Notes under the pieces: generated by a model
Databases searched by the model: none
Told to the model about the DNA's origin: nothing
What the model saw: only the letters and a program-made list of their open reading frames with translations
Shown here: one piece after another, positions 1-64,000 of the stretch
How positions within the stretch are numbered: the first letter of the stretch is position 1
How the letters are laid out: each line of letters starts with the position of its first letter
Assembly (NCBI RefSeq): GCF_900114035.1
Contig: NZ_FORP01000001.1
Location: 744,001 to 808,000, forward strand
DNA: 64,000 bases
Reading direction: 5' to 3'
From: Amycolatopsis sacchari
Lineage (GTDB): Bacteria > Actinomycetota > Actinomycetes > Mycobacteriales > Pseudonocardiaceae
Position numbers and translations under genes: made by a program

Positions 1-909
1 GCGCTGCGCCGTCAGTACCCCGTTGACCGGGTAGCCCAACCGCAGGAACGCCTGCGGGTGTCCCGCCAGGCCGAGTCGTGCGATGAGCCCGGCCCGCACC
101 TCGTGCAGCTGCAGCGGCTGGGTCAGCACCGAGCCGACCAGGCCGTTCGCCACCGCGGTCAACCAGACCTGCTGCAACGCGCGCCCGGCGAGCACGTGGT
201 CGCGCCGGGCGTCGTCGGGGGTCAGCACCAGCAGCAGCTGCTCCCTGGCGAGGCGCTCGGCCAGGGTGATCGTGTCGGGCAGGTGGCTGTCGGCGCGCAC
301 CAGCCCGCTCCACGGCAGCGTCGGCTCGAGCGGCAGTGGGTCGCGGAACTGGTCGGACCACGCGGACAGCTCGCGCTGGTAGGCCCGGTCGGCGCGCAGC
401 ACCCGCCCCGCGTAGCCGAGCAGTTCGGCCAGCGCAGGGGACTCCCGGTCGGCGTGCACCGGCCGGATCTGCGTGCCCGCGACACCGGCGGCCGCCACGA
501 GCGCGGCGACTTCGTGCCTGGCCAGCCGCTGCAGCGCGAACGGTGCGCGGTAGCTGCGCCGCCGGTAGATCGCGCTGTAGCGGTTCACCTCGTCCTCGGT
601 CGCCGGTTCCCGTCCGCGGGCGGCGACGCGGGCGACCAGGTCCGGGCGGGCGCCGTCGGGGAACAGGGTCACCTCCGCGCGCCGGCCGAGTGCGCGCACG
701 GCAAGCTCCACATTGGTCAGCACGGCGCCGCAGGAGATCATCCGGTCGCGCCCGCTCGGGTCGTGCCGCGGCAGCCGGGCCTCGAACCGCTCGTACACCT
801 CGGCTCCGTCCGGGTGGATCTCCACCGCCCACGGCATGCTGTTGTGCACCGACGGCGCGTTCGCCGCCGCGCGCGCGAGCACTCCCACCTCGATGTCCGA
901 CCAGGTCAT
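1..909 (-). CDS. Acg-type nitroreductase family protein, C-terminus cut by window edge
   Basis: Reads from an ATG at 909 on the minus strand and is still open at base 1, so 303 residues are visible; the two complete paralogues in this window are 325 and 332 residues, so little is missing. The N-terminus carries the family pattern ARAAANAPSVHNSMPW, the middle has the arginine-rich RRRSYRAPF segment, and the end has the LRLGYPV strand typical of the divergent nitroreductase/Acg family (M. tuberculosis Rv2032, Rv3127, Rv3131). These are FMN-fold proteins of unclear substrate that are strongly induced by DosR. It is divergent from devR, with two DevR-type boxes in between, so it is probably a direct target. 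Function beyond the fold is inference. Confidence 0.85.
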   Translation of the reverse strand, partial: MTWSDIEVGVLARAAANAPSVHNSMPWAVEIHPDGAEVYERFEARLPRHDPSGRDRMISCGAVLTNVELAVRALGRRAEVTLFPDGARPDLVARVAARGREPATEDEVNRYSAIYRRRSYRAPFALQRLARHEVAALVAAAGVAGTQIRPVHADRESPALAELLGYAGRVLRADRAYQRELSAWSDQFRDPLPLEPTLPWSGLVRADSHLPDTITLAERLAREQLLLVLTPDDARRDHVLAGRALQQVWLTAVANGLVGSVLTQPLQLHEVRAGLIARLGLAGHPQAFLRLGYPVNGVLTAQR

Positions 910-990
910 CGTGACCACCCTCCCGTTTCCTCCGCCGCCAGCGTTCGCGTGCGGCGAGGGGGACGACAGAGCCCCGCTGCCTACCGAAGA

Positions 991-1028
991 GATGACCTTG
1001 GTCCCCGAAGCCGGGGACCAAACGCCAC
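991..1028. promoter_or_regulatory. Paired inverted DevR-type boxes between nitroreductase and devR
   Basis: GACCTTGGTCCCCGAA (994-1009) and CCGGGGACCAAACG (1011-1024) form a perfect inverted repeat: ten-base arms TTGGTCCCCG (998-1007) and CGGGGACCAA (1012-1021) around AAGC. Each arm resembles half of the known DosR operator (GGGACT..AGTCCC). A third partial match, GGGACAAGGGGTGGTCC, lies at 1035-1051. The position supports divergent control and devR autoregulation. Confidence 0.7.
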
Positions 1029-1087
1029 GCCGCCGGGACAAGGGGTGGTCCTAACCTGGATGACGACCGAGCGGAAAGGTGAGGACT

Positions 1088-1738
1088 GTGATCTCGATCT
1101 TCCTGGTCGACGACCACGAGGTCGTCCGCCGCGGCGTGGCCGACCTGCTCGAGACCGATCCGGGCCTCAAGGTCATCGGTGAGGCGTCGAACGCCGCGCA
1201 GGCGCTCGCGCGCATTCCCGCTCTCCGCCCCGACGTGGCGTTGCTCGACGTGCGCCTGCCCGACGGCAACGGGGTCGAGCTGTGCCGCGAGCTGCGCTCG
1301 AAGCTGCCCGACCTCAACGTGCTGATGCTGACCTCCTACACCGACGAGGAGGCCATGCTCAACGCCATCCTCGCCGGGGCAGGCGGCTACGTCATCAAGG
1401 ACATCCAGGGCCTGCAGCTGATCTCGGCGGTGCGGGAGATCGGCGCGGGCCGGTCACTGCTGGACAACCGCGCGGCCGCGACCCTGATGGCCAAGCTGCG
1501 TGCCGACGCGGCCGACCACGGCCCGCTCGCGCACCTCAGCGAGCAGGAGCGCACCCTGCTCGAGCTCATCGGCGAGGGCCTGACGAACCGGCAGATCGCC
1601 GGGCGCATGTTCCTCGCGGAGAAGACCGTGAAGAACTACGTCTCGCGCCTGCTCGCCAAGCTGGGTCTCGAACGCCGCACCCAGGCCGCCGTGCTGGCGA
1701 CCAAGCTGCACGAGCGCCGGCACCCCGACGGGGACTGA
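1088..1738 (+). CDS. devR: DevR/DosR dormancy response regulator (NarL/LuxR family)
   Basis: 216 residues, against 217 for M. tuberculosis DevR, and very similar along its full length. The receiver domain (about 1-120) has D8/D9, the phospho-acceptor D54 in LLDVRLPDG, and K104 in YVIKD. The C-terminal LuxR-type helix-turn-helix (about 148-210) has the recognition segment [17 protein letters not shown], with K179, K182 and N183 at the numbers of the known DNA-contact residues. The GTG at 1088 is preferred over the in-frame GTG at 1079, because AGGTGAGG at 1078-1085 fits as its ribosome site and the numbering then matches DevR exactly. It is probably autoregulated through the boxes at 991-1028 and is the likely regulator of most operons here. 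Its cognate kinase is probably DevS at 19936-21669. Confidence 0.95.
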
Positions 1739-1740
1739 TC

Positions 1741-2628
1741 TCAGCCGGCCCCGTCGGCCGCCGGATCCAGCCGGGCGCCCTCCCGCCAGTGCCGCACGAC
1801 TTCCGCGGAACGGATCACGGCGACCGGACTCGCCGCCTGGCCGGCCACGTGCGTGCTCGTCGAGCCCAGCAGCAGCCGCGCGAATCCCGTGTGCCCCCGC
1901 GCGCCGACCACCAGCAGCCTGGCGTGCTCGCCGAACTGCAAGAGGGTCTCGCCCGCCGGTCCGCGCAGCACGAGGTGCTCGACGGGTACCTGGGGGAACT
2001 CGCCCGCGATCGGGGCGAGCTCAGCCGCGAGGGCCGCTCGTGCGCGTTCGTGGACGCCCGCCGAGTTCGTGGTGCCCAGCGCACGCCACACCCGCAGCGC
2101 GGTGACCGGTGCTCCGTGCGCCGCGGCCCACAGGAACGCGAACCGGGCGGCGGGGGCGCACTCGGGCCACCCGTTGAGCCCGACGACCACCGGCCCCGTC
2201 GCCGGTGCCCGGTCGCGCACCACCACGACCGGGCACAAGGCCTTCATCGCGAGCGCCAGCCCTGCCGAGCCCAGCAGCAGGCGGCTGACGCTGTGCGCTC
2301 CGCGCGAGCCCAGGACCGCCTGCCGCGCCCCGCTCGACTCGGCCAGCAGCACCTTCCGCACGTCACCGGCACGCAGCCGGCTCGCCACCCGCACACCGGG
2401 AGCCGCCAGCGACGCCACGACCTCCGCCTCGCGCAGGTGGGCAGTGCCCTGTTCACGCTGCTGGACCGCGCGCAGCTCCCGGGCCGCGTAGCTCTGCCCG
2501 CCCGGGGAGTACGCGTGCACGAGGGTCAGCGGCTCCCCCGTCGACCGCGCCTCCTCGGCTGCCCAGCGAACGGCCGCCAGTGCCGACGCGGAACCGTCGA
2601 CGCCCACCACCACACCGCTGGTGTTCAT
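1741..2628 (-). CDS. Tandem-domain universal stress protein
   Basis: 295 residues made of two UspA domains (about 1-145 and 150-290). Domain 1 begins [18 protein letters not shown]. Each domain ends in an ATP-binding signature G-x2-G-x9-G-S: GSRGAHSVSRLLLGSAG in the first and GARGHTGFARLLLGSTST in the second. Such tandem USPs bind ATP in the cytosol and are typical DosR-regulon members (Rv1996, Rv2005c, Rv2623). It is the last gene of a minus-strand set with the flavodoxin-like gene and the DUF4389 gene (gaps of 28 and 15 bases). It ends two bases from the end of convergent devR. Confidence 0.92.
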   Translation of the reverse strand: MNTSGVVVGVDGSASALAAVRWAAEEARSTGEPLTLVHAYSPGGQSYAARELRAVQQREQGTAHLREAEVVASLAAPGVRVASRLRAGDVRKVLLAESSGARQAVLGSRGAHSVSRLLLGSAGLALAMKALCPVVVVRDRAPATGPVVVGLNGWPECAPAARFAFLWAAAHGAPVTALRVWRALGTTNSAGVHERARAALAAELAPIAGEFPQVPVEHLVLRGPAGETLLQFGEHARLLVVGARGHTGFARLLLGSTSTHVAGQAASPVAVIRSAEVVRHWREGARLDPAADGAG

Positions 2629-2656
2629 CCGCCTCGCCCCTCGAAGTCGCGACGCA

Positions 2657-3172
2657 TCACGGCTTGGCGGTCATCTCGGCCGCGATCGCCGTGCCCCAGC
2701 CCCACGCGCGTTCCCGTTCGCCGCCGGCGAGGGCGGGCGGCTCGGCTGTGGTGACGAAGAAGCTCTCCGGCTTGCAGATGATCCGGACGTGGCGTCGCTC
2801 CAGCGCCTTGGCCGCCCCGGCCGCCGCGGAACCGACGAGCCAGCGCGGCTTGTCGAGCCGGGTGTCGAAGGTGACGGCGAGCAGGCCCGCCGGTACCGGC
2901 TTCAGCGAAGCGATCCACTCCCGCACGCCCCCGCGGGAGCACACGCCGTCCTTCGCCTGCTCGGCGGCGGACTTGCGGGTCGCGGGCCGGCTCATGCCGT
3001 GGACGTGGGTGGGGCCGCCGACGACGAGCAGGTCGAACTCCGCGAGGTCGCCGGGCGCGTCATCGACGTTGACGACCTTCGCGCTGACCTCGGGCGCCAT
3101 TCCTCCCGCGACGGCCTTGGCGACCGCCTCGGTGTTGCCGAACATCGACTCGTACACGATGAGCGCACGCAT
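2657..3172 (-). CDS. Flavodoxin-family protein
   Basis: 171 residues. The N-terminus MRALIVYESMFGNTEAVA is the flavodoxin phosphate-binding loop (strand, then S/T-x-F-G-N-T), and LLVVGGPTHVHGM at about 50-62 is the second FMN-contacting loop. The fold implies an FMN-bound electron carrier or a flavodoxin-like redox enzyme in the cytosol. A low-potential flavin carrier fits the nitroreductase- and flavin-rich neighbourhood. AGGAAAGGAGAGG upstream supports the ATG at 3172. The redox partner is unknown. The C-terminal half is less typical and includes a P-A-L-A-G-G-E-R-E-R segment of unknown role. Confidence 0.85.
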   Translation of the reverse strand: MRALIVYESMFGNTEAVAKAVAGGMAPEVSAKVVNVDDAPGDLAEFDLLVVGGPTHVHGMSRPATRKSAAEQAKDGVCSRGGVREWIASLKPVPAGLLAVTFDTRLDKPRWLVGSAAAGAAKALERRHVRIICKPESFFVTTAEPPALAGGERERAWGWGTAIAAEMTAKP

Positions 3173-3187
3173 CGGTCCTCTCCTTTC

Positions 3188-4549
3188 CTACAGGTTCTGG
3201 AGTTGCTTCGACGCCCGGTGCACCGGCACCGCGACGAGGACGGCCCCACCGGCCAGCAGCACCGCGCCGGTGACCAGCACGCCCGTGGCGATCCAGCCGA
3301 GACCGGGTGCCGTGGCCCCGATTTCGGCCCGCACAGCGAGCCCGGGAGCGCCGTTCAGGTTCATCACCACGAGCGTCCAGTCGCCGCCGGTGGCCGGCAG
3401 GCGCACGGTCTGCGTACCGGTGCCGCTCGCGCGGGCGGTCCAGATCCTGGTGTCCTGCGGCGGAACGGCGGGCGCACTTCCATTGTGGACAGTCGTGTCC
3501 CGGCCGGACAGCCCGCGCAGGGTCACGTAGTTCACCCCGGCGAGGTAGTCGCGCACCTGCCCGGCGGGCGCGACGCCGACGAACACAGCGCTCGCGGGAT
3601 CGGCCGCCGCGACGCGGACCCGCACGTCCCCGACCGCGGCGGTGAACGGAACGGGACCGGACGGCTCGGTGATCAAGGCGTATGTGCCCGTGGTGAACGT
3701 GTTCGACGCCGACAGGTAGCCGTCGGCGTCCCGGCCGGTCCGATCCGCCCACAGCAGCGCGGCCCCGCCGGTCAGCAGACCCATCGCGGTCAGCGCCAGC
3801 ACCGCCCCGGCGACCACGGACACGACGCGCCCGGCCGTCCAGCGGTGCTGCGACGGGCGTGCCTCGTGGGGACCGCCCAGCGATCCGCCGGTGTCCTCAC
3901 CACCCAGGTCGAGCCGGAACGGCGGGTACTCGTCGGTCATCAGGGCCAGGTAGGCGCCGACGCGGATGACCCACCGGTCCATGCCGACGACGAAGTCGTG
4001 GATCGGCCGCGGGTAGCGGCCGGTGAACAGCAGCACCACCGCGGCGACGAGCACCAGGACGCCGACCAGCCCGCCCGCGGCCCAGTCGAAGTTCCCGCCG
4101 CGGTCCGTTCCGGCGAGCCACACCCCGCCGCCGACGAACAGTCCGGTCACGACCAGGTGCGGGAACGCCAGCAGCCACTTCACCAGCACCAGCCCGTGCG
4201 ACAGGCGCTCCGGGTAGGCCACGTCGAGCCGCGCCGGGTACTCCGGCACCTCGGCGAGGGTGAAGGGCGGGTACTGGTCGGTGCCGAGCGCGGCGTAGGC
4301 GTAGTACTGCACCCGCCACGTCCAGCGGAGGACTCCCACGTTGAAGTCGAAGATCGCCCTCGGGTAGCGGCCGGTGAACAGGATCGCGAAGAACGCGACC
4401 ACGGTCAGCGCGGCGAAGGCGAACCACAGGAACGCCAGCACGAAGTAGTGCGGCAGGGCCAGCAGCCACTTCACCAGCCACAGCCACCGGGACAGCACGG
4501 GGTCCGGTCTCGCTTCCACCCGGACCGGGTACGGCGCGGGAGCGGTCAT
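3188..4549 (-). CDS. DUF4389 membrane protein with two DUF4389 repeats
   Basis: 453 residues. Two copies of the DUF4389 pattern are visible: WLWLVKWLLALPHY...FTGRYPRAIFDFNVGVLRW, and later LVLVKWLLAFPHL...FTGRYPRPIHDFVVGMDRW. Each has paired membrane helices. A further helix (AGRVVSVVAGAVLALTAMGL), an extracellular-looking beta-rich domain and a final membrane helix near the C-terminus follow. The ATG at 4549 has a strong AAGGAGGTGG site. An upstream in-frame extension exists but would overlap the divergent nitroreductase gene. Molecular function is unknown; the family is common in actinobacteria. It is first of the minus-strand set with the flavodoxin and USP, with a DevR-type box about 60 bases upstream. 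Confidence 0.85.
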   Translation of the reverse strand: MTAPAPYPVRVEARPDPVLSRWLWLVKWLLALPHYFVLAFLWFAFAALTVVAFFAILFTGRYPRAIFDFNVGVLRWTWRVQYYAYAALGTDQYPPFTLAEVPEYPARLDVAYPERLSHGLVLVKWLLAFPHLVVTGLFVGGGVWLAGTDRGGNFDWAAGGLVGVLVLVAAVVLLFTGRYPRPIHDFVVGMDRWVIRVGAYLALMTDEYPPFRLDLGGEDTGGSLGGPHEARPSQHRWTAGRVVSVVAGAVLALTAMGLLTGGAALLWADRTGRDADGYLSASNTFTTGTYALITEPSGPVPFTAAVGDVRVRVAAADPASAVFVGVAPAGQVRDYLAGVNYVTLRGLSGRDTTVHNGSAPAVPPQDTRIWTARASGTGTQTVRLPATGGDWTLVVMNLNGAPGLAVRAEIGATAPGLGWIATGVLVTGAVLLAGGAVLVAVPVHRASKQLQNL

Positions 4550-4610
4550 CGGGAGCCACCTCCTTCGAAGTCCCCCCGACCGTGCGCGCCGCGGCAGGGG
4601 CGGGGCCAGG

Positions 4611-4646
4611 CACCAAGGTCCCCGGTGCTCGGGAACTTCGGCTCTG
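4611..4646. promoter_or_regulatory. Two DevR-type boxes between DUF4389 gene and nitroreductase
   Basis: CACCAAGGTCCCCGGTG (4611-4627; the other strand reads CACCGGGGACCTTGGTG) faces the DUF4389 operon. CTCGGGAACTTCGGCTCTG (4628-4646) faces the nitroreductase gene. Both resemble GGGACTT-type DosR half-site pairs. Matched by eye only. Confidence 0.6.
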
Positions 4647-4717
4647 CTCCACCTCGCCCCCGGGCTGCGAGATTCGGGCCGTAGGCCGTCATCCGCAGAC
4701 CGAGGCAGGTTTTTTCG

Positions 4718-5716
4718 ATGGACCGTGGCTTTCCCGACACCCAGACCGTCGAAGCGGCGATCGCCCTCGCGGTCCGCGCGCCGTCGTTGCACAACTCGCA
4801 GCCGTGGCGCTGGCGAGTGGGCGACCGCAGCGTGCACCTCTACGCCGACCGCACCCGGCTGCTGCCCGAGACCGACCCGCAGGGCCGGGACCTCCTGCTC
4901 AGCTGCGGTGCGGCGCTGCACCACCTGCGCACCGGGTTCGCCGCGCTGGGCTGGCGCGCCCAGGTGCACCGGCTGCCCAACCCCGCCGACCCCGACCACC
5001 TCGCCGCGGTCGAGCTGCACCGGCATGACGCGTCCGAACAGGACATCGAGCTCGCCGCCGCGATCCCGCGGCGGCGCAGCGACCGGCGCCGCCACAGCTC
5101 CTGGCCCGTGCCGGACGAGGACGTCCAGCTGATGGCCCGGCGCGCCGCGGCCGAAGGCACCTTTCTCAGCACCAGCGACGGATCGGCCCGCTACCACCTG
5201 TGGCGCGCCATCGTCACGGCCGCGCGGCACCACGAGCACGATCCCGCGTACCGGGCCGAGCTCGCCGAGTGGAGCGGCCGCCACGCCGCACCCGACGGAG
5301 TCCCGAGTGCGAACACGCCCGCGCCGGATCCGAAACCGGGAGCACTGCCCGGCCGCCGGTTCGCCGATCCTCGGCTGGCGCAGCCCGCCGACGCCGACGG
5401 GGAGGCGGACGAGACGATGCTGCTCGTCCTGGGCACCACCTCCGACGACCGGATGTCCCAGCTGCGGGCCGGCGAGGCGACCAGCGCGGTCCTGCTGACC
5501 GCGACCGCGCTGGGGCTCGCCACCTGCCCGCTGAGCGAACCGCTGGAAGTCGCGGACACCCGGGAGATCCTGCGCACCCGCGTGACCGGCGGCAGCTACC
5601 CCCAGATGGTGCTGCGGGTCGGCTGGGCCCCGATCAACGCCGACCCGCTGCCCGCGACACCCCGGCGCGACCTCGCCGAGGTCCTGGCGCCCCTGGACCG
5701 TCCCGTCCGCCGATGA
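4718..5716 (+). CDS. Acg-type nitroreductase family protein
   Basis: 332 residues, full length. The N-terminal VEAAIALAVRAPSLHNSQPW and the RRRSDRRRHSSWPVP segment near 125 match the other two family members here, and LRVGWAP near the C-terminus is the usual terminal strand. The fold is FMN-binding; the substrate is unknown. M. tuberculosis Acg-type proteins are DosR targets thought to bind or sequester FMN, so a reductase role is not certain. The start ATG at 4718 has no strong ribosome site (a weak GAGGCAGG lies about 14 bases upstream). It is followed 11 bases downstream by a small SHOCT protein gene. Confidence 0.88.
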   Translation: MDRGFPDTQTVEAAIALAVRAPSLHNSQPWRWRVGDRSVHLYADRTRLLPETDPQGRDLLLSCGAALHHLRTGFAALGWRAQVHRLPNPADPDHLAAVELHRHDASEQDIELAAAIPRRRSDRRRHSSWPVPDEDVQLMARRAAAEGTFLSTSDGSARYHLWRAIVTAARHHEHDPAYRAELAEWSGRHAAPDGVPSANTPAPDPKPGALPGRRFADPRLAQPADADGEADETMLLVLGTTSDDRMSQLRAGEATSAVLLTATALGLATCPLSEPLEVADTREILRTRVTGGSYPQMVLRVGWAPINADPLPATPRRDLAEVLAPLDRPVRR

Positions 5717-5727
5717 GGAGCGACGAA

Positions 5728-5946
5728 ATGCCGTACTGGAACCACATGAACGCCGGCTGGGGACTGCCGGCACTCCTGCTGTCGGTGCTGTTGGCGGTCA
5801 CCCTCGTCGTACTGGTGGCCGTCCTGCTGCGGGGCAGCCGCGCCCGGCCCGAGGACAAGGCGCTGCGCATCCTCGACGAGCGCTTCGCGCGCGGGGAGAT
5901 CGACCAGGAGGAGTACGAACGGCGGCGTGCCGCGCTGCTCGAATGA
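5728..5946 (+). CDS. Small single-helix SHOCT-domain membrane protein
   Basis: 72 residues. One membrane helix (GLPALLLSVLLAVTLVVLVAVLL, about residues 12-34) is followed by a SHOCT domain at the C-terminus (ALRILDERFARGEIDQEEYERRRAALLE). SHOCT is a short oligomerisation motif usually found at protein ends. The ATG at 5728 is chosen because GAGGAG sits seven bases upstream. An ATG at 5713 would overlap the nitroreductase stop codon. It is probably co-transcribed with the nitroreductase gene. Its role is unknown. Confidence 0.85.
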   Translation: MPYWNHMNAGWGLPALLLSVLLAVTLVVLVAVLLRGSRARPEDKALRILDERFARGEIDQEEYERRRAALLE

Positions 5947-5951
5947 CGAGA

Positions 5952-5986
5952 ACCGCCGCCGGGACACCACGGATCCCGGCGGCGGT
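5952..5986. terminator. Bidirectional hairpin terminator
   Basis: Perfect 13-bp stem ACCGCCGCCGGGA (5952-5964) and TCCCGGCGGCGGT (5974-5986) with a nine-base loop. It sits between the convergent ends of the SHOCT gene and the small gene at 5998. No T-tract, as is usual in high-GC actinobacteria. Confidence 0.75.
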
Positions 5987-5997
5987 CGCCGCTGTCG

Positions 5998-6162
5998 TCA
6001 CTCGTCTTCGTCGTCGTGCTTGTCCTGCTTCTCCCGCTTCTGCGTGGCCAAGTACACCCGGATGGCCCGCTCGGCGAGCTCCTCCGTGCTGTGCGACGAG
6101 ACGCGGTTCTTCGCCGACTCCTTCGCCTCGCGGGTGGCGTTGGCGCTTTCCCTGTCGTTCAT
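5998..6162 (-). CDS. Small charged hypothetical protein
   Basis: 54 residues, starting MNDRESANATREAKESAKNR and ending in an acidic run (KHDDEDE). It has no membrane segment and a short helical middle (TEELAERAIRVYLATQKREK). AGGAGAGG four bases before the ATG at 6162 supports this start over the upstream in-frame codons. It lies 37 bases downstream of the USP gene in the same direction and may be the last gene of that operon. I do not recognise the family. Confidence 0.7.
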   Translation of the reverse strand: MNDRESANATREAKESAKNRVSSHSTEELAERAIRVYLATQKREKQDKHDDEDE

Positions 6163-6199
6163 GACACCTCTCCTGTCCCTTGTGGACACCGTGGACGAA

Positions 6200-6679
6200 T
6201 CAGACGATCGGCCCGGCTTCGTAGCCGAGGGAGCCCATCACCTCGCGCTCGGCCTCCGCGGCCTTCGCGGGCAGGACCACCACCGGGCACGTCGCGTCCC
6301 GCAGGCACTTCGCGCTGACCGAACCGACCAGCGCCCGCACCAGCCTCCCGTGCCCGTGCCTGCCCACCACGAGCAGGTCCGCGTCCCGGGCCGCCGCCAG
6401 CAGCACGTCGGCCGGATCGCCCTCGACGACCTCCGCCCGGGTGGGTACGCCGGGCACGCGCACGGCGTCGACGAACTTCGCCTGCGCGCGCCGGTGTGCT
6501 TCGGCCATCTCCTGGGCCGTGCTCTGCACCGCACCGAGGTCGAGCACGGGGAGGTAGGACCAGGCCGTGACCGCGTGCACCGCACCGCCGGTCAGCTCGG
6601 CCTGGCGCACCGCCCACCGCAACGCGGCGGCGCTCATCGGCGAACCGTCCACGCCGACCACGATCTTGTGTTCGCTCAT
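6200..6679 (-). CDS. Single-domain universal stress protein
   Basis: 159 residues, one UspA domain. It has [24 protein letters not shown] at the start and the ATP-binding signature GRHGHGRLVRALVGSVS near 112-128. Its start overlaps the stop of the upstream DUF1918 gene by four bases (ATGA), so translation is probably coupled. It is part of the long minus-strand operon from 8976 to about 6000. Confidence 0.92.
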   Translation of the reverse strand: MSEHKIVVGVDGSPMSAAALRWAVRQAELTGGAVHAVTAWSYLPVLDLGAVQSTAQEMAEAHRRAQAKFVDAVRVPGVPTRAEVVEGDPADVLLAAARDADLLVVGRHGHGRLVRALVGSVSAKCLRDATCPVVVLPAKAAEAEREVMGSLGYEAGPIV

Positions 6680-6945
6680 GATGCCCTCCTCGTCCGGAAG
6701 ATCTCCTGCTGCACGGCCAGGAACCGCCTGCGCTGCCTCTCCTCTGCGGCGGCGAGCTCGTCCGGTGTCAGCACCTGGGCGTCGGCACCGGGGAAGAAGG
6801 TCGAGACGTGGTCGTCGTGCACCCAGTGCACGACGTAGGGTGGTGCTCCGTCGGGAGCGGTCACCTCGACGATCCGGCCGCGCTGTTCCGCCGCACCGAC
6901 CGTGCGGCTCTTGACGACGATCCAGTCGCCCGTCCTCGCCCGCAT
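6676..6945 (-). CDS. DUF1918-domain protein
   Basis: 89 residues. The N-terminal part (MRARTGDWIVVKS...RGRIVEV...PPYVVHWVHDDHVSTFFPG) is the DUF1918 beta-barrel-like domain, found in many actinobacteria and usually about 58 residues. The C-terminal tail is an arginine-rich helix (AAAEERQRRRFLAVQQEIF). Function unknown. The start at 6945 lies 11 bases after the upstream USP stop codon and the 3' end overlaps the next USP by four bases, so it sits inside the stress operon. Confidence 0.85.
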   Translation of the reverse strand: MRARTGDWIVVKSRTVGAAEQRGRIVEVTAPDGAPPYVVHWVHDDHVSTFFPGADAQVLTPDELAAAEERQRRRFLAVQQEIFRTRRAS

Positions 6946-6956
6946 CGCCGCGCTCC

Positions 6957-7820
6957 TCAACCGCGGGCGACGAGCACGGGGCAGCCGCCGTGCTGGACCA
7001 GGGCCTGGCTCACCGAACCCAGCAACAGCCCCGTGAACCCGCCGCGGCCGCGGCTGCCGACGACGACCATCCTCGCGCTCCGGCTCCAGTCCAGCAGCCG
7101 CTGACGCGGCTTGTCCTCCTCGACGACGCGGCGGACCTCGACGTCGGGGAATTTCTCCCGCCAGCCCGCGAGTGCCTCCGCGAGGACCCGGTTCGCCTTC
7201 TCCCGCAACGGTTCGAAGTCGAACGGCGCCATCGCTTCGGCGAACACCCGGCCCGGGTCGGCGTCGGCCCACACGTGCACCGCCACCAGGGGCACGCCGT
7301 GGACGGCAGCCTCCTCGAAGGCCAGTGCCAGCACCGCTTCCGAAGCCGGTCCGCCGTCCACCCCGGCCACCACCGGGGCCGTGCCCGCCCGGTCCTCACC
7401 CCGCACCACGGCCACGGGGCAATGCGCGTGGGCTGTCAGCGCCGTGGCCACCGAGCCGACGACGAGGTCACCCAGCACCCCGCGGCCGGCGGAACCCACG
7501 ACGAGCATCGTCGCGTCCTCCGACCGCCGCAGCAGCAACGGCACCGGGGAGTCCAGAACGGACTCCTGCTCGACCACCGGGTGGTGCTCGCGGTGCCCGG
7601 CCGCCGCCGCGGCCTCCCGCACGATCTCCTCCGCTTCGAGGCGGCGCGAGTCCAGCCAGTCCCGGGGCGGGAGCGCTTCGCCGTAGAACGCGTCCGGGAT
7701 GCCGAACCCGTTGACCACGTGCAGGGGCAAGTGGCGCAGCGCGGCCTCCTCGGCCGCCCACTCGACGGCGCGCAGCGACTGCCGGGTTCCGTCCACTCCG
7801 ACGACGACCGGGGCGTTCAT
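6957..7820 (-). CDS. Tandem-domain universal stress protein
   Basis: 287 residues, two UspA domains. Domain 1 starts [20 protein letters not shown] and has GSAGRGVLGDLVVGSVAT. Domain 2 starts PVVAGVDGGPASEAVLALAF and has [18 protein letters not shown]. Both G-x2-G-x9-G-S nucleotide signatures are intact. AGGAGGAAAAGGC precedes the ATG at 7820, and the start overlaps the CBS-BON stop codon by four bases (ATGA). Confidence 0.92.
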   Translation of the reverse strand: MNAPVVVGVDGTRQSLRAVEWAAEEAALRHLPLHVVNGFGIPDAFYGEALPPRDWLDSRRLEAEEIVREAAAAAGHREHHPVVEQESVLDSPVPLLLRRSEDATMLVVGSAGRGVLGDLVVGSVATALTAHAHCPVAVVRGEDRAGTAPVVAGVDGGPASEAVLALAFEEAAVHGVPLVAVHVWADADPGRVFAEAMAPFDFEPLREKANRVLAEALAGWREKFPDVEVRRVVEEDKPRQRLLDWSRSARMVVVGSRGRGGFTGLLLGSVSQALVQHGGCPVLVARG

Positions 7821-8410
7821 GCCTTTTCCTCCTGGTGCTCGATTTCTCCCACGTAGCACCGTGCGCGGATCACGCCCGGTACCCCTTCCGCGAGGATCAC
7901 GGCGACCTCGCGGTCCTTGTCGCTGTCGAACCGGTCGAGGATGGTGGCCTCGCCGTCACGGACGTCGACGATCCACCGGTCCCCGCCGCCGAACACGGCC
8001 AGCCGGCCGCGGACGTCGTTCGCCAGTGCCTCGTCCGGGCGGGCCAGCACGCGCAGGAAATCCCTGCGGGTGACCACGCCGGCCAGCTTGCCCCGGTCGA
8101 CCACCGGCAGGCAGCGCAGGTGCTCGTCGAGCATCAGCCGTGCCAGCCGTGCCGCGTCGTCGTCGACGTCGACGGTCCGCACCGGGGCCGTCATGAGCTC
8201 GGCCACGGTGTGCGCCGGGCGGCGCGGCTCGCCGGGGAACCGGTCGGCGATGAAGTCGGCCTCGGTCGCGATGCCGGTGACCCGGTTGTCGTCGTCCACC
8301 ACCGGCAGCGCGGTGAAGCCGCGCTCGGCCAGCAGCTGCCCGGCGATCCTGACGTCCTCGGCGGTGTGGATGGCGACCACGGGTGCGGTCATGATGTCGC
8401 GTGCTCTCAC
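7817..8410 (-). CDS. CBS-pair plus BON domain protein
   Basis: 197 residues. CBS motif 1 begins RARDIMTAPVVAIHTAEDV; CBS motif 2 begins VAELMTAPVRTVDVDDDA and contains LPVVDRGKLAGVVTRRDFLRV. A BON-type segment follows (about 135-190, DVRGRLAVFGGGDRWIVDVRDGEATILDRF). The CBS pair should bind adenine nucleotides; BON often contacts membranes or envelope. It starts at GTG 8410, preceded by GAGGAGGACCCC, which overlaps the stop of the upstream membrane-protein gene by four bases. It resembles DosR-regulon CBS proteins such as Hrp1, with BON added. Confidence 0.9.
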   Translation of the reverse strand: MRARDIMTAPVVAIHTAEDVRIAGQLLAERGFTALPVVDDDNRVTGIATEADFIADRFPGEPRRPAHTVAELMTAPVRTVDVDDDAARLARLMLDEHLRCLPVVDRGKLAGVVTRRDFLRVLARPDEALANDVRGRLAVFGGGDRWIVDVRDGEATILDRFDSDKDREVAVILAEGVPGVIRARCYVGEIEHQEEKA

Positions 8411-8976
8411 GGGGTCCTCCTCAGGTGTAGTACCGCCCACTCCCGGTCCCACAGCGCGCGCCGGTGCCGGTCCAGCAGGGCGCGGGAGGCGAGGAACGCA
8501 CCGCCGACGACCGCGGAGAACCCCAGCCAGGTCATCAGCGCGGTCATGACCCCGACCACGACGAGATCTCCCGGCTGCGGCGGTGGCGCCACCGGGTTTC
8601 CGGTCGCGTCGAGCCAGACCGGCACCCGCGTGCCTTTCGCCGTACCGCGGTCGGCGGAGATCGTCCCGGTGCGTTCGCTGCCATCGGCCAGCTGCCACGC
8701 CGCTACGACCGCGGCCCGGCTGTCGAGGGGAACTCCTTGGGGTGTAACGGCTTCAGGTGGGGCGTCGGCCAGCAGCACCGCGGTCGCGGGCCGCCGGTCC
8801 GTCGCGGCCTCGGCCGCGCGCCGGTCGGCGTAGGTCTGTGAGCCGAACGCGCAGGCGAACGGGACCGCCGCGAGAACCAGCGCCACCACGAAGACGAGCA
8901 GCGCGCTCTCCAGCCGGTCCACCGGCCGCACGAGCGGGTTCGGCGTCACGTGTGCCGTTCTCCACCACCGTTTCAT
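8407..8976 (-). CDS. Rv1733c-like two-helix membrane protein
   Basis: 189 residues. Short basic N-terminus, a membrane helix at about 24-46 (ALLVFVVALVLAAVPFACAF), a soluble loop of about 90 residues, a second helix near 140-165, and a basic tail. Length, layout and the loop pattern (P-V-W-L-D-x-x-G) match the M. tuberculosis DosR-regulon protein Rv1733c and its actinobacterial relatives, whose function is unknown. It is the first gene of the six-gene minus-strand operon. It is divergent from the Hrp1-like CBS gene, with a DevR-type box between them. Confidence 0.82.
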   Translation of the reverse strand: MKRWWRTAHVTPNPLVRPVDRLESALLVFVVALVLAAVPFACAFGSQTYADRRAAEAATDRRPATAVLLADAPPEAVTPQGVPLDSRAAVVAAWQLADGSERTGTISADRGTAKGTRVPVWLDATGNPVAPPPQPGDLVVVGVMTALMTWLGFSAVVGGAFLASRALLDRHRRALWDREWAVLHLRRTP

Positions 8977-9010
8977 GCCTCGAAGGTTCCGCACCGCACG
9001 GGTGGCGGCG

Positions 9011-9028
9011 AAGGGTCGTTGGTCCTTT
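9011..9028. promoter_or_regulatory. DevR-type box between Rv1733c-like operon and CBS gene
   Basis: AAGGGTCGTTGGTCCTTT (other strand AAAGGACCAACGACCCTT) is centred about 43 bases before the ATG at 8976 and about 87 before the ATG at 9107. It is almost the same word as the box at 34036-34054 (GGGGACCAACGACCTTT). Confidence 0.7.
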
Positions 9029-9106
9029 CCGGCGGTGCCCGAGGCCCTGTCCCGGTCAGCACTGGTGCCTCTGTTCCGGCGGCCGTGCGGGCGCGAAGCT
9101 CGGGTC

Positions 9107-9523
9107 ATGCGAGCGAGCGACATCATGAGCAGCCCGGTGTTCGGCGTCACCGCCGATGCCGGCATCGAGGAAGCGGCCGCGCTGATGCTGGAGCGCGGGT
9201 TCACCACGCTGCCGGTGGTCACCGGCGAAGGGCGGCTGCTCGGTGTGGTGACCGAGGCGGACCTCGTCGGCGCCCGGTTCGTGCCCGGCGCCCGAGGCGA
9301 GCCCGCTCCCGACAGCGGCACGATCCCCGGCCTCGCACCGAGGCGCGTCCGGCAGCTCGTGCACACCGTTCCACCGGTGCCCGTCACCACGGAGCTGACG
9401 GACGTCATCGCGATCATGGTCGACTCGGGTCGCCGCTGCGTGCCCGTGGTGGCCGACGGGAACCGCCTGGTGGGCATGATCAGCTGGCGGGACGTGCTGG
9501 CGCAGTTGCTCCCGCGCACCTGA
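9107..9523 (+). CDS. CBS-pair protein, Hrp1-like
   Basis: 138 residues, close to the 143 of M. tuberculosis hypoxic response protein Hrp1 (Rv2626c). Two CBS motifs fill the protein: RASDIMSSPVFGVTADAG...LPVVTGEGRLLGVVTEADLV, and VRQLVHTVPPVPVTTELTDV...VPVVADGNRLVGMISWRDVL. There is no BON or other appended domain. Such CBS pairs usually bind AMP/ADP/ATP. The ATG at 9107 begins the MRASDIM signature that opens the related proteins; no strong ribosome site precedes it. Confidence 0.88.
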   Translation: MRASDIMSSPVFGVTADAGIEEAAALMLERGFTTLPVVTGEGRLLGVVTEADLVGARFVPGARGEPAPDSGTIPGLAPRRVRQLVHTVPPVPVTTELTDVIAIMVDSGRRCVPVVADGNRLVGMISWRDVLAQLLPRT

Positions 9524-9604
9524 GGAAGGGCGCGGGAGCGGCAGCGGATCGCCCGTTTCCCGTACGGACGATGACGGGGAGGAACTGGGGGAATCAGCAC
9601 CCGC

Positions 9605-10498
9605 TCACGGGCGGACCACCAGCACGGGGCAGCGGGCGTGGTGCAGGAGCGCCTGGCTCGTCGAGCCCAGCAGCATGCCCTGGAAGCCGCCCCGGCCGTG
9701 ACTGCCGACGACCACCAGCTGCGCCTTCCCGCTCCACTCCAGCAAGCAGTGCCGCGGCCTGTCCTTCAGCACCACGCGATCCACCCGCACGTCCGGGTAC
9801 TTCTCCTGCCAGCCCGCCAGGCATTCGGCGAGCACACGGGCCTGTTCCTCCCGCGTCGGCGCGGTCTCGACGAGCCCGTATTGGACGGGAAGGGTCACGT
9901 AGTCGGCGTCGCTCCACGAGTGGACCGCCACGAGCGGCACCCCGCGCCGCGAAGCCGCGTCGAAGGCGACCTCCAGCGCCCGCGCGCTCGCTGGGCTGCC
10001 GTCGACGCCGACGACCACCGGCCCGCCCGGTGTCCCGGGTGGACGGACCACCACGACCGGACAGGCGGCGTGCGCGACGACCGAGACCGCGGTGGAGCCG
10101 GTCAGCATCCCGCGGTAGCCTCCACGGCCGGACGCGCCGAGCACGACCATCAGCGCCCGTCGCGACTCGTCGAGCAGCAACGGGACGGGCTGGTGCCGGG
10201 CCCGTTCGGTCCGCAGCGGAACCCGCGGCGCGACCTCGCGGGCCACCGCGGCCGCGCGCACCAGGTCCGCCTTCGCCGCCTGCTCGACCGAGTCGACCGG
10301 CACAGGTGGGACGGGACCGCCCTCGCCGTACCACGCGATCGCCGGATCGAACCCGGACACCAGGTGCAGCCCGGCGTGCCGGCTCGCCGCCTCGCGCGCC
10401 GCCCAGCGGACGGCTTCGAGCGCCCGCGCGGATCCGTCGACGCCGACGACGATCCCGCCGACGGCACGCTCATCCTCCATTGTGGATACGACAGGCAT
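9605..10498 (-). CDS. Tandem-domain universal stress protein
   Basis: 297 residues, two UspA domains: [20 protein letters not shown] with GASGRGGYRGMLTGSTAV, then [20 protein letters not shown] with GSHGRGGFQGMLLGSTSQ. Both nucleotide signatures are intact. GAAGGAGGACGAC before the ATG at 10498 supports the long start rather than the internal Met at residue 7. It is the third gene of the minus-strand set USP-CBS/BON-USP (12077 to 9605). Confidence 0.92.
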   Translation of the reverse strand: MPVVSTMEDERAVGGIVVGVDGSARALEAVRWAAREAASRHAGLHLVSGFDPAIAWYGEGGPVPPVPVDSVEQAAKADLVRAAAVAREVAPRVPLRTERARHQPVPLLLDESRRALMVVLGASGRGGYRGMLTGSTAVSVVAHAACPVVVVRPPGTPGGPVVVGVDGSPASARALEVAFDAASRRGVPLVAVHSWSDADYVTLPVQYGLVETAPTREEQARVLAECLAGWQEKYPDVRVDRVVLKDRPRHCLLEWSGKAQLVVVGSHGRGGFQGMLLGSTSQALLHHARCPVLVVRP

Positions 10499-10509
10499 GT
10501 CGTCCTCCT

Positions 10510-11175
10510 TCAGACCGCCCCGGCGTCGTCCACGTCGAACTTCAGCTCGTCGTACACCGCGACGACACCGGGAATGGCTTCGGTCAGAGCCACCGCGCGG
10601 CGGGCCTCGCTGCGCAGTTCCACCGACCCCCTCAGCGTCACCTCACCATCGCGCACCCGGGCACTCGTCCGGTCGGGATCCGCCCACAGGCACCGGCGCA
10701 GCACGTCCTGCTCGACCTGCTCGCGCAGCTCCTCGTCGGAGCGCAGGAACACGTGCAGCAGGTCCCGTTTGGACAGTACGCCGACGAGCCGGCCGGAGCC
10801 GTCGACGACGTACAGCCGCCGCAGCCCCTGGCGCAGCAGGCGCCGCGCGGCGGCCGCGGCCGGTTCCTCGCGGCCGATCACGTGAACCCGGTCGCTCATC
10901 ACGTCCCGCGCCGTCGTTCCCCTGCCGCGGTCCCAGCGCCGCCAGCGAGCGCGGGAAGCCAGCACCGACGGGGGCTCGGCCTTTTCGCGCTGGCCTTCCT
11001 TCAGCAGCAGGTCGGTCTCCGACACCACGCCGACCGGGTGGTCGCCGCCGTCGAGCACGGGCACCGAGCCGATCTTGTACTCGGTGAGGATCGCGACCAG
11101 GTTCTTGAACGGAGTCATGGGCGACACCGTGACGACCGGATGGGTCATCAGGTCCGCCACCAGCGGCTTCCGCAC
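10510..11175 (-). CDS. CBS-pair plus BON domain protein
   Basis: 221 residues. CBS 1: VADLMTHPVVTVSPMTPFKNLVAIL; CBS 2: ARDVMSDRVHVIGREEPAAA with LYVVDGSGRLVGVLSKRDLLHVF. The C-terminal BON domain (about 150-221) contains VRDGEVTLRGSVELRSEARRA...IPGVVAVYDEL. GTG at 11175 is preferred because AGGAGGTG lies seven bases upstream. An in-frame GTG at 11184 overlaps the USP stop codon but has no spacing for a ribosome site. Same architecture as the CBS-BON protein at 24977. Confidence 0.9.
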   Translation of the reverse strand: MRKPLVADLMTHPVVTVSPMTPFKNLVAILTEYKIGSVPVLDGGDHPVGVVSETDLLLKEGQREKAEPPSVLASRARWRRWDRGRGTTARDVMSDRVHVIGREEPAAAAARRLLRQGLRRLYVVDGSGRLVGVLSKRDLLHVFLRSDEELREQVEQDVLRRCLWADPDRTSARVRDGEVTLRGSVELRSEARRAVALTEAIPGVVAVYDELKFDVDDAGAV

Positions 11176-11180
11176 CGGCC

Positions 11181-12077
11181 TCACCTCCTGTGCCGCGCGA
11201 CGAGGACCGGGCACAACGCATACGACATGACCCCCTGGCTCGTGGAACCCAGCAGCAGGCCCGAAAACCCACCCCGGCCCCGGCTGCCGACCACGAGCAA
11301 CTGCGCGCGGTCGGCCACGTCGAGCAGTGCCGCCGACGGCCTGCCCCGGGTGATCACCCGCTCCACCGCGACCTCCGGGAACTTCTCCTGCCACCCGGCC
11401 AGCCGTTCGGCGAGCACCTCGGACTCCCTCGCCTCGACCGCGGCCTCGTCGGGGGTCCAGTGGGTCTCCTCAAACACCGCGGACAGGAACGCGTCGTCCC
11501 AGGCGTGCACCGCCATCAGCGGCACATCCCGCCATGACGCCTCCTCGAAGGCGATCGCCACGGCCTCCTCGCTCGACGACGACCCGTCGACGCCCACCAC
11601 GACCGGCCCCTCCGACGGCGGTTCGTCGTCCCCCGCGTGCCCGCGCACCAGCGCGACCGGACACGCGGCGTGCGCGCTGAGGGCGATCGACAACGATCCC
11701 GCGAACACCCGCGCCAGCGGCCGCAGCCCCGGTGTGCCGAGGACGAGCAGCGGCGCCGCCTTCGACTCGTCCAGCAGTACCTCACCCGGTGCTTCGCGGC
11801 TCAGGACGAGCTCGACGGGCAACTCCGGCGCGACTTCCCGGACGGCATCGCGGGCCGCCCGCAGCAGGCGGTGCCCGCGCATCCGGACCACCTCCAGCAG
11901 GTCGTCGCCGACCGGCAGGCCACGCGGGTAGTGCAGGGACCGCTCGTCGGTCGCGTGGACCAGCCGCAGTCCGCGGTGGCGTCGCACCGCCTCCCGCGCG
12001 GCCCAGCGAGCGGCGTGCAGCGCACCAGGCGCCGCGTCCACGCCGACGGCCAGCATGCCCGTGTTGTTGTCCACCAT
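11181..12077 (-). CDS. Tandem-domain universal stress protein
   Basis: 298 residues with two UspA domains. Domain 1 (MLAVGVDAAPGALHAARWAA) is atypical: its expected nucleotide loop reads GTPGLRPLARVFAGSLS, and the usual DGS after VGV is DAA, so ATP binding by this half may be weak. Domain 2 ([38 protein letters not shown]) is canonical. GAGGAGCGAACGGCG precedes the ATG at 12077. It is first in its operon, with a DevR-type box about 95 bases upstream. Confidence 0.9.
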   Translation of the reverse strand: MVDNNTGMLAVGVDAAPGALHAARWAAREAVRRHRGLRLVHATDERSLHYPRGLPVGDDLLEVVRMRGHRLLRAARDAVREVAPELPVELVLSREAPGEVLLDESKAAPLLVLGTPGLRPLARVFAGSLSIALSAHAACPVALVRGHAGDDEPPSEGPVVVGVDGSSSSEEAVAIAFEEASWRDVPLMAVHAWDDAFLSAVFEETHWTPDEAAVEARESEVLAERLAGWQEKFPEVAVERVITRGRPSAALLDVADRAQLLVVGSRGRGGFSGLLLGSTSQGVMSYALCPVLVARHRR

Positions 12078-12163
12078 CGCCGTTCGCTCCTCTTTTCCTT
12101 GTCACTCAAGCGAAAGCTAGCCGCATCGCGGCACAGCGACGGCGGGCGTTCGTCCTCCGCCCA

Positions 12164-12181
12164 GAGGACTTTGTCCCCCAG
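12164..12181. promoter_or_regulatory. DevR-type box between USP operon and DoxX-like gene
   Basis: GAGGACTTTGTCCCCCAG is a good match to the palindromic GGGACTTTNGTCCC pattern. It lies 86 bases before the minus-strand USP start and 54 bases before the plus-strand DoxX-like start, so it could serve both. Confidence 0.7.
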
Positions 12182-12235
12182 ACTCCCTCCGCGCCGGGGA
12201 GTGGAATCCGGGGCGGAGCGAGGAGAGGAGATCCG

Positions 12236-12841
12236 ATGTCCATTCAGTACGACCCCAAGCTCAACGACGAACTGCAGGTGCCGCCCCAGCGCGCGGCGCA
12301 GACCGCCCGCGTGCACGGCGCGGTGATGACCCCGACCGCGGCGAAGGTGATGGCCGTGCTGCGGGTGGCCACCGGGCTGGTCTTCCTGTGGGCGTTCCTG
12401 GACAAGACCTTCGGCTGGGGCTACTCGACCACGTCGGCACAGGCGTGGATCAACGGCGGCTCGCCGACCAAGGGGTTCCTCAGCCACGTCGACGTCGGCC
12501 CCTTCGCGGGCACGCTGCGCTCGTGGGCCGGAGCGCCCTGGGCGGACTGGCTGTTCATGACCGGCCTGCTCGCCATCGGACTCGCCGTGGTCCTCGGGAT
12601 CGGCCTGCGCGTCGCCGCCGTGACCGGCACGCTGATGCTGCTGCTGATGTGGGTCGCCGAGTGGCCGCTCGACCGGTTCACCGAAGCGGGCCAGCCCAGC
12701 GGCTCGACCAACCCGATCATCGACTACCACCTGCTCTACGCGATCGCGCTCATCGCGCTGGCCGCGGTCTACGCCGGCAACACCTGGGGCTTCGGCCGCC
12801 GGTGGGCGCAGGTCGTGCGGCAGCGCCGCTGGCTGCTCTGA
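12236..12841 (+). CDS. DoxX/DoxD-like membrane protein
   Basis: 201 residues with four membrane helices. The first is VLRVATGLVFLWAFLDKTFGWG; the others fall at about 100-125, 125-145 and 165-185, with the family pattern of a long loop containing AWINGGSPTKGFL. DoxX/DoxD proteins are quinone-linked membrane subunits (thiosulfate:quinone oxidoreductase in archaea) or have unknown redox roles in bacteria. GAGGAGAGGAGATCCG gives a clear ribosome site before the ATG. It is monocistronic, followed by a strong hairpin. Its exact activity is not known. Confidence 0.82.
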   Translation: MSIQYDPKLNDELQVPPQRAAQTARVHGAVMTPTAAKVMAVLRVATGLVFLWAFLDKTFGWGYSTTSAQAWINGGSPTKGFLSHVDVGPFAGTLRSWAGAPWADWLFMTGLLAIGLAVVLGIGLRVAAVTGTLMLLLMWVAEWPLDRFTEAGQPSGSTNPIIDYHLLYAIALIALAAVYAGNTWGFGRRWAQVVRQRRWLL

Positions 12842-12853
12842 AAGCGTGGCTCG

Positions 12854-12895
12854 GCGTAGTGGGGGCCCGGGCGTTCGTCCGGGCCCCCACTACGC
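12854..12895. terminator. Strong hairpin terminator
   Basis: A perfect 17-bp stem, GCGTAGTGGGGGCCCGG (12854-12870) with CCGGGCCCCCACTACGC (12879-12895), and the loop GCGTTCGT. It lies between the convergent DoxX-like gene and the small membrane protein at 12918, so it probably serves both strands. Confidence 0.85.
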
Positions 12896-12917
12896 GACGG
12901 GTGCCGCCGCCGCGGGG

Positions 12918-13076
12918 TCACCGCCGCGCCGTCCGCTTGCCACCGGAGGCGAGCGCGCCCAGGAGATCGATGGCGAGGCAGACGAACAACGCGACGCCCC
13001 AGTTGTTCCACGGGCCCCAGGAGGCCACCTCGGGTGTGCGGTAGATCAGCCACACGATCAGCCAGATGACGGTCAT
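12918..13076 (-). CDS. Small hydrophobic hypothetical protein
   Basis: 52 residues, MTVIWLIVWLIYRTPEVASW at the start and a second hydrophobic stretch (WGVALFVCLAIDLLGALAS), so probably two membrane segments with a basic C-terminus. GGTGAGG three bases before the ATG at 13076 supports the start. Divergent from the SRPBCC-like gene with DevR-type boxes between. Family not recognised. Confidence 0.72.
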   Translation of the reverse strand: MTVIWLIVWLIYRTPEVASWGPWNNWGVALFVCLAIDLLGALASGGKRTARR

Positions 13077-13123
13077 CGTCCTCACCTCGGGCGCGACGCT
13101 ACGGCCGGGGTGGGCGCCGGTCT

Positions 13124-13161
13124 GGGGCTGTTGGGCCCCTGTCCGGGGGACCTTCGGCCGC
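13124..13161. promoter_or_regulatory. Two DevR-type boxes upstream of SRPBCC-like gene
   Basis: GGGGCTGTTGGGCCCCT (13125-13141) and GGGGGACCTTCGGCCGC (13145-13161). The second closely follows the GGGACTTTCGGCCC form of the DosR site. Located between the divergent genes at 13076 and 13218. Confidence 0.7.
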
Positions 13162-13217
13162 TGCCCGCCACCCGTCCCCCCGGGTGGACTCCGGGGCACG
13201 CACCGGAAGGAGTCGCC

Positions 13218-13820
13218 ATGAGCACCACCGAAGGCCTGCCCACGCTGCTCGCCGACCGCTTCGCGCCGCACTACGACTTCATGCAGACCCGGCACCTGGT
13301 GGCCGCGGCTCCTGCGGAGCGGGCGTACCACGCCCTGCGCGCGCTCGACTTCACGGAGGTGGGCGGCGGGTTCGTCGACGCCGCGTTCCGCGTCCGCGAG
13401 CTACCGGAACGGTGGCACAACCGCCACCACCGGATGCCCCGCAGGCCGACCAGGCTGACGATCGACGACATGACCGCGGGCTCCGAGTGGGTCGTCCTCG
13501 GGGAACGGCCGGGCACCGAGATCGCGGCCGGCGTGGGCGGCCGGTTCTGGAAACCGGTCGTCGAGTGGCGGCGGATCGAACCGGAGGAGTTCGCGTCGTT
13601 CTCCGAGCCCGGCTGGGGCAAGATCGTCTTTTCGCTGTCGGCACTGCCCTACGGCCGGGCGCGGGCCGTGCTCACCTACGACGTCCGGGTGGCGCTCGCC
13701 GACCGCGCGAGCCAGGCGAAGTTCCGCGCCTACTGGACCGTGGCGGCGCCTCTCGTCGGGGCCGTGCAGAACGCGACACTGCGCACGGCCGCGCGGCACG
13801 CCGAGCAGCCGGAGGGCTGA
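13218..13820 (+). CDS. SRPBCC/START-like protein of unknown function
   Basis: 200 residues. The pattern RHLVAAAPAERAYHALRALDF near 25-45 (an opening strand then helix), a string of beta-strands ending EFASFSEPGWGKIVFSLSALPYG, and a long C-terminal helix suggest an SRPBCC-type ligand-binding fold. I cannot name a ligand. GGAAGGAG precedes the ATG at 13218. It ends 22 bases before the convergent nitroreductase gene. Confidence 0.75.
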   Translation: MSTTEGLPTLLADRFAPHYDFMQTRHLVAAAPAERAYHALRALDFTEVGGGFVDAAFRVRELPERWHNRHHRMPRRPTRLTIDDMTAGSEWVVLGERPGTEIAAGVGGRFWKPVVEWRRIEPEEFASFSEPGWGKIVFSLSALPYGRARAVLTYDVRVALADRASQAKFRAYWTVAAPLVGAVQNATLRTAARHAEQPEG

Positions 13821-13842
13821 GGACCGGGATCGCCGCTACCTC

Positions 13843-14820
13843 TCAACGGGAGGCGCCACCCCGCCGCACAACCGCTTCCGCCGGACGGCGTCCCGTTCCT
13901 GGGCTGGGGAACCCGTAGCCGAACCGCAGCATGGCCTGCGGGTGCGCGCGGCCGCCGACCAGTGCGCGCAGCGCCGTGCGGGTGGCAGGCACCTCGACGG
14001 GCTGCGACAGGAACGATGCGCTGATCCCTTGTGACGCGGCCGTCAGCAGGACCCGCTGCATTGCCTGGCCGGTGCGCAGGTGTGCCAGGGCCGTGTCGGT
14101 GTACGAGGCCAGCACCGCCACCAGCGGCTGCTGTTCGTAAGGCCGTTCCGCCCGGGTGTCCTCGTCCGCGTACTGCCGGAGGGACAGCAGGCTGCCCACC
14201 GCCGGCCGCGGTCCCCCGGCGAGCACCGGCACGCCGTCCTCGCGGTCACGCCCCTCGACCGTCCACCGCCGAAGCTCCTCGCGGAACGCCGGGTCCTGGC
14301 TCTGCACGTGCTCGGCGCGGCGCAGCAGCCTCGCGGCTTCGTCGAGGCGCGCGGGCTCCTCGAGCACGAACAGCTCCGCGCCCTCCACCCGCGCGGCCCG
14401 CACCAGTGACTCCCGCACCCGCACCGGCACCGGCTGGTCGGTGAACGGACGCCGGTTGCTGCGGCGGCGGAAGACCGCCCTCGCCAGCACCTCGTCAGCG
14501 GGAGCGGGGTGGTGCACCCCGCCCGCGCCGACGAGCGCGACGAGCTCCGGGCGCTCGTGGTCCGGCAGCAGGTGGACCACGGACCTGCGCCCCGCGGCCC
14601 GCAGGGCGACCCGCATGTTCAGGACCGCGGCGCCGCACGACAGGCGGGCCTCCCGGCCGTCGGGGTCGACGACGCCGAGCACCCGCCGCGGGTCGAGGAA
14701 CACCGCGATCCGGTCACCGTCGAACTCGAAGCTCCACGGCTGGGTGTTGTGCGGTGAAGGCGCCCGCACGGCGGCTTCCAGTGCCGCGGTCAGCGGGCCG
14801 GAGAGACCGGAACCAGGCAT
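13843..14820 (-). CDS. Acg-type nitroreductase family protein
   Basis: 325 residues. LEAAVRAPSPHNTQPWSFEF at the N-terminus, FRRRSNRRPFTDQPVP near 117-132, and LRFGYGFPSPG near the C-terminus give the family core. It is the third such paralogue in the window; the three share the N-terminal PS-x-HN-x-x-PW motif. CGGAGGAGGAATGAG precedes the ATG. A probable DevR box lies about 60 bases upstream. Confidence 0.88.
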   Translation of the reverse strand: MPGSGLSGPLTAALEAAVRAPSPHNTQPWSFEFDGDRIAVFLDPRRVLGVVDPDGREARLSCGAAVLNMRVALRAAGRRSVVHLLPDHERPELVALVGAGGVHHPAPADEVLARAVFRRRSNRRPFTDQPVPVRVRESLVRAARVEGAELFVLEEPARLDEAARLLRRAEHVQSQDPAFREELRRWTVEGRDREDGVPVLAGGPRPAVGSLLSLRQYADEDTRAERPYEQQPLVAVLASYTDTALAHLRTGQAMQRVLLTAASQGISASFLSQPVEVPATRTALRALVGGRAHPQAMLRFGYGFPSPGTGRRPAEAVVRRGGASR

Positions 14821-14879
14821 CTCATTCCTCCTCCGAGGCTGTGGGAGGGATGATCCGCCGAGCCGGCAGCGCTCCGGAG

Positions 14880-14895
14880 AGGCCGACGTCCCCGG
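14880..14895. promoter_or_regulatory. Probable DevR-type box upstream of nitroreductase
   Basis: The minus strand reads CCGGGGACGTCGGCCT, one base from GGGACTTCGGCC. It is 60-75 bases before the nitroreductase ATG. It also lies just beyond the 3' end of the DUF2231 gene (14911), so it would serve only the nitroreductase. Confidence 0.5.
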
Positions 14896-14910
14896 TCCAC
14901 GGGACCTCCG

Positions 14911-15417
14911 TCAGCCGTCGTCGCCCTCGTGCTGGGGCGCGGTGTACTGCACGCCGCTCCACGCGGCGCGGGCACCGGAGTCACCGATGCGCACCACCTG
15001 CACGGCGGACACGACGGCGAGGCCGACCGTGAGCACCACGAGCACCGGCACGACCGCCCGCAGCGGCGGGCGGGCCGCGCCCGGGGCCTCCCGCGGGCGA
15101 CGGGCGAACCAGACCAACGCCGCGAGCACCACCAGCAGGGCGGCGACGAACACCAGCAGCTGGTCGCCCAGGTGCGCGTGCTCACGGATCAGCTCGGTGG
15201 GCACCAGCCGGTCGCGCAGGTCCTCGCCGCTGCTCGTCGCGATCGGGATGCACACCGTCGCGACCGCGGTGACACCCACGGCGAGCCAGCCGTAGCGGCG
15301 GCGCGCGGCGGGCCACAGCGCGACCACGAGCGCGGCCAGCACCGACAGCGGTACCAGGACGACCACCGCGTGCACGACCATGACGTGCAGCGGCAGACCG
15401 GAGATGAAGACAGGCAT
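14911..15417 (-). CDS. DUF2231-like four-helix membrane protein
   Basis: 168 residues. LPLHVMVVHAVVVLVPLSVLA (about 8-28) is the histidine-bearing first helix typical of DUF2231 proteins. It is followed by helices near 43-62, 84-103 and 120-140. The conserved SSGEDLRDRL...HAHLGDQLL segment lies in the first external loop. Histidines H12, H16 and those of the H-A-H loop could bind haem or metal (inference). The start is ATG 15417 after AGGGGGCTTG. Divergent from the ferric-reductase-like gene, so probably a redox partner or co-regulated gene. Confidence 0.82.
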   Translation of the reverse strand: MPVFISGLPLHVMVVHAVVVLVPLSVLAALVVALWPAARRRYGWLAVGVTAVATVCIPIATSSGEDLRDRLVPTELIREHAHLGDQLLVFVAALLVVLAALVWFARRPREAPGAARPPLRAVVPVLVVLTVGLAVVSAVQVVRIGDSGARAAWSGVQYTAPQHEGDDG

Positions 15418-15462
15418 CAAGCCCCCTGTTCGTGCGGCGGACGCGGCACAGCCTGCCGACGG

Positions 15463-15499
15463 TTCCTGGGAGATTCCTGGGAACGCCGAACTTCCCAGG
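15463..15499. promoter_or_regulatory. 11-bp-spaced direct repeat upstream of reductase operon
   Basis: TTCCTGGGA at 15463-15471 is repeated exactly at 15474-15482, one helical turn (11 bp) later. An inverted copy TTCCCAGG follows at 15492-15499. OmpR/PhoB-type regulators bind such tandem repeats, and the operon downstream encodes one. It lies about 35-70 bases before the proposed GTG at 15533. Confidence 0.6.
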
Positions 15500-15532
15500 T
15501 TTCACCCAGAAACCGCGCCGAAACTGGGGTTC

Positions 15533-16852
15533 GTGAACGCGAGATGGTGGCTGACCGCCCTGCTGGGGCTCAACGCGGCGTGGGTCACGGACCTGTTCGT
15601 CCTGGGCCATGAGCTCAGCGCGCCCGCCGGTCCGCTGACCGCGCTGGGCCGCCTCACCGGCCTCTACGGCGCGCTGGCGCTCGTGCTGCAGCTGGTGCTG
15701 ATCTCCCGGCTGCCGTGGCTGGAGAGCCGCCTGGGCCTGGACCGGCTGACGCTGTGGCACCGGTGGACGGGGTTCTGGGTGCTGTGGCTGGTGGTGGCCC
15801 ACGTCGTGTTCATCACCCTCGGCTACGCGTCGCAGGACGGCTCGCCCGTCCTCGCCGAGGTCGGCACCCTCGTGTTCCACACCGACGACGTGCTCATCGC
15901 GACAATCGCGTTCGTCCTGCTGCTGGCGGTCGCCGCGACATCCGCCCGCGTGGCGCGGCGGCGGCTGCGGTACGAGTCGTGGCACCTGGTGCACCTGCTC
16001 GCCTACCTCGCGGTCGTACTGGGGTTCCTGCACCAGGTCACGGTCGGCCAGGACTTCACGGGTTCCCCGATCGGCCGGGTGTACTGGTGGTCGCTCTACG
16101 GGCTCGCACTCGGGCTGATCGCGGTGTCCCGCATCGGCCTGCCACTCGTGCGGAACCTGCGCCACCGGCTGCGCGTGGAGTCCGTGATCCGCGAAAGCCC
16201 AGACGTGGTCTCGGTGGTGATCACCGGGCGGGCGCTCGACGCGCTCCCGGCGCGGGCCGGGCAGTTCTTCCTCTGGCGCTTCCTCACCCCCGGCCACTGG
16301 CACGAAGCCCACCCGTACTCGCTGTCGGCCATGCCGGACGGCCGGAGCCTGAGGATCACCGTCAAAGCGCTCGGGGACGGCAGCGCCTGGCTGCAGACCG
16401 TCCCGCCCGGCACGCGGGTGCTCGCCGAGGGCCCCTACGGCGCGTTCACCGCGCGGCGCCGCACGCGGCGGCGGGTGCTGCTGATCGCCGGCGGGGTGGG
16501 GGTGACCCCGGTCCGCGCACTGCTGGAGGAGTTCGCCCGCGAGCACGACGACATCGCCCTGATCTACCGCGCCAACACCGCGGAGAACGCCGTGCTCGCC
16601 GACGAGCTGCGGCGCCTCGCCTCCCTGTGCGGCGCGCGGATGTTCCTCGTCCTCGGGCCCTCCACGGCGGTCGGCCGCTTCGGTCCGGTGCTGGGTGCCC
16701 GGCACCTGCACGCGATGGTGCCCGACGTCCGCGAGCGCGACGTGTACGTGTGCGGGCCGCCCGGGATGACCGACGCCGTCCGCCGCACCCTCGCCGAGCT
16801 CGGCGTCCCGGCCGGGCAGTGCCACACCGAACGGTTCGCCTTCGCCGCGTGA
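15533..16852 (+). CDS. Ferric-reductase-like flavocytochrome (FAD/NAD(P)H oxidoreductase)
   Basis: 439 residues. The N-terminal half has six membrane helices with paired histidines expected for haem (W-H-R-W-T-G near 77, V-V-A-H-V-V, W-H-L-V-H-L-L near 150, L-H-Q near 167), the ferric-reductase-like transmembrane domain. The C-terminal half is a ferredoxin-reductase-like module: an FAD-binding strand with HPYSLSAMPDG near 260, and NAD-binding LLIAGGVGVTPVRALLEEF near 318 with VYVCGPPGMTDAVRR near 405. It should move electrons from cytosolic NAD(P)H through FAD and haem across the membrane. Start uncertain: GTG 15533 is the first codon clear of the promoter repeat and has only a weak ribosome site; an in-frame upstream extension would cross the divergent gene. 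Confidence 0.87.
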   Translation: MNARWWLTALLGLNAAWVTDLFVLGHELSAPAGPLTALGRLTGLYGALALVLQLVLISRLPWLESRLGLDRLTLWHRWTGFWVLWLVVAHVVFITLGYASQDGSPVLAEVGTLVFHTDDVLIATIAFVLLLAVAATSARVARRRLRYESWHLVHLLAYLAVVLGFLHQVTVGQDFTGSPIGRVYWWSLYGLALGLIAVSRIGLPLVRNLRHRLRVESVIRESPDVVSVVITGRALDALPARAGQFFLWRFLTPGHWHEAHPYSLSAMPDGRSLRITVKALGDGSAWLQTVPPGTRVLAEGPYGAFTARRRTRRRVLLIAGGVGVTPVRALLEEFAREHDDIALIYRANTAENAVLADELRRLASLCGARMFLVLGPSTAVGRFGPVLGARHLHAMVPDVRERDVYVCGPPGMTDAVRRTLAELGVPAGQCHTERFAFAA

Positions 16853-16863
16853 AAGGAGCCCCG

Positions 16864-17274
16864 ATGCGCAAGACCCTCGTCGTGGTGGTGCTGGGCGTCG
16901 CGGCCGCGCTGCCGCTGTTGCGCTACCAGTCCACACCGTCGGCCGCCCAGCCCGCTGCCGCTACCGCTCCCCCGGCCTCCCAGGCACCGAGCGGCAGCAA
17001 CGGGTCTACTGTGGACGGTCCAGTCGTCGACAGCGACTACGGTCCCTACCAGGTGCGGGTCACCTTCAGCGGCAGTCGCATCACCGACGTCACCCTGATC
17101 ACCGAACCCGGGGACCGGCACAGCCAGCGCATCGCGAACCGGGCCGCGCCGACCCTGCGGCAGGAAGCCCTGCAGGCGCAGAGCGCGCACATCGACACCG
17201 TCTCCGGCGCCACCGCCACCAGCGAGGCCTACGCGCAGTCACTGCAGGGCGCGCTCGACGCGAAAGGCCACTGA
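16864..17274 (+). CDS. Exported FMN-binding-domain protein (flavinylation substrate)
   Basis: 136 residues. An N-terminal signal peptide or anchor (MRKTLVVVVLGVAAALPLL) is followed by a proline/alanine/serine linker and an FMN_bind domain (about 52-136). The C-terminal motif DTVSGATATSEAY matches the D-x-x-[S/T]-G-A-T-x-[S/T] site where FMN is joined covalently to threonine or serine by ApbE. It should act outside the membrane as an electron acceptor for the flavocytochrome encoded upstream. AAAGGAG precedes the ATG, and its stop overlaps the apbE start (TGATG). Confidence 0.88.
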   Translation: MRKTLVVVVLGVAAALPLLRYQSTPSAAQPAAATAPPASQAPSGSNGSTVDGPVVDSDYGPYQVRVTFSGSRITDVTLITEPGDRHSQRIANRAAPTLRQEALQAQSAHIDTVSGATATSEAYAQSLQGALDAKGH

Positions 17275-18002
17275 TGCGGCTGGTACGCCAGATCATGAGC
17301 CTGCCCATCTCGCTCGAAGTGCCCGCCGACGCCGCCGACGCGGCTGAGCGCGCCTTCGCGTGGCTGCGCGAGGTGGACCGGCGGTTCAGCCCCTTCCGCG
17401 CTGACAGCGAAGTCACCCGGTTCACGCCCGGCGGCCCGCACAGCGAAGAGATGCGGGAGATCCTCGATCTCTGCCGCACCTACGAGCACCGCAGCGGCGG
17501 CGCTTTCCGCGCGTGGCTGCCCGGCCGCGGCTTCGACCCGTCCGGCGTCGTGAAAGGCTGGGCGGCGCAACGGGCGGCCGACCTGCTGCGGGCCGAAGGG
17601 GTGGGCGAGTTCTGCCTCAACGCCGGAGGTGACGTCTTCGCCGCGGGCCGGACCTGGTCGGTCGGCATCCGCCACCCCGACCAGCCGATGGCGGTGTGCG
17701 CGGTGCTCGCGGTCCGCGACCTGGCCGTCGCCACGTCGGGCAGCTACGAACGCGGCGAGCACGTCATCGACGGCCGCACAGGACGCCCGGCGCGCGAGCT
17801 CGTCAGCCTCACCGTCGTAGCCGCCGACCTCACCACGGCCGACGCCGTGTCCACCGCCGCCTTCGCCCTCGGCCGGGACGGCATCGCCTGGGCCGCCGCG
17901 CAGCCGGGATGCCTCGTGCACGCGGTCGACGCCGGACGCCGGGTGCACCACTCGTCCGCGCTGGGCGGCCTGCTCGTGCCGCCCGGCACAATGGCGTCGT
18001 GA
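17274..18002 (+). CDS. apbE: ApbE-type FAD:protein FMN transferase
   Basis: 242 residues. Family landmarks: FSPFRADSEVTRF (about 38-50), the substrate-binding GFDPSGVVKGWAAQRAADLL near 85-104, FCLNAGGDVFAAG near 114, and VATSGSYERGEHVIDGRTG near 148-166. It transfers FMN from FAD to the hydroxyl side chain of its target, here most likely the FMN-binding protein immediately upstream. It is shorter than many ApbE proteins (300+ residues) and shows no signal peptide, so it probably acts inside the cell or its export is not obvious. That is odd if the acceptor is exported. Start overlaps the previous stop by one base. Confidence 0.88.
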   Translation: MRLVRQIMSLPISLEVPADAADAAERAFAWLREVDRRFSPFRADSEVTRFTPGGPHSEEMREILDLCRTYEHRSGGAFRAWLPGRGFDPSGVVKGWAAQRAADLLRAEGVGEFCLNAGGDVFAAGRTWSVGIRHPDQPMAVCAVLAVRDLAVATSGSYERGEHVIDGRTGRPARELVSLTVVAADLTTADAVSTAAFALGRDGIAWAAAQPGCLVHAVDAGRRVHHSSALGGLLVPPGTMAS

Positions 18003-18670
18003 ACGGGCAGGCACCGCGCGTGCTGGTGGTCGAGGACGATCCCCAGCTGCTGGCCATGCTCACCCGGCTGCTGACCGAGGAAGGTTACGACGTCGACGAG
18101 GCCGCCGACGGCCAGCGCGGGCTCCACCTGGGCCTGACCCGCGACTACGACGTCCTGCTGCTGGACCGGGGCCTGCCCGCCGTCGACGGGCTCGACCTGC
18201 TCGCCCGGCTGCGCGGCCGCGGCGTGGTGACGCCCACCCTGATCCTGTCCGCGCTCGGCAACCCCGCGGACCGGGTGGTCGGGCTCGACGCCGGGGCCGA
18301 GGACTACCTCGCGAAGCCCTTCGACATCGACGAGCTGCTCGCGCGCCTGCGCGCGCTGCGCCGCCGCCACCTCGACACCGCGCGGACCCTGCCGGTGCCC
18401 GGCGGACGGCTCGAACTCGACACGCGCCTGGTCGTCCGCGACACCGCCGAACCGGTCCGGCTGTCGGAACGGGAGTCCGCCCTGCTCGCGCTGCTGGCCA
18501 CCCGGCCCGGGCACGTGTTCTCCCGCGCCCGCTTACTGGCGCTGGTGTTCGACGAGGCCGAACACGAGGCCGTGGTCGACAGCTACGTGCACTACCTCCG
18601 GCGCAAGCTCGGCCGCAAAGTGATCGACACCGTGCGCGGGCGCGGTTACCAGCTGGGCCGGACCGCGTGA
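17999..18670 (+). CDS. OmpR-family response regulator
   Basis: 223 residues. The receiver domain has VLVVEDDPQLLAML, phospho-acceptor aspartate in LLLDRGLPAVDG (about residue 54) and the lysine in YLAKPFD. The C-terminal winged helix ends VDSYVHYLRRKLG...VIDTVRGRGYQLG, the hallmark of OmpR/PhoB regulators. GTG at 17999 overlaps the apbE stop (GTGA), so it is translationally coupled to the reductase/FMN/ApbE genes. The 11-bp direct repeat at 15463-15482 is a plausible binding site, which would make the operon self-regulated. Confidence 0.9.
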   Translation: MNGQAPRVLVVEDDPQLLAMLTRLLTEEGYDVDEAADGQRGLHLGLTRDYDVLLLDRGLPAVDGLDLLARLRGRGVVTPTLILSALGNPADRVVGLDAGAEDYLAKPFDIDELLARLRALRRRHLDTARTLPVPGGRLELDTRLVVRDTAEPVRLSERESALLALLATRPGHVFSRARLLALVFDEAEHEAVVDSYVHYLRRKLGRKVIDTVRGRGYQLGRTA

Positions 18671-19857
18671 ACCCCGAGACCCGGATGCTGCGGCGCACGG
18701 CGCTCGCCGCCGGCCTGCAGTCCGCGCTCGCGGTCGCGATCACCGTCGGCGTGCTGTGCGGGGTCGCGGTGCTCATCGTGCTGCGCAGCCAGGAAGCCGA
18801 CCAGAACACCCTGCTGGTCACCACCGTGGAGCGCACCGACGACGTCACCGACCCGCCGGCGGGGTTGTGGCTGGCCATCGAACGGGACGGGCACCTCGAC
18901 CTCACCCCTGGCCTGCCCGCCGAGGCCCTCGACCGGAACGCACTCGCCGCGACCGCCGCGGACGGCGTCACCCGCACGACCGGGACGTCCGCGCGGCACG
19001 ACGAATACCGCACGCTGACCCAGCGCCGCGGAGACGAGGTGGTCCAGGCCGTGCTCGACCTGCGCCCCGCCCATGTCGAACGCGACCGCCTGATCAAGGC
19101 GCTGCTGGTCACCGGCGCGGTCGGGCTCGTCCTCGCCGCCGCCGCAGGTGCCTGGTCCGGCCGCCGCGCGCTCGTCCCGCTGGCCCGCGCGCTGTCCCTG
19201 CAGCGCCGGTTCGTCGCCGATGCCGGGCACGAACTGCGCACCCCCCTCACGTTGCTCACCACTCGCGCGCAGCTCCTGCGGCGCCACGCAGTGGGTACCC
19301 CGCTCGAGTCCGAAGTGGACGAACTCGTCACCGATGCCCGCCACCTCACCGGGATACTCGAGGATCTGCTCCTCGCCGCGGATCCGCGTGAGGGCCGTTC
19401 CCACCAGCGCACCGACTTCGCCGCGACCGTGCGCGACGCGGTGACGGCCGCCCGTCCCGCCGCCACCGAACGAGGCATCCAGCTCGACCTCGCCGAGAGC
19501 GCCGCCACGCCCGTCAACGGCACCGAGACCGCGCTGCGCCGCGCGGTCACCGCCCTGCTCGACAACGGAATCCGGCACGCCACGAGCACCGTGACCGTCG
19601 CCGTGCAGCAGTCCGGCAAGCACGTCACCCTCACCGTCACCGACGACGGGACAGGCATCGACCCCGAGGTCATGCCGACCCTGTTCACCCGCTTCGCCCC
19701 GGGCCCGGCCGGGCACGCACCCACCGGCCGCCGCCGTTACGGTCTCGGGCTCGCCCTCGTCAGCGAGATCGCCGCCCGCCACGGCGGCTCGGTATCGGCG
19801 CACAACGCCCACGGACACGGCGCCGTCCTGCGCCTCTCCCTGCCCCGTGCGTCCTGA
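18667..19857 (+). CDS. Sensor histidine kinase, partner of the OmpR-family regulator
   Basis: 396 residues. Two membrane helices (about 17-40 and 140-160) flank an extracytoplasmic segment of about 100 residues. They are followed by the phospho-acceptor H-box RRFVADAGHELRTPLTLL, N-box LLDNGIRHA, G1 DDGTGI and G2 YGLGLALVSEIAARHGG. The GTG at 18667 overlaps the regulator stop codon (GTGA). The stimulus is not visible; the position suggests it monitors the extracytoplasmic redox system encoded upstream (inference). Confidence 0.9.
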   Translation: MNPETRMLRRTALAAGLQSALAVAITVGVLCGVAVLIVLRSQEADQNTLLVTTVERTDDVTDPPAGLWLAIERDGHLDLTPGLPAEALDRNALAATAADGVTRTTGTSARHDEYRTLTQRRGDEVVQAVLDLRPAHVERDRLIKALLVTGAVGLVLAAAAGAWSGRRALVPLARALSLQRRFVADAGHELRTPLTLLTTRAQLLRRHAVGTPLESEVDELVTDARHLTGILEDLLLAADPREGRSHQRTDFAATVRDAVTAARPAATERGIQLDLAESAATPVNGTETALRRAVTALLDNGIRHATSTVTVAVQQSGKHVTLTVTDDGTGIDPEVMPTLFTRFAPGPAGHAPTGRRRYGLGLALVSEIAARHGGSVSAHNAHGHGAVLRLSLPRAS

Positions 19858-21669
<1,812 letters not shown>

Positions 21670-21673
21670 AGCG

Positions 21674-22387
21674 TCAGCCGGCGGTGACAAGACCGAGGTC
21701 GCCGTCGTGCCGCCGGTGCAGCAGGGCGCCACGGCCCGTGCCGGCCTCGGCGAAGAACAGGAACGGGCGGTCGTCGAGCTCGAAGCGCTCGCGGGCCTCG
21801 TCGAGGGTCAGGCGCGGGGCGGGATGGGGGCTTACCGTGGCCGGGCCGCCCTGCACGGCCGGATCGAGCCCTGCGAGCCGAAGGCCGCCGGGAACCCGGT
21901 AGAGCACGCAGTCCTGCCCGGTGCCCGCGTCGGTGAACAGGTGGAACTCGTAGCCCAGCGCCTGCAGTTCCTCCGCGGCGACGGCCACGGCGACCGGGGC
22001 CAGGCTGAACGTGCGGTGCCGCACGATCTCCCGGTCCCGGACCGCGACCGGCCGGGCCGGGCGGTGGCGGTCCGCCGCCGCGCGGTGCCGCCCCGCCCGG
22101 TCCAGCGCCCGCCGCACGCAGTCCTGCAGGTGATCCACGGCCGTGGCGACGGTCTCGCCGTCCACGTCAACGTGCAGGATCCGCCCGTTGAGATCGATGG
22201 TGGCGGAGATCCGGACGGCCGCGGCCGCGTCGTTGCGCCGGGCGATCGTCGCCCGGGCCGCCAGTACCGGCCGGGGTGCTCGCGCCAGGGCGTCGTGCAG
22301 GCGGCGGCGCAGGTGCTCGCCCGCGCCGGGCAACTGCCCTCGCACACTGATTTCGATGCTGCCGAGGGGAATTCCGTTGTCGTTCAC
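21674..22387 (-). CDS. Long HPF-like ribosome hibernation factor with duplicated C-terminal domain
   Basis: 237 residues. The N-terminal RaiA/HPF fold (about 1-105) includes SIEISVRG and VRISATIDLNGRILHVDVDG. Two copies of the S30EA C-terminal domain follow: VRHRTFSLAPVAVAVAAEEL...FHLFTDAGTGQDCVLYR, then APRLTLDEARERFELDDRPF...FFAEAGTGRGALLHRR...LGLV. This is the layout of M. tuberculosis Rv0079, a DosR-induced translation inhibitor. It should dimerise or inactivate 70S ribosomes in dormancy. GTG 22387 is chosen because a DevR-type box at 22422-22442 lies just upstream and would overlap the alternative GTG at 22429. It ends four bases from the convergent devS stop. Confidence 0.87.
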   Translation of the reverse strand: MNDNGIPLGSIEISVRGQLPGAGEHLRRRLHDALARAPRPVLAARATIARRNDAAAAVRISATIDLNGRILHVDVDGETVATAVDHLQDCVRRALDRAGRHRAAADRHRPARPVAVRDREIVRHRTFSLAPVAVAVAAEELQALGYEFHLFTDAGTGQDCVLYRVPGGLRLAGLDPAVQGGPATVSPHPAPRLTLDEARERFELDDRPFLFFAEAGTGRGALLHRRHDGDLGLVTAG

Positions 22388-22421
22388 GCCACCGACCCTG
22401 CTCCGCGTGGTCGTGAGCGCG

Positions 22422-22442
22422 GAGGGCACAAAGACCTCGGGG
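22422..22442. promoter_or_regulatory. DevR-type box upstream of the HPF-like gene
   Basis: The minus strand reads CCCCGAGGTCTTTGTGCCCTC, matching GGGACTTTNGNCCCT with one internal change. It is 35 bases before GTG 22387, in the short gap after ppk2. Confidence 0.6.
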
Positions 22443-22454
22443 ACCGGACGTCGG

Positions 22455-23246
22455 TCACAACGTGGCGGCGTGGTCGGGCACGTAGTTGCCCGGGTTCTTC
22501 TCCGGGCGCCGATAGCCCGTGGCCGGCGGACGTTGCGGCAGCCGGATCGCCGGCGGGGGCACCTCGTGGTACGGCACGCTGCCCAGCAGGTGCGCGATCA
22601 TGTTGACCCGCGCGCGGCGCTTGTCGTCACTGTCCACGATGGACCAAGGCGCCTCGGGTATGTCGGTGTAGAGGATCATCTCGTCCTTGGCGCGGGAGTA
22701 GTCGTCCCAGTGCTCGATGGACTCCAGGTCCACCGCGGACAGCTTCCAGCGGCGGACCGGGTCGCTCAGGCGGGCGCGGATCCGGTGCTCCTGCTCGGTT
22801 TCGCTGACCGAGAACCAGTACTTGCGCAGCAGGATGCCGTCCTCCACCAGCAGCCGCTCGAAGATGGGGCACTGGTGCAGGAACCGTCTGTGCTCCTCGT
22901 TCGAGCAGAAGCCCATCACCCACTCGACCCCAGCGCGGTTGTACCAGCTGCGGTCCATCAACACGATCTCCCCCGCCGCGGGCAGCTGTTCGACGTAGCG
23001 CTGGAAGTACCACTGCCCGCGCTCCCGGTCGTCGGGGCGTGGCAGGGCGACGATCCGCGCGACACGCGGGTTCAGGTACTCGGTGATGCGCTTGATCGTG
23101 CTGCCCTTGCCCGCCGCGTCGCGCCCTTCGAAGATCACCACGAGCCGCCGCCGCTCGGCGCGCACCCACTCCTGCAGCTTGACCAGCTCGGCCTGCAGCC
23201 GCGCCAGTTCGCGCTCGTAGACCTTGCGCGGCAGCCTGTCCCCCAT
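22455..23246 (-). CDS. ppk2: Polyphosphate kinase 2
   Basis: 263 residues. Walker A GRDAAGKGSTIKRI (about 43-56), Walker B VLMDRSWYNRAGVEWVMG (about 95-112), the lid lysine/arginines in YWFSVSETEQEHRIRARL, and LSAVDLESIEHWDDYSRAKDEM identify a class I PPK2. It transfers phosphate between polyphosphate and ADP/GDP. It would let a dormant cell regenerate ATP or GTP from stored polyphosphate. ATG 23246 overlaps the stop of a 35-codon upstream ORF (TGATG); no strong ribosome site is seen. Confidence 0.93.
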   Translation of the reverse strand: MGDRLPRKVYERELARLQAELVKLQEWVRAERRRLVVIFEGRDAAGKGSTIKRITEYLNPRVARIVALPRPDDRERGQWYFQRYVEQLPAAGEIVLMDRSWYNRAGVEWVMGFCSNEEHRRFLHQCPIFERLLVEDGILLRKYWFSVSETEQEHRIRARLSDPVRRWKLSAVDLESIEHWDDYSRAKDEMILYTDIPEAPWSIVDSDDKRRARVNMIAHLLGSVPYHEVPPPAIRLPQRPPATGYRRPEKNPGNYVPDHAATL

Positions 23247-23353
23247 CACACGCCGCCCGGGGACAGCACGCCGGCGAAGGTTTCATGCCCGGCTTCGACG
23301 GGCCGTCCGTCCCCCCGCTCCGGCACCGTGTGCCGGTAGGTCTGCTCTGTCAC
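23246..23353 (-). CDS. Possible 35-codon ORF coupled to ppk2
   Basis: GTG at 23353 opens a 35-codon frame beginning VTEQTYRHTVPERGDG whose TGA overlaps the ppk2 ATG (TGATG). GGGGGT lies just upstream of the GTG. The tight overlap and the absence of a good ppk2 ribosome site suggest translational coupling, either as a small protein or a leader peptide. Weak evidence: short length and no family. Confidence 0.35.
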   Translation of the reverse strand: MTEQTYRHTVPERGDGRPVEAGHETFAGVLSPGGV

Positions 23354-23385
23354 ACCCCCAGGCTCCGCCCGGGCCGGAACCGGGG

Positions 23386-23405
23386 CTAGGGACTGCCGGC
23401 CCCGG
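23386..23405. promoter_or_regulatory. DevR-type box between ppk2 and the Rv2004c-like gene
   Basis: CTAGGGACTGCCGGCCCCGG follows GGGACTTNCGGCCC with one change. It lies 56 bases before the ATG at 23461 and about 35 bases before the small ORF upstream of ppk2. Confidence 0.65.
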
Positions 23406-23460
23406 CGACCATGACGTAGTGCCCTTCCCCGCCCGCCGGGTCCGGCGGAACGCTCGGGCC

Positions 23461-24930
23461 ATGACCGTCAGCGCCCTGACCTCCCGCACCACCGGCCACT
23501 GGGCTGCGGTGCGCGAGACCCACATCGGCTCGGTGTTCCTCGTCGGCGACCGCGCCTACAAGCTCAAAAAGCCCGTGGACCTCGGCTTCCTCGACTTCAC
23601 CCGCCGCGAGACCCGGGAACGGGTGTGCCACAAGGAGGTCACCCTCAACCGCCGGCTCGCCCCGGACGCCTACCTCGGCGTCGCGGACGTCACCGGGCCG
23701 GACGGTCAGGTGTGCGACCACCTCGTCGTGATGCGGCGGATGCCCGACGACCGCAGGCTGGCCACGCTGGTGCGCGAAGGCGCACCCCTGGCGGGCACGG
23801 TCCGCGACCTCGCCCGCGTTCTGGCACGGTTCCACGACCGGGCGCAGCGTGGTCCGGAGGTCTCCGCGCAGGGCACCCGGGACGCCATCCGCGCCCGGTG
23901 GCGCGCCAGTTTCGCCCAGGTCCGGCCTTTCCACGGACCGGTGCTGGACGCGGACATCGCGGCCGAAATCGAGCAGCGGACCGAGGAGTTCCTCGCGGGG
24001 CGAGAGGCGTTGTTCGAGCACCGGGTGAACACCGGACGTGTCGTCGACGGGCACGGGGACCTGCTCGCGGACGACATCTTCTGCCTGGACGAAGGCCCCC
24101 AGATCCTCGACTGCCTGGAGTTCGACGACCACCTGCGCTGGGTGGACGCGCTCGACGACGTCGCGTTCCTCGCCATGGACCTCGAGCGGCTGGGCGCACG
24201 CGAGCTCGGGCGGTCGCTGCTGGACCACTACGCCGAGTTCTCCGGCGACCCGGCACCATCCGCGTTGCGCCACCACTTCCTGGCCTACCGGGCGTTCGTC
24301 CGGGTGAAGGTCGCGTGCCTGCGCCACCAGCAGGGCGACGACGCGTCGGCGCAGCTGGCGCGCGACTACGCGGACATCGCGCTGCGGCACCTGCGCCAGG
24401 GCGTGGTGCGGCTGATCCTCGTCGGCGGGCTCCCGGCGTCCGGGAAGTCCACCCTGGCCGGTGCGCTCGCCGACCACCTCGGCGCGACGGTGCTGCGCAG
24501 CGACCGTGTGCGCAAGGAGCTGGCCGGCCTGCCCGCCGAGCAGAGCGCCGCCGCCGAGTACGAGCGGGGCATCTACTCGCCGGAGCACACGAAACGGACC
24601 TACGACGAACTCGTCCGGCGCGCCGAACGCCTGCTGGCGATGGGTGAGACGGTCGTCCTGGACGCGTCGTGGAACTCCGCCGAGCACCGTGCCGTAGCCG
24701 CGGCACTGGGCACCCGGACCCACAGCCGCCTGAAGCCGTTGCGCTGCTGGGCGCCGGAGGCGACGACGTCCACGCGGCTCGCCTCACGGAAGGGCGGGAT
24801 CTCCGACGCCACGCCCCGGATCGCGCGGCACATGGCGACCCACGTGCACCCGTGGCCCGACGCGCACGTCGTCTTCACCGCCGGCACGGAACGGGATTCC
24901 CTCACCCAGGCGCTGGCCTACCTGGACTGA
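23461..24930 (+). CDS. Rv2004c-like two-domain kinase (APH-like plus P-loop)
   Basis: 489 residues. The N-terminal part resembles aminoglycoside/small-molecule phosphotransferases: TGHWAAVRETHIGSVFLVGD...YKLKKPVDLGFLDF, and a catalytic-loop-like VVDGHGDLLADDIFCLD near 195-211. The C-terminal part is an AAA_33-type P-loop kinase with Walker A VGGLPASGKSTLAG near 321-334 and VVLDASWNSAEHR near 399. This architecture is that of M. tuberculosis Rv2004c, a DosR-regulon protein of unknown substrate. Probably directly DevR-controlled through the box at 23386. The substrate should be regarded as unknown. Confidence 0.88.
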   Translation: MTVSALTSRTTGHWAAVRETHIGSVFLVGDRAYKLKKPVDLGFLDFTRRETRERVCHKEVTLNRRLAPDAYLGVADVTGPDGQVCDHLVVMRRMPDDRRLATLVREGAPLAGTVRDLARVLARFHDRAQRGPEVSAQGTRDAIRARWRASFAQVRPFHGPVLDADIAAEIEQRTEEFLAGREALFEHRVNTGRVVDGHGDLLADDIFCLDEGPQILDCLEFDDHLRWVDALDDVAFLAMDLERLGARELGRSLLDHYAEFSGDPAPSALRHHFLAYRAFVRVKVACLRHQQGDDASAQLARDYADIALRHLRQGVVRLILVGGLPASGKSTLAGALADHLGATVLRSDRVRKELAGLPAEQSAAAEYERGIYSPEHTKRTYDELVRRAERLLAMGETVVLDASWNSAEHRAVAAALGTRTHSRLKPLRCWAPEATTSTRLASRKGGISDATPRIARHMATHVHPWPDAHVVFTAGTERDSLTQALAYLD

Positions 24931-24975
24931 CCGCGGAAGGTGCCGTCGGGGCTTCCCGGCGGCACCTTCCGCGGT
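24930..24975. terminator. Bidirectional hairpin terminator
   Basis: 16-bp perfect stem ACCGCGGAAGGTGCCG (24930-24945) with CGGCACCTTCCGCGGT (24960-24975) and a 14-base loop, between the convergent Rv2004c-like and CBS-BON genes. The left arm begins at the last base of the stop codon. Confidence 0.8.
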
Positions 24976-24976
24976 T

Positions 24977-25633
24977 TCAGCGCCCGTCGTCCCACACGTA
25001 CCCGAGCCGGTTGCACACCTCGACCACCCCGGGCACCGAGGCGGTCAGGGACCCGGCTGCCGCGGCCGAACTGCGGTATTCCAGCCGGCCCAGCAACATG
25101 ACCTCGCCGTGGTGCACCGTCACGCTGTAACAGCCCGGCGCGGCCCCCAGTGCTTTGCCGAACACCTCGGTCTCGACGTCCGCCTTGATCTGCTCGTCCG
25201 GGCGGAGGAAGACCCCGAGCAGGTCGCGCCGGGCCACCACGCCGACGAGCTTTCCGTTTTCCAGCACGAACAACCGCCGCAACCCACCGCCGCCCAGCCT
25301 GCGGGCGACCGCGGGCAGGGGTTCGCCGACGTCCACCGTCTGCGCCGGTGCGGTCATCAGCTCACGCGCCCGCACAGCACCGGCCTTGTGCCACGCTGCC
25401 TTGGTGCGGGACCGGGCGAAGCCGGACGGCGGCTCCTGGTCCCCGGCGTACTCCTCCTTGGGCAGCAGGTCGGCCTCGGACACCACGCCCAGCAGGGTGC
25501 CGTCGTCGCCTACGACGGGGACGGCACTGATCTCGCGTTGCGCCAGCAACACCGCGACATCCTTGAATTCGGCCTCGGGTGAGACCACGTACGGGTCCCT
25601 CGTCATCACCGCTCCGACGGTCAACGTTCGCAT
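24977..25633 (-). CDS. CBS-pair plus BON domain protein
   Basis: 218 residues. CBS 1: VGAVMTRDPYVVSPEAEFKD...VPVVGDDGTLLGVVSEADLL; CBS 2: ARELMTAPAQTVDVGEPLPA...LFVLENGKLVGVVARRDLLGVF. The BON domain (about 150-215) has SVTVHHGEVMLLGRLEYRSS and VPGVVEVCNRLGY. GAGGAGGAGCCC precedes the ATG. Same plan as the proteins at 10510 and 47826. Divergent from ftsH with two DevR-type boxes between. Confidence 0.9.
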   Translation of the reverse strand: MRTLTVGAVMTRDPYVVSPEAEFKDVAVLLAQREISAVPVVGDDGTLLGVVSEADLLPKEEYAGDQEPPSGFARSRTKAAWHKAGAVRARELMTAPAQTVDVGEPLPAVARRLGGGGLRRLFVLENGKLVGVVARRDLLGVFLRPDEQIKADVETEVFGKALGAAPGCYSVTVHHGEVMLLGRLEYRSSAAAAGSLTASVPGVVEVCNRLGYVWDDGR

Positions 25634-25686
25634 GGGCTCCTCCTCGTTCCTCGGTCACCGAAGCTAGGCGCGGCGCCACAAGCGGA

Positions 25687-25727
25687 AGGAGAGACTTCAG
25701 GCATCGCGGTGGAGGACTTTCGCCGCT
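25687..25727. promoter_or_regulatory. Two DevR-type boxes between CBS-BON gene and ftsH
   Basis: AGGAGAGACTTCAGGCATC (25687-25705; weaker) and GTGGAGGACTTTCGCCGCT (25709-25727; GGACTTTCG core). They lie 54-95 bases from both divergent starts. Confidence 0.55.
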
Positions 25728-25779
25728 GCTGCCGCCGTGCCGGCGTGCGGTCTCCTGGAAGCCGACGAAAGGAAGGCCC

Positions 25780-27669
25780 ATGTCGCGAACCGCCCAGTCC
25801 GGGCCGCCGCCGGATCCCGTGCCGAAACCGGAGCCGCCCAAGCCCCCGGTGTGGCGGACGTGGCTGGTCTCGCTCGGTCTGCTGGCCGTGATGTTCCTGC
25901 TGTTCCTGCCCAGCATCCTGACCAGTTCGGCGGGTACCACGCCCTCGCTGTCCTACACCGAGCTGGTGACCAAAGTGGACTCCGGGCAGGTCAAGGCGGT
26001 CGAGATCGACGATCACGGTTCGGTCGGCGGCACCTACTCCGACGACTCGAAGTTCACCAGTCAGCTCCCCACCGCGCTCGGCGACACGCAGCTGGAGCAG
26101 AAGCTGCAGGCGCACGGAGTTCAGGTCACGGGCAAGGTCTCCTCGTCGGGCTCCGCCTGGCTGGCCGTCCTCATCGGACTCGTACCGGTGGTGCTGCTCA
26201 TCGCGTTCATCGCCTGGGCCGGGCGCAACGCGCAACGCTCACTGGCCGGGGGCCTTGGCGGGTTCGGCCGGTCCAAGGCGAAGATCATCGAAGCGGAGCG
26301 GCCCACGACCCGGTTCGCCGACGTCGCCGGATACGAAGGTGTGAAGCAGGAAGTCAGCGAGGTCGTCGACTTCCTGCGCAACCCCGAGCGCTACGCCGCC
26401 GCCGGTGCGAAGGGCCCCCGCGGGGTGATCATGGTCGGGCCGCCGGGCACCGGCAAGACACTGCTCGCCCGCGCGGTGGCGGGCGAGGCCAGCGTGCCGT
26501 TCCTGTCGGTCACCGGCTCGGCCTTCGTGGAGATGTTCGTCGGCGTCGGCGCGTCCCGCGTACGGGACCTGTTCACCGAGGCCCGCGACCGCGCGCCGTC
26601 GATCATCTTCATCGACGAGATCGACGCGGTCGGCAGCCGCCGCGGGATCGGCGGTGTGGGCGGGCACGACGAACGCGAACAGACCCTCAACCAGCTGCTG
26701 GCCGAGATGGACGGTTTCGACCAGAGCAGCGGCATCGTGGTACTGGCGGCCACGAACCGTCCCGAGACACTGGACGCGGCGCTGCTGCGGCCGGGCCGGT
26801 TCGACCGGCAGGTCACCGTGCCCCTGCCGAACCAGGCCGAGCGCGCCGCGATCCTCGCGGTGCACGTGGCGGACAAGCACCTCGCCCCCGACGTGGACCT
26901 GCAGCTGATCGCCCGTGGCACACCCGGTTTCTCCGGGGCGGACCTGGCGAACCTCGTCAACGAGGGCGCGATCAACGCCGTCCGGGACAACCGCACCCTC
27001 ATCACCCGCGACGACCTCGGCGCCGCCCGCGACCGGGTCCTGCTCGGGCGCCGCGAGACCTCCAACGCCCTGCTGCCCGAGGAACGCCACTCCGTCGCCG
27101 TGCACGAATCGGGGCACGCGCTCGTCGCGGCGTTGTGCGAGCACGCCGATCCGGTCGAGAAGGTGACGATCCTGCCCGCCGGCATGGCGCTCGGCGCGAC
27201 CGAGCAGCTGCCCGAAGCCGAACGGCACCTCTACAACGAGGCCTACCTGAAGGACCTGCTCGCGGTGCGGCTCGGTGGCCGCGCGGCCGAGCTGGTCGCG
27301 TTCGGCCAGGGCTCCACCGGTGCCGCGAACGACCTGTCGGGCGCGACCGACCTCGCCACGAAGATGGTGACCGAGTTCGGCCTGTCCCCCGCGCTGGGGC
27401 CGATCGGCTACCCGGCGACCGAGGCGGCCTACCTGCCCGGTGCGCCGGGAGCGGCAGGGCACCGGTACTCGGAGGAGACACAGCGCGTCATCGACGAGGA
27501 GGTCGCGCGCCTGCTGCGGGAGGCGGAGAAGCGAGCGGTCGCGCTGCTCACCGCGCACCGCCCGGCGCTCGACAACCTCGCCGCCGAGCTGATGACCCAC
27601 GAAACCGTGGACGGCGGGGCGGTCCTCGAGGCCTTGGCGCGGGAAGGCGCACTGGCACCGACGAGGTGA
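25780..27669 (+). CDS. ftsH: FtsH-type membrane AAA protease
   Basis: 629 residues. Two membrane helices (about 27-45 and 125-148) flank the extracytoplasmic FtsH_ext region. The AAA module has Walker A GPPGTGKT (220-227), Walker [16 protein letters not shown], and the second region of homology [21 protein letters not shown]. The zinc-protease motif is HESGH (442-446). It degrades membrane and regulatory proteins using ATP. It is shorter than the usual actinobacterial housekeeping FtsH (750-800) because it lacks the long C-terminal tail. AAAGGAAGGCCC precedes the ATG. Its position in the island, with upstream DevR-type boxes, suggests a dormancy-specific copy. Confidence 0.92.
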
Positions 27670-27745
27670 AGCCGGACACGTGGTCCTTTCTGTCGGTGGG
27701 TGGGGCTAGCGTCGGGCTGTCACTGCCGATCAACCTGGAGCAGAC

Positions 27746-28091
27746 ATGTTCGAACGCGACGCGGACTACCCGAAGGCTGTCGCCAGCTACGACGACGAAG
27801 GGGTGGACGCCGCGATCGACTGGTGCTGCGAGCACCTGCGGGACGGCGACGCGCTCACCGTGTGGACCTACCTCAAGTCCAACCTGCGGAACTGCACGCC
27901 GCTGCAGCAGTTCGTCGCCCGGTACTCCGACGTCGTGCACGTGACCGGCAGGGGCGGCGGGTCCGTCCGGGGCACTGGTCCGGTGCTGATGGCGTGGCCG
28001 GACATGGACGACATCGGGCAGCTGACGCAGCACAGCGGCCATCGCATCCGCGCGCTCTGCGTCCTGGCTCAGGATCACGAAGCGATCAGAG
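27746..28091 (+). pseudogene. N-terminal part of a probably broken conserved gene
   Basis: ATG 27746 (GGAG five bases upstream) opens a convincing protein for about 110 residues: MFERDADYPKAVASYDDEGV, DALTVWTYLKSNLRNCTPLQ, VHVTGRGGGSVRGTGPVLMAWPDM, RIRALCVLA. The same frame then becomes arginine-rich nonsense running through the next gene and into the antisense ATPase to 28480. From 28092 another frame carries what looks like the C-terminal part of the same family. I read this as one gene with an internal deletion and frameshift near 28070-28092. This is inferred from coding texture and memory of the family, not from an alignment. Confidence 0.5.
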
Positions 28092-28373
28092 ATGAAGAGC
28101 CTCACCAAGACGATCAACCACAGCAACACCATTTCCGCGGGTTTCGAGAAGGACATGGTCGTCGGCACCCTGCTCGCACTGCACGACGCCGGCGTTCCGA
28201 TGGACGGCGAGGCGATGCAGGGCCGGGCGCTCGCCAACGGCTGGTCGGGCAAGAACCCGCAACGGCTCGCGCAGTACGTGCGCGACATCAACGCCGGGAA
28301 GCGCCCACGTTCTCGCCGCGTGTTGCGTACGGACTACGTCGAGTCGCTCCGGGAACGTGCCGGGAAGCGGTGA
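28092..28373 (+). CDS. C-terminal part of the broken conserved gene, or a small hypothetical
   Basis: 93 residues starting MKSLTKTINHSNTISAGFEKD, with LLALHDAGVPMDGEAMQGRALANGW and a basic end (YVRDINAGKRPRSRRVLRTDY). Composition is normal for a soluble protein. No ribosome site precedes the ATG, so independent translation is doubtful, and it fits better as the detached second half of the gene starting at 27746. It ends four bases before the convergent ATPase-hemerythrin gene. Confidence 0.45.
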   Translation: MKSLTKTINHSNTISAGFEKDMVVGTLLALHDAGVPMDGEAMQGRALANGWSGKNPQRLAQYVRDINAGKRPRSRRVLRTDYVESLRERAGKR

Positions 28374-28377
28374 CCCC

Positions 28378-30627
28378 TCACTCCCGCGCGAGCGTGAAGT
28401 ACGCCTCTTCCTCCTGGGCGAAGTGCAGGGTCAGCACGGCATCCAGGCCGTACAGGGTGGCCCGCAGATCGTCGACCTGATCCGGCTGGATCGGCCCCGC
28501 CGCCAGGTGCCTGCCGAGCCTGCGCACCAGCCGCTCGATTTCGGCGTGGGAGCGGCTCATCGTGACGGTGCCCTCCGGGCCGCCGAGTACCGGGGTCAGT
28601 GCCGGGTACAGCTCCGACTCCTCCGCGCGCTCGTGCGGCAGCAGCTCCGCCACCAGCATCCGGTGCGCCTCCCGCACCGCCGCGTCCGCCGCCGGGCCCG
28701 CGCCTTCGGCCAGCGCGTCGGCGGCCTGGCGGACCGCGGCGCGGACCGGCACAAGTCCTGCGTGCTCACCGGAGAACCGGTGCAGCAGCTCGTCCGGGCC
28801 GGTGCGCGGACGGCGGCGGTGCAGGGCCCGCAGTGCGTTGAGGATGACCGCCACGTCGATGGCCTCCTGCACGACCGCGCCGGCGACCGGCACGAGCCAG
28901 CCGAAGGCCGCGGCCGCCATGGCCAGCAGCGACAGCACGGTCCCGGCTCCCGCGCTCTGCACGGCCAGCCGTCGCGTGCGGCGAGCGATCTCGATGACGT
29001 CCGCGAGCCGGTCGATGCGGTCGTCGAGGATCACCGCGTCGGCGGCCTGCGCGGCCGCGGTCGATCCTCGCGACCCCAGTGCGATGCCGACGTCCGCTGC
29101 CGCGAGCGCGGGTGCGTCGTTGACACCGTCGCCCACCATGACCGTGACGTCGCGCTCGTGTTCGGCCCGGACCCGCTCGATCTTCTGCGCGGGCGTGGCA
29201 TCGGCCTGGACCTCGTCGACCCCGATGAGCCCAGCCACCTCCCCCGCGTTGTCCACCCGGTCGCCGGTCAGCAGCACGACGTGCGCGAGCCCGGCCGCGC
29301 GCAGCCGCCGCAGCGTCCGGGCGGCGTCGCGGCGAACCTGGTCCCGCACGAGCAACGCCGCCGTTGGCACCCCGTCTCGTGTGACCCACACCAGCGACGC
29401 CAGATCGAGACTTCCCCGCCGCATCGCGTTGCGCGCCCACGGGGGCAGGTCGGCGGCGGAACCCAGCTTTCCCACGTGGACGAGGTGCCCGCCGACCGTC
29501 CCGTGCGCGCCGCGCCCGGGTTCCTCGGTCACCGATTCCGCTTGCGCCGCGACGACGTTGGCCCGCCGGGCCGCTCGCGTGACCGCGGTGGCCAGTACGT
29601 GCGGGGAGTACCGCTCGACCCCGGCGGCTTCGGCCAGCACCTGTCCCGCGGTGACCCCCGGCGCGCACACGACCGCGAGGACCTCCGGCCGTCCCTCGGT
29701 GACCGTGCCGGTCTTGTCCATCGCCAACCGCCGCGCCTGCCCCAGCAGCTCCAGCGCCGCGCCGTCCTTGAGCACCACACCGGCCCGCGAGGCCAGCGAC
29801 ATCCCGCTGGTGACCGCAACCGGCACGGCCAGCAGCAGCGGGCACGGCGTGGCCGTCACGAGGACGGCCACGGCACGCCCGGGGTCCCCGGTGAGGGCCC
29901 ACGCGGCCGCGGCGATCAGCACCGACAGCGGCAGGAACCACATCGCGATCCGGTCGGCCAGGCGCGCGACCGGTGCCGTTCCGGCGGCGGCCTGCTCGGC
30001 GAGCCGGACCACGCCCGCGTAGGTACTGGCCTCCGCCGTGGCGGTGACGCGCAGGTCCACGGCCGCTCCGGCGTTCACCACGCCGCTGCGCACCGGGTCC
30101 CCGCTGCGCCGCGCGACGGCGGCCGCCTCCCCGGTGAGCGCCGACTCGTCGAAGGCGCTGTCACCGAGCAGCGTCGCGTCGACGGGCACGACCTCGCCGG
30201 GCAGCACCACCACGCGGTCGCCGACGGCTATCCGCCCCACCGGCACGGTTTCCAGCTCATGGCCGCGACGGCGGTGCGCCTGGCTCGGCGCCCGCTCCAG
30301 CAGCGCCGACAGGTCACGCCCCGCCCGCCGCTGCGCTGCGGACTCCAGCAGGCGGCCGGTGGCCACCATGGCCGCGATGATCGCGCCCGCCAGGAACTCG
30401 CCGACCGCGAGCGTGCCCGCCAGCGCCAGCACCGCCAGCAGGTCGGCGCCCCACCGGTGCGCCCGCAGATCGGCGGCCACCCACCACACAGCCGGAACGA
30501 GGGCGAGCGCGTCAGCCACCGCCCACAGCACGTCCGCGGGCACCGGGCCGGCCAGGCGCGCGAAGCCGCCCGCCGCCAGCAACGAGGCCACCGCGATGAG
30601 CAGCCGGGCTTCCCACGAGAGTTTCAC
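28378..30627 (-). CDS. P1B-type metal ATPase fused to a hemerythrin-like domain
   Basis: 749 residues. The ATPase part has an actuator loop SAFDESALTGEA, a membrane metal site ATPCPLLLAVPVAVTSGMSL, phosphorylation motif AMDKTGTVTEG and hinge [23 protein letters not shown]. The TPC motif in place of CPC places it in the divergent heavy-metal group; the metal is not predictable here. From about residue 612 a hemerythrin/HHE-like helical domain follows: FSGEHAGLVPVR, LLPHERAEESELYPAL, SRSHAEIERLVRRL, VLTLHFAQEEEAYF, with the expected iron-ligand His and Glu residues. This suggests pump control by O2, NO or iron. GTG at 30627 overlaps the stop of the upstream membrane gene. Confidence 0.88.
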   Translation of the reverse strand: MKLSWEARLLIAVASLLAAGGFARLAGPVPADVLWAVADALALVPAVWWVAADLRAHRWGADLLAVLALAGTLAVGEFLAGAIIAAMVATGRLLESAAQRRAGRDLSALLERAPSQAHRRRGHELETVPVGRIAVGDRVVVLPGEVVPVDATLLGDSAFDESALTGEAAAVARRSGDPVRSGVVNAGAAVDLRVTATAEASTYAGVVRLAEQAAAGTAPVARLADRIAMWFLPLSVLIAAAAWALTGDPGRAVAVLVTATPCPLLLAVPVAVTSGMSLASRAGVVLKDGAALELLGQARRLAMDKTGTVTEGRPEVLAVVCAPGVTAGQVLAEAAGVERYSPHVLATAVTRAARRANVVAAQAESVTEEPGRGAHGTVGGHLVHVGKLGSAADLPPWARNAMRRGSLDLASLVWVTRDGVPTAALLVRDQVRRDAARTLRRLRAAGLAHVVLLTGDRVDNAGEVAGLIGVDEVQADATPAQKIERVRAEHERDVTVMVGDGVNDAPALAAADVGIALGSRGSTAAAQAADAVILDDRIDRLADVIEIARRTRRLAVQSAGAGTVLSLLAMAAAAFGWLVPVAGAVVQEAIDVAVILNALRALHRRRPRTGPDELLHRFSGEHAGLVPVRAAVRQAADALAEGAGPAADAAVREAHRMLVAELLPHERAEESELYPALTPVLGGPEGTVTMSRSHAEIERLVRRLGRHLAAGPIQPDQVDDLRATLYGLDAVLTLHFAQEEEAYFTLARE

Positions 30628-31025
30628 CTGCGGACTCCCCGGAGTCCCTGCAGCCCGGTGTGCAGGACCGCGACCCCGGCGAACGCGAACACCGGCTGCA
30701 GCCAGCTGTAGGTACGCACGAACCCCACCTCGACGGCGATCCACGCGATCAACAGTGCGCCCGCGACCACCGCCGCGGCACTGGTCCGGGCGTCACCGCG
30801 GAGACCGAGGGTGGTGACGACGGTCATCGGCACGCCGACGACCACCGCCAGCGCCACCCCGGCGAAGACCGGGCTCTCGAAGGGCAACCGCGCCTCGACC
30901 CCGGGCCCGAGCACTCCGGTCGCCACCGCGACCGCGCCGGCGTAGGCGAGGATCGCGATCAGGCCGGTGAACGAGGCGAGCCAGGCGTGCCGCCGGGTGT
31001 CGCTGTGCCAGTCGAGTCTGCTCAT
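30624..31025 (-). CDS. Small four-helix membrane protein
   Basis: 133 residues with four hydrophobic segments (about 16-40, 50-70, 80-98 and 105-125) and short loops. It starts MSRLDWHSDTRRHAWLASFT. Its stop overlaps the start of the ATPase-hemerythrin gene (GTGA), so the two are probably translationally coupled and may act together. Family not recognised. A DevR-type box lies about 55 bases upstream of the ATG. Confidence 0.8.
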   Translation of the reverse strand: MSRLDWHSDTRRHAWLASFTGLIAILAYAGAVAVATGVLGPGVEARLPFESPVFAGVALAVVVGVPMTVVTTLGLRGDARTSAAAVVAGALLIAWIAVEVGFVRTYSWLQPVFAFAGVAVLHTGLQGLRGVRR

Positions 31026-31079
31026 GCCCCCACTGTCGAAGCACCCGCGAGCCCGGCACAGGGGAGCACGTCCCCGCGT

Positions 31080-31100
31080 GGAGCGACCTTGTGCCCTTCG
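31080..31100. promoter_or_regulatory. DevR-type box upstream of ATPase-hemerythrin operon and PLDc_N-like gene
   Basis: GGAGCGACCTTGTGCCCTTCG, a GCGACCTTNTGCCCT form of the DosR word, lies between divergent starts at 31025 and 31132. Confidence 0.55.
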
Positions 31101-31131
31101 CCGGCGCAACGGCGGGTGGCAGTCTCGCCGC

Positions 31132-31359
31132 ATGACTCACCGCAAGCTCAGCGCCCCGCAGGTCTCCGCGCTGGCCGGGGCCGCGCTCGTGCAGTTCGGA
31201 CTCGCCGGGTTCGCCTGGTGGGACCTGTCCCGGCGGCCCGCGGCCGCGGTGCGCGGCTCGAAGACGGTGTGGGCGTTCGCGATCGCCGTGAACTTCGCGG
31301 GACCGCTGGCCTACCTGCGGTTCGGCCGCCGCCGCGTCCCCGGCGTTCCGGCGGTGTAG
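31132..31359 (+). CDS. Small PLDc_N-like membrane protein
   Basis: 75 residues. Two membrane helices with the connecting motif WWDLSRRPAAAVRGSKTVWAFAIAVNFAGPLAY, which resembles the phospholipase D nuclease N-terminal (PLDc_N) two-helix domain; no catalytic domain follows. ATG at 31132. Its 3' end overlaps the convergent P-type ATPase gene by 49 bases. Role unknown. Confidence 0.75.
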   Translation: MTHRKLSAPQVSALAGAALVQFGLAGFAWWDLSRRPAAAVRGSKTVWAFAIAVNFAGPLAYLRFGRRRVPGVPAV

Positions 31360-33980
31360 CGCCTCAGCCGGATCCACAGCAGCTTGTCCGCCTCGACAAC
31401 CGCGAACGCGAGCACGGCGGCCGCGAGGATCCGCAGCCATGCGCCGGCCCCGATCGGCGCCGTGTGGAAGATCGTGTTCATGGCGGGCAGGTAGGTGAAC
31501 AGCACCTGCAGCCCCACGGTGATGCCGATGCCCACGGCGAGCATCCGGTTCCCGCGCGGCCAGGCCCGCACCACCGGGTGCTCCAGCGACCGGCAGCTGA
31601 ACAGGTAGCCGATCTGCACGGCCACGAACAGGTTGATCGCCACCGTGCGCGCCTGCGCCACGGACGCGCCGCCGCCGAGCTCCCACCGGTACGCGGCGAA
31701 GGCGGCCACCACCAGCAGGAGCGAGATCAGGCCCACGCGGCGGAACAGGGCCGGCGTGAACAGCGGCCGGTCCGGCGGGCGGGGCGGGCGCGTCATGAGG
31801 CCCGGTTCCTTCGGCTCGAAGGCGAGGGTCAGCCCGAGGAACACCGCGGTGGTCATGTTGATCCACAGGATCTGCACCGGCACGATCGGCAGCGTCGCGC
31901 CCAGCAGGACCGCCGCCAGGATCACCATGCCCTCGCCGATGTTGGTGGGCAGCGTCCACGCCAGGAACTTGCGCAGGTTGTCGAACACCCCGCGCCCCTC
32001 CTCGACCGCGGACTCGATGGCGGCGAAGTCGTCGTCGGTCAGCACCATGTCCGCGGCGTCGCGGGCCGCGTCCGTGCCGCCGCGGCCCATCGCGACCCCG
32101 ATGTCCGCCCGGCGCAACGCGGGCGCGTCGTTGACCCCGTCGCCGGTCATCGCGACGATGTGACCCGCGCCCTGGAAAGCCTTGACCAGCCGGAGTTTCT
32201 GGCCCGGCGACACGCGTGCGAACACGGTCGTGCGCGCTGCCGCGGCGGGTAGTTCCCCGTCCGTCAGCTCGTCGAGCCCCGCACCGGTGAGCACCACCGG
32301 CTCGTCCGCCAGGCCCACCGCCCTGCCGATCGCGCGGGCGGTGCCCGCGTGGTCCCCGGTGATCATCTTGACCGCGATGCCCGCACTGTGACAGGCGGCG
32401 ATCGCGCCGGCCACCTCCGGCCGGGGCGGGTCCTGCATCGCCTGCAGGCCCAGGAAGGTCCAGCCGCCGCGGTCGACGAGCGCGGCGAGCGGCTCCTCAC
32501 CGGACCGGAACCGGGCGAACGCCAGCACCCGCAGGCCCCGCTCGGCGAACTCCCGCTGGAGCCGGTGGGCCGCTGCCGCGTCCAGCGGCCCGGTGGAGCC
32601 ATCGGCGCGCAGCTCCCGGTCGCACCGGGCGAGGATCTCTTCCACCGCGCCCTTCGCGTAGCCGACTCCGCCCGCGTGCGCTGTGGCCATCAGCCGCCGC
32701 TCCGGTTCGAACGGCACGAGGTCCACCCGCGGGTGCCGGGCCCTCAGCTCCGCCGGGTCCAGTCCGGCGCGCTCGGCGGCCGGCACGAGGGCCGTCTCGG
32801 TCGGATCGCCCTGGGCGCTCCAGAGACCGTCCACGCGGGACAGTGCCGCCTCGTTGCACACGACCCCGGCCGTCAGGCACTCCCGGACCGCCGGGTCGTC
32901 CGGCAGGTTCCCCGCGTCCACGGTGCGGCCTCCAGCGGCCACCGCGGTCACCGTCATGCGGTTCAGCGTGAGAGTGCCGGTCTTGTCGGTGCAGATCACC
33001 GTGGTACCGCCCAGGGTCTCCACCGCGGGCAGGTTGCGCACCACCGAGCGGCGCCTCGACATCCGCACCACGCCGATCGCGAGCACGATCGACACCGCCG
33101 CCGGCAGCCCCTCGGGAATCGCCCCGACCGCGAGCGCGACCGCGGCGGTGAACATCTCCGCGACGCCCGTGCCGCGCACGAGCCCCACGGCGAACGTGAG
33201 CACCGCGATCACCACAATGCCGACACTCAGCTGTTTCGAGAAGCCCGCGAGCTTGCGCGTCAACGGCGTGGCCACCGGGCCGGCGGTGGCCACCATCCGC
33301 TGGACGGCCCCGAGCTGGGTGGCCGCGCCGGTGGCGGTGACCAGCGCACGCGCGGATCCCCGCGTCACCATGGTCCCCGAGTGGGCCGTGTTCACCCGGT
33401 CCGCGAGCGCGGTGGCCGGCGGCAGTTCCCCCGTCGTCTTCGCGACCGGCAGCGACTCGCCGGTCAGCGCCGACTCGTCCACCTCGAACAGATGCGCCTC
33501 GACGATCCGCACGTCCGCGGGAACCTGGTCCCCCGCAGCGAGTTCCAGCACGTCGCCGGGCACCAGGTCCTCGGCGGGCACCCGCGCGGCCAGCCCGTCG
33601 CGGACGACCGTGGCGTGGGTGCGCACCATCCGGGCGAGCGCGTCGAGCGCCCGCCGAGCGCGGGACTCCTGGACGTAGCCGATCACCGCGTTGAGCACGA
33701 CCACCCCGGCGATCACCGCCGCGTCCGGGTAGCCGCCGAAGACCGCCGTGACCACTCCCGCGACCAGCAGCACGTACACGAGCGGATCGCGGACCTGCGA
33801 CACCAGCCGCCACAGCACCCCGTGGCCGGGCGGGGGCTCCAGTGCGTTCGGGCCGTACCGGCCCGCACGATCCCGCACCTGGCTCGCGGTCAAGCCCCCG
33901 CTGGGGTCGGTGCCGAGGTGCTCGGCGCTCTCGCGGACGGTCAGCGCGTGGAAGCCCGCCGTGGCGTCGACTGTCTGCAT
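31311..33980 (-). CDS. P2-type cation-transporting ATPase, CtpF-like
   Basis: 889 residues. Cation ATPase N-terminal domain (LTVRESAEHLGTDPSGGLTA), actuator DESALTGESLPVAK, membrane motif AVGAIPEGLPAAVSIVLAIG, phosphorylation site [14 protein letters not shown] near 330, hinge [23 protein letters not shown], and a C-terminal six-helix block. PEGLP is typical of Ca2+/Mn2+-type P2 pumps. M. tuberculosis CtpF (Rv1997) is a DosR-regulon P2 ATPase of similar length, so this is the likely counterpart. No ribosome site is evident before ATG 33980; the transcript may be nearly leaderless. The 3' end overlaps the PLDc_N-like gene. Confidence 0.92.
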   Translation of the reverse strand: MQTVDATAGFHALTVRESAEHLGTDPSGGLTASQVRDRAGRYGPNALEPPPGHGVLWRLVSQVRDPLVYVLLVAGVVTAVFGGYPDAAVIAGVVVLNAVIGYVQESRARRALDALARMVRTHATVVRDGLAARVPAEDLVPGDVLELAAGDQVPADVRIVEAHLFEVDESALTGESLPVAKTTGELPPATALADRVNTAHSGTMVTRGSARALVTATGAATQLGAVQRMVATAGPVATPLTRKLAGFSKQLSVGIVVIAVLTFAVGLVRGTGVAEMFTAAVALAVGAIPEGLPAAVSIVLAIGVVRMSRRRSVVRNLPAVETLGGTTVICTDKTGTLTLNRMTVTAVAAGGRTVDAGNLPDDPAVRECLTAGVVCNEAALSRVDGLWSAQGDPTETALVPAAERAGLDPAELRARHPRVDLVPFEPERRLMATAHAGGVGYAKGAVEEILARCDRELRADGSTGPLDAAAAHRLQREFAERGLRVLAFARFRSGEEPLAALVDRGGWTFLGLQAMQDPPRPEVAGAIAACHSAGIAVKMITGDHAGTARAIGRAVGLADEPVVLTGAGLDELTDGELPAAAARTTVFARVSPGQKLRLVKAFQGAGHIVAMTGDGVNDAPALRRADIGVAMGRGGTDAARDAADMVLTDDDFAAIESAVEEGRGVFDNLRKFLAWTLPTNIGEGMVILAAVLLGATLPIVPVQILWINMTTAVFLGLTLAFEPKEPGLMTRPPRPPDRPLFTPALFRRVGLISLLLVVAAFAAYRWELGGGASVAQARTVAINLFVAVQIGYLFSCRSLEHPVVRAWPRGNRMLAVGIGITVGLQVLFTYLPAMNTIFHTAPIGAGAWLRILAAAVLAFAVVEADKLLWIRLRRYTAGTPGTRRRPNRR

Positions 33981-34035
33981 GCGGCAACGGTCCCGCGTCC
34001 CCGGCGATCACCACTGTGGCCGTTCTGCCCGGATC

Positions 34036-34054
34036 CCGGGGACCAACGACCTTT
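34036..34054. promoter_or_regulatory. DevR-type box shared by CtpF-like ATPase and GNAT genes
   Basis: CCGGGGACCAACGACCTTT lies 56 bases before the ATPase start and 34 before the GNAT start. It is nearly the same word as the box at 9011-9028. Confidence 0.7.
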
Positions 34055-34087
34055 CCCGCCACCGTCCGCGCACGCCACACTCGGGCG

Positions 34088-34624
34088 GTGCACGGAAATG
34101 AGCCTGAGCCGCCGACCGGGTTCCGGCGGTCGCTGCGCCTGCGCGACGGGCGCGAAGTCGTGATCGCGCCGTTGACGGCCGGCGACGCCGAGGAGCTCGG
34201 CGACGCGCTGCGGCACGCCGACTCCGAGACGCTGTACCGGCGCTTCTGCGGCACGCCGCCGAAGGTCACCCCCGAGCTGCTGCGGTACCTGACCGAGCTC
34301 GACTACGTCCGCCGCTTCGCGCTCGTCGCCCGCGACCCCGCCGGAAAGGGTGTGGCGGTCGCGCGTTACGAAGCCACCGGTGCGCCTGGTGTCGCCGAGG
34401 TCGCCGTCGTGGTCGCTCCCGGCTGGCGCGGCAACGGCTTGGCGAGCGCGCTCCTGCGGATGCTCGCCGAGGCGGCCCAGGCGCGGGGGTTCACCGGGTT
34501 CACCGCGCTGTACCTGGCCGACAACCGTCCGGTGGCCGAGCTGCTGGCGTCGGTGCACGGTGCGCGGGTGATCAGCGACGGCATCGCCGAGGCGACCGCC
34601 CGGCTCACTTCGCCTCCAGGCTGA
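34088..34624 (+). CDS. GNAT-family acetyltransferase
   Basis: 178 residues. LRLRDGREVVIAPLTAGDAEELG at the start, then YRRFCGTPPKVTPELLRYLTELDY, and the acetyl-CoA-binding loop APGWRGNGLASALLRMLAEAAQARG (R/Q-x-x-G-x-G/A). It resembles the acetyltransferase half of the protein at 39554 and protein-lysine acetyltransferases of the Pat type, which act on acyl-CoA synthetases; a protein target is therefore plausible but inferred. The GTG at 34088 has no ribosome site, which suggests a leaderless message. The 3' end overlaps the USP gene by 20 bases. Confidence 0.85.
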   Translation: MHGNEPEPPTGFRRSLRLRDGREVVIAPLTAGDAEELGDALRHADSETLYRRFCGTPPKVTPELLRYLTELDYVRRFALVARDPAGKGVAVARYEATGAPGVAEVAVVVAPGWRGNGLASALLRMLAEAAQARGFTGFTALYLADNRPVAELLASVHGARVISDGIAEATARLTSPPG

Positions 34625-35036
34625 CGGCGCCGTCGCGAGCGGTCCGGCCGGCACACCGCACCGGCAGGATGACCACCGGGCAGGACGCGAACCGCAGGCA
34701 CTGGGCGCTCACCGAGCCCAGCAGCGCGTGCAGCCCCAGGCCGTGCCCGTGGCTGCCGAGCACCAGCAGGTCCGCGTCCTCCGCGGCCGCGAGGAGCACC
34801 TGAGCGGGATCGCCCACGACCGCCCGCGTACCCACGGTCACGGCCGGCGGCCGCGTCTGTCCCACCAGTTCGTCCAGCGCCAGGCGGCTGCCGCCGACCG
34901 CGGGCGGAGACGCACAGGCGGTCACGGCCACCACCTCCGTGCCGGTGGCGGCCGCGTAGCGCATCGCCCACCGCAACGCGGCGGTGGCCGAAGCCGATCC
35001 GTCCACACCGACGATGAGAAAGCGCTTACCGCTCAT
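34605..35036 (-). CDS. Single-domain universal stress protein
   Basis: 143 residues. FLIVGVDGSASATAALRWAM at the N-terminus and the nucleotide signature GSHGHGLGLHALLGSVSAQC near 93-112. It lies seven bases downstream of the PEP synthase stop in the same direction, so it is probably co-transcribed with it. It resembles the short USP at 6200. Confidence 0.92.
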   Translation of the reverse strand: MSGKRFLIVGVDGSASATAALRWAMRYAAATGTEVVAVTACASPPAVGGSRLALDELVGQTRPPAVTVGTRAVVGDPAQVLLAAAEDADLLVLGSHGHGLGLHALLGSVSAQCLRFASCPVVILPVRCAGRTARDGAVSLEAK

Positions 35037-35043
35037 GGCGTAC

Positions 35044-37305
35044 CTACCGCAACCCCTGCGCGTGTTCGAGCACCACGCGCCGCTCCGCCGAGGCGATCAC
35101 GCCACGGGCCGCCGCCACCGCGTCCGGGTTGACCGAGATCGACGTGATGCCCGCCCGCACCAGGTGGTCGGCGAACTCCGGCCGGTTCGACGGGGCCTGC
35201 CCGCACAGCGACGAGGTGATGCCCAGCGCCCGGGCCTTGGACACGATGCCGCCGATCGCGTCGAGCACCGCCGGATCGGCCTCGTCGAACAGCTCCGCGC
35301 ACTCGGTCGAGTCACGGTCGACGCCGAGCATCAGCTGCGTCAGGTCGTTGCTGCCGATGGACACCCCGTCGACGCCGAGCCCGACGTACTCCGGGAGCCA
35401 GTACAGCACCGAGGGCACCTCGGCCATGACCCAGCGGTGCAGCCCGCGCTGGCGCCCGAGCGGGCTCGCGTCGACCAGCCGCAGGCACTCCTCCAGCTCC
35501 CACTTGGTGCGCACGAACGGGATCATCAGATGCAGGTTCGGCGTCTGCTCACGCACGCGTGCCAGCACCTCCAGCTCCAGCGCGAAGAGGTCGGGCTGGC
35601 GGACGTAGCGGTAGCAGCCGCGGTAGCCGATCATCGGGTTGTGCTCCTCCGGCTCGTAGGCCGTTCCGCCCACGAGGCCCCGGAACTCGTTGCTGCGCAG
35701 ATCCGTCGCCCGGTAGACCACGGGCCGCGGTGCGAACGGCTCGGTGATCTTCAGCAGGTACTCGGTCATTTCGTCCACAAAGGACTGCTGCTCGCCGTGC
35801 GCGAGCAGGTCGCGCGGATGCCGTCCTCCCAACGCCTCGGTGAGCATGAACTCCGCGCGCAGCAGCCCCACCCCGTCGACTCCGGGCAGGGCCGCGGCGT
35901 GCTCGGCCTGCTCCGGCATGGCGAGGTTGACGTACATCCGGGTTGCGATGGCTTCGACGGCGGCCGAGACCTCGACCGTCACCGGCTGGGTGCGCGCTGG
36001 TGTTCGCCGGGCTCCGGCGGTGATCTCTCCTGTCCCGCCGTCGACCGTGACGAGCTGGCCGTCGGTGAGCAGTTCAGTCGCCCGCTCGGTGCCCACGACG
36101 CAGGGCACGCCGAGCTCCCTGGCGACGATCGCGGCGTGACAGGTCATGCCGCCGCCGTCGGTCACCAGCGCGGCGGCACGGCGGATCGCCGGCACCCAGT
36201 CCGGGTTGGTCATCGGGGCGACGAGGATCTCCCCGTCGCGCAGCTGCTTGCCCTGCTCGGGACTGGTCAGCACGCGCACGGCACCTCCGGCGAGACCGGG
36301 CGACGCGGCCAGGCCGCGCAGGATCGGCTCGCCAGGCGTGGACGGACCGGCCGGCAGCGTGGTGATCGGCCGGGTCTGCACCAGGAACACCGCGCCGCCG
36401 TTGTCGATCGCCCACTCCATGTCCTGGGGACAGCCGTAGTGGTCCTCGACGCGGACGGCGAGGCGCGCCAGCTCCAGGACGGTCTCGTCGCCGAGGACGC
36501 GGCGGTGCGCGGCGGGCTCGGGCAGGTCCACCCGGGCGTCCCGCCCGTCGGGCCCGCGCACGATCTTGTACTTCTTGTCGCCGATCCGGACGTCCTCGAC
36601 GTGCAGCTCGCCCTTGGCCACGACGTACGAGTCGGGTTCCACCGACCCGCTGACGAGCGTCTCGCCCTGCCCGAACACCGCTTCGACGACCAGCCGGTCC
36701 CGGTCGCCGGTGCGGGGGTCGGCGGTGAAGATCACCCCGGCGCGCTCGGCGCGCACCATCCGCTGCACCACCACGGCGATGGCGGGTTCACCGGTGAAGT
36801 CCCGCTCGGCTCGGTACGCCACGACGCGCGGCGAGAACGCCGACGCCCAGCAGTCCACGAGCCGTTCCAGCACGGCGGTTTCCCCTGTGGTGTTGGTGAA
36901 GGTCGCGTTCATCCCGGCGAACGAGGCGTCGGCGCCGTCCTCCCCGGTCGCCGAGGAGCGCACCGCGACGGGCACGTCCTCGCCGAGGCGGGCGTAGGCG
37001 GCCACGACCTCGTCCCGTGCCCCGGGTGACAGCGCCGCCCCGCGCACCATCTTCTGCATCTGCGCGCAGTTCTCGGTCAGCCGGTCGGAGTCGTCGGCGG
37101 CGGCGAGCGTCTCGGCGTGCAGGCGGGCCAGGTCCTCGCGGATCCCGCTGTACTCCATCGCGGCCCAGTACCCCTCCCGCAGCACCGTGAAGCCGGGCGG
37201 GACGGGGAACCCCGCCGAGGCGAGCTCACCCAGGTTGGCGCCTTTCCCGCCCGCGGATTCGGCGTCCACGGCGCGGAGCTCTCCCAGATCCTTGACGACG
37301 GCCAT
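35044..37305 (-). CDS. ppsA: Phosphoenolpyruvate synthase
   Basis: 753 residues. The N-terminal ATP-binding domain has [20 protein letters not shown] and [20 protein letters not shown]. The swivelling phosphohistidine domain has [20 protein letters not shown] (His of TCHAA). The C-terminal PEP-binding barrel has [24 protein letters not shown] and [19 protein letters not shown], with the catalytic cysteine in SLCGQAPS. It converts pyruvate and ATP to PEP, AMP and phosphate. CCAGGAGGAGCACG precedes the ATG. A strong DevR-type box lies 64 bases upstream, shared with the USP gene at 37475. It may supply PEP for gluconeogenesis when respiration stops. Confidence 0.93.
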
Positions 37306-37368
37306 CGTGCTCCTCCTGGTGTTCCGGGCGACGTTGCTGCCAGCGTCACCACGCGCGGAAGCGGGGAC

Positions 37369-37387
37369 GAGGGCCCGAAGTCCTCTG
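37369..37387. promoter_or_regulatory. DevR-type box between ppsA and USP gene
   Basis: GAGGGCCCGAAGTCCTCTG; the reverse strand reads CAGAGGACTTCGGGCCCTC, an excellent match to GGGACTTCGGGCCC. It serves two divergent starts at 37305 and 37475. Confidence 0.75.
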
Positions 37388-37474
37388 GGACGAGGCCTCC
37401 CGGCATGACCTTCGCCTCTCCCGCCCCGTGCCCGCGGCGCGCAGGCTGGTGGCGAACCGGAAAGGGAGGAAGCC

Positions 37475-37939
37475 ATGGCGCGCAAGCGAAAGATCGTCGT
37501 CGGTGTCGACGGTTCCCCGCAGAGCGAGGCCGCGCTGCGCTGGGCGGTCGGCGAGGCCGCCGCGGACCGCGGCGAGGTCCGCGCGGTGCTCGTGCGCGCA
37601 CGGGACGAACTGCTGCCCGGGACGTCGTACGCCATCCAGCCGCACGGCCGCCGACCAGTGGCCCAGGACGAGGACTACGCCGGCCTGCTCCGGGAGAGCG
37701 TGCGGAAGACGCTGCAGAACATCGAGAACCCGCCGCTCGTCGAGGACCTCGTCGCCGACGGCGACCCGGCCACCGAGCTGATCAAGGAATCCAGCGCGGC
37801 CGACCTGCTGGTCGTCGGCTCACACGGCGCCCGGATGGTCACAGAGCTGTTGCTCGGCAGCGTCGCGACGCAGTGCGTGCGCCACGCTCACTGCCCCGTG
37901 GTCGTCCTCACCGCCGAGTCCGCACAGCGACTGTCCTGA
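37475..37939 (+). CDS. Single-domain universal stress protein
   Basis: 154 residues. [21 protein letters not shown] at the start and [20 protein letters not shown] near 113-132. The signature G-x2-G-x9-G-S becomes [15 protein letters not shown], so it is intact apart from replacement of the usual second-half glycine. GGAAAGGAGGAAGCC precedes the ATG. It is followed 11 bases later by a small gene, probably in one message. Confidence 0.9.
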
Positions 37940-37950
37940 AAGGACCGGCG

Positions 37951-38175
37951 ATGGCGAGCACCAGTCCGCGCATGCCCGAACCGGAACGCCGTGCGAGAGC
38001 GGTGCGGACCGTTGCGGGTCACGCGAAGGATGCCGAAGACCTGGTCGAGCTCCTGGACATGCTCGGCCTCAAGGCCACCGACGTCCACCCGCGACCCGAA
38101 CGGCCCCAGGCGCCGCGGCAGCACAACAAGCACCTGTCGATCGCCGAGCTGGGCGAGCTGCTGCAGCACATTTAG
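37951..38175 (+). CDS. Small hypothetical protein
   Basis: 74 residues, predicted largely helical: RTVAGHAKDAEDLVELLDML, then a proline-rich linker (HPRPERPQAPRQHN) and a short helix (KHLSIAELGELLQHI). No membrane segment. AAAGGACCGGCG precedes the ATG at 37951. It probably forms an operon with the upstream USP. I do not recognise the family. Confidence 0.72.
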   Translation: MASTSPRMPEPERRARAVRTVAGHAKDAEDLVELLDMLGLKATDVHPRPERPQAPRQHNKHLSIAELGELLQHI

Positions 38176-38450
38176 ACTCGGACGCGATGAGTAGCATCGA
38201 GATCAGGCCGGTCCCTCGGCCTCACGATGAGCCCGCCAAGACACGTTGTTGCTGGCAGGCGAGCTGATTGCCATCGATGGCGGGAAATGTGTGCTGCACT
38301 ACCTCCGGAGGCACCCGGTCCGCCGGGCCGCGCGCACCAAGCCGCGTGGACGGTCGCGACGTCACAGCGTTCACCGCCGTCGCGTCCCAAGTCGCCGTTG
38401 ACAGCCGGGACGGAGCGCGACAACTTCGAAGTCCCTGACCGGCGTGAGCC
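38176..38450. other. Gene-poor gap with an orphan DevR-type box
   Basis: No convincing gene on either strand. A 26-codon plus-strand frame starts at 38187 (MSSIEIRPVPRP) and stops; the same frame reopens without similarity to anything I know. CGACAACTTCGAAGTCCCTG (38418-38437) resembles a DevR box on the minus strand but lies beyond the 3' end of ackA, with no gene placed to use it. Possibly the remains of a lost gene. Confidence 0.5.
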
Positions 38451-39545
38451 TCACGCCGGCGCCGTCGCCCCCAGCAGGGCCGCCGCTTCGCGGGCCAGTT
38501 CCAGGTCCTCCCGCGCGGTCACCGCGAACAGCGTCACCGGCGCCTCCGGCGGGCTGATCACCCTGTCGCCACTGCCCGCGAGCCGCGCCGGGTCGGTCCG
38601 CAGCCCCAGCACGCCAAGACCGTCCACCAGCTCGCCGACGAGCCCGGGCTGGTGCTCGGAGACGCCGCCGGTGAACACGACCGCGTCGAGCCGGTCCAGG
38701 CTCGTCACCGCGGCTCCGATCTCGCGCCGGAGCCGGTGCAGGTAGACCGCGACCGCGGTCTCCGCCGAGTCCTCCCCCGCCGCCCGTACCGCCAGCACCT
38801 CGCGCAGGTCCCCGCTCGTTCCGGTCATCCCCGCCAGGCCCGAGCGGTGGTACAGCGTGTCCGCCAGGCTGTCGACATCCGCCTCCCCGGTCGTGAGGAC
38901 GTGCAGCAGCAGCCCGGGATCCACCGAGCCAGACCGCGTGGCCATCACCGCGCCTTCCAGCGGCGTGAAGCCCATGGAGGTGTCGACGCTGCGGCCGTTC
39001 CGGATCGCCGTCACCGACACGCCCGCGCCGAGGTGGCAGCACAGCATCTGCACGTCGGACGCCGCGAGCAGCTCGGCGCACCGGCGTGCGGAGTACTGAC
39101 ACGACAGCCCGTGGAAACCGTAGCGGCGCAACCTGTTCTGCGCCGTCCACGCGCGTGGGAGCGCGTAGCGGGACGCGGCCTCGGGGAGTCCACTGTGGAA
39201 CGCGGTGTCGAAGCAGGCGACGACCGGCAGGTCGGGTAGTGCGGCGCGGACCAGCCGGGCGATGTCCACCGACAGCGGCTGGTGCAGCGGCGCGAGGGTG
39301 CCAAGCCGCTCCAGCTGCCGCAGCAGTTCGCTGTCGACCAACGCGGGACCGGGGCGTGAGCCACCGTGCACGAACCGCACGGCGATCGCCTGCGGGCGTC
39401 CCCAGCGCTCGATCGCCTCCCGCACCGCGCGTTCGTCCGAAACCGCTTCCGCGGCGGCCCACGTCTCGGCGTGCACCGACTCGCCGTCCTCGACCAGCGA
39501 CACCTTCATGCTGGACGAACCGGGGTTCAGGGTCAGGATGCGCAT
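38451..39545 (-). CDS. ackA: Acetate kinase
   Basis: 364 residues, slightly shorter than the usual 390-405. The N-terminal phosphate loop ILTLNPGSSSMKVSLVED, catalytic region VVACFDTAFHSGLPEAASRY, RYGFHGLSCQYSARR, HLGAGVSVTAIRNGRSVDTSMGF and VVFTGGVSEHQPGLV are all present. It interconverts acetyl phosphate plus ADP with acetate plus ATP. It starts eight bases after the acyl-CoA synthetase gene, in one operon. Combined with phosphoketolase at 44592 it would turn sugar phosphates into acetate and ATP without oxygen. Confidence 0.92.
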   Translation of the reverse strand: MRILTLNPGSSSMKVSLVEDGESVHAETWAAAEAVSDERAVREAIERWGRPQAIAVRFVHGGSRPGPALVDSELLRQLERLGTLAPLHQPLSVDIARLVRAALPDLPVVACFDTAFHSGLPEAASRYALPRAWTAQNRLRRYGFHGLSCQYSARRCAELLAASDVQMLCCHLGAGVSVTAIRNGRSVDTSMGFTPLEGAVMATRSGSVDPGLLLHVLTTGEADVDSLADTLYHRSGLAGMTGTSGDLREVLAVRAAGEDSAETAVAVYLHRLRREIGAAVTSLDRLDAVVFTGGVSEHQPGLVGELVDGLGVLGLRTDPARLAGSGDRVISPPEAPVTLFAVTAREDLELAREAAALLGATAPA

Positions 39546-39553
39546 GCTTCTCC

Positions 39554-42196
39554 TCAGGTCCGCAGTCGCCGCAGGAACGGGTCGGCAGGGGTGCGCGGCT
39601 CGATCCGGATGCGCGCGTCGAGCGCGAGGCACCCATCACCGCCGGCCACGAGGGGGTTCAGATCCAGCTCCGCGACCTCCGGCAGCAGCTCCGCCAGCCG
39701 GCTGACGCGCAGCAGCACGTTCCGCACCGCGTCCCGGTCGAGCTGCCCGCCGCCGAACAGTTTCGTCGACGAGCGCAGGCCGTCGAGCAGGCGATCGGCG
39801 TCGGTCGCGGTCAGCGGTGCCAGGCGCGCCGCCCGGTCCGCGACCACGTCGGTGTCGGTCCCGCCGAGACCGAACACGACCAGCGGGCCGAACACCTCGT
39901 CCGAGTTGATCCCCACCAGGAACTCGCGCCCCCGCGCGGCCATCGGCTGCAGCACGACCCCGCGCCAGCCGGCGCCGAACTCCCGCCGCCAGGCGGCCAC
40001 GATCGTCCGCACGCGCGCCTCGTCGGACACATCGAGCGCGACACCGCCCTGGGCGCTCTTGTGCAACATCCCCTCGACGTCGGCCTTCAGCGCCACCGGC
40101 CGCGCCAGGTCGGCGAACGCCGCGACGGCCTCGTCCTCGGTCCCGGCGTAGCGGGTTTCGACGAGCGGGATGCCGAAGCAGCCCAGCACGTCCACGACCT
40201 CAGGTGGCGCGAGCCAGCGACGGCCTGCCGCGAGGTACGAACGCACCAGGGACGCCGCGCGCGAAGCGTCCACATCGGACAGCTCCGGTGCGGGCACGGC
40301 CGGTGCCGCCCGCCACCGCGCGTACCGCACGACGTGCCCGAGTGCCGCGGCGGCGTCGGCGGGATCGGTGTAGCTCGCGGTCACCGGCCCCTGCTCGTCG
40401 GCGAGCGGTTCGACGTGGGCGAGCTGCCCCAGGCGCACGGCGAGCACCGGTTTACCCGCCCGGCGGATCCGCGCGGGTACCGCGGTCATCGGATCGCCGA
40501 GTGCGGTCGGCACCGTCGCGGCGAGCACGGCGTCCACCTCCGGGTCGGCGAGCACCGCGTCCAGGCACGCGCCGAAGGTTTCGGCAGCAACGGCCGCGGT
40601 GGTGTCGATGGGATCGGCCAGGGAAGCCTGGGCCGGCAGCAGCGCACGCAGGGTGTCCGCCGTTTCCGGCCGGATCCCGGGAAGGACCAGCCCGTGCCGC
40701 ACGCAGGCGTCGGCCGCGAGCACCCCGGCACCCCCAGCGTTGCTCAGGACGGCGACCCGGTTGCCCGCCGGAAAGGACTGCCACGACAGTGCGGCGACGG
40801 TCTCGACCAGTTCGCTGATCGTGTCCACGGCGATCACCCCGGCCTGCTCGTAGAGCGCATCGCGGGTGACCGCCGGAGTCGCCGCGGCGGCCGTGTGCGA
40901 AGCGGCGGCACGCTGAGCCACCTCGGTTTCACCGGTGCGGATCGCCACCACCGGTTTGTCCCGCGCGAGCATCCGGGCGAGCCGGCTGAACTTGCGGGGG
41001 TTGCCGAACGACTCCAGGTACAGCACGGCGATCTCCGTCGCCGGGTCGCGCAGCCACCACAGCAGCAGGTCGTTGCCGCTGACGTCGTACTTGTCGCCTG
41101 TGGACACCAGGCTGGACAGCCCGAGTCCCAGCCGGCGCAGGGACTCCAGCAGCGCGATCGCGAACCCGCCCGACTGGCTCACCACGCCGACCGGGCCCGC
41201 CGGTACCGTGCCGGGCACGAACGTGGCGTTCAGCCCGGCTCCCGGGTCCGCGACCCCGACGCAGTTCGGGCCGACCAGGCGCATGCCGTAGGTGCGGGCG
41301 GCGGTGACGACGCGGTCGCCGAGCTCGGTGCCCGTCAGCCCGGCCGAGATGACGACCACGGCACGGACACCGCGTTTCCCGCACTCCTCCACCGCTTCGG
41401 GCACGGCCGCGGCGGGCACGCAGACGACCGCCAGCTCCGGGCACTCGGGCAGCTGCGGCACCGAAGGCACGCATGGCACTCCGGCGACCTCCGTGGCATG
41501 CGGGTTCACCGCGAACAGTCGCCCAGGAAAGCCGCCATCGAGCAGGTTGCTCAGCACGGCACGCCCCACCGAGCCGGTACGGCGGCTCGCCCCGACCACC
41601 ACGACGGACTCCGGCCGCAGGACCGACTGCAGGCTCGCGACGTCCGCCACCCGCTCCCGCTCGGCGAGCGCGGTCCAGTAATCCTCGCCGGGTTCCAGCA
41701 CGATGACGAACTCCCGCTCCGGACCGCCGCGGCTCATCCGGTAGGGCAAGCCCAGATCGGTGAAGACGCGGAGCATGCGGTTGTTTTCGGCCATCACCTC
41801 CCCGGTGAACCGGCGGATGCCCTGGTTCCTGGCCAGCGACGCGAGGTGCTCCAGCAGCAGCGTGCCGACACCGTGCGCCTGAGCCCGTCCGTCCACGGCG
41901 AGCGCCACTTCGGCTTCGGTGGGATCGGCCGAGACCTCGAAGTGCGCGACGCCGATGAGCCGCTCACGCCGGAACGCGCCCACGGCCGCGTGCCGGGGCC
42001 CAGCCTCTCCGGCGATCTGCGCGCACAACCGGTCCAGCCCCGAGGGCAGGCCGAAGAACCGCAGGTAGCGGTCGCGATCGCCGAGCCCCTCGTGCAGGGC
42101 CAGAACGGCGGCGGTGTCCGGAGGGTGCAGGGGCCGCACGAAAACGACCTCGCCGTCGGCCAGCACGGCACTGGTGCCCGCGGAGGTAGGAGGCAT
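39554..42196 (-). CDS. GNAT domain fused to ADP-forming acyl-CoA synthetase
   Basis: 880 residues. An N-terminal GNAT acetyltransferase domain (about 15-170: VFVRPLHPPDTAAVLALHEG, AQAHGVGTLLLEHLASLARN) is followed by a CoA-binding Rossmann domain (SVVVVGASRRTGSVGRAVLS). Next is a succinyl-CoA-synthetase-like domain with VGVVSQSGGFAIALLESL and the usual phospho-histidine region AASHTAAAA. A C-terminal ATP-grasp domain follows (VALKADVEGMLHKSAQGGVALD, ELDLNPLVAG). Such proteins make ATP from acyl-CoA, or acetylate acetyl-CoA synthetases in a cAMP- or amino-acid-controlled way (Pat family). The fused protein lies upstream of ackA, pointing to acetate/acetyl-CoA/ATP interconversion. A DevR-type box is about 60 bases upstream. 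Confidence 0.9.
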   Translation of the reverse strand: MPPTSAGTSAVLADGEVVFVRPLHPPDTAAVLALHEGLGDRDRYLRFFGLPSGLDRLCAQIAGEAGPRHAAVGAFRRERLIGVAHFEVSADPTEAEVALAVDGRAQAHGVGTLLLEHLASLARNQGIRRFTGEVMAENNRMLRVFTDLGLPYRMSRGGPEREFVIVLEPGEDYWTALAERERVADVASLQSVLRPESVVVVGASRRTGSVGRAVLSNLLDGGFPGRLFAVNPHATEVAGVPCVPSVPQLPECPELAVVCVPAAAVPEAVEECGKRGVRAVVVISAGLTGTELGDRVVTAARTYGMRLVGPNCVGVADPGAGLNATFVPGTVPAGPVGVVSQSGGFAIALLESLRRLGLGLSSLVSTGDKYDVSGNDLLLWWLRDPATEIAVLYLESFGNPRKFSRLARMLARDKPVVAIRTGETEVAQRAAASHTAAAATPAVTRDALYEQAGVIAVDTISELVETVAALSWQSFPAGNRVAVLSNAGGAGVLAADACVRHGLVLPGIRPETADTLRALLPAQASLADPIDTTAAVAAETFGACLDAVLADPEVDAVLAATVPTALGDPMTAVPARIRRAGKPVLAVRLGQLAHVEPLADEQGPVTASYTDPADAAAALGHVVRYARWRAAPAVPAPELSDVDASRAASLVRSYLAAGRRWLAPPEVVDVLGCFGIPLVETRYAGTEDEAVAAFADLARPVALKADVEGMLHKSAQGGVALDVSDEARVRTIVAAWRREFGAGWRGVVLQPMAARGREFLVGINSDEVFGPLVVFGLGGTDTDVVADRAARLAPLTATDADRLLDGLRSSTKLFGGGQLDRDAVRNVLLRVSRLAELLPEVAELDLNPLVAGGDGCLALDARIRIEPRTPADPFLRRLRT

Positions 42197-42253
42197 GCCT
42201 TCAGAGAACCGTCAACCGCCCCGGCCCCGACGCGGCCGGAGTCCCCCAATGGC

Positions 42254-42272
42254 GATGACCAAGGTCCCTCGC
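42254..42272. promoter_or_regulatory. DevR-type box upstream of the acyl-CoA synthetase-ackA operon
   Basis: The minus strand reads GCGAGGGACCTTGGTCATC, the same core (GGGACCTTGGTC) as in the boxes at 991 and 4611. A half-site GGGGGACTCC lies nearer the gene at 42238-42247. It is 58 bases before ATG 42196. Confidence 0.65.
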
Positions 42273-42363
42273 GCCGGGGTCAGGCGCCGATCACCCGGCT
42301 GCCGGATTGCACACTGATCAACCGGACCCGCACGGTGGGAGGTCGCGGCCGTGGGGAGGCGGG

Positions 42364-43194
42364 ATGAGCCAGGAAAGCTTGTTCGGACCGGGTGAAACCA
42401 TGACGGGCAAACCTGCCGGCGACCAGTGGCAGGTGCTGCGCGTCCTGATCACCGTGAAAGCGGCTCCGAACCCGTCGGCGACCTACGGTGAGACCGTGTG
42501 CGTCGCCGGCATCCGGCTCGATCTCGCCAGCCCCGGCTGGGTTCGGCTCTACCCGATCAACTTCCGCGATCTCGAGAGCGACCGTTCCTTCAGGAAGTAC
42601 GACGTGGTGAGAGTCCGCGCGCGGCCCGCACGCAACGATCCCCGCGTGGAGAGCTGGCGCCCGGACCTGCACAGCCTGCGCGTCGAGAGGCACCTGAACC
42701 CGTGGAACCCCCGTCGCCCCCACGTCGAGCCGTACCTGGGCGGGACCATGTGCGAACTCCTCGCCGCTGTCCGGTCGGCTCCGCCCGCTCGGTCGCTCGC
42801 CATCGTCCGGCCCGCGCGGATCGTGGGCCTGGACATCGAACCCCACCCGGGCTGGAACGAAGACGACCGCGCGAAGATCGACCAGTACGTGAGCCAGCTC
42901 GACCTCCTCGGCACCGAGCGCAGTGCACTGGAAGCTCCGAGACTGCGGGGCTGGTACCGCTACCGCTGCGACGCCTCCTGCCGTGGGCACCGCCAGGGCA
43001 TCCTCGACTGGGAGTTCGTCGCGTTGCAACGTCGTCTGAACCACCTCGACGACGACGCCCTCGCCCGCGAATTGCGCGCCAGGTTCCTCGGGCAGCTCTG
43101 CGCTCCCGGCCGGAACGCCGCCTTCTACGTCGGCAACCAGGCGAAGCGGCAGCACGTCTTCAGCGTGCTCGGGGTCTACTCGCCGCCCCGGTGA
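42364..43194 (+). CDS. Conserved hypothetical protein paired with DUF488
   Basis: 276 residues. No membrane segment. Landmarks: WQVLRVLITVKAAPNPS, ETVCVAGIRLDLASPGWVRL, RLYPINFRDLESDRSFRKYD, and a C-terminal CDASCRGHRQGILDWEF with a C-x3-C-x2-H arrangement that could bind zinc. GGGGAGGCGGG precedes ATG 42364; a later ATG at 42400 is also possible. It ends 19 bases inside the convergent DUF488 gene. I cannot assign a function; the cysteine/histidine cluster and basic middle hint at nucleic-acid or metal binding. Confidence 0.8.
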   Translation: MSQESLFGPGETMTGKPAGDQWQVLRVLITVKAAPNPSATYGETVCVAGIRLDLASPGWVRLYPINFRDLESDRSFRKYDVVRVRARPARNDPRVESWRPDLHSLRVERHLNPWNPRRPHVEPYLGGTMCELLAAVRSAPPARSLAIVRPARIVGLDIEPHPGWNEDDRAKIDQYVSQLDLLGTERSALEAPRLRGWYRYRCDASCRGHRQGILDWEFVALQRRLNHLDDDALARELRARFLGQLCAPGRNAAFYVGNQAKRQHVFSVLGVYSPPR

Positions 43195-43619
43195 GGATCC
43201 CGAGTCTCCCGCAACCGCTGTTCGACCAGGTTCAGCACGACGTGCCGGTGGCAGCGCTGCTCGTCGGCCTCGAAACACAGCACCGCGACCTTGGACTCCC
43301 GTGCGAGGTCGACGAGTTCGGACAGTGCCGCCTGGCTCGCGGGGTTCCGCTCGATGAGGTCGGCATAGGTGCTGCGAGCGGCCGCCAGCTCGTCCACCTT
43401 CCCGGCGAAACCCGGCCGGTTCTCCTTCGGGTTTCCCAGTGCCGGGCGGTGGAGGTACCGCACACCCGCCTCTTCGAGAGCGGCCGCCAGTGCGCGCTTG
43501 CTGAAACCGCGTTTACGGGACAGCGGCGTCAACCGCACATCCACCAGCAGCTCCGCGCCGGAGGCACGCAGATCGGCGACGAAACCGCCGACGTCGCGAC
43601 CTTCATAACCCACTCCCAT
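43176..43619 (-). CDS. DUF488 family protein
   Basis: 147 residues. IGYEGR-like start (MGVGYEGRDVGGFVADL), LLVDVRLTPLSRKRGFSKRAL, YLHRPALGNPKENRPG and CFEADEQRCHRHVVLNLV are the conserved blocks of DUF488. ATG 43619 is preferred, with GAGGTG just upstream. The family's biochemical role is unknown; the conserved C-H-R near the end suggests a metal or catalytic site. Tail-to-tail overlap with the preceding conserved gene suggests they belong together. Confidence 0.85.
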   Translation of the reverse strand: MGVGYEGRDVGGFVADLRASGAELLVDVRLTPLSRKRGFSKRALAAALEEAGVRYLHRPALGNPKENRPGFAGKVDELAAARSTYADLIERNPASQAALSELVDLARESKVAVLCFEADEQRCHRHVVLNLVEQRLRETRDPHRGGE

Positions 43620-43709
43620 CACACCTCGACGCGCTGCCACGCCCGCCACCCTTTCACAGGCGACGCCGCCCGCTGCAGGGCAGCCACCTCGCGCTACCCG
43701 CACCGGTGG

Positions 43710-44525
43710 TCAGGCCCGGGCGAGCAGTTCGCCGTGGGGTATCAGCAGCACGCCGTCGGGATGGGCGGCCCAGTCCCGCCACGCCTGCGAGATCGCCGCG
43801 AGGTCGGCCTCCGTGGCCAGGCCGCGTTCGAGCGCCATCCGCCCCACCGAGGAGTGGATCCGCTCGGCCCACATCCCGCCCCAGCTCGCGCGGTCCTCGG
43901 GGGTCGCGTAGCTCCAGATCGAAGCCGAGGGCGTGACCTCGGTGAATCCCGCCTCGTGCGCCCAGGCGAGCAGGCGCCGGCCCGCGTCGGGCTCCGCGCC
44001 GTTGCCGTGGGCGACCGCGCGGTAGAGCTCCAGCCAGGCGTCCAGCCGCTCGTCCGCGGGCCACCACGTGAAGGCGGCGTAGTCCGCGTCGCGGACCGCC
44101 ACGACCCCTCCGGGCTTGGTCACCCGCCGCATCTCGCGCAGCGCCGCCACCGGGTCGGACAGGTGCTGCAGCACCTGGTGGGCGTGGGTGACGTCGTAGG
44201 TGTCGTCGGGATCGGAGAGCCGGTAGGCGTCGTCGACGGCGAACTCGACGGCCAGCCCGCGCTCGGCGGCGCTCCGGCGAGCCTCCTGCAATGGCGCCTC
44301 GGTGATCTCGATGCCGCGCACCCGCCCCGGCGCGACGGCCTCCGCGAGGTCGAGGGTGATGCTTCCGGGCCCACAGCCCACATCGAGCAGGTCCAGTCCC
44401 GGCCGCAACAGCGGCAGCAGGTAGGCCGCCGAGCTCGCGGCCGTGCGAGCCGCATGGCTGCGCACGACGACCTCGCTGTGCCCGTGGGTGTAGATGTCCC
44501 GAGGTGCCACGATATCTCCCATCAT
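43710..44525 (-). CDS. SAM-dependent methyltransferase
   Basis: 271 residues. Class I Rossmann methyltransferase: motif I LLDVGCGPGSITLDLAEAV near 53-71, acidic loop IEITEAPLQEA, motif II-like DVTHAHQVLQHLSDPVAALR and post-motif GGVVAVRDADYAAFTWW. It resembles UbiE/methyltransferase-11 enzymes; the substrate is unknown. Two adjacent ATGs (44525 and 44522) are possible starts. Both lie inside the right arm of the mRNA hairpin formed by the inverted repeat at 44517-44552, and there is no ribosome site, so the message may be leaderless or the start hidden in a stem. Confidence 0.85.
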   Translation of the reverse strand: MMGDIVAPRDIYTHGHSEVVVRSHAARTAASSAAYLLPLLRPGLDLLDVGCGPGSITLDLAEAVAPGRVRGIEITEAPLQEARRSAAERGLAVEFAVDDAYRLSDPDDTYDVTHAHQVLQHLSDPVAALREMRRVTKPGGVVAVRDADYAAFTWWPADERLDAWLELYRAVAHGNGAEPDAGRRLLAWAHEAGFTEVTPSASIWSYATPEDRASWGGMWAERIHSSVGRMALERGLATEADLAAISQAWRDWAAHPDGVLLIPHGELLARA

Positions 44526-44552
44526 GTGGGATACGAAACCCACATGATGGGA
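44517..44552. repeat. Perfect 14-bp inverted repeat over the methyltransferase start
   Basis: TCCCATCATGTGGG (44517-44530) and CCCACATGATGGGA (44539-44552) with an 8-base loop. Both candidate start codons of the methyltransferase are within it. It could be a repressor operator, an RNA hairpin that hides the start codon, or a terminator for phosphoketolase read-through. Confidence 0.8.
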
Positions 44553-44591
44553 GACTACCGAGGAGCCTCCGGCCCCGCAAACAGCGGTCAC

Positions 44592-46964
44592 TCAGCTCCA
44601 GGTCCAGTCCCGCACCTCGGGCAGGTCCTCGCCGTGTTCACTGATCCAGCGGTGGTGCCGCTCCCGCGCCTCCGTCATCGCCTGGCGGACGGGCGCCGCC
44701 GTGCGGGCCAGGCCCGGCACGCGGTCGATCACGTCGATCACCAGCTGGAAGCGGTCCATGTCGTTGAGCACCAGCATGTCGAACGGGGTCGTGGTGGTGC
44801 CGTGCTCCTTGTAACCGCGCACGTGGAACTCCGCGTGGTTCGTGCGCCGGTAGGCCAGTCGGTGGATCAGCCACGGGTACCCGTGGTAGGCGAAGATCAC
44901 CGGGCGGTCCGGGGTGAACAGCGCGTCGAACTCCCAGCCCGTCATGCCGTGCGGGTGCTCGGTGTCCGGCTGCAGGCGCATGAGGTCCACCACGTTGACC
45001 ACCCGCACCGCCAGCCGCGGCAGGTGCTCGCGCAGCAGTTTCGCCGCGGCCAGCACCTCCATCGTCGGCGCGTCCCCGGCACACGCGAGCACCACGTCGG
45101 GTTCGCGTTCGGGGAAGGTGCTCGCCCACTCCCAGATGCCCGCGCCGCGCGCGCAGTGCAGGGCGGCCTGCTCGGGGCCGAGCCAGTTCGGCGTCTCGTT
45201 CTTGCCCGCCACGATCACGTTCACGTAGTCCCGGCTGCGCAGGCAGTGCTCCGCGACCGACAACAGGGTGTTGGTGTCCGGCGGCAGGTACACCCGCACG
45301 ACCTCGGCGCTCTTGTTCGCCACGTGGTCGATGAACCCGGGGTCCTGGTGGGAGAACCCGTTGTGGTCCTGGCGCCACACGTGCGAGGTCAGCAGGTAGT
45401 TCAGCGACGCGACCGGCCGCCGCCACGGAATTCCCCGCGCGGTGCGCAGCCACTTGATGTGCTGGTTGACCATCGAGTCCACGATGTGCACGAACGCCTC
45501 GTAGCAGGAGAACAACCCGTGCCGCCCGGTCAGCAGATAGCCCTCCAGCCAGCCCTGGCACAGGTGCTCCGAAAGCACCTCCACCACGCGCCCGTCGGTC
45601 GCGAGGTGCTCGTCGGCCGGCTCGACCTCAGCCTGCCACGCCTTCGCCGTCACGTCGTACACCGCGTCCAGCCGGTTCGACGCCGTCTCGTCCGGGCCGA
45701 ACAGCCGGAAGTCCCGCCGCCCGGCGTCATTCGCGAACAGTTCCTTGAGGTAGCGGCCCAGCGCCCGGGTCGGTTCCGCGCTCGACGCACCCGGCTCGGG
45801 CACCACGACCGCGTGCGCGGCGAAGTCCGGCAACGGCAACGGCCGCAGCAGCAGCCCGCCGTTGGCGTGGGGGTTCGCGCCCATCCGCCGCTCCCCGCGC
45901 GGCACCAGGGCGGTCACCTCCGGTTTCGGCCCGCCGTCACGGTCGAACAGCTCCTCGGGACGGTAGGAGCGCAGCCACGCCTCCAACGCACGCAGGTGCT
46001 CGGGGTTGCCCCGCACGTTCGGCAACGGCACCTGGTGCGAGCGCCACGTGCCCTCCACCGGCTTGCCGTCCACAGTGGACGGGCCGGTCCAGCCCTTCGG
46101 GGACCTGAGCACGAGCACCGGCCAGCGCGGGCGCTCGCGGGAACCGCCGCGCGCCTCGTCCTGGATGCGCCGGATCCGCGCGTGCACGTCGTCCAGGGTC
46201 GCCGCCATCGCCTGGTGCATCAGCGCCGGATCGCTTCCGGTCACGTAATGGGGCGCGTACCCGTAACCGCGCAGCAGCTCGTCCAGCTCGGCCCCGGGGA
46301 TGCGGGACAGCACAGTCGGGTTGGCGATCTTGTACCCGTTGAGGTGCAGGATCGGCAGCACCGCACCGTCGTGCACCGGGTCCAGGAACTTGTTGGCGTG
46401 CCAGCTCGTCGCCAGCGGCCCGGTCTCCGCCTCCCCGTCCCCGATCACGCAGGCGACGATCAGGTCCGGGTTGTCGAACGCCGCTCCGTAGGCGTGCGCG
46501 AGCGAGTAGCCCAGTTCACCGCCCTCGTGGATCGACCCGGGAACCTGCGGTGCCACGTGGCTCGGAACCCCACCCGGGAACGAGAACTGCCGGAACAGCA
46601 CCCGCATCCCGTCGGCGTCTTGTCCCGCCTCCGGCGCCACCTCCGGGTAGCTGCCCTCCAGCCACGTGTTCGCCAGCAGCGCCGGACCACCGTGACCCGG
46701 CCCGGTCACGAACATCATGTCCAGGTCATGGCGTCGGATCAGGCGGTTCAGGTGCGCGTACACGAAGTTCAGCCCCGGCGAGGTGCCCCAGTGCCCCAGC
46801 AGGCGGGGCTTGATGTGTTCCGGCCGCAGCGGCTCGCGCAGCAACGGGTTGTCCAGCAGGTAGATCTGCCCCGCCGACAGGTAGTTCGCCGCCCGCCACA
46901 ACGCGTCCACCTGGCTCAGCTCGTCCTCGCTCAGCGCCGCGCGGACCTCGGTCGCGGTGCTCAC
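44592..46964 (-). CDS. xfp: Xylulose-5-phosphate/fructose-6-phosphate phosphoketolase
   Basis: 790 residues, the normal family length. N-terminal thiamine-diphosphate domain: [95 protein letters not shown]-terminal: [28 protein letters not shown]. It cleaves xylulose 5-phosphate (or fructose 6-phosphate) to acetyl phosphate and an aldose phosphate. GTG 46964 overlaps the upstream USP stop (GTGA). It is the last gene of the CBS-BON/USP/xfp operon, which starts near a DevR-type box at 48494. With ackA at 38451 it completes an ATP-yielding shunt. Confidence 0.95.
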
Positions 46965-47833
46965 GGGCGCACCACCATGACCGGGCACTGCGCGCGGTGG
47001 ACCAGCGCCTGGCTCGTCGAGCCCAGCAGCAGCCCCTGGAACCCGCCACGGCCGCGGCTGCCGACCACGACCAGCTGCGCCTTCGCACTCCAGTCGAGCA
47101 GCTGGTGGCGTGGGCGGTCCTTCACCACGACCCGCTCCACGGGCACGTCGGGGTACTTCTCCTGCCAGCCCGCCAGGCTCTCGGCCAGGACCCGGGCCTG
47201 CTCCTCCTCAGCGGGTTCCAGGTCGAGCACCGCGTACTCGACCGGCACCGCGGTCACGTACTCGTAGTCGCTCCAGGCGTGGACCGCCACCAGCGGCACC
47301 TCGCGCCGGCACGCTTCCTCGAACGCCGCTCCCAGCGCCTTGACGCTCGTGGGGCTGCCGTCGACGCCGACCACCACCGGCCCGCTCGCGGGTTCGTCCC
47401 CGCGGACGATCACCACGGGGCACTCGCTGTGGGCCACCACCGCGACCGCGGTCGAGCCCGTCATCATGCCGCCGAACCCGCCCCGCCCGGTGGGTCCCAG
47501 GACGATCATGCGGGCCACCCGGGACAGTTCGATGAGGAACGGCACCGGCGACACGCGCACCCGCTCGGTGGTCGCCACCAGATCGCCGTCCACGTCGCGG
47601 GCGATTTCCGCGGCTTCGGCCAGCCGGTCCTCGGCGAGCTTTTCGACCGCGTCGAAGGCCTCCTGCGGCATCGGAAGACCCGCGCCGTAGTAGCCCAGGG
47701 CCGGGTCGAAGCACGACACCAGGTGCAGGCGCAGCTTGCGGGCCGATGCCTCGGCCGCCGCCCACGTCACCGCCCGCAGTGCCGACTCGGACCCATCGAC
47801 ACCGGCGACGATCGCGCCAGCGGAGTCAGTCAT
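46961..47833 (-). CDS. Tandem-domain universal stress protein
   Basis: 290 residues. Domain 1: [20 protein letters not shown] with [18 protein letters not shown]. Domain 2: [20 protein letters not shown] with [18 protein letters not shown]. Very similar in layout to the protein at 9605 (shared GWQEKYPDV and KDRPRH segments), so the two are recent paralogues. Start overlaps the CBS-BON stop by eight bases, and the stop overlaps the xfp start, so it is embedded in one operon with phosphoketolase. Confidence 0.92.
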
Positions 47834-48443
47834 CGGTTCTCTCCCTGTTCCGGGTCAGCACGGTCGCGCTGACCACTCCCGGTACCGATTCCGCCAGGAC
47901 TTTCGCGACGTGGCGGTCGGTCTGGTCGTCGAACTCGTCGAGGACGCGCACGACCCCGTCGTGCACCTCGACCTCCCACCGTTCCGGCCCGCCGTACACC
48001 GACAGGTGGTGGCGGACGTCGGTGGCGATGTCGTTGTCCCGCCGGGCGAAGACGCGCACGAGGTCGCCGCGGGTGACGATCCCGACCACGCGTGAACCGT
48101 CGACGATCGGCATCGCGCGGATGCGGGAATCCAGCAGTGCCCTGGCCACCTCGGCGAGGTCCGCGCCCGGCGCCATCCCGATGGCCGGGGTGCTCATCAG
48201 GGCACCGACAGTGGCTCCGGCCGTCCGCGGTCCCACCCGTTCGCCGGGAGCGCACCGCGCGTCCCGGGGAATCCGGTCGGCGATGAGGTCGGCCTCGGTC
48301 ACGACGCCGACCAGCCGGTCGTCCTCGTCCACCACCGGCAGTGCGGTGAACCCGTGCTGGGTCAGCAGTTCCGCCGCGTGTTTGGCCGCGGTGCCGGTGG
48401 TCACCGTGGTCACCGGCCTGCTCATGATGTCCTGTGCCCGCAT
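47826..48443 (-). CDS. CBS-pair plus BON-like domain protein
   Basis: 205 residues. CBS 1: RAQDIMSRPVTTVTTGTAAK...LPVVDEDDRLVGVVTEADLI; CBS 2: VGALMSTPAIGMAPGADLAE...MPIVDGSRVVGIVTRGDLVRVF. A C-terminal segment (about 150-205: VYGGPERWEVEVHDGVVRV...SVPGVVSATVLTR) resembles BON. First gene of the operon leading to phosphoketolase. ATG 48443 has no strong ribosome site, as for several first genes downstream of DevR boxes here. Confidence 0.9.
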   Translation of the reverse strand: MRAQDIMSRPVTTVTTGTAAKHAAELLTQHGFTALPVVDEDDRLVGVVTEADLIADRIPRDARCAPGERVGPRTAGATVGALMSTPAIGMAPGADLAEVARALLDSRIRAMPIVDGSRVVGIVTRGDLVRVFARRDNDIATDVRHHLSVYGGPERWEVEVHDGVVRVLDEFDDQTDRHVAKVLAESVPGVVSATVLTRNRERTDD

Positions 48444-48493
48444 GCCGACCACGCTAGGAACAGCAGGGGTGGCCGGACAGCGGCCGACCGTCC

Positions 48494-48541
48494 CGGGATC
48501 AAGTGACTTCCTGCCCTCATCGGAGCCGGGACCTCCCGGGC
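48494..48541. promoter_or_regulatory. DevR-type boxes between CBS-USP-xfp operon and PPOX-like gene
   Basis: AGTGACTTCCTGCCCT (48502-48517) differs from GGGACTTNCGGCCCT at two to three positions. GCCGGGACCTCCCGGGCA (48526-48543) is a second weaker match. Located between divergent starts 48443 and 48591. Confidence 0.5.
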
Positions 48542-48590
48542 ACGCTCGACCCTGACACCATCGCTCCACCGAAATCGCAGGGATCGAGTC

Positions 48591-49019
48591 ATGACCGAGT
48601 TGCGCGCGCTGTCCCCACGGCAGTGCATGGATCTCCTGTCCTCCGGGACCGTGGGCAGGCTGGCCTTCTCCGAGCACGCGATGCCGGCCATCCGGCCGGT
48701 CAACTTCCTGCTGCACGGCGGAGACCTCGTCATCCGCACGAGCCGGACGGGATCGATCGCGAAGCTCGTCGACGAGGTGGTCGCGTTCGAGGTCGACGAC
48801 ATCGACCCCGCCACCCACACCGGCTGGAGCGTCGTCGTGGTCGGAAAGATTCACCCGGTCACGAACATCGAGGAACTGGTGACCCTCGCCGATCCGCGTC
48901 GGCGGCCGTGGCCGGGTGGGGAACGGTCGTGTTTCCTGCGGCTGCCCATCGACATCGTCAGCGGCCGCACGTTCGAGGCGTACGACGTCGGCCCGGCGGA
49001 GACCGTCGCCGCGAGCTGA
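48591..49019 (+). CDS. Pyridoxamine-5'-phosphate-oxidase-fold flavin protein
   Basis: 142 residues. The family core is visible: MDLLSSGTVGRLAFSEHAMP, IRPVNFLLHGGDLVIRTSRTGS, VAFEVDDIDPATHTGWSVVVVGKIHPV. It is a split-barrel FMN- or F420-binding fold, similar to the DosR-regulon protein Rv0080 and its relatives. Whether it is an enzyme or a flavin carrier is unknown. Divergent from the CBS-BON gene. Confidence 0.88.
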   Translation: MTELRALSPRQCMDLLSSGTVGRLAFSEHAMPAIRPVNFLLHGGDLVIRTSRTGSIAKLVDEVVAFEVDDIDPATHTGWSVVVVGKIHPVTNIEELVTLADPRRRPWPGGERSCFLRLPIDIVSGRTFEAYDVGPAETVAAS

Positions 49020-49142
49020 AGCCACCGGCTACCCCCCGTACCCGGGGTCAGGGAGACTGGTGCAGCACGGGCCGGGTGCCCGATCCGTCCTCGACTTCGA
49101 TTCGCAAGCGGTCCGTCCGATGCATCCACGGCCGCATCGCGG

Positions 49143-51776
49143 TCAGCTCCCGGGGAACGCCGCCCGACGCGACTGGTCCCTCCGGCGGCGCCGGTAGCGC
49201 AGCAGCTCGTCGGCACCCCACACGACCACGGGGAACGGCACCAGCATCGCGAGCATCCACGGCGACAGCGCGGCCGTGCCGAACACGTCCTGCAACGGCG
49301 GCACGGAGACCAGCGCGGCGGTGAAGACCAGTTCGAACAGGATCCCGCCCAGCAGCAGCCGGTTGCTGAAGACGCCGACGGACCGCAGCGACGCCCACTC
49401 GGTGCGGGCGGCGAACGCGGTGCCCACCTGGCAGGCGACGATCCCGGCGAAGGTGACCGTGGTGGCCTGCAGGTAGGCGTGGTGCAACGGCGTGCCCTCC
49501 CCCACCGGGTCACCCGGGTGCCAGCCCGCCGCCAGGAGCACGGCGAAGAACCCGGCGGTCACCAGCACCGCCGACACCACCCCGAGCAGACCCCAGGCGC
49601 GAGCGAGCAGCCGCCGCGTGATGACGCCCTCGGTGCGCGGGCGCGGGCGCCGCGACATCAGCCCGGGCTCCGCGGGTTCGCGGCCGAGCGCGAGGGCGGG
49701 CAAGGTCTCGGTGCCCAGGTCGATCGCCAGGATCTGCAGCACCGTCAGCGGTAGCGGGATCAGGCCGCCGGACAGCGCGAACAGCAGGAACGGCACGATC
49801 TCCGGGACGGCGTGGGCGAAGATGTAGAGCACGAACTTGCGGACGTTGTCGAAGACCCGGCGGCCCTCCTCGATCCCGGCGGCGATCGTGGCGAAGTTGT
49901 CGTCGGTCAGCACCAGGGTCGCGGCCTCCCGGGCCACATCGGTCCCGCCCCTGCCCATCGCGACGCCGATGTCGGCGCGTCGCAACGCCGGGGCGTCGTT
50001 CACGCCGTCACCGGTCATCGCGACCGTTTCCCCGTTGTGGCGCAGGGCATCGGCGATCCGCAGCTTCATCTCGGGGGTGGCGCGGGCGAACACGATCTCG
50101 CCCGGCGCGGCCAGCAGCGCGTCCAGCTCGGCGTCGGACATCGCGTCCACCGCCGTCCCGTCGACCACCCGGTCCGCACCGATACCGACCTCCCGCGCGA
50201 TCTCCCCCGCGGTCCGCCCGTTGTCGCCGGTGATCACGTGCACGCGGATTCCCGCGGCGTGCACCACCCCCACCGCGGCGGACACCTCCGGCCGGGGCGG
50301 GTCGAGCAACCCGACCAGCCCGACGAAACGCAGCCCCTGCTCGGCTTCTTCCTGCGACGGCAGGCGCGGCCCGTCCCAGTCCCGGCAGGCGACCGCGAGC
50401 ACCCTCAGCCCGCGCCCGGTCCACTCGTCCACCCGGTCCTGAACGTCCACAGTGGAACCGCAGCGTGGCAGCACCGCTTCGGGCGCGCCCTTCACGTGCA
50501 CCCGAAGTGCTCCACCGATCTGGTCCACAGTGGACATCATCTTGCGGCGCGGGTCGAAGGCGTTCAGGACGCGCCTCCCGGCCTCACGCCGGTCCGGCGG
50601 CAACGCGGTGCCCGCGGACTCCGCGTAGCGCAGCAGCGCGATCTCCATCGGATCACCCGCCTCGTGCTCCCCCAGCTCCGCCGTGGAACACCAGGCCAGC
50701 ACCTCCCCCAGCTCCGGCGAGTCCGCACTCGCCTCGACCACCCGCATCGAGTTGGCCGTCAGCGTTCCGGTCTTGTCGGTGCAGACCACCGTCGTCGAGC
50801 CCAGGGTTTCGACCGCGGACAGCCGTTTCACCACGGCACCCCGGCGGGCCATGGACCGCACACCCACCGCCAGCGCCAGGGTGATCGTCGGCAGCAGCCC
50901 TTCGGGAACGTTGGCCACCAGCAGCCCGATCGCGAACAGGAACGCCGCCCCCAGCGACAGCCCCGCCACCAGCCCCAGCGGCAGGAACGCCACCCCGGCG
51001 CCCACCGCCACCGCCGCGATCAGCCACGCCACCCGCCGGACCTGCCGCTCCAGCGGACTCTCGTCCTGCCGCACCCGTTGCGACAACGCCGCGATCCGGC
51101 CCAGCTCGGTGTGCACTCCGGTGCCGTGCACCACGGCCCGTCCCTCGCCACCGGTGCAGACCGTTCCGCTGAACACCAGCACCGGCGAATCCAGCGTCCG
51201 GTCCGCGTCGTCGGCGGCGGAGGCGCTGCGCGGCACCGGGTTCGACTCGCCGGTGAGCGCGGACATGTCCACCTCGACGGCCCCGTCGACCAGCCGCGCG
51301 TCGGCGGGAACACGCTCCCCCTCCTCGACCACGAGCAGGTCGCCGCGCACCAGCTCCCGCACCGGGACGCGGGTGCGGTGCCCGTCGCGCACGACCCAGA
51401 CCTGCTGCGGCAGGAAGCGGCCCAGCGCCTCCACCGCGTGCTCGGCCTGGCTCTCCTGCCAGAACGCCAGCACCGCGTTGAGCACGATCACGACGAACAC
51501 CGCGATGCCCAGCGACGTCGAACCGGACACCAGCGCCAGCACCGCGGCCAGCCACAGGAGCAGGGCGAGCGGATGGGTGAACTGCTTGCCCAGCGAAACC
51601 CACCAGCGGCGGCCCCGCCGCTGCGGAAGCTCGTTCGGCCCGTACAGCTCCAGCCGGCGCGCCGCCTCCCGCTCACCGAGCCCGGCGCTGCCGGTGCGCA
51701 GGTCGCGCATCAGCGCGGCGGCAGGCTCCCGCGGATCGATGTCGTCGGGCACCGGGGCGGCGGAAGTCAGCGTCAT
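49143..51776 (-). CDS. P2-type cation-transporting ATPase
   Basis: 877 residues. Actuator [15 protein letters not shown], membrane motif [21 protein letters not shown], phosphorylation site [18 protein letters not shown], hinge [31 protein letters not shown] is the pattern of Na+/K+-, H+/K+-type (P2C-like) pumps rather than Ca2+ pumps (compare PEGLPA in the protein at 31311), so the ion may differ. No ribosome site at ATG 51776. Divergent from the decayed HAF gene, with two DevR-type boxes between. A second P2 ATPase inside a DosR-like region is notable. Confidence 0.92.
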
Positions 51777-51820
51777 GGCTCACGACAGTGGCAGCGCGTA
51801 GGGGGTGACCGCTGGTTGCT

Positions 51821-51880
51821 TAAGTCCTTTCGGCAGGGCCGATGGTCTCCGCGCCACGCACGGGGGACTTTCGGTTCTGT
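51821..51880. promoter_or_regulatory. Two DevR-type boxes between ATPase and HAF pseudogene
   Basis: The first, read on the minus strand, is GGCCCTGCCGAAAGGACTTA (51821-51840). The second, GGGGGACTTTCGGTTCTGT (51862-51880), is among the best matches to GGGACTTTCGGNCC. They lie 45-104 bases from the ATPase start and 57-116 from the HAF pseudogene start. Confidence 0.7.
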
Positions 51881-51936
51881 TCCGGTGTCCGGCTCGCCGC
51901 GAACGTCCTGGCACACGACGGCAGCGAGGAGATCGC

Positions 51937-52680
51937 ATGGCACCGCGACGAAAACACTGCTCACCATCACGGCACTCGCCGCGCGAACGCTCACCGGGGT
52001 GGCGTCGGCCGGGGCTGCCTGCGCGAACCCGGCCAACCTGGGCCCCGGGGCAGGAGTTCCACACCGTGCGCTGGGACCGGCACGGCGGGATCAACGACCA
52101 CGGTGACATCGCCGGTTACACCGATGTCGCAGGCTTGGCTTACGCGTCGCCAGCGGTGGAGTGGACCGGTGACGGTGCTGCCCATCCCGGCGGAGGCCTG
52201 GTCGGCCAACGCTACGGACGTCGACCACACCGGAACGGTGGTGGGCAGCGTGTCGCTCGCGGCCGGCACCCGCGCCGTCGCCTGGGCCGCCACCGGCCGG
52301 CCCACCGACCTCGGAACGCTGCCCCGCCACCCGGACAGCGCGGCGCCGGCGTCCGACGACCGGGGCACGGTCGTCGGTACCACCCATGACGCGAACGGTT
52401 TTCCGCACGCGGTCGGCCGGAACAGGGGCGCGATCGCGGAATTGCCCGGACTGGCCACCGGGCCCGGCACGACCGGCAGCGACGCCTTCGCCGTCGACGA
52501 CAGTGGAGTGGTCATCGGGATCAGCGGCCGGGTGAACGTCCTGCCCGCTCTCGGCACCGTCGGCGGACGGACTTACGCGGGAGCCACCGCGGTCGCCGTC
52601 GCCGGTTTCGCCGGCTCCCCCGGAAACGGCCAGAGCCACGCCGTGCTCTGGCGTTGCCACGACAGCTCATCTCAGGAGGT
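51937..52680 (+). pseudogene. Decayed HAF-repeat secreted protein gene
   Basis: A good ribosome site and start (GAGGAGATCGC ATG at 51937) are followed by a signal-peptide-like segment in a different frame (TKTLLTITALAARTLTGVAS). HAF-type repeat text then appears in the original frame (EFHTVRWDRHGGINDHGDIA) and, from about 52160, in a third frame (DVDHTGTVVGSVSLAAGTRA, DLGTLPRH, DDRGTVVGTTHDANGFPHAV). At least three frame changes break the gene. Repeat units match the intact neighbour at 52687, so it is a duplicated and decaying copy. It kept its upstream DevR-type boxes. Sequencing error is an alternative but would need several events. Confidence 0.7.
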
Positions 52681-52686
52681 AGTGCG

Positions 52687-53748
52687 ATGAAAACGCTGTT
52701 TCTGGCCCTGTCCCTCGCCGTCGCGGCGGTTCCGGGCGTCTCCGCGGCCGCGACCGCACCGGCGTCCGTACCGGGCGTAGCGCTCGAGCCGGGGAACGGC
52801 GCGAGCTGGGCGTCCGGACTCAACGAGCGCGGTGAGGTGCTCGGCGCGCACGTCGTCGGGGCCGACGTCCACGGCTACGTCTGGCGCAAGGGCGTGGTGA
52901 CGGACCTCGGCACCCTGCCCGGCGGCGACTACAGCCTCGCGACGGCGATCAACGAGTCCGGCGACATCGCCGGTTACAGCGGGATCTACCCGCTCGGCCC
53001 GCTGCACGCCGTGCTGTGGCACCACGGCACGATCACCGACCTCGGAACGCTGGGAGGCAACAGTTTCGCCGCGGCCATCAACGACCGCGGGATGATCGTG
53101 GGGAACAGCCAGCCGGAACTCCACGCTCCGCAGTTCCGCGCCGTCACGTGGTATCGCGGCGTCATGACCGTCCTCCCGGCGCTCGCCGGCGCCGAATACG
53201 ACAACCCGGGGTTCGTGAACGACCGCGGCGACGTGGCCGGGTACAGCTCACTGGGGACGGGTGTGCACGCGGTTCTGTGGACCGGCGGCCGGGTCGTGGA
53301 CCTTGGCCCCGGGCGGGTGACCGCGCTCGACGAGCAGGGCCGTGTCCTCGTCGACGGCACCGACGAGCAGGGACAGGTGTCCCGCTTCCTCTGGGACCAC
53401 GGCCGCCGCATCGCCCTGCCGACAGGCGTGACCGGCTTGGGCGAGCGGGGCGAGATCTTCGGCACCTACCAGCCGTCCGGGGCGTCGTCGGAGCACGGAT
53501 TCCTGTGGTACCAGGACAGGTTCGTCGACCTGGGCAACTTCGTCCCGAGCGCGGCGCACGGGTTCGGGCCGGTGCTGGGCAGCGTGCCCGGCAGCGGCGC
53601 CGCCCTGTGGTACCGCGGGCGCACGACCGCGCTGCTGCCGGTGCCCGACCGCGGTGATGCCCGCCCGATGTTCGTCAACGGCAGCGGACTGGTCGTGGGC
53701 GACACCGGGAACGACACCGCCACCGCGTGGGTCGTGCCGCTCCGCTGA
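52687..53748 (+). CDS. Secreted HAF-repeat protein
   Basis: 353 residues. Signal peptide MKTLFLALSLAVAAVPGVSAAA, then repeated units of about 45 residues containing L-N-x-x-G-x-V-x-G and V-x-D-L-G-T-L: GLNERGEVLGAHV, VVTDLGTLPGG, AINESGDIAGYSG, ITDLGTLGGNSFAAAINDRGMIVGN, FVNDRGDVAGYSS. These HAF repeats are predicted to form a beta-propeller outside the cell; function unknown. CAGGAGGTAGTGCG precedes the ATG. It probably arose by duplication with the decayed gene upstream, and may use the same promoter. Confidence 0.87.
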   Translation: MKTLFLALSLAVAAVPGVSAAATAPASVPGVALEPGNGASWASGLNERGEVLGAHVVGADVHGYVWRKGVVTDLGTLPGGDYSLATAINESGDIAGYSGIYPLGPLHAVLWHHGTITDLGTLGGNSFAAAINDRGMIVGNSQPELHAPQFRAVTWYRGVMTVLPALAGAEYDNPGFVNDRGDVAGYSSLGTGVHAVLWTGGRVVDLGPGRVTALDEQGRVLVDGTDEQGQVSRFLWDHGRRIALPTGVTGLGERGEIFGTYQPSGASSEHGFLWYQDRFVDLGNFVPSAAHGFGPVLGSVPGSGAALWYRGRTTALLPVPDRGDARPMFVNGSGLVVGDTGNDTATAWVVPLR

Positions 53749-53755
53749 ACGAGGG

Positions 53756-53786
53756 CCGCCCGGCGGGTGCGGAACCCGCCGGGCGG
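53756..53786. terminator. Bidirectional hairpin terminator
   Basis: Perfect 13-bp stem CCGCCCGGCGGGT (53756-53768) with ACCCGCCGGGCGG (53774-53786) and a five-base loop, between convergent HAF and ricin-fold genes. Confidence 0.85.
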
Positions 53787-53792
53787 GGTCTC

Positions 53793-54284
53793 CTACTCCG
53801 TGGTCCACTTCTGCTGGATCTGCCCGTTGCAGTCCCACAGCTGGATCTTGGTCCCGTTCGCCCCGAGCGTGGCGAGGTCGGCGTCGAGGCACCGGCCGTT
53901 GTACCCGCTGCGAATCGAACCGTCCTCCTGCAGGAACCACCTCTGCTGCGGTTGGCCGTTGCAGTCCCACAGCTGCACTTTAACCCCGTTGAACCCGATC
54001 CGGTTCAGGTCCGCGTCCAGGCACCGGGCGTTGGCGCTCCGGATCGTGGCGTCACGCAACGGTGTCCACGACTGCTGCGGCTGCCCGTTGCAGTCCCAGA
54101 GCTGCACCTTCCCACCGTTGGTTCCCATGGTGTTCAGATCCGCATCCAGACATCTCCCGTTGTAGCCAGAGCGCTCTGTCGTGTAAGGCGACGTCGCGTT
54201 CGCAGGCGCTGCCCAGAACAGCGAGAGTCCGGTGGACGCCACCACCAGCACGAAAATGGCGAGCACGGCTGGTATTCTGCGCAT
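53793..54284 (-). CDS. Secreted ricin-type beta-trefoil protein
   Basis: 163 residues. Signal peptide MRRIPAVLAIFVLVVASTGL, then three beta-trefoil repeats of about 43 residues, each with GRCLDAD (or ARCLDAD) ... KVQLWDCNGQPQQ and ending in the Q-x-W motif (QQSW, QQRW, QQKW). This is a complete single ricin-B-like carbohydrate-binding domain with no catalytic part. GGAGGGAAAC precedes ATG 54284. It presumably binds a glycan at the cell surface or outside. No DevR box is obvious. Confidence 0.9.
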   Translation of the reverse strand: MRRIPAVLAIFVLVVASTGLSLFWAAPANATSPYTTERSGYNGRCLDADLNTMGTNGGKVQLWDCNGQPQQSWTPLRDATIRSANARCLDADLNRIGFNGVKVQLWDCNGQPQQRWFLQEDGSIRSGYNGRCLDADLATLGANGTKIQLWDCNGQIQQKWTTE

Positions 54285-54394
54285 GTTTCCCTCCTCGGAT
54301 TCGCGGACGGCCGGGCCAGCGAATCGGGCAGGAGGAACTCGCAACACAGCATTTCTGCTCTTGTGCCAGTGACAAACGCCCCTCGCGGTGAGCG

Positions 54395-54673
54395 TCACCG
54401 GCGGCGGTTCATTTCGCGGCGGATCCTCTCCTCACTGATCCTCGCGGGGGTGAAGGTGTCCCAGGCGTGCAGGGCCAGCCCGACACCCCAGAAGCCGAGG
54501 GGGAACGCCGGCCAGAAGAAGCCCGGCGCGAGGACGAGCCACCAGATCAGCACGAGGAAACCGTTCATCAGCACGTACACCAGGACGTGCTGGTAGAAGT
54601 CCCGCCTCTTCTTCAGCCGGGCGAGTGCCTCCGCACGCGGGTCCGGCCTCTCCTCGGGTGTCTGCTCGGTCAT
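54395..54673 (-). CDS. 2TM-domain membrane protein
   Basis: 92 residues. Acidic start, a helix [27 protein letters not shown], then [20 protein letters not shown] and a basic tail. This is the 2TM domain pattern (KRxxFxxHxxxYxxVN...WGxGLxxHxxxxF), also found beside histidine kinases and as stand-alone proteins. It starts inside the stop of the SPFH gene (ATGA), so the two are coupled. Confidence 0.88.
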
Positions 54674-55437
54674 GACCGGCCATCTCCCTTCAGCACGGGC
54701 TCGAAACCCGCAGGCGCGGCGGTCGTCTCCCCGCCCACGAACGAGGTCAGTGAGCGGAAGCTGTCCATCAGCTGCGCGGGGAACACGATCGTCGAGTTGC
54801 GCTCGATCGCGATCTCCGAGAGCACCTGGAGGTTGCGCAGCTGCAACGCGACCGGGTGCCGTGCGATGACGTCGGCGGCCTCGGCGAGCTTGCCCGCCGA
54901 AAGGGCCTCCCCCTCGGCCGCGATGATCTTGCCGCGCTTCTCCCGCTCCGCCTCGGCCTCCCGCGCCATCGCGCGCTGCATCGACTGCGGCAGCTCGATG
55001 TCCTTGAGCTCCACCAGCTCGACCAGCACGCCCCAGCGTTCGGTGGTCGTGTCGAGGATCGTCTTGATGGCTTCGTTCAGCTTGTCCGTCTCCGACAGGA
55101 CGTGGTCGAGGTTGGAGCGGCCGACCACGTTGCGGACCGTCGTCTGCGCGATCTGGCTGATCGCCGCCTCCACGTTCTCGATGGCCACGATCGAGCGCAC
55201 CGGGTCCACGCGCTGGAAGTACGCCACCGCGGCCACCCCGATCGACACGTTGTCCTTCGTGATGACCTGCTGGGACGGGATCGGCATCGTCACCGTCCGC
55301 AGGCTCACCTTCCGCATCCGGTCCACGAGCGGGATCATGAACCGGATACCGGGCTCCCGCACCGGACGGATCTTCCCGAACCGGAACACCACGCCGCGCT
55401 GGTACTGGCGGACGATGGCCACACCCAGACTGCTCAC
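54670..55437 (-). CDS. SPFH/band-7 (stomatin-like) protein
   Basis: 255 residues. [21 protein letters not shown] near the start, then [31 protein letters not shown], a long helical part ([40 protein letters not shown]) and [16 protein letters not shown]. It lacks a clear N-terminal membrane helix, so it may bind the membrane peripherally. Related slipins form oligomeric scaffolds, often partnered with NfeD proteases, but none is adjacent. GTG 55437 is preceded by GGAGGCGGCT. Two DevR-type boxes upstream. Confidence 0.87.
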
Positions 55438-55491
55438 AGCCGCCTCCTTCGGTCGACGGCCACCATGCTCGTCCGCCGGCACCGCCTCCAC

Positions 55492-55531
55492 AGGGACCGA
55501 GAGTCCCCCGTCCGCGGGACCGAAGTCTCCT
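55492..55531. promoter_or_regulatory. Twin DevR-type boxes between SPFH and glycosyltransferase operons
   Basis: AGGGACCGAGAGTCCCCC (55492-55509) and GGGACCGAAGTCTCCT (55516-55531). The first is a near-perfect GGGACNNNNAGTCCC palindrome. They lie 24 bp apart between divergent starts at 55437 and 55585. Confidence 0.75.
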
Positions 55532-55584
55532 GTGCCGCGGCGCAGCCCACGCCAGTGTTCGAGGCGGAACGACGGAGGTGCGCC

Positions 55585-56841
55585 GTGCTGCAGACCGTGG
55601 ACGTGGGTGAGCTGTCGATCGGCGCCTACCTGCAGGTCGTGCCCGAGGAGATCATGGCCCCGCTGCTGGAGGTGGCCGGCCGCCTGCGTGGCGCCCGCGT
55701 GCTGCACCTCAGCGCGACCCCCTACGGCGGAGGGGTGTCGGAGCTGCTGCGGTCCGCTGTCCCGCTCTACAACGACCTCGGGGTCCACGCGACCTGGAAG
55801 ATCATCACCGGCCTGCCGCCGTTCTTCGCCGTCACCAAGAAGATGCACAACGCGCTGCAGGGCGCCACCACCCCGGTCACCGCCGAGGACCGGGCCCTGT
55901 ACGAACGGACGGCCGAGCGCAACGCCGCCCAGCTGCGGGCCGACCCGGAGTTCGCCGGCTTCGACTACGTCTTCGTCCACGACCCCCAGCCGACCGCGGT
56001 CCGGTCCTATGTGGACGGATCCCGCGCCCGGTGGGTCTGGCGCTGCCACATCGACACGTCGCAGCCCGACCTCGCGACCTGGCACTACCTGCGGCGCTTC
56101 CTCGAACCCTACGACGCCACCGTGTTCACCACGGCGCAGTTCGTCCCGCCCGACCTGCCGCCCGGCCGGGTTGAGATCATCCCGCCCGCGATCGACCCGC
56201 TGAGCCCCAAGAACATGTCGCTGGACGACCGGACCGCGCACGCCGTGCTCAACTGGATCGGCATCGAGCCGCGGCGGCCGCTGATCACGCAGGTGTCCCG
56301 GTTCGACCCGTGGAAGGACCCGCTCGGCGTCATCGACGCCTACCGGCTGGTCCGCAAGGAAGTGCCGGACCTGCAGCTCGCGCTCGTCGGGTCGATGGCG
56401 CTGGACGACCCGGAGGCGTGGGAGGTCTACCGCACCATCGCCGACGCCGCCCGCGACGACCCTGCCGTGCACCTGTTCACCAACCTCACCGGCGTCGGCA
56501 ACGTCGAGGTCAACGCGTTCCAGCGGATGTCCGCGGTGATGGTGCAGAAATCGCTGCGCGAGGGTTTCGGGCTCGTCGTCTGCGAAGCGCTGTGGAAGGG
56601 CACCCCCGTCGTCGCGGGACGAGCGGGCGGGATCCCGCTGCAGATCGCCGACGGCGTGGGCGGCGTCCTCGTCGACTCGGTGGCCGGCTGCGCCGAAGCG
56701 ATCACCGGGCTGCTCACCGACCGGCCCCGCGCGGCGGCGCTGGCCGCCGCCGGCCACGAACGCGTCCGCCGCCACTTCCTGCTGCCCCGGCTCCTGCTCG
56801 ACGAGCTCACCCTGCTCGACGCACTGGCCCAGGAGCGGTGA
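55585..56841 (+). CDS. GT4 glycosyltransferase, TreT-like trehalose synthase
   Basis: 418 residues. N-terminal domain with [28 protein letters not shown], and [13 protein letters not shown] in the acceptor half. C-terminal GT-B donor domain with [42 protein letters not shown] and [21 protein letters not shown] (E-x7-E region). The overall pattern matches trehalose glycosyltransferring synthase (TreT), which joins NDP-glucose and glucose into trehalose. GTG 55585 has GGAGG upstream. It overlaps the galT-like gene by one base. Trehalose would be a fitting protectant, but donor specificity is inference. Confidence 0.85.
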
Positions 56842-57788
56842 TGACGGCGAAACGCTGGCACGGCGGTGAACTGCGCTGGGACCACCACAGCGGGGAGTGG
56901 ACCGTGCTCGCTCCCGGCCGGGCCGGTCGTCCGCACGGCGCGGTCACCTGCCCGTTCTGCCCTGGCCCCGGCGAGGACACGCCCCCCGAGACCTGGCGCC
57001 TGCCGGATCCCGGCGGCGGTTGGCGCATGCGCGCCGTGCCCAACCGGTACGCGCTGTCCGACCACCACGAAGTCGTCATCGAATCACCCGACCACGGCTG
57101 GGATCTCGCCATGGCCACCGACGCGGAAGCCACGGCGCTCCTGAAGGCGTGGCAGCACCGCCACCTCATGACCAGGGCGGGCACGGCGCAGGTGCTGGTC
57201 TTCCGCAACCACGGAGAAGCCGCCGGGACCTCGTTGAGCCATCCCCACTCGCAGGTGGTCGGCCTGCCGGTGCTGTCCGCGGCCACCCAGCGGGAGCTCG
57301 CCGTCGCCCGCGAGCACTACGACGCGACGACCCGGCCCCTCGCCGTCGAGCTGCTGGCCGGCGAGCTCGCCCACGGCGAGCGGATCGTGCTCTCCCACGG
57401 TCAGGCGGTCGCGTTCACGCCGTTCGCCCCCGCCGCGAACTTCGAGGTCCGCGTGGTGCCGACCCGTCACCACGCGGACTTCTGCGCGGCCTCCCCCGCG
57501 GAACTGGCCGCCGTCGCCCACGTGCTGCGGATCGTGCTCGCGGCGCTGCGCATCGGACTGGTCGACCCGCCGTACAACCTCATCGTCCACAGTGCACCGA
57601 CCGGGCTGGAGCAGGTGCCCTACCTGTCGTGGTGGCTGCGGATCCTGCCCCGGCTGAGCGTCCCCGCCGGGCTGGAGCTCGCCACCGGTGTCCCGGTCAG
57701 CACCGTCACGCCCGAAGACGCCGCCGAGCGCCTCCGGGCGTGGATCGCCGGCCTCGAGCCGGACGTCATCCCGCCACCACCGCCGTGA
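56841..57788 (+). CDS. galT: Galactose-1-phosphate uridylyltransferase-like enzyme
   Basis: 315 residues. [12 protein letters not shown] (zinc-binding cysteines), [47 protein letters not shown] with the active-site H-P-H, and [10 protein letters not shown]. This is the HIT-superfamily GalT fold, which moves UMP (or another NMP) between sugar 1-phosphates. Together with the upstream TreT-like gene it may form or recycle NDP-glucose rather than serve the Leloir pathway, as no galK or galE is nearby. ATG at 56841 overlaps the previous stop. Its last 23 bases overlap the convergent gene. Confidence 0.87.
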
Positions 57789-58626
57789 CGGCGAACCGTT
57801 CGACGTCGGTGACGTGTCCACCGGTGGCGACGGCGATCGTGAGCACACTGCCCACGGGTGCCCTGAACGAAACCCGCACTGACCACGGGGTGTTCTGACC
57901 GCCCGCCGGAACACCGGGCGCCTGCCCGACGAGGCCCAGCCGCGATTCGCGGATCTGGGTCACGAGGTTCTCGTCCACGCCGGTGACGCGGCCTCCGACG
58001 GTCACCGGCGAGGCGACCATGGCGCCGTAACGCGGTTGTGTGAGGGTGAGGAGGGTGTCGCGGGTACCCACGACCTCCCACGGCGCGTCCGTGCCCGAGC
58101 CCAGCTTCGCCAGGTGGATCACCCCCGCGGTGGACGGTGTTCCGCTCGGGTTCCGGTAGCCGACGCCGACCCACGCCTCCCGGCCGTGCACGGTCGTTTC
58201 CGTGACGAGGTCGACGTTCTGGTAGCCCAGGTAGCCCTGTGTGAAGGACTGGGCGGTGCTGCCCGCGTCCAGGTGCCACGGCTGGTGCCCGCCGCTGCGG
58301 TAGCTCTGCTGCCAGGCCAGCGCGTCAGCGGTGCCGGTGAAGGGCCACAACGGCGGGAACCCGAACCCCGGAACCGGCAGGCTCCGCGAGCTGGACGGCG
58401 GGGGCGCCGGGGGCGAAGACGGGACCGGCACCACCGGGGCGGGCGTGCTCTCGGTCGTGCCGGGCGGGGAGCCGGGAGAGGCTTCCCGCTCACCCGGGCC
58501 GGACCGCAGGAGCACGGCGGTCAGCACCCCGGCGACGACGACCACGACGGCCGCGAGCACGGCGATCCAGCGCCGCCGGTGGGACTTCGACGCGGGAGGG
58601 GACGGTTGTTCGACGGGTGCACTCAT
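57766..58626 (-). CDS. Membrane-anchored hypothetical protein
   Basis: 286 residues. A short basic N-terminus, a membrane helix near 20-42 (RWIAVLAAVVVVVAGVLTAVLL), a low-complexity P/S-rich linker (about 43-90), then a compact extracytoplasmic domain rich in aromatic residues (PLWPFTGTADALAWQQSYRS, TAQSFTQGYLGY, VVGTRDTLLTLTQPRYGAMV) and a C-terminal beta-rich part. I do not recognise the family. GAGGTGAT lies eight bases before ATG 58626. Paired DevR-type boxes lie 54-91 bases upstream. Confidence 0.78.
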   Translation of the reverse strand: MSAPVEQPSPPASKSHRRRWIAVLAAVVVVVAGVLTAVLLRSGPGEREASPGSPPGTTESTPAPVVPVPSSPPAPPPSSSRSLPVPGFGFPPLWPFTGTADALAWQQSYRSGGHQPWHLDAGSTAQSFTQGYLGYQNVDLVTETTVHGREAWVGVGYRNPSGTPSTAGVIHLAKLGSGTDAPWEVVGTRDTLLTLTQPRYGAMVASPVTVGGRVTGVDENLVTQIRESRLGLVGQAPGVPAGGQNTPWSVRVSFRAPVGSVLTIAVATGGHVTDVERFAVTAVVAG

Positions 58627-58679
58627 GACCACATCACCTCACCCGCCACCGTGCGCCCGGCACGAGCGTGGCGGCGAGA

Positions 58680-58717
58680 TACCGAAGTCCCCGGGAAGGC
58701 GGACCAAAGACTTCTCA
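58680..58717. promoter_or_regulatory. DevR-type boxes upstream of the membrane-anchored gene
   Basis: TACCGAAGTCCCCGGG (58680-58695; minus strand CCCGGGGACTTCGGTA) and GCGGACCAAAGACTTCTCAC (58698-58717). The first is a good GGGGACTTCGG core. They sit between two same-direction genes, so they would serve only the gene starting at 58626. Confidence 0.65.
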
Positions 58718-59746
58718 CCTGCCGTCCGTCCGCACCGCGTGAACAGCGAAGACGAGCCAGCCCGCGGCGGTCAGCCCGAGCCACGTGATCGCCCGGTACA
58801 GCACCACCGCCAGCGCCGCCCCAGGTGCGGCCAGTCCCCCGGCCACCAACGCGGCCAGCAGACCCGTCTCCGCCGGTCCGGCACCGGCCGGGGTGAGCTG
58901 GATCCCGATGCTCACCTGGACCGCGAGGTAGCCGGCGGCCAGCGCGAGCCAGGGCACCGTGCTGGCGCTCGCCAGGACGCAGGCGACCAGCGCGACGTAG
59001 TCCAGCGCCCAGCTGAGCAGGGCCCAGGAGGCGAACCCCGACCACGCCCTCGCGGACGGGCGGAACCGCGCCAACCGGCCGAGGAGTTCGTCGAGCGGAC
59101 TGATCCCAGCGTGCACCCACCGGCCGTTGCGGAGCGCGGGAACGTGCCGCACCAACGCGAAAACCCGGCGGGCGGCCCAGTGCGCCGCCGCGGGCCGGTG
59201 AACCAACCGCGAACCGAGAACCGCGAGCGCCGCGAACAACGCGACCAGTCCCAGTGCCGCGGGCCAGCCGAGCACACCGGCGCCGGCGAGCATCGCGGGA
59301 GCGGGCACGACGAGCACCGCCGCCGACAGCAGCGCCGCCACCGTGGCCGACCAGAGGGACGCCGCCGTGTCCACACCTCGCGCGCGCAGTGCCGCCACGG
59401 TGTAGGCGGCGCCGGCGGTGGACCCGGCGGACGGCATCGTTTGTGCGATGGCGTTTCCGGCGAAGTTGACGGCCTGCACCGTTCCCACGGGCACGCGCGC
59501 GCCGGCGGTGACCAGCAGGCGGCGGTGCAGCTCACCGTAGGCCGCCAACGACGACAGCGCGGCGGCCACGGCGAGCGCCACCCACTGCCAGCGCACCGCG
59601 GCGAACCGCGTGCCGAAGTCACCGACGGTCGTCAGCGCCGGCGCGACCCGCCACACCGCGATCCCGATGCCGCCCGCGGCCAGCACCACGTCGAGGACCA
59701 GCCGCACGGCAGGTCGCCGGGCGGTGCGCAGCGCCTCCCGCAGCAC
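58715..59746 (-). CDS. Multi-helix membrane protein of the YbhN/LPG-synthase membrane-domain family
   Basis: 343 residues with about eight membrane helices. Family hallmarks: FAGNAIAQTMPSAGSTAGAAYTVAALR near 95-120 and GIQLTPAGAGPAETGLLAALVAGG near 282-305, the glycine/proline-rich segments of lysylphosphatidylglycerol-synthase TM region (UPF0104/YbhN, AglD) proteins. Such proteins are thought to move or handle lipid-linked molecules. GTG 59746 lies only three bases after the gap stop codon, so it is co-transcribed with the upstream GAPDH gene. No ribosome site is obvious. Confidence 0.85.
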   Translation of the reverse strand: MLREALRTARRPAVRLVLDVVLAAGGIGIAVWRVAPALTTVGDFGTRFAAVRWQWVALAVAAALSSLAAYGELHRRLLVTAGARVPVGTVQAVNFAGNAIAQTMPSAGSTAGAAYTVAALRARGVDTAASLWSATVAALLSAAVLVVPAPAMLAGAGVLGWPAALGLVALFAALAVLGSRLVHRPAAAHWAARRVFALVRHVPALRNGRWVHAGISPLDELLGRLARFRPSARAWSGFASWALLSWALDYVALVACVLASASTVPWLALAAGYLAVQVSIGIQLTPAGAGPAETGLLAALVAGGLAAPGAALAVVLYRAITWLGLTAAGWLVFAVHAVRTDGR

Positions 59747-59749
59747 CGG

Positions 59750-60760
59750 TCAGCCGAGGTAGGCGGCGACCAGCTCGACGAGGTCCAGCGTGCGGTGGGC
59801 GTAGCCCCACTCGTTGTCGTACCAGCCGAACACCTTCACCAGGTTCTCGTCCGCCTTCGTCAGGCTCGAGTCGAACACGCACGAAGCCGGATCACCCACG
59901 ATGTCCCGCGAGACGATCGGCCGGTCCGTGTAGCGCAGCACCGTCTTCAGCCCGCCCGACGCGGCTTCCGCGAACGCCCGGTTCACCTGCCCGGCCGTGG
60001 CGGGTTCTTCGAGCTCCACGGTGAGGTCCGTCAGCGAACCGTCCTCGACGGGTACCCGCACCGACACGCCGTCCAGCCGGCCCGCGAGTTCGGGCAGCAC
60101 CTCGCCGATCGCCCGCGCCGCACCGGTGCTGGTCGGGATCAGGTTGACCGCCGCCGACCGCGCGCGCCGCAGGTCCTTGTGGGGGCCGTCCAGCAGCGAC
60201 TGGTCGTTGGTGTAGCTGTGGATCGTCGTCATGAAACCGCGCCGCACCCCGAACGCGCGGTGCAGCACCTGCGCCATGGGCGCCACGCAGTTGGTGGTGC
60301 ACGAGGCGTTGGAGACCACGTCGTGCCGGTGCGGATCGTAGGCGTCCTCGTTGACCCCCATGACGATCGTCGCGTCGACCCCCTTGCCAGGCGCGGACAC
60401 GATCACCTTCCGCGCCCCCGCCGTCAGGTGCGCGGCGGCCGCTTCGCGGGTGCGGAACCGGCCGGTGGACTCGATCACGACGTCCACGTCGTGCTCGCCC
60501 CACGGCAGGCGTGCCGGGTCGGCCTCCTCGGTCACGTGGACCGTCTGCGTCCCGACCACCATGGCCGACTTGCGCACGTGTACGGGCGTGCCGAGGTGAC
60601 CGTAGGTGGAATCGAACTCCAGCAGGTGCGCCAGCGTCTCCGCCGGCACCAGGTCGTTCACCGCCACCACCTCGATGTCCTCGCGGGGAGCGGCGAGCAC
60701 GCACCGCAGCACGTCCCGCCCGATCCGGCCGAACCCGTTGATCGCCACTCGCGTCGCCAT
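59750..60760 (-). CDS. gap: Glyceraldehyde-3-phosphate dehydrogenase
   Basis: 336 residues. NAD-binding MATRVAINGFGRIGRDVLRC, the catalytic cysteine in VVSNASCTTNCVAPM, and the phosphate-site GFMTTIHSYTNDQSLLDGPHKDLRRARSAAVNLIPTSTGAA (substrate loop), WYDNEWGYAHR near the end. It oxidises glyceraldehyde 3-phosphate with NAD and phosphate; phosphoketolase at 44592 also yields this substrate. AAGGAGACGAGAC precedes ATG 60760. A clear DevR-type box lies about 60-75 bases upstream, so this is probably a dormancy-specific paralogue rather than the glycolytic operon copy. Confidence 0.93.
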   Translation of the reverse strand: MATRVAINGFGRIGRDVLRCVLAAPREDIEVVAVNDLVPAETLAHLLEFDSTYGHLGTPVHVRKSAMVVGTQTVHVTEEADPARLPWGEHDVDVVIESTGRFRTREAAAAHLTAGARKVIVSAPGKGVDATIVMGVNEDAYDPHRHDVVSNASCTTNCVAPMAQVLHRAFGVRRGFMTTIHSYTNDQSLLDGPHKDLRRARSAAVNLIPTSTGAARAIGEVLPELAGRLDGVSVRVPVEDGSLTDLTVELEEPATAGQVNRAFAEAASGGLKTVLRYTDRPIVSRDIVGDPASCVFDSSLTKADENLVKVFGWYDNEWGYAHRTLDLVELVAAYLG

Positions 60761-60818
60761 GTCTCGTCTCCTTCGCCGGGCTTTCGGCCCATGCTTCGTC
60801 CGCCGGGCGTGCACGGCC

Positions 60819-60836
60819 TAGGGACTTCCGGCCTTT
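60819..60836. promoter_or_regulatory. DevR-type box upstream of gap operon
   Basis: TAGGGACTTCCGGCCTTT on the plus strand, one of the best matches in the window to GGGACTTNCGGCCNT. It is 59-76 bases before the gap ATG, with no gene on the other side that would use it. Confidence 0.75.
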
Positions 60837-60904
60837 GCCGTGAGGCCCGAGGCCGCTTGGCCGACTCCGGTGCGGCTCACGGCGCGAACTGACGCGAGGT
60901 CGAG

Positions 60905-61030
60905 GACGCCCACCGACTCCCGGTCCAACCACTTCCATCAGAGCGGACTTGCCCGCACCAGCAAGCCCGCGGAGCACCACCGCACCCGCATGAGGCCAGC
61001 CGGCCGGCGATCACCTCCTGCTCGCTCGCC
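60905..61030 (-). pseudogene. P-loop ATPase relic
   Basis: Minus-strand text with coding texture split across two frames: EQEVIAGRLAS near 61024-60990, then HAGAVVLRGLAGAGKSALME near 60991-60930, a Walker A motif (G-x4-G-K-S) with its preceding hydrophobic strand. This is how LuxR-type (LAL) or AAA regulators begin. No start, stop-free frame or downstream domain remains. Likely a remnant of a lost ATPase gene, although chance is possible given its shortness. Confidence 0.4.
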
Positions 61031-61076
61031 CGCGGCCCACCAGCACGCCGGCCCCCATCCCGGACCTCCGCGGTGG

Positions 61077-62738
61077 CTAGACCGGCGCCACCGGAAGCAC
61101 CACCCGTGAGGCCGACAGGTCGATCGTCCGGTGCGACGGCAGCATTCTCGTCGAGGTGGCCGGGTCCTCGCCGGTACCCAGGTTGCGTTCCCAGCGCGGA
61201 TGCGACCCGCCCGCGACGATCAGCCGAAGCCGGTTGCCCCGCGCGAACCGGTGCGCGACGGGGTCAAGCTCGACCCGGACCACCTCCGGGGGCGCCGACG
61301 GGTCGAGCCGGACGAACCCGTCGCTCATGTTGCGCGAGCGGCCACGAGTATCCACTTCGGACAGACGGACGAACAGGTCCGCGAAGGGGTTGTCGGACCG
61401 GTGACCGAGTTCCACCACGGGGCTGCCGAGGACTTCGAGGTGCGCGGTCAACGGCTCCGAGGTGAAGGCCAGCACGTCGGAACGCGAGGCGAGCGCGCTG
61501 TCGTCGGTGTAACCAGCGGTGATACCAGGGGAAACCTGCGTGACGAAGGGGCCACCGCAGGTGGGCGTCGGCGTAGCCGGGTCATAGGTGAACCCGCCCA
61601 CCTCTCCCGGCTCCGCCGGCCGCGTGGCCAGAAGCTCGCCCGAGCGCGGGTACAGGACCTGCTCGACCGTCGGGGGTGGCCAGGCCGGGAGGTCGCGCCA
61701 CCCCTCGCCCGGGCCGCTGACGAACACCTTGACGGGCGTGACCCGGTGCTGAACCCCCGATCCGGCCAGGTGCTCGTCGAACCAGGCGAGGGCTTCGGGG
61801 AGCAGGACACGGGCGCCCTCGGCGCCCCCCTGCGCATGCGTCCACGGGCCCAGGGTGAGCCCGACATCGATGCCCCGTTCGGCCAGCCGCGCGTACCCCG
61901 CCAGCGTCTGGCGGAGGAAACCATCCTGCCAGCCACCCTGCAGCAGCACCGGGACGCGCGCACGGTCCAGCGCACCGGTCAGGTCCGCGCGCTTCCACCA
62001 CGGGTCGTCCAGGTCCCGCCGGCTGACCCACTCGCGATACCAGGGTGCCTGTCCGCCCATCAGCTTCTCGGCCGCGTCCACCAGCGGAAGACCCGCCAAG
62101 GCCTTCTTGACACGGCCCCGGGCGGACAGCACCGCGAGCATCCGGGACAGGATCGGCTTCTCCTGCTGGGTCGTGACGAACGACCACTCCAGCACCGTGC
62201 TGAGCGTGAACGCTCCATTGGTATAGACCAGCGCGCGGAAGTCGTGTGGCGCGTGCGCGATGACGGCGGTGACCAGCTCCGGCGGAGGATCCTTCAGCAG
62301 AGCCCAGGCGGCGAAGCCGACCGAGGAGAAGCCGTGCGCGGCGAAGCGCCCGTCGAACCACGGCTGCTCGCGCATCCAGGCGACGATGTCGGCCGCGTCG
62401 TCGGCCTCCCGCATGTGCGGTTCGAAGGTTCCGCCCGACCCGAACGTGCCCCGCCACCGGACCAGCAGGACCCGGTAGCCACGGCGGGCGAACAGCCCGC
62501 CGGTCATCGCCATGCCCATCACGTTGTAGCCGTAGGGCGAGTTGACGAGGATCGTTCCGGACACCGGCCCTTCCGGCTCCAGGAGATCCGCGAGCAGGTC
62601 GACACCGTCTCTCATTGGGATCCGCACGTCACGGGTCGTGCGGTAGCCGGTCGTCGCGGCGGGCAGCCGGGCGTACTTCGTCCACAGCAGGTCGGCGAGC
62701 CGTTGCCCGAGCGTCCGTTCCCTGGCTCGCTGGTTCAT
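61077..62738 (-). CDS. CocE/NonD-type hydrolase (X-Pro dipeptidyl-peptidase S15 family)
   Basis: 553 residues. N-terminal alpha/beta-hydrolase: VRIPMRDGVDLLADLLEPEG, GTILVNSPYGYNVMGMAMTG, YRVLLVRWRGTFGSGG, and the nucleophile elbow near HGFSSVGFAAWALL (G-F-S-S-V-G). VPVLLQGGWQDGFLRQTL and LTLGPWTHAQGG hold the expected acid and histidine regions, and the C-terminal jelly-roll (FTYDPATPTPTCGG, LEVLGSPVVELGHRS) is the PepX_C domain. It should hydrolyse ester or amide bonds of unknown substrate. Its start is divergent from the MarR/GbsR-like gene, with an AT-rich palindrome between. It shows no DevR box. Confidence 0.9.
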   Translation of the reverse strand: MNQRARERTLGQRLADLLWTKYARLPAATTGYRTTRDVRIPMRDGVDLLADLLEPEGPVSGTILVNSPYGYNVMGMAMTGGLFARRGYRVLLVRWRGTFGSGGTFEPHMREADDAADIVAWMREQPWFDGRFAAHGFSSVGFAAWALLKDPPPELVTAVIAHAPHDFRALVYTNGAFTLSTVLEWSFVTTQQEKPILSRMLAVLSARGRVKKALAGLPLVDAAEKLMGGQAPWYREWVSRRDLDDPWWKRADLTGALDRARVPVLLQGGWQDGFLRQTLAGYARLAERGIDVGLTLGPWTHAQGGAEGARVLLPEALAWFDEHLAGSGVQHRVTPVKVFVSGPGEGWRDLPAWPPPTVEQVLYPRSGELLATRPAEPGEVGGFTYDPATPTPTCGGPFVTQVSPGITAGYTDDSALASRSDVLAFTSEPLTAHLEVLGSPVVELGHRSDNPFADLFVRLSEVDTRGRSRNMSDGFVRLDPSAPPEVVRVELDPVAHRFARGNRLRLIVAGGSHPRWERNLGTGEDPATSTRMLPSHRTIDLSASRVVLPVAPV

Positions 62739-62778
62739 CCGTCCTCCGTCCCGCCACCTGACCACAACCTACACCAGA

Positions 62779-62796
62779 TTTCAGAATTTATTGAAA
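62779..62796. promoter_or_regulatory. AT-rich imperfect palindrome, probable operator
   Basis: TTTCAGAATTTATTGAAA, a TTTCA/TGAAA palindrome, stands out in an otherwise GC-rich region. It lies 40 bases before the hydrolase ATG and 26 before the MarR/GbsR-like ATG. It is a plausible binding site for that regulator, controlling both genes. Confidence 0.6.
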
Positions 62797-62821
62797 GTTC
62801 GTGCGGTAGGGTGGCGGTGAG

Positions 62822-63331
62822 ATGACCGAAGGGGGCGCCGTGCGCGAAGACGAGAGAGACGAGGTCAGCCGGTTCGCCGAACGCTTCGCCGCCACCCTCA
62901 CCGACACCGGCTTTCCCCGTCTGGCCGCCCGTGTCTTCGCGACGCTGCTGGTCAGCGAGAGCGGGCGGATGACCGCCGCCGAACTCTCCGGACGCCTGCG
63001 CGCCAGCACCGGCGGGGTCTCGGGTGCCGTCCGCTACCTGGTCCAGCTCCGCCTCATCCGCACCGAACGGGACCCCGGGACGCGCCGCCACGCCTACGTC
63101 GTCGACAGCTCGTGGTACGAGTCCACAGTCACGGCGAACCCGTTCCTCGAAAGGGGCGAGGCCGACCTCCGCGAAGGCATCGCCGTCCTGGGCGAGTCAC
63201 CAGCAGCCGACCGGCTGACCGAAACACTCGAGCTCATCCAGTTCCTCAAGGAGGAGACCCGCGCCATGATGCGTCGCTGGCACGAACGCAAAGCGGCGCC
63301 ACGCACACGACGAACCGCGGGCCGGGCCTGA
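62822..63331 (+). CDS. MarR/GbsR-like transcriptional regulator
   Basis: 169 residues. A winged helix-turn-helix is visible (about 28-100: FAATLTDTGFPRLAARVFATLL, RMTAAELSGRLRASTGGVSGAVRYLVQLRLIRTERDPGTRRHAYVV), as in GbsR/MarR-type regulators. A helical region probably for dimerisation or ligand follows (LTETLELIQFLKEETRAMMRR). The ATG at 62822 has a weak GGTGAG just upstream. A later GTG at 62840 is possible. It probably represses the divergent hydrolase and itself. Confidence 0.85.
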   Translation: MTEGGAVREDERDEVSRFAERFAATLTDTGFPRLAARVFATLLVSESGRMTAAELSGRLRASTGGVSGAVRYLVQLRLIRTERDPGTRRHAYVVDSSWYESTVTANPFLERGEADLREGIAVLGESPAADRLTETLELIQFLKEETRAMMRRWHERKAAPRTRRTAGRA

Positions 63332-64000
63332 CGGCCAAGATCTTCGAGGCGCTCCCGGCCGCACCCCTCGTAGTACTCCAGCAGCCGCCACAGCTCGGTC
63401 AGCTAGTAGTTGTGTGCCACGGCCTGCCGAGTAATCCATCGATCGGCCATGGGGCGGCCCGCCTGCTGTGCCGTCCGGGCCAGGTAGCGCCGTCAGATTG
63501 GCCGGCAGGGCCGGTGCGCCAGTAGAACGCACACGACGTCGTTTCGATCCCGGACGACCCGACAGTTCCAGGGACCCCCTCGACGGTCACGTCGCAGCAG
63601 GAGCTGCCCGTCCGCACCGACCTTCGCCGGTGCGGACAGACCTACTCGATGATCTCGTGGACCAGCGCGAACCAGACTTCCCACCTGATCGAAGCGGCCT
63701 CAGGAGCATTCGGCGCCGGGAACATTTACCTTCGTCACGAGCTCGCTGTGCAGCAAATAGGCGTCCAACAGCGCCTGCAACGCCCTACCCCTGACCCCCG
63801 AGCTCTGCCCGGGCCGCGGCGCGCGCTCCAGCCCTTGTGGCCAAGCACGTAAGCGAAGCGCTACGCCGCACACGCAGGGCACAGTCACCGTCAAGGAAGC
63901 TGCAGGTTGGTCGCATACACCAGGCTGGGGACTTGGGTCAGTTCCCCCTCGGACACTTCCCATAACCCCAACTGTGCGGGTCGAGATTCGTCTCGACTCG
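63332..64000. other. Stretch without a convincing gene
   Basis: Several short frames of 60-137 codons exist, but none has a ribosome site plus protein-like text that I recognise. Coding texture is poor and broken. A minus-strand frame at 63700-63963 has one protein-like run (LQALLDAYLLHSELVTKVNV) and may be a relic. GGGGACTTGGGTC at 63930-63942 resembles a DevR half-site. Otherwise nothing supported is seen up to the window end. Confidence 0.5.
63610..63637. terminator. Possible hairpin terminator in the gene-free tail
   Basis: 10-bp stem GTCCGCACCG (63610-63619) with CGGTGCGGAC (63628-63637) and an eight-base loop. It lies 280 bases after the last clear gene, so which transcript it would end is unclear. 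Confidence 0.45.

Follow-up and report, generated by a model that had tools for sequence, protein, structure and literature searches.

A probable DevR regulon cluster in Amycolatopsis sacchari with putative operators before stress-protein and fermentation genes

The window analyzed here is a stretch of 64,000 nucleotides from the genome of Amycolatopsis sacchari; its genes and predicted operators are collected in Table 1. The original prediction had read positions 1 to 60840 as a 60-kb, single self-contained dormancy module with eight universal stress proteins (USPs), five CBS proteins, three Acg nitroreductases, a long HPF, PPK2 and P2 ATPases. This gene content is largely borne out: the eight USP genes account for 13 of the 25 Usp matches in the genome and the five CBS genes for 10 of its 34 CBS matches, HPF, PPK2 and the ATPases are in place, and three nitroreductases are present, with the PDB comparison to Acg covering nitroreductase 2. 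The predicted right limit also stands, as a box at 60818 marks that edge, but on the left the cluster goes on for ~28 kb past the window start. The whole cluster comprises ~90 genes over ~89 kb (715.7k to 804.8k of C32, the contig that carries the window), and the window forms its right two thirds. The left extension contains pyruvate:ferredoxin oxidoreductase (por), cytochrome bd, wax-ester synthases (WS/DGAT) and, at C32:738.6-743.0k, [NiFe] hydrogenase genes for sulfhydrogenase-type subunits that score below the equivalog cut-off. HypF- and HypE-type genes adjoin them.

Table 1. Genes and predicted DevR boxes of the window (positions count from its first nucleotide)
Feature	Position	Strand	Match or score
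Nitroreductase 1	1..918	-	Acg-like by its paralogues; runs to window edge
DevR box, nitroreductase 1 / devR	989..1008		16.1 bits
DevR response regulator, 216 aa	1088..1738	+	PDB 3c3w, E 3.7e-95; D54, K104, K179, K182, N183
USP1 (tandem Usp)	1741..2628	-	Usp matches
DevR box, divergent USP1-flavodoxin-DUF4389 operon / nitroreductase 2	4628..4647		11.3 bits
Nitroreductase 2 (Acg)	4718..5716	+	PDB 2ymv, E 5.8e-45
USP2, DUF1918, USP3	6200..7820	-	domain matches
CBS1	7817..8410	-	CBS matches
DevR box, divergent USP/CBS operon (genes 8-13) / CBS2	9010..9029		16.9 bits
CBS2	9107..9523	+	CBS matches
USP4, CBS3, USP5	9605..12077	-	Usp and CBS matches
DevR box, divergent USP4-CBS3-USP5 operon / DoxX	12162..12181		11.8 bits
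Nitroreductase 3	13843..14820	-	domain match
DevS/DosT-type haem sensor kinase (predicted), 577 aa	19936..21669	+	PDB 2vzw, GAF-A, E 2e-64; Pfam
Long HPF (21674-22429) and PPK2 (22455-23246)	21674..23246	-	
DevR box, divergent HPF-PPK2 operon / AAA_33 gene	23408..23427		12.1 bits
CBS4	24977..25633	-	CBS matches
P1B-type ATPase with C-terminal hemerythrin domain	28378..30627	-	
P2-type cation ATPase a	31311..33980	-	
DevR box, divergent P2 ATPase a / GNAT	34036..34055		15.3 bits
USP6 and pyruvate phosphate dikinase (PPDK)	34605..37305	-	
DevR box, divergent PPDK-USP6 operon / USP7	37368..37387		10.8 bits
USP7	37475..37939	+	Usp matches
Acetate kinase and GNAT-fused acyl-CoA ligase (ADP-forming type)	38451..42166	-	
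DevR box, upstream of acyl-CoA ligase (ADP-forming type)-acetate kinase operon	42252..42271		15.3 bits
Phosphoketolase XFP, USP8, CBS5	44592..48425	-	
DevR box, upstream of CBS5-USP8-phosphoketolase operon / PNPOx-like gene	48500..48519		11.4 bits
P2-type cation ATPase b	49143..51776	-	
DevR box, upstream of P2 ATPase b	51833..51852		13.8 bits
DevR box, upstream of secreted repeat protein (looks like a ricin-B-type lectin)	54366..54385		14.3 bits
TreT-type trehalose synthase and GalT-like uridylyltransferase	55585..57788	+	
GAPDH	59750..60760	-	
DevR box, upstream of GAPDH operon; right cluster edge	60818..60837		14.6 bits

The best PDB match of window DevR is M. tuberculosis DevR, over its full length. 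In the alignment D54, T82, K104, K179, K182 and N183 all fall at these numbers, which (T82 aside) agrees with the residues originally named for a full-length DevR and supplies both the phospho-acceptor and the recognition-helix residues of a DosR/DevR/OsdR orthologue. The kinase consists of two GAF stretches, HisKA_3 and HATPase (Pfam) and is predicted to be a haem-GAF sensor of the DevS/DosT type. Its H395, also foreseen, lies within the phosphoacceptor motif. H147 had been described as standing in place of the haem histidine, but in the alignment it matches the haem histidine of DosT/DevS, and this residue is therefore conserved and not replaced. Y169 is present as well, and G84 occupies a position that is Gly in DosT and Glu in wild-type DevS; for the haem-pocket and phosphoacceptor residues we assume the customary numbering and meaning. 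The kinase gene lies 18 kb from devR.

The DevR operator, AGGGaCnATnGtCCCT, was learned without the A. sacchari genome. The training set of the main, de novo matrix was 80 DevR loci from other genomes; since this set includes loci of other Amycolatopsis, we also used a second matrix from 39 non-Pseudonocardiales loci. Seeds of the dosR, osdR and everted types, as well as 1 of 12 random seeds, reached the same operator, with a log-likelihood of 942 versus at most 506 for the remaining seeds. This operator took the place of two candidates that were given up: the strict M. tuberculosis-type consensus, in the form we take it to have, returned 0 sites, and a matrix from 25 published S. coelicolor sites was weakly enriched (7 intergenic matches versus 0.9 expected at 7.8 bits). 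The box form published for R. equi occurs, with at most one mismatch, at 1.47 per kb of window intergenic DNA versus 0.16 in the background; exact copies number 0 in the window versus 3 in background intergenic DNA. Among k-mers of window intergenic DNA, GGGAC and AAGTCC are enriched, a signal too weak on its own.

Boxes precede operons of the block well above the background of the genome examined. The 80-locus matrix gave 25 intergenic matches of at least 8 bits, 22 of them distinct and inside positions 1 to 60840, close to the twenty or so first proposed. With the 39-locus matrix, 12 of 24 window promoter regions reach 10 bits versus 10 of 361 elsewhere (Fisher p 7e-11), and 6 of 24 reach 14 bits versus 0 of 361. 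This background comprises 51 pieces (1,020 kb, 400 kb of it from other contigs) of the same genome, some of them picked near USP, CBS or DevR-like genes, so the contrast is a conservative one. Two further DevR/DevS loci (A and B, below), a USP piece (L010) and the far flanks of the cluster were tallied apart from the 361, and the operator scan covered ~1.2 of the genome's 7.6 Mb. In the far flanks 0 of 17 regions reach 10 bits and 2 of 17 reach 8 bits. Across all 29 window intergenic regions of at least 60 bases, 12 reach 10 bits, versus a mean of 0.7 (maximum 4) in 200 dinucleotide shuffles. The 80-locus matrix finds 13 of the 24 promoter regions at 10 bits, versus a mean of 0.5 (maximum 4) for 200 permuted matrices. 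The original prediction had named scoring against shuffled sequence and the rest of the genome as its check, and both comparisons, the second over the part of the genome scanned, come out in favor of the boxes.

The placement of the boxes is regular. Pooling the cluster with locus A, locus B and the USP piece gives 31 intergenic sites, of which 94% are 30-95 bp from a start codon and 20 separate divergent genes; across 80 relatives, the same spacing holds for just 65% of 371 sites. Boxes of at least 10 bits precede 21 of 40 predicted transcription units, or 39 of 66 genes. Seven of the 24 window promoter regions stay below 8 bits, among them the promoters of the ferric reductase-ApbE-OmpR operon, DUF488, the methyltransferase and DevS, so parts of the block may fall outside the regulon; single weak boxes (8-10 bits) are doubtful. 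A scan of the devS promoter found no box (best match, 3.7 bits), whereas both paralogous devS genes carry one upstream. On this gene content and operator distribution, we consider it quite probable that this Amycolatopsis-type actinomycete has its main DevR (DosR/OsdR) regulon cluster here, under low-oxygen DevR control.

The cluster could also be a DevR regulon that answers mainly to NO, CO or redox state instead of low oxygen, a reading we find unlikely though worth weighing. The mycobacterial DosS/DosR system is reported to respond to CO, NO and redox (PMC8125079). A set of alternative electron sinks with USP and CBS proteins would, moreover, suit any respiratory block. Against this stand cytochrome bd and hydrogenase in the same cluster, along with the haem pocket of window DevS, which has the Gly of DosT and not the Glu of DevS. 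Gly at this position favors direct oxygen sensing.

The cluster is not the genome's sole DevR locus. Contrary to the idea of a self-contained module, two further DevR/DevS loci with boxes and a nitroreductase of their own lie on the same contig, locus B also having two USPs. Regulator and kinase are 0.6 kb apart at locus A, with one gene between, and 4 kb apart at locus B. The DevR copies of these two loci are ~87% identical to window DevR and two more are 57-59% identical (at C32:187k and on C36). Two further full-length haem-type DevS, at C32:174k and C32:393k, are 89% and 72% identical to that of the window. Boxes outside the cluster also precede a USP gene at C32:243.7k, a second cytochrome-bd-like gene on C36 and a USP gene on C47. 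Because the three closely similar DevR copies share their recognition residues, the box cannot tell them apart. Might another NarL-type regulator, such as one of the 57-59% paralogues, be the main reader of the boxes, with window DevR in a minor role? We think this improbable. The genome does encode these two more DevR-like proteins, and the C32:187k copy retains the EKTVKNYVS recognition stretch, but the matrix came from DevR neighborhoods of other genomes, a 16-bit box stands in devR's own promoter, and the partner kinase of the C32:187k copy lacks a histidine at the haem position.

Dense co-localization of the genes and the comparable clusters of distant actinobacteria might suggest a horizontally acquired island that brought the whole dormancy regulon in one step. 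This is very improbable: window GC (0.68-0.75 per 2 kb) is close to the 72% of the sampled genome, the window has no tRNA, no integrase is among the genes named, and 17 of 18 Amycolatopsis congeners have a DevR. In a DevR tree built by a quick method from 38 of 86 available rows, with 18 of its 35 inner branches left open, the copies group with other Amycolatopsis, with weak support; the DevR paralogues may perhaps be older than the species. Chance, by which GGGAC-like boxes would arise anywhere in GC-rich intergenic DNA, can point to a published box form that, if up to 2 mismatches are allowed, turns up 1.35 times per kb of background coding DNA, but is refuted for the box set as a whole by the background, shuffles and permuted matrices above.

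We compared this DevR cluster with known systems. The DosR regulon of M. tuberculosis is scattered over several loci. What we take to be its membership shares with A. sacchari DevR, a haem kinase, Acg, USPs and a Rv2632c/Rv1738-type gene, as well as an Hsp20-like gene, WS/DGAT and a CtpF-like ATPase; to our knowledge it lacks the fermentation block. A regulon gathered beside devR is not new: M. smegmatis and S. coelicolor have published clusters of this kind, and the A. sacchari block is a larger relative of both. M. smegmatis has DevR clusters msmeg_3926-3955 (31 genes) and msmeg_5241-5246, and excerpts of PMC2799521 report induction of its comparable cluster at 2.5% oxygen saturation. As far as these excerpts go, both species have clusters near DevR/DevS and more than one DevR locus (two copies in the M. 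smegmatis genome), and both clusters include a [NiFe] hydrogenase, a cation P-type ATPase and a PEP-forming enzyme. Unlike M. smegmatis as described there, A. sacchari has ~90 genes over 89 kb, three closely similar DevR and a DevS distant from DevR. Phosphoketolase, acetate kinase, acyl-CoA ligase, GAPDH, TreT, cytochrome bd and por appear to be additions, in a comparison of the clusters in outline and not gene by gene. Hypoxic induction is shown for M. smegmatis and predicted for A. sacchari. The OsdR/OsdK cluster of S. coelicolor, SCO0167-SCO0219 (PMC5069765), has in common with it a DevR orthologue, a palindromic GGGMC-type box, USPs (8 of the 11 in that genome lie in the region) and nitroreductase, PPDK and PNPOx genes behind predicted boxes. 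The S. coelicolor cluster contains nitrate reductase, which is not among the genes named in A. sacchari, and alcohol dehydrogenase, while phosphoketolase and acetate kinase are absent from its site table. Further, osdR and osdK form one operon, while regulator and kinase stand apart at all three A. sacchari loci.

The metabolic genes are the least documented part of the cluster. Phosphoketolase, acetate kinase, ADP-forming acyl-CoA ligase, PPDK and GAPDH all stand behind boxes. The role of phosphoketolase was left open in R. equi (PMC2947987). In M. massiliense a comparable usp-xfp-devR-kinase locus, with phosphoketolase directly between a USP and a DevR, is listed as conserved genes, and the excerpted source claims neither an operator nor DevR control (PMC4263727). 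We scored phosphoketolase genes across relatives, calling a neighborhood DevR-type if at least two genes on the piece matched USP, CBS, Acg, DevR, DevS, PNPOx-like or Rv1733c-like proteins. Of 22 genomes with the gene, the window's own and three in which it apparently lies at a contig end (G004, G014, G015) were excluded; 24 loci were taken, 19 from one set and 5 of the 6 with the gene from another, and L031 (its upstream region also too short) and L033 were removed as duplicates of L156 and L157, leaving 22. Boxes precede 13 of 15 phosphoketolase genes in DevR-type neighborhoods and 0 of 7 in others, with the neighborhood rule and the 9-bit cut both fixed after the result was seen. At 10 bits the former count is 12 of 15. 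The two exceptions are L166 (6.2 bits) and L051 (1.1 bits); L158, with one DevS and 3.6 bits, misses the rule, and its inclusion gives 13 of 16 versus 0 of 6. Genome G036 has one boxed phosphoketolase in a DevR-type neighborhood and one of the other kind.

In our reading the cluster is a putative switch, run by DevR, that combines stasis with a change to acetate and H2 fermentation. As oxygen falls, the DosT-type haem GAF kinase (window DevS or a paralogue) would lose its ligand, autophosphorylate on H395 and pass the phosphate to D54 of DevR, probably of any of the three closely similar copies. DevR dimers would then occupy the AGGGaCnATnGtCCCT boxes, mostly 50-90 bp upstream of a start codon and often between divergent operons, and turn the block on. 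USPs, CBS proteins, HPF, Acg and PPK2 would serve stasis. Energy may come from phosphoketolase by way of acetyl-phosphate to acetate and ATP, joined by ADP-forming acyl-CoA ligase, PPDK and GAPDH, and the pyruvate:ferredoxin oxidoreductase, cytochrome bd and [NiFe] hydrogenase of the left part may provide electron outlets. A broader proposal is tentative, and we lean slightly against it: in Pseudonocardiaceae and some others of the order, DevR would directly command hypoxic acetate/H2 fermentation besides stasis, as one operator-defined pathway (the CBS-USP-phosphoketolase and acyl-CoA ligase-acetate kinase operons, PPDK, GAPDH and the adjoining pyruvate:ferredoxin oxidoreductase and hydrogenase) run by several interchangeable DevR/DosT-type pairs, with the response scaled by their duplication.

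The dormancy switch best known from tuberculosis also precedes, in a soil relative, a clustered survival-and-fermentation program whose operator can be read. Control of phosphoketolase and acetate kinase by DevR, if real, would suggest a respiration-free route to ATP in aerobic actinomycetes. Amycolatopsis would also lend itself well to the question of why three closely similar DevR/DevS pairs persist in one genome.

A 20-base palindrome was learned from 706 promoter-type intergenic regions of 80 DevR loci in other genomes, and its matches were scored in bits as predicted DevR operators (boxes). The motif, AGGGaCnATnGtCCCT, was reached from the dosR, osdR, and everted seeds and from 1 of 12 random seeds with a log-likelihood of 942, the remaining 14 seeds giving at most 506. 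It was also recovered when training was restricted to the 39 loci outside Pseudonocardiales (329 regions). Among the 24 promoter regions of the window, 17, 12, 8, and 6 carry boxes of at least 8, 10, 12, and 14 bits, respectively; the corresponding counts among 361 regions taken from 1,020 kb of genomic DNA outside the window are 24, 10, 5, and 0. Matches in the coding DNA of the window are no higher than background. The median distance from box to nearest start codon is 62 bp (31 sites), with looser spacing in relatives.

A codon-usage script called 66 genes, with predicted start codons, in the window, which lies at C32:744001-808000. Boxes of at least 10 bits precede 21 of 40 predicted transcription units (39 genes), and boxes of at least 8 bits precede 32 (57 genes), although single boxes of 8 to 10 bits are doubtful. 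The eight units without a box of at least 8 bits are DevS, the nitroreductase at 13843, hyp35, DUF488, the methyltransferase, the repeat proteins at 52169-53748, and two genes right of 60840. The sole match at the ferric reductase-FMN-ApbE-OmpR operon (8.8 bits) overlaps the start of a neighbor. Located just before DevS, these genes might form a flavin-based unit of their own for electron transfer, which could also transcribe DevS.

All components named in the original prediction of a 60-kb dormancy island were found: DevR, DevS, universal stress proteins (USPs), CBS proteins, nitroreductases, HPF, PPK2, and ATPases. The window holds 8 of the 16 USP genes of the 7.59-Mb, 72-contig genome (our own grouping of 25 Usp matches), for which the rough tail probability, given 64 of 7,587 kb, is 2e-13. 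Of the 34 CBS matches in the genome, 10 fall within the five CBS genes of the window. The cluster is real and well above chance. It continues leftward, where 4 of 9 promoter regions at 704-744k of the contig have boxes of at least 10 bits. To the right, boxes of at least 10 bits are absent from the promoter regions at 808-848k (0 of 17 in the far flanks together) and from those around PepX/MarR. Because the block goes on to the left and the GAPDH box is taken as the right edge, the whole cluster spans about 89 kb.

In a homology search, the closest relatives of the DevR in the window were from Amycolatopsis. This protein matches M. tuberculosis DevR across its full length and keeps D54, T82, K104, K179, K182, and N183. 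DevS combines two GAF stretches with a HisKA_3/HATPase kinase. The best match of GAF-A is chain 2vzw (E 2e-64), which we take to be DosT, followed by DevS chains; H147 aligns with the heme histidine, and G84 occupies a position that is Gly in 2vzw and Glu in wild-type DevS. Gly instead of Glu at this position favors direct oxygen sensing. By analogy with work on DevS, DosT, and OsdK, from which the early steps are borrowed, loss of oxygen from the kinase heme would lead to phosphorylation of H395 and phosphotransfer to D54 of DevR, whose dimer would then occupy the box and activate paired divergent operons; the residues and sites alone come from the window.

Contrary to the original proposal, the cluster is not self-contained, since two more DevR copies (~87% identical to that of the window) and two more heme-type DevS (89% and 72%) are encoded elsewhere in the genome, at loci A and B. 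Boxes lie 61-62 bp upstream of both outside DevS genes; the window DevS has none. A fourth, divergent DevR/DevS-like pair has a kinase without histidine at the heme position. Among congeners, DevR is found in 17 of 18 genomes at E 1e-75 or better, in up to five copies.

Features of the cluster and of related loci (C, contig; L, sequence piece; unprefixed positions, window numbering)
Feature	Position	Content	Predicted boxes
Whole cluster (approximate)	C32:715.7-804.8k	~90 genes	
Left extension, ~28 kb (L003, L004)	C32:715811-743798	Pyruvate-type 2-oxoacid:ferredoxin oxidoreductase (por genes) with fused NAD(P)-binding/PorD protein; Hsp20-like gene; sulfide:quinone reductase (SQR); two wax-ester-synthase-family genes (one above family cut-off); sulfhydrogenase-type [NiFe] hydrogenase subunits; DsrE; cytochrome bd; HypF- and HypE-type genes; Rv2632c-like gene; USP	
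Electron transfer genes	15533-19857	Ferric reductase-like, FMN_bind, ApbE, OmpR-type two-component pair	No clear box
Metal ATPase	28378-30627	P1B-type, fused with C-terminal hemerythrin domain	9 bits
Secreted repeat protein	53793-54284	Resembles ricin-B-type lectin	14 bits
Matches right of GAPDH box	63715, 63925		8-9 bits
Locus A	C32:174185-178659	DevR, DevS, PNPOx-like gene, nitroreductase	At least 10 bits in 3 of 7 regions (20-kb piece)
Locus B	C32:392351-399582	DevR, DevS, nitroreductase, two USPs, alcohol-dehydrogenase-like gene	5 of 11 regions of the piece
Divergent pair	C32:187438-189623	Adjacent genes look, in our reading, like an RsbR/S/T-type stressosome module	
Outlying site (C36)	L121:5386-5615	Upstream of second cytochrome bd oxidase-like gene (our sequence reading)	13 bits
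Outlying site (C47)	L123:10406-10593	Upstream of isolated USP gene	14 bits

Several metabolic genes lie behind boxes: an acyl-CoA ligase-acetate kinase operon (15.3 bits), CBS5-USP8-phosphoketolase (11.4 bits), PPDK (10.8 bits), and GAPDH (14.6 bits). Among 22 distinct phosphoketolase loci of relatives, 13 of 15 in a DevR-type neighborhood have a box of at least 9 bits, compared with 0 of 7 in other settings (Fisher p 2e-4, the neighborhood rule and 9-bit cut-off having been worded after the result). One relative (G036) has two phosphoketolases, one boxed beside DevR and one isolated without a box (pieces L168 and L167). Of all the evidence, this box contrast in relatives points most strongly to selection for DevR control of phosphoketolase.

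The accessible text of earlier studies describes comparable arrangements. In M. smegmatis, 31- and 6-gene clusters near DevR/DevS, which include hydrogenase, P-type ATPase, and PEP synthase, are induced at 2.5% oxygen saturation (PMC2799521). The core OsdR regulon of S. coelicolor is SCO0167-0219, with boxed PPDK and USPs and several sites backed by EMSA (PMC5069765). For R. equi, DosR boxes are listed and a phosphoketolase of unclear role is mentioned (PMC2947987), and usp-xfp-devR lie side by side in M. massiliense (PMC4263727). The main text of an M. abscessus DosRS paper, as accessible, contains neither "phosphoketolase" nor "acetate kinase" (PMC10034137). In the literature searched, which was largely open-access, DevR was not described as a regulator of phosphoketolase; this does not prove that no such report exists. 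In kind, the cluster is largely familiar; what is newer is its size, the presence of three closely similar regulators, and the link of the operator to a putative acetate fermentation.
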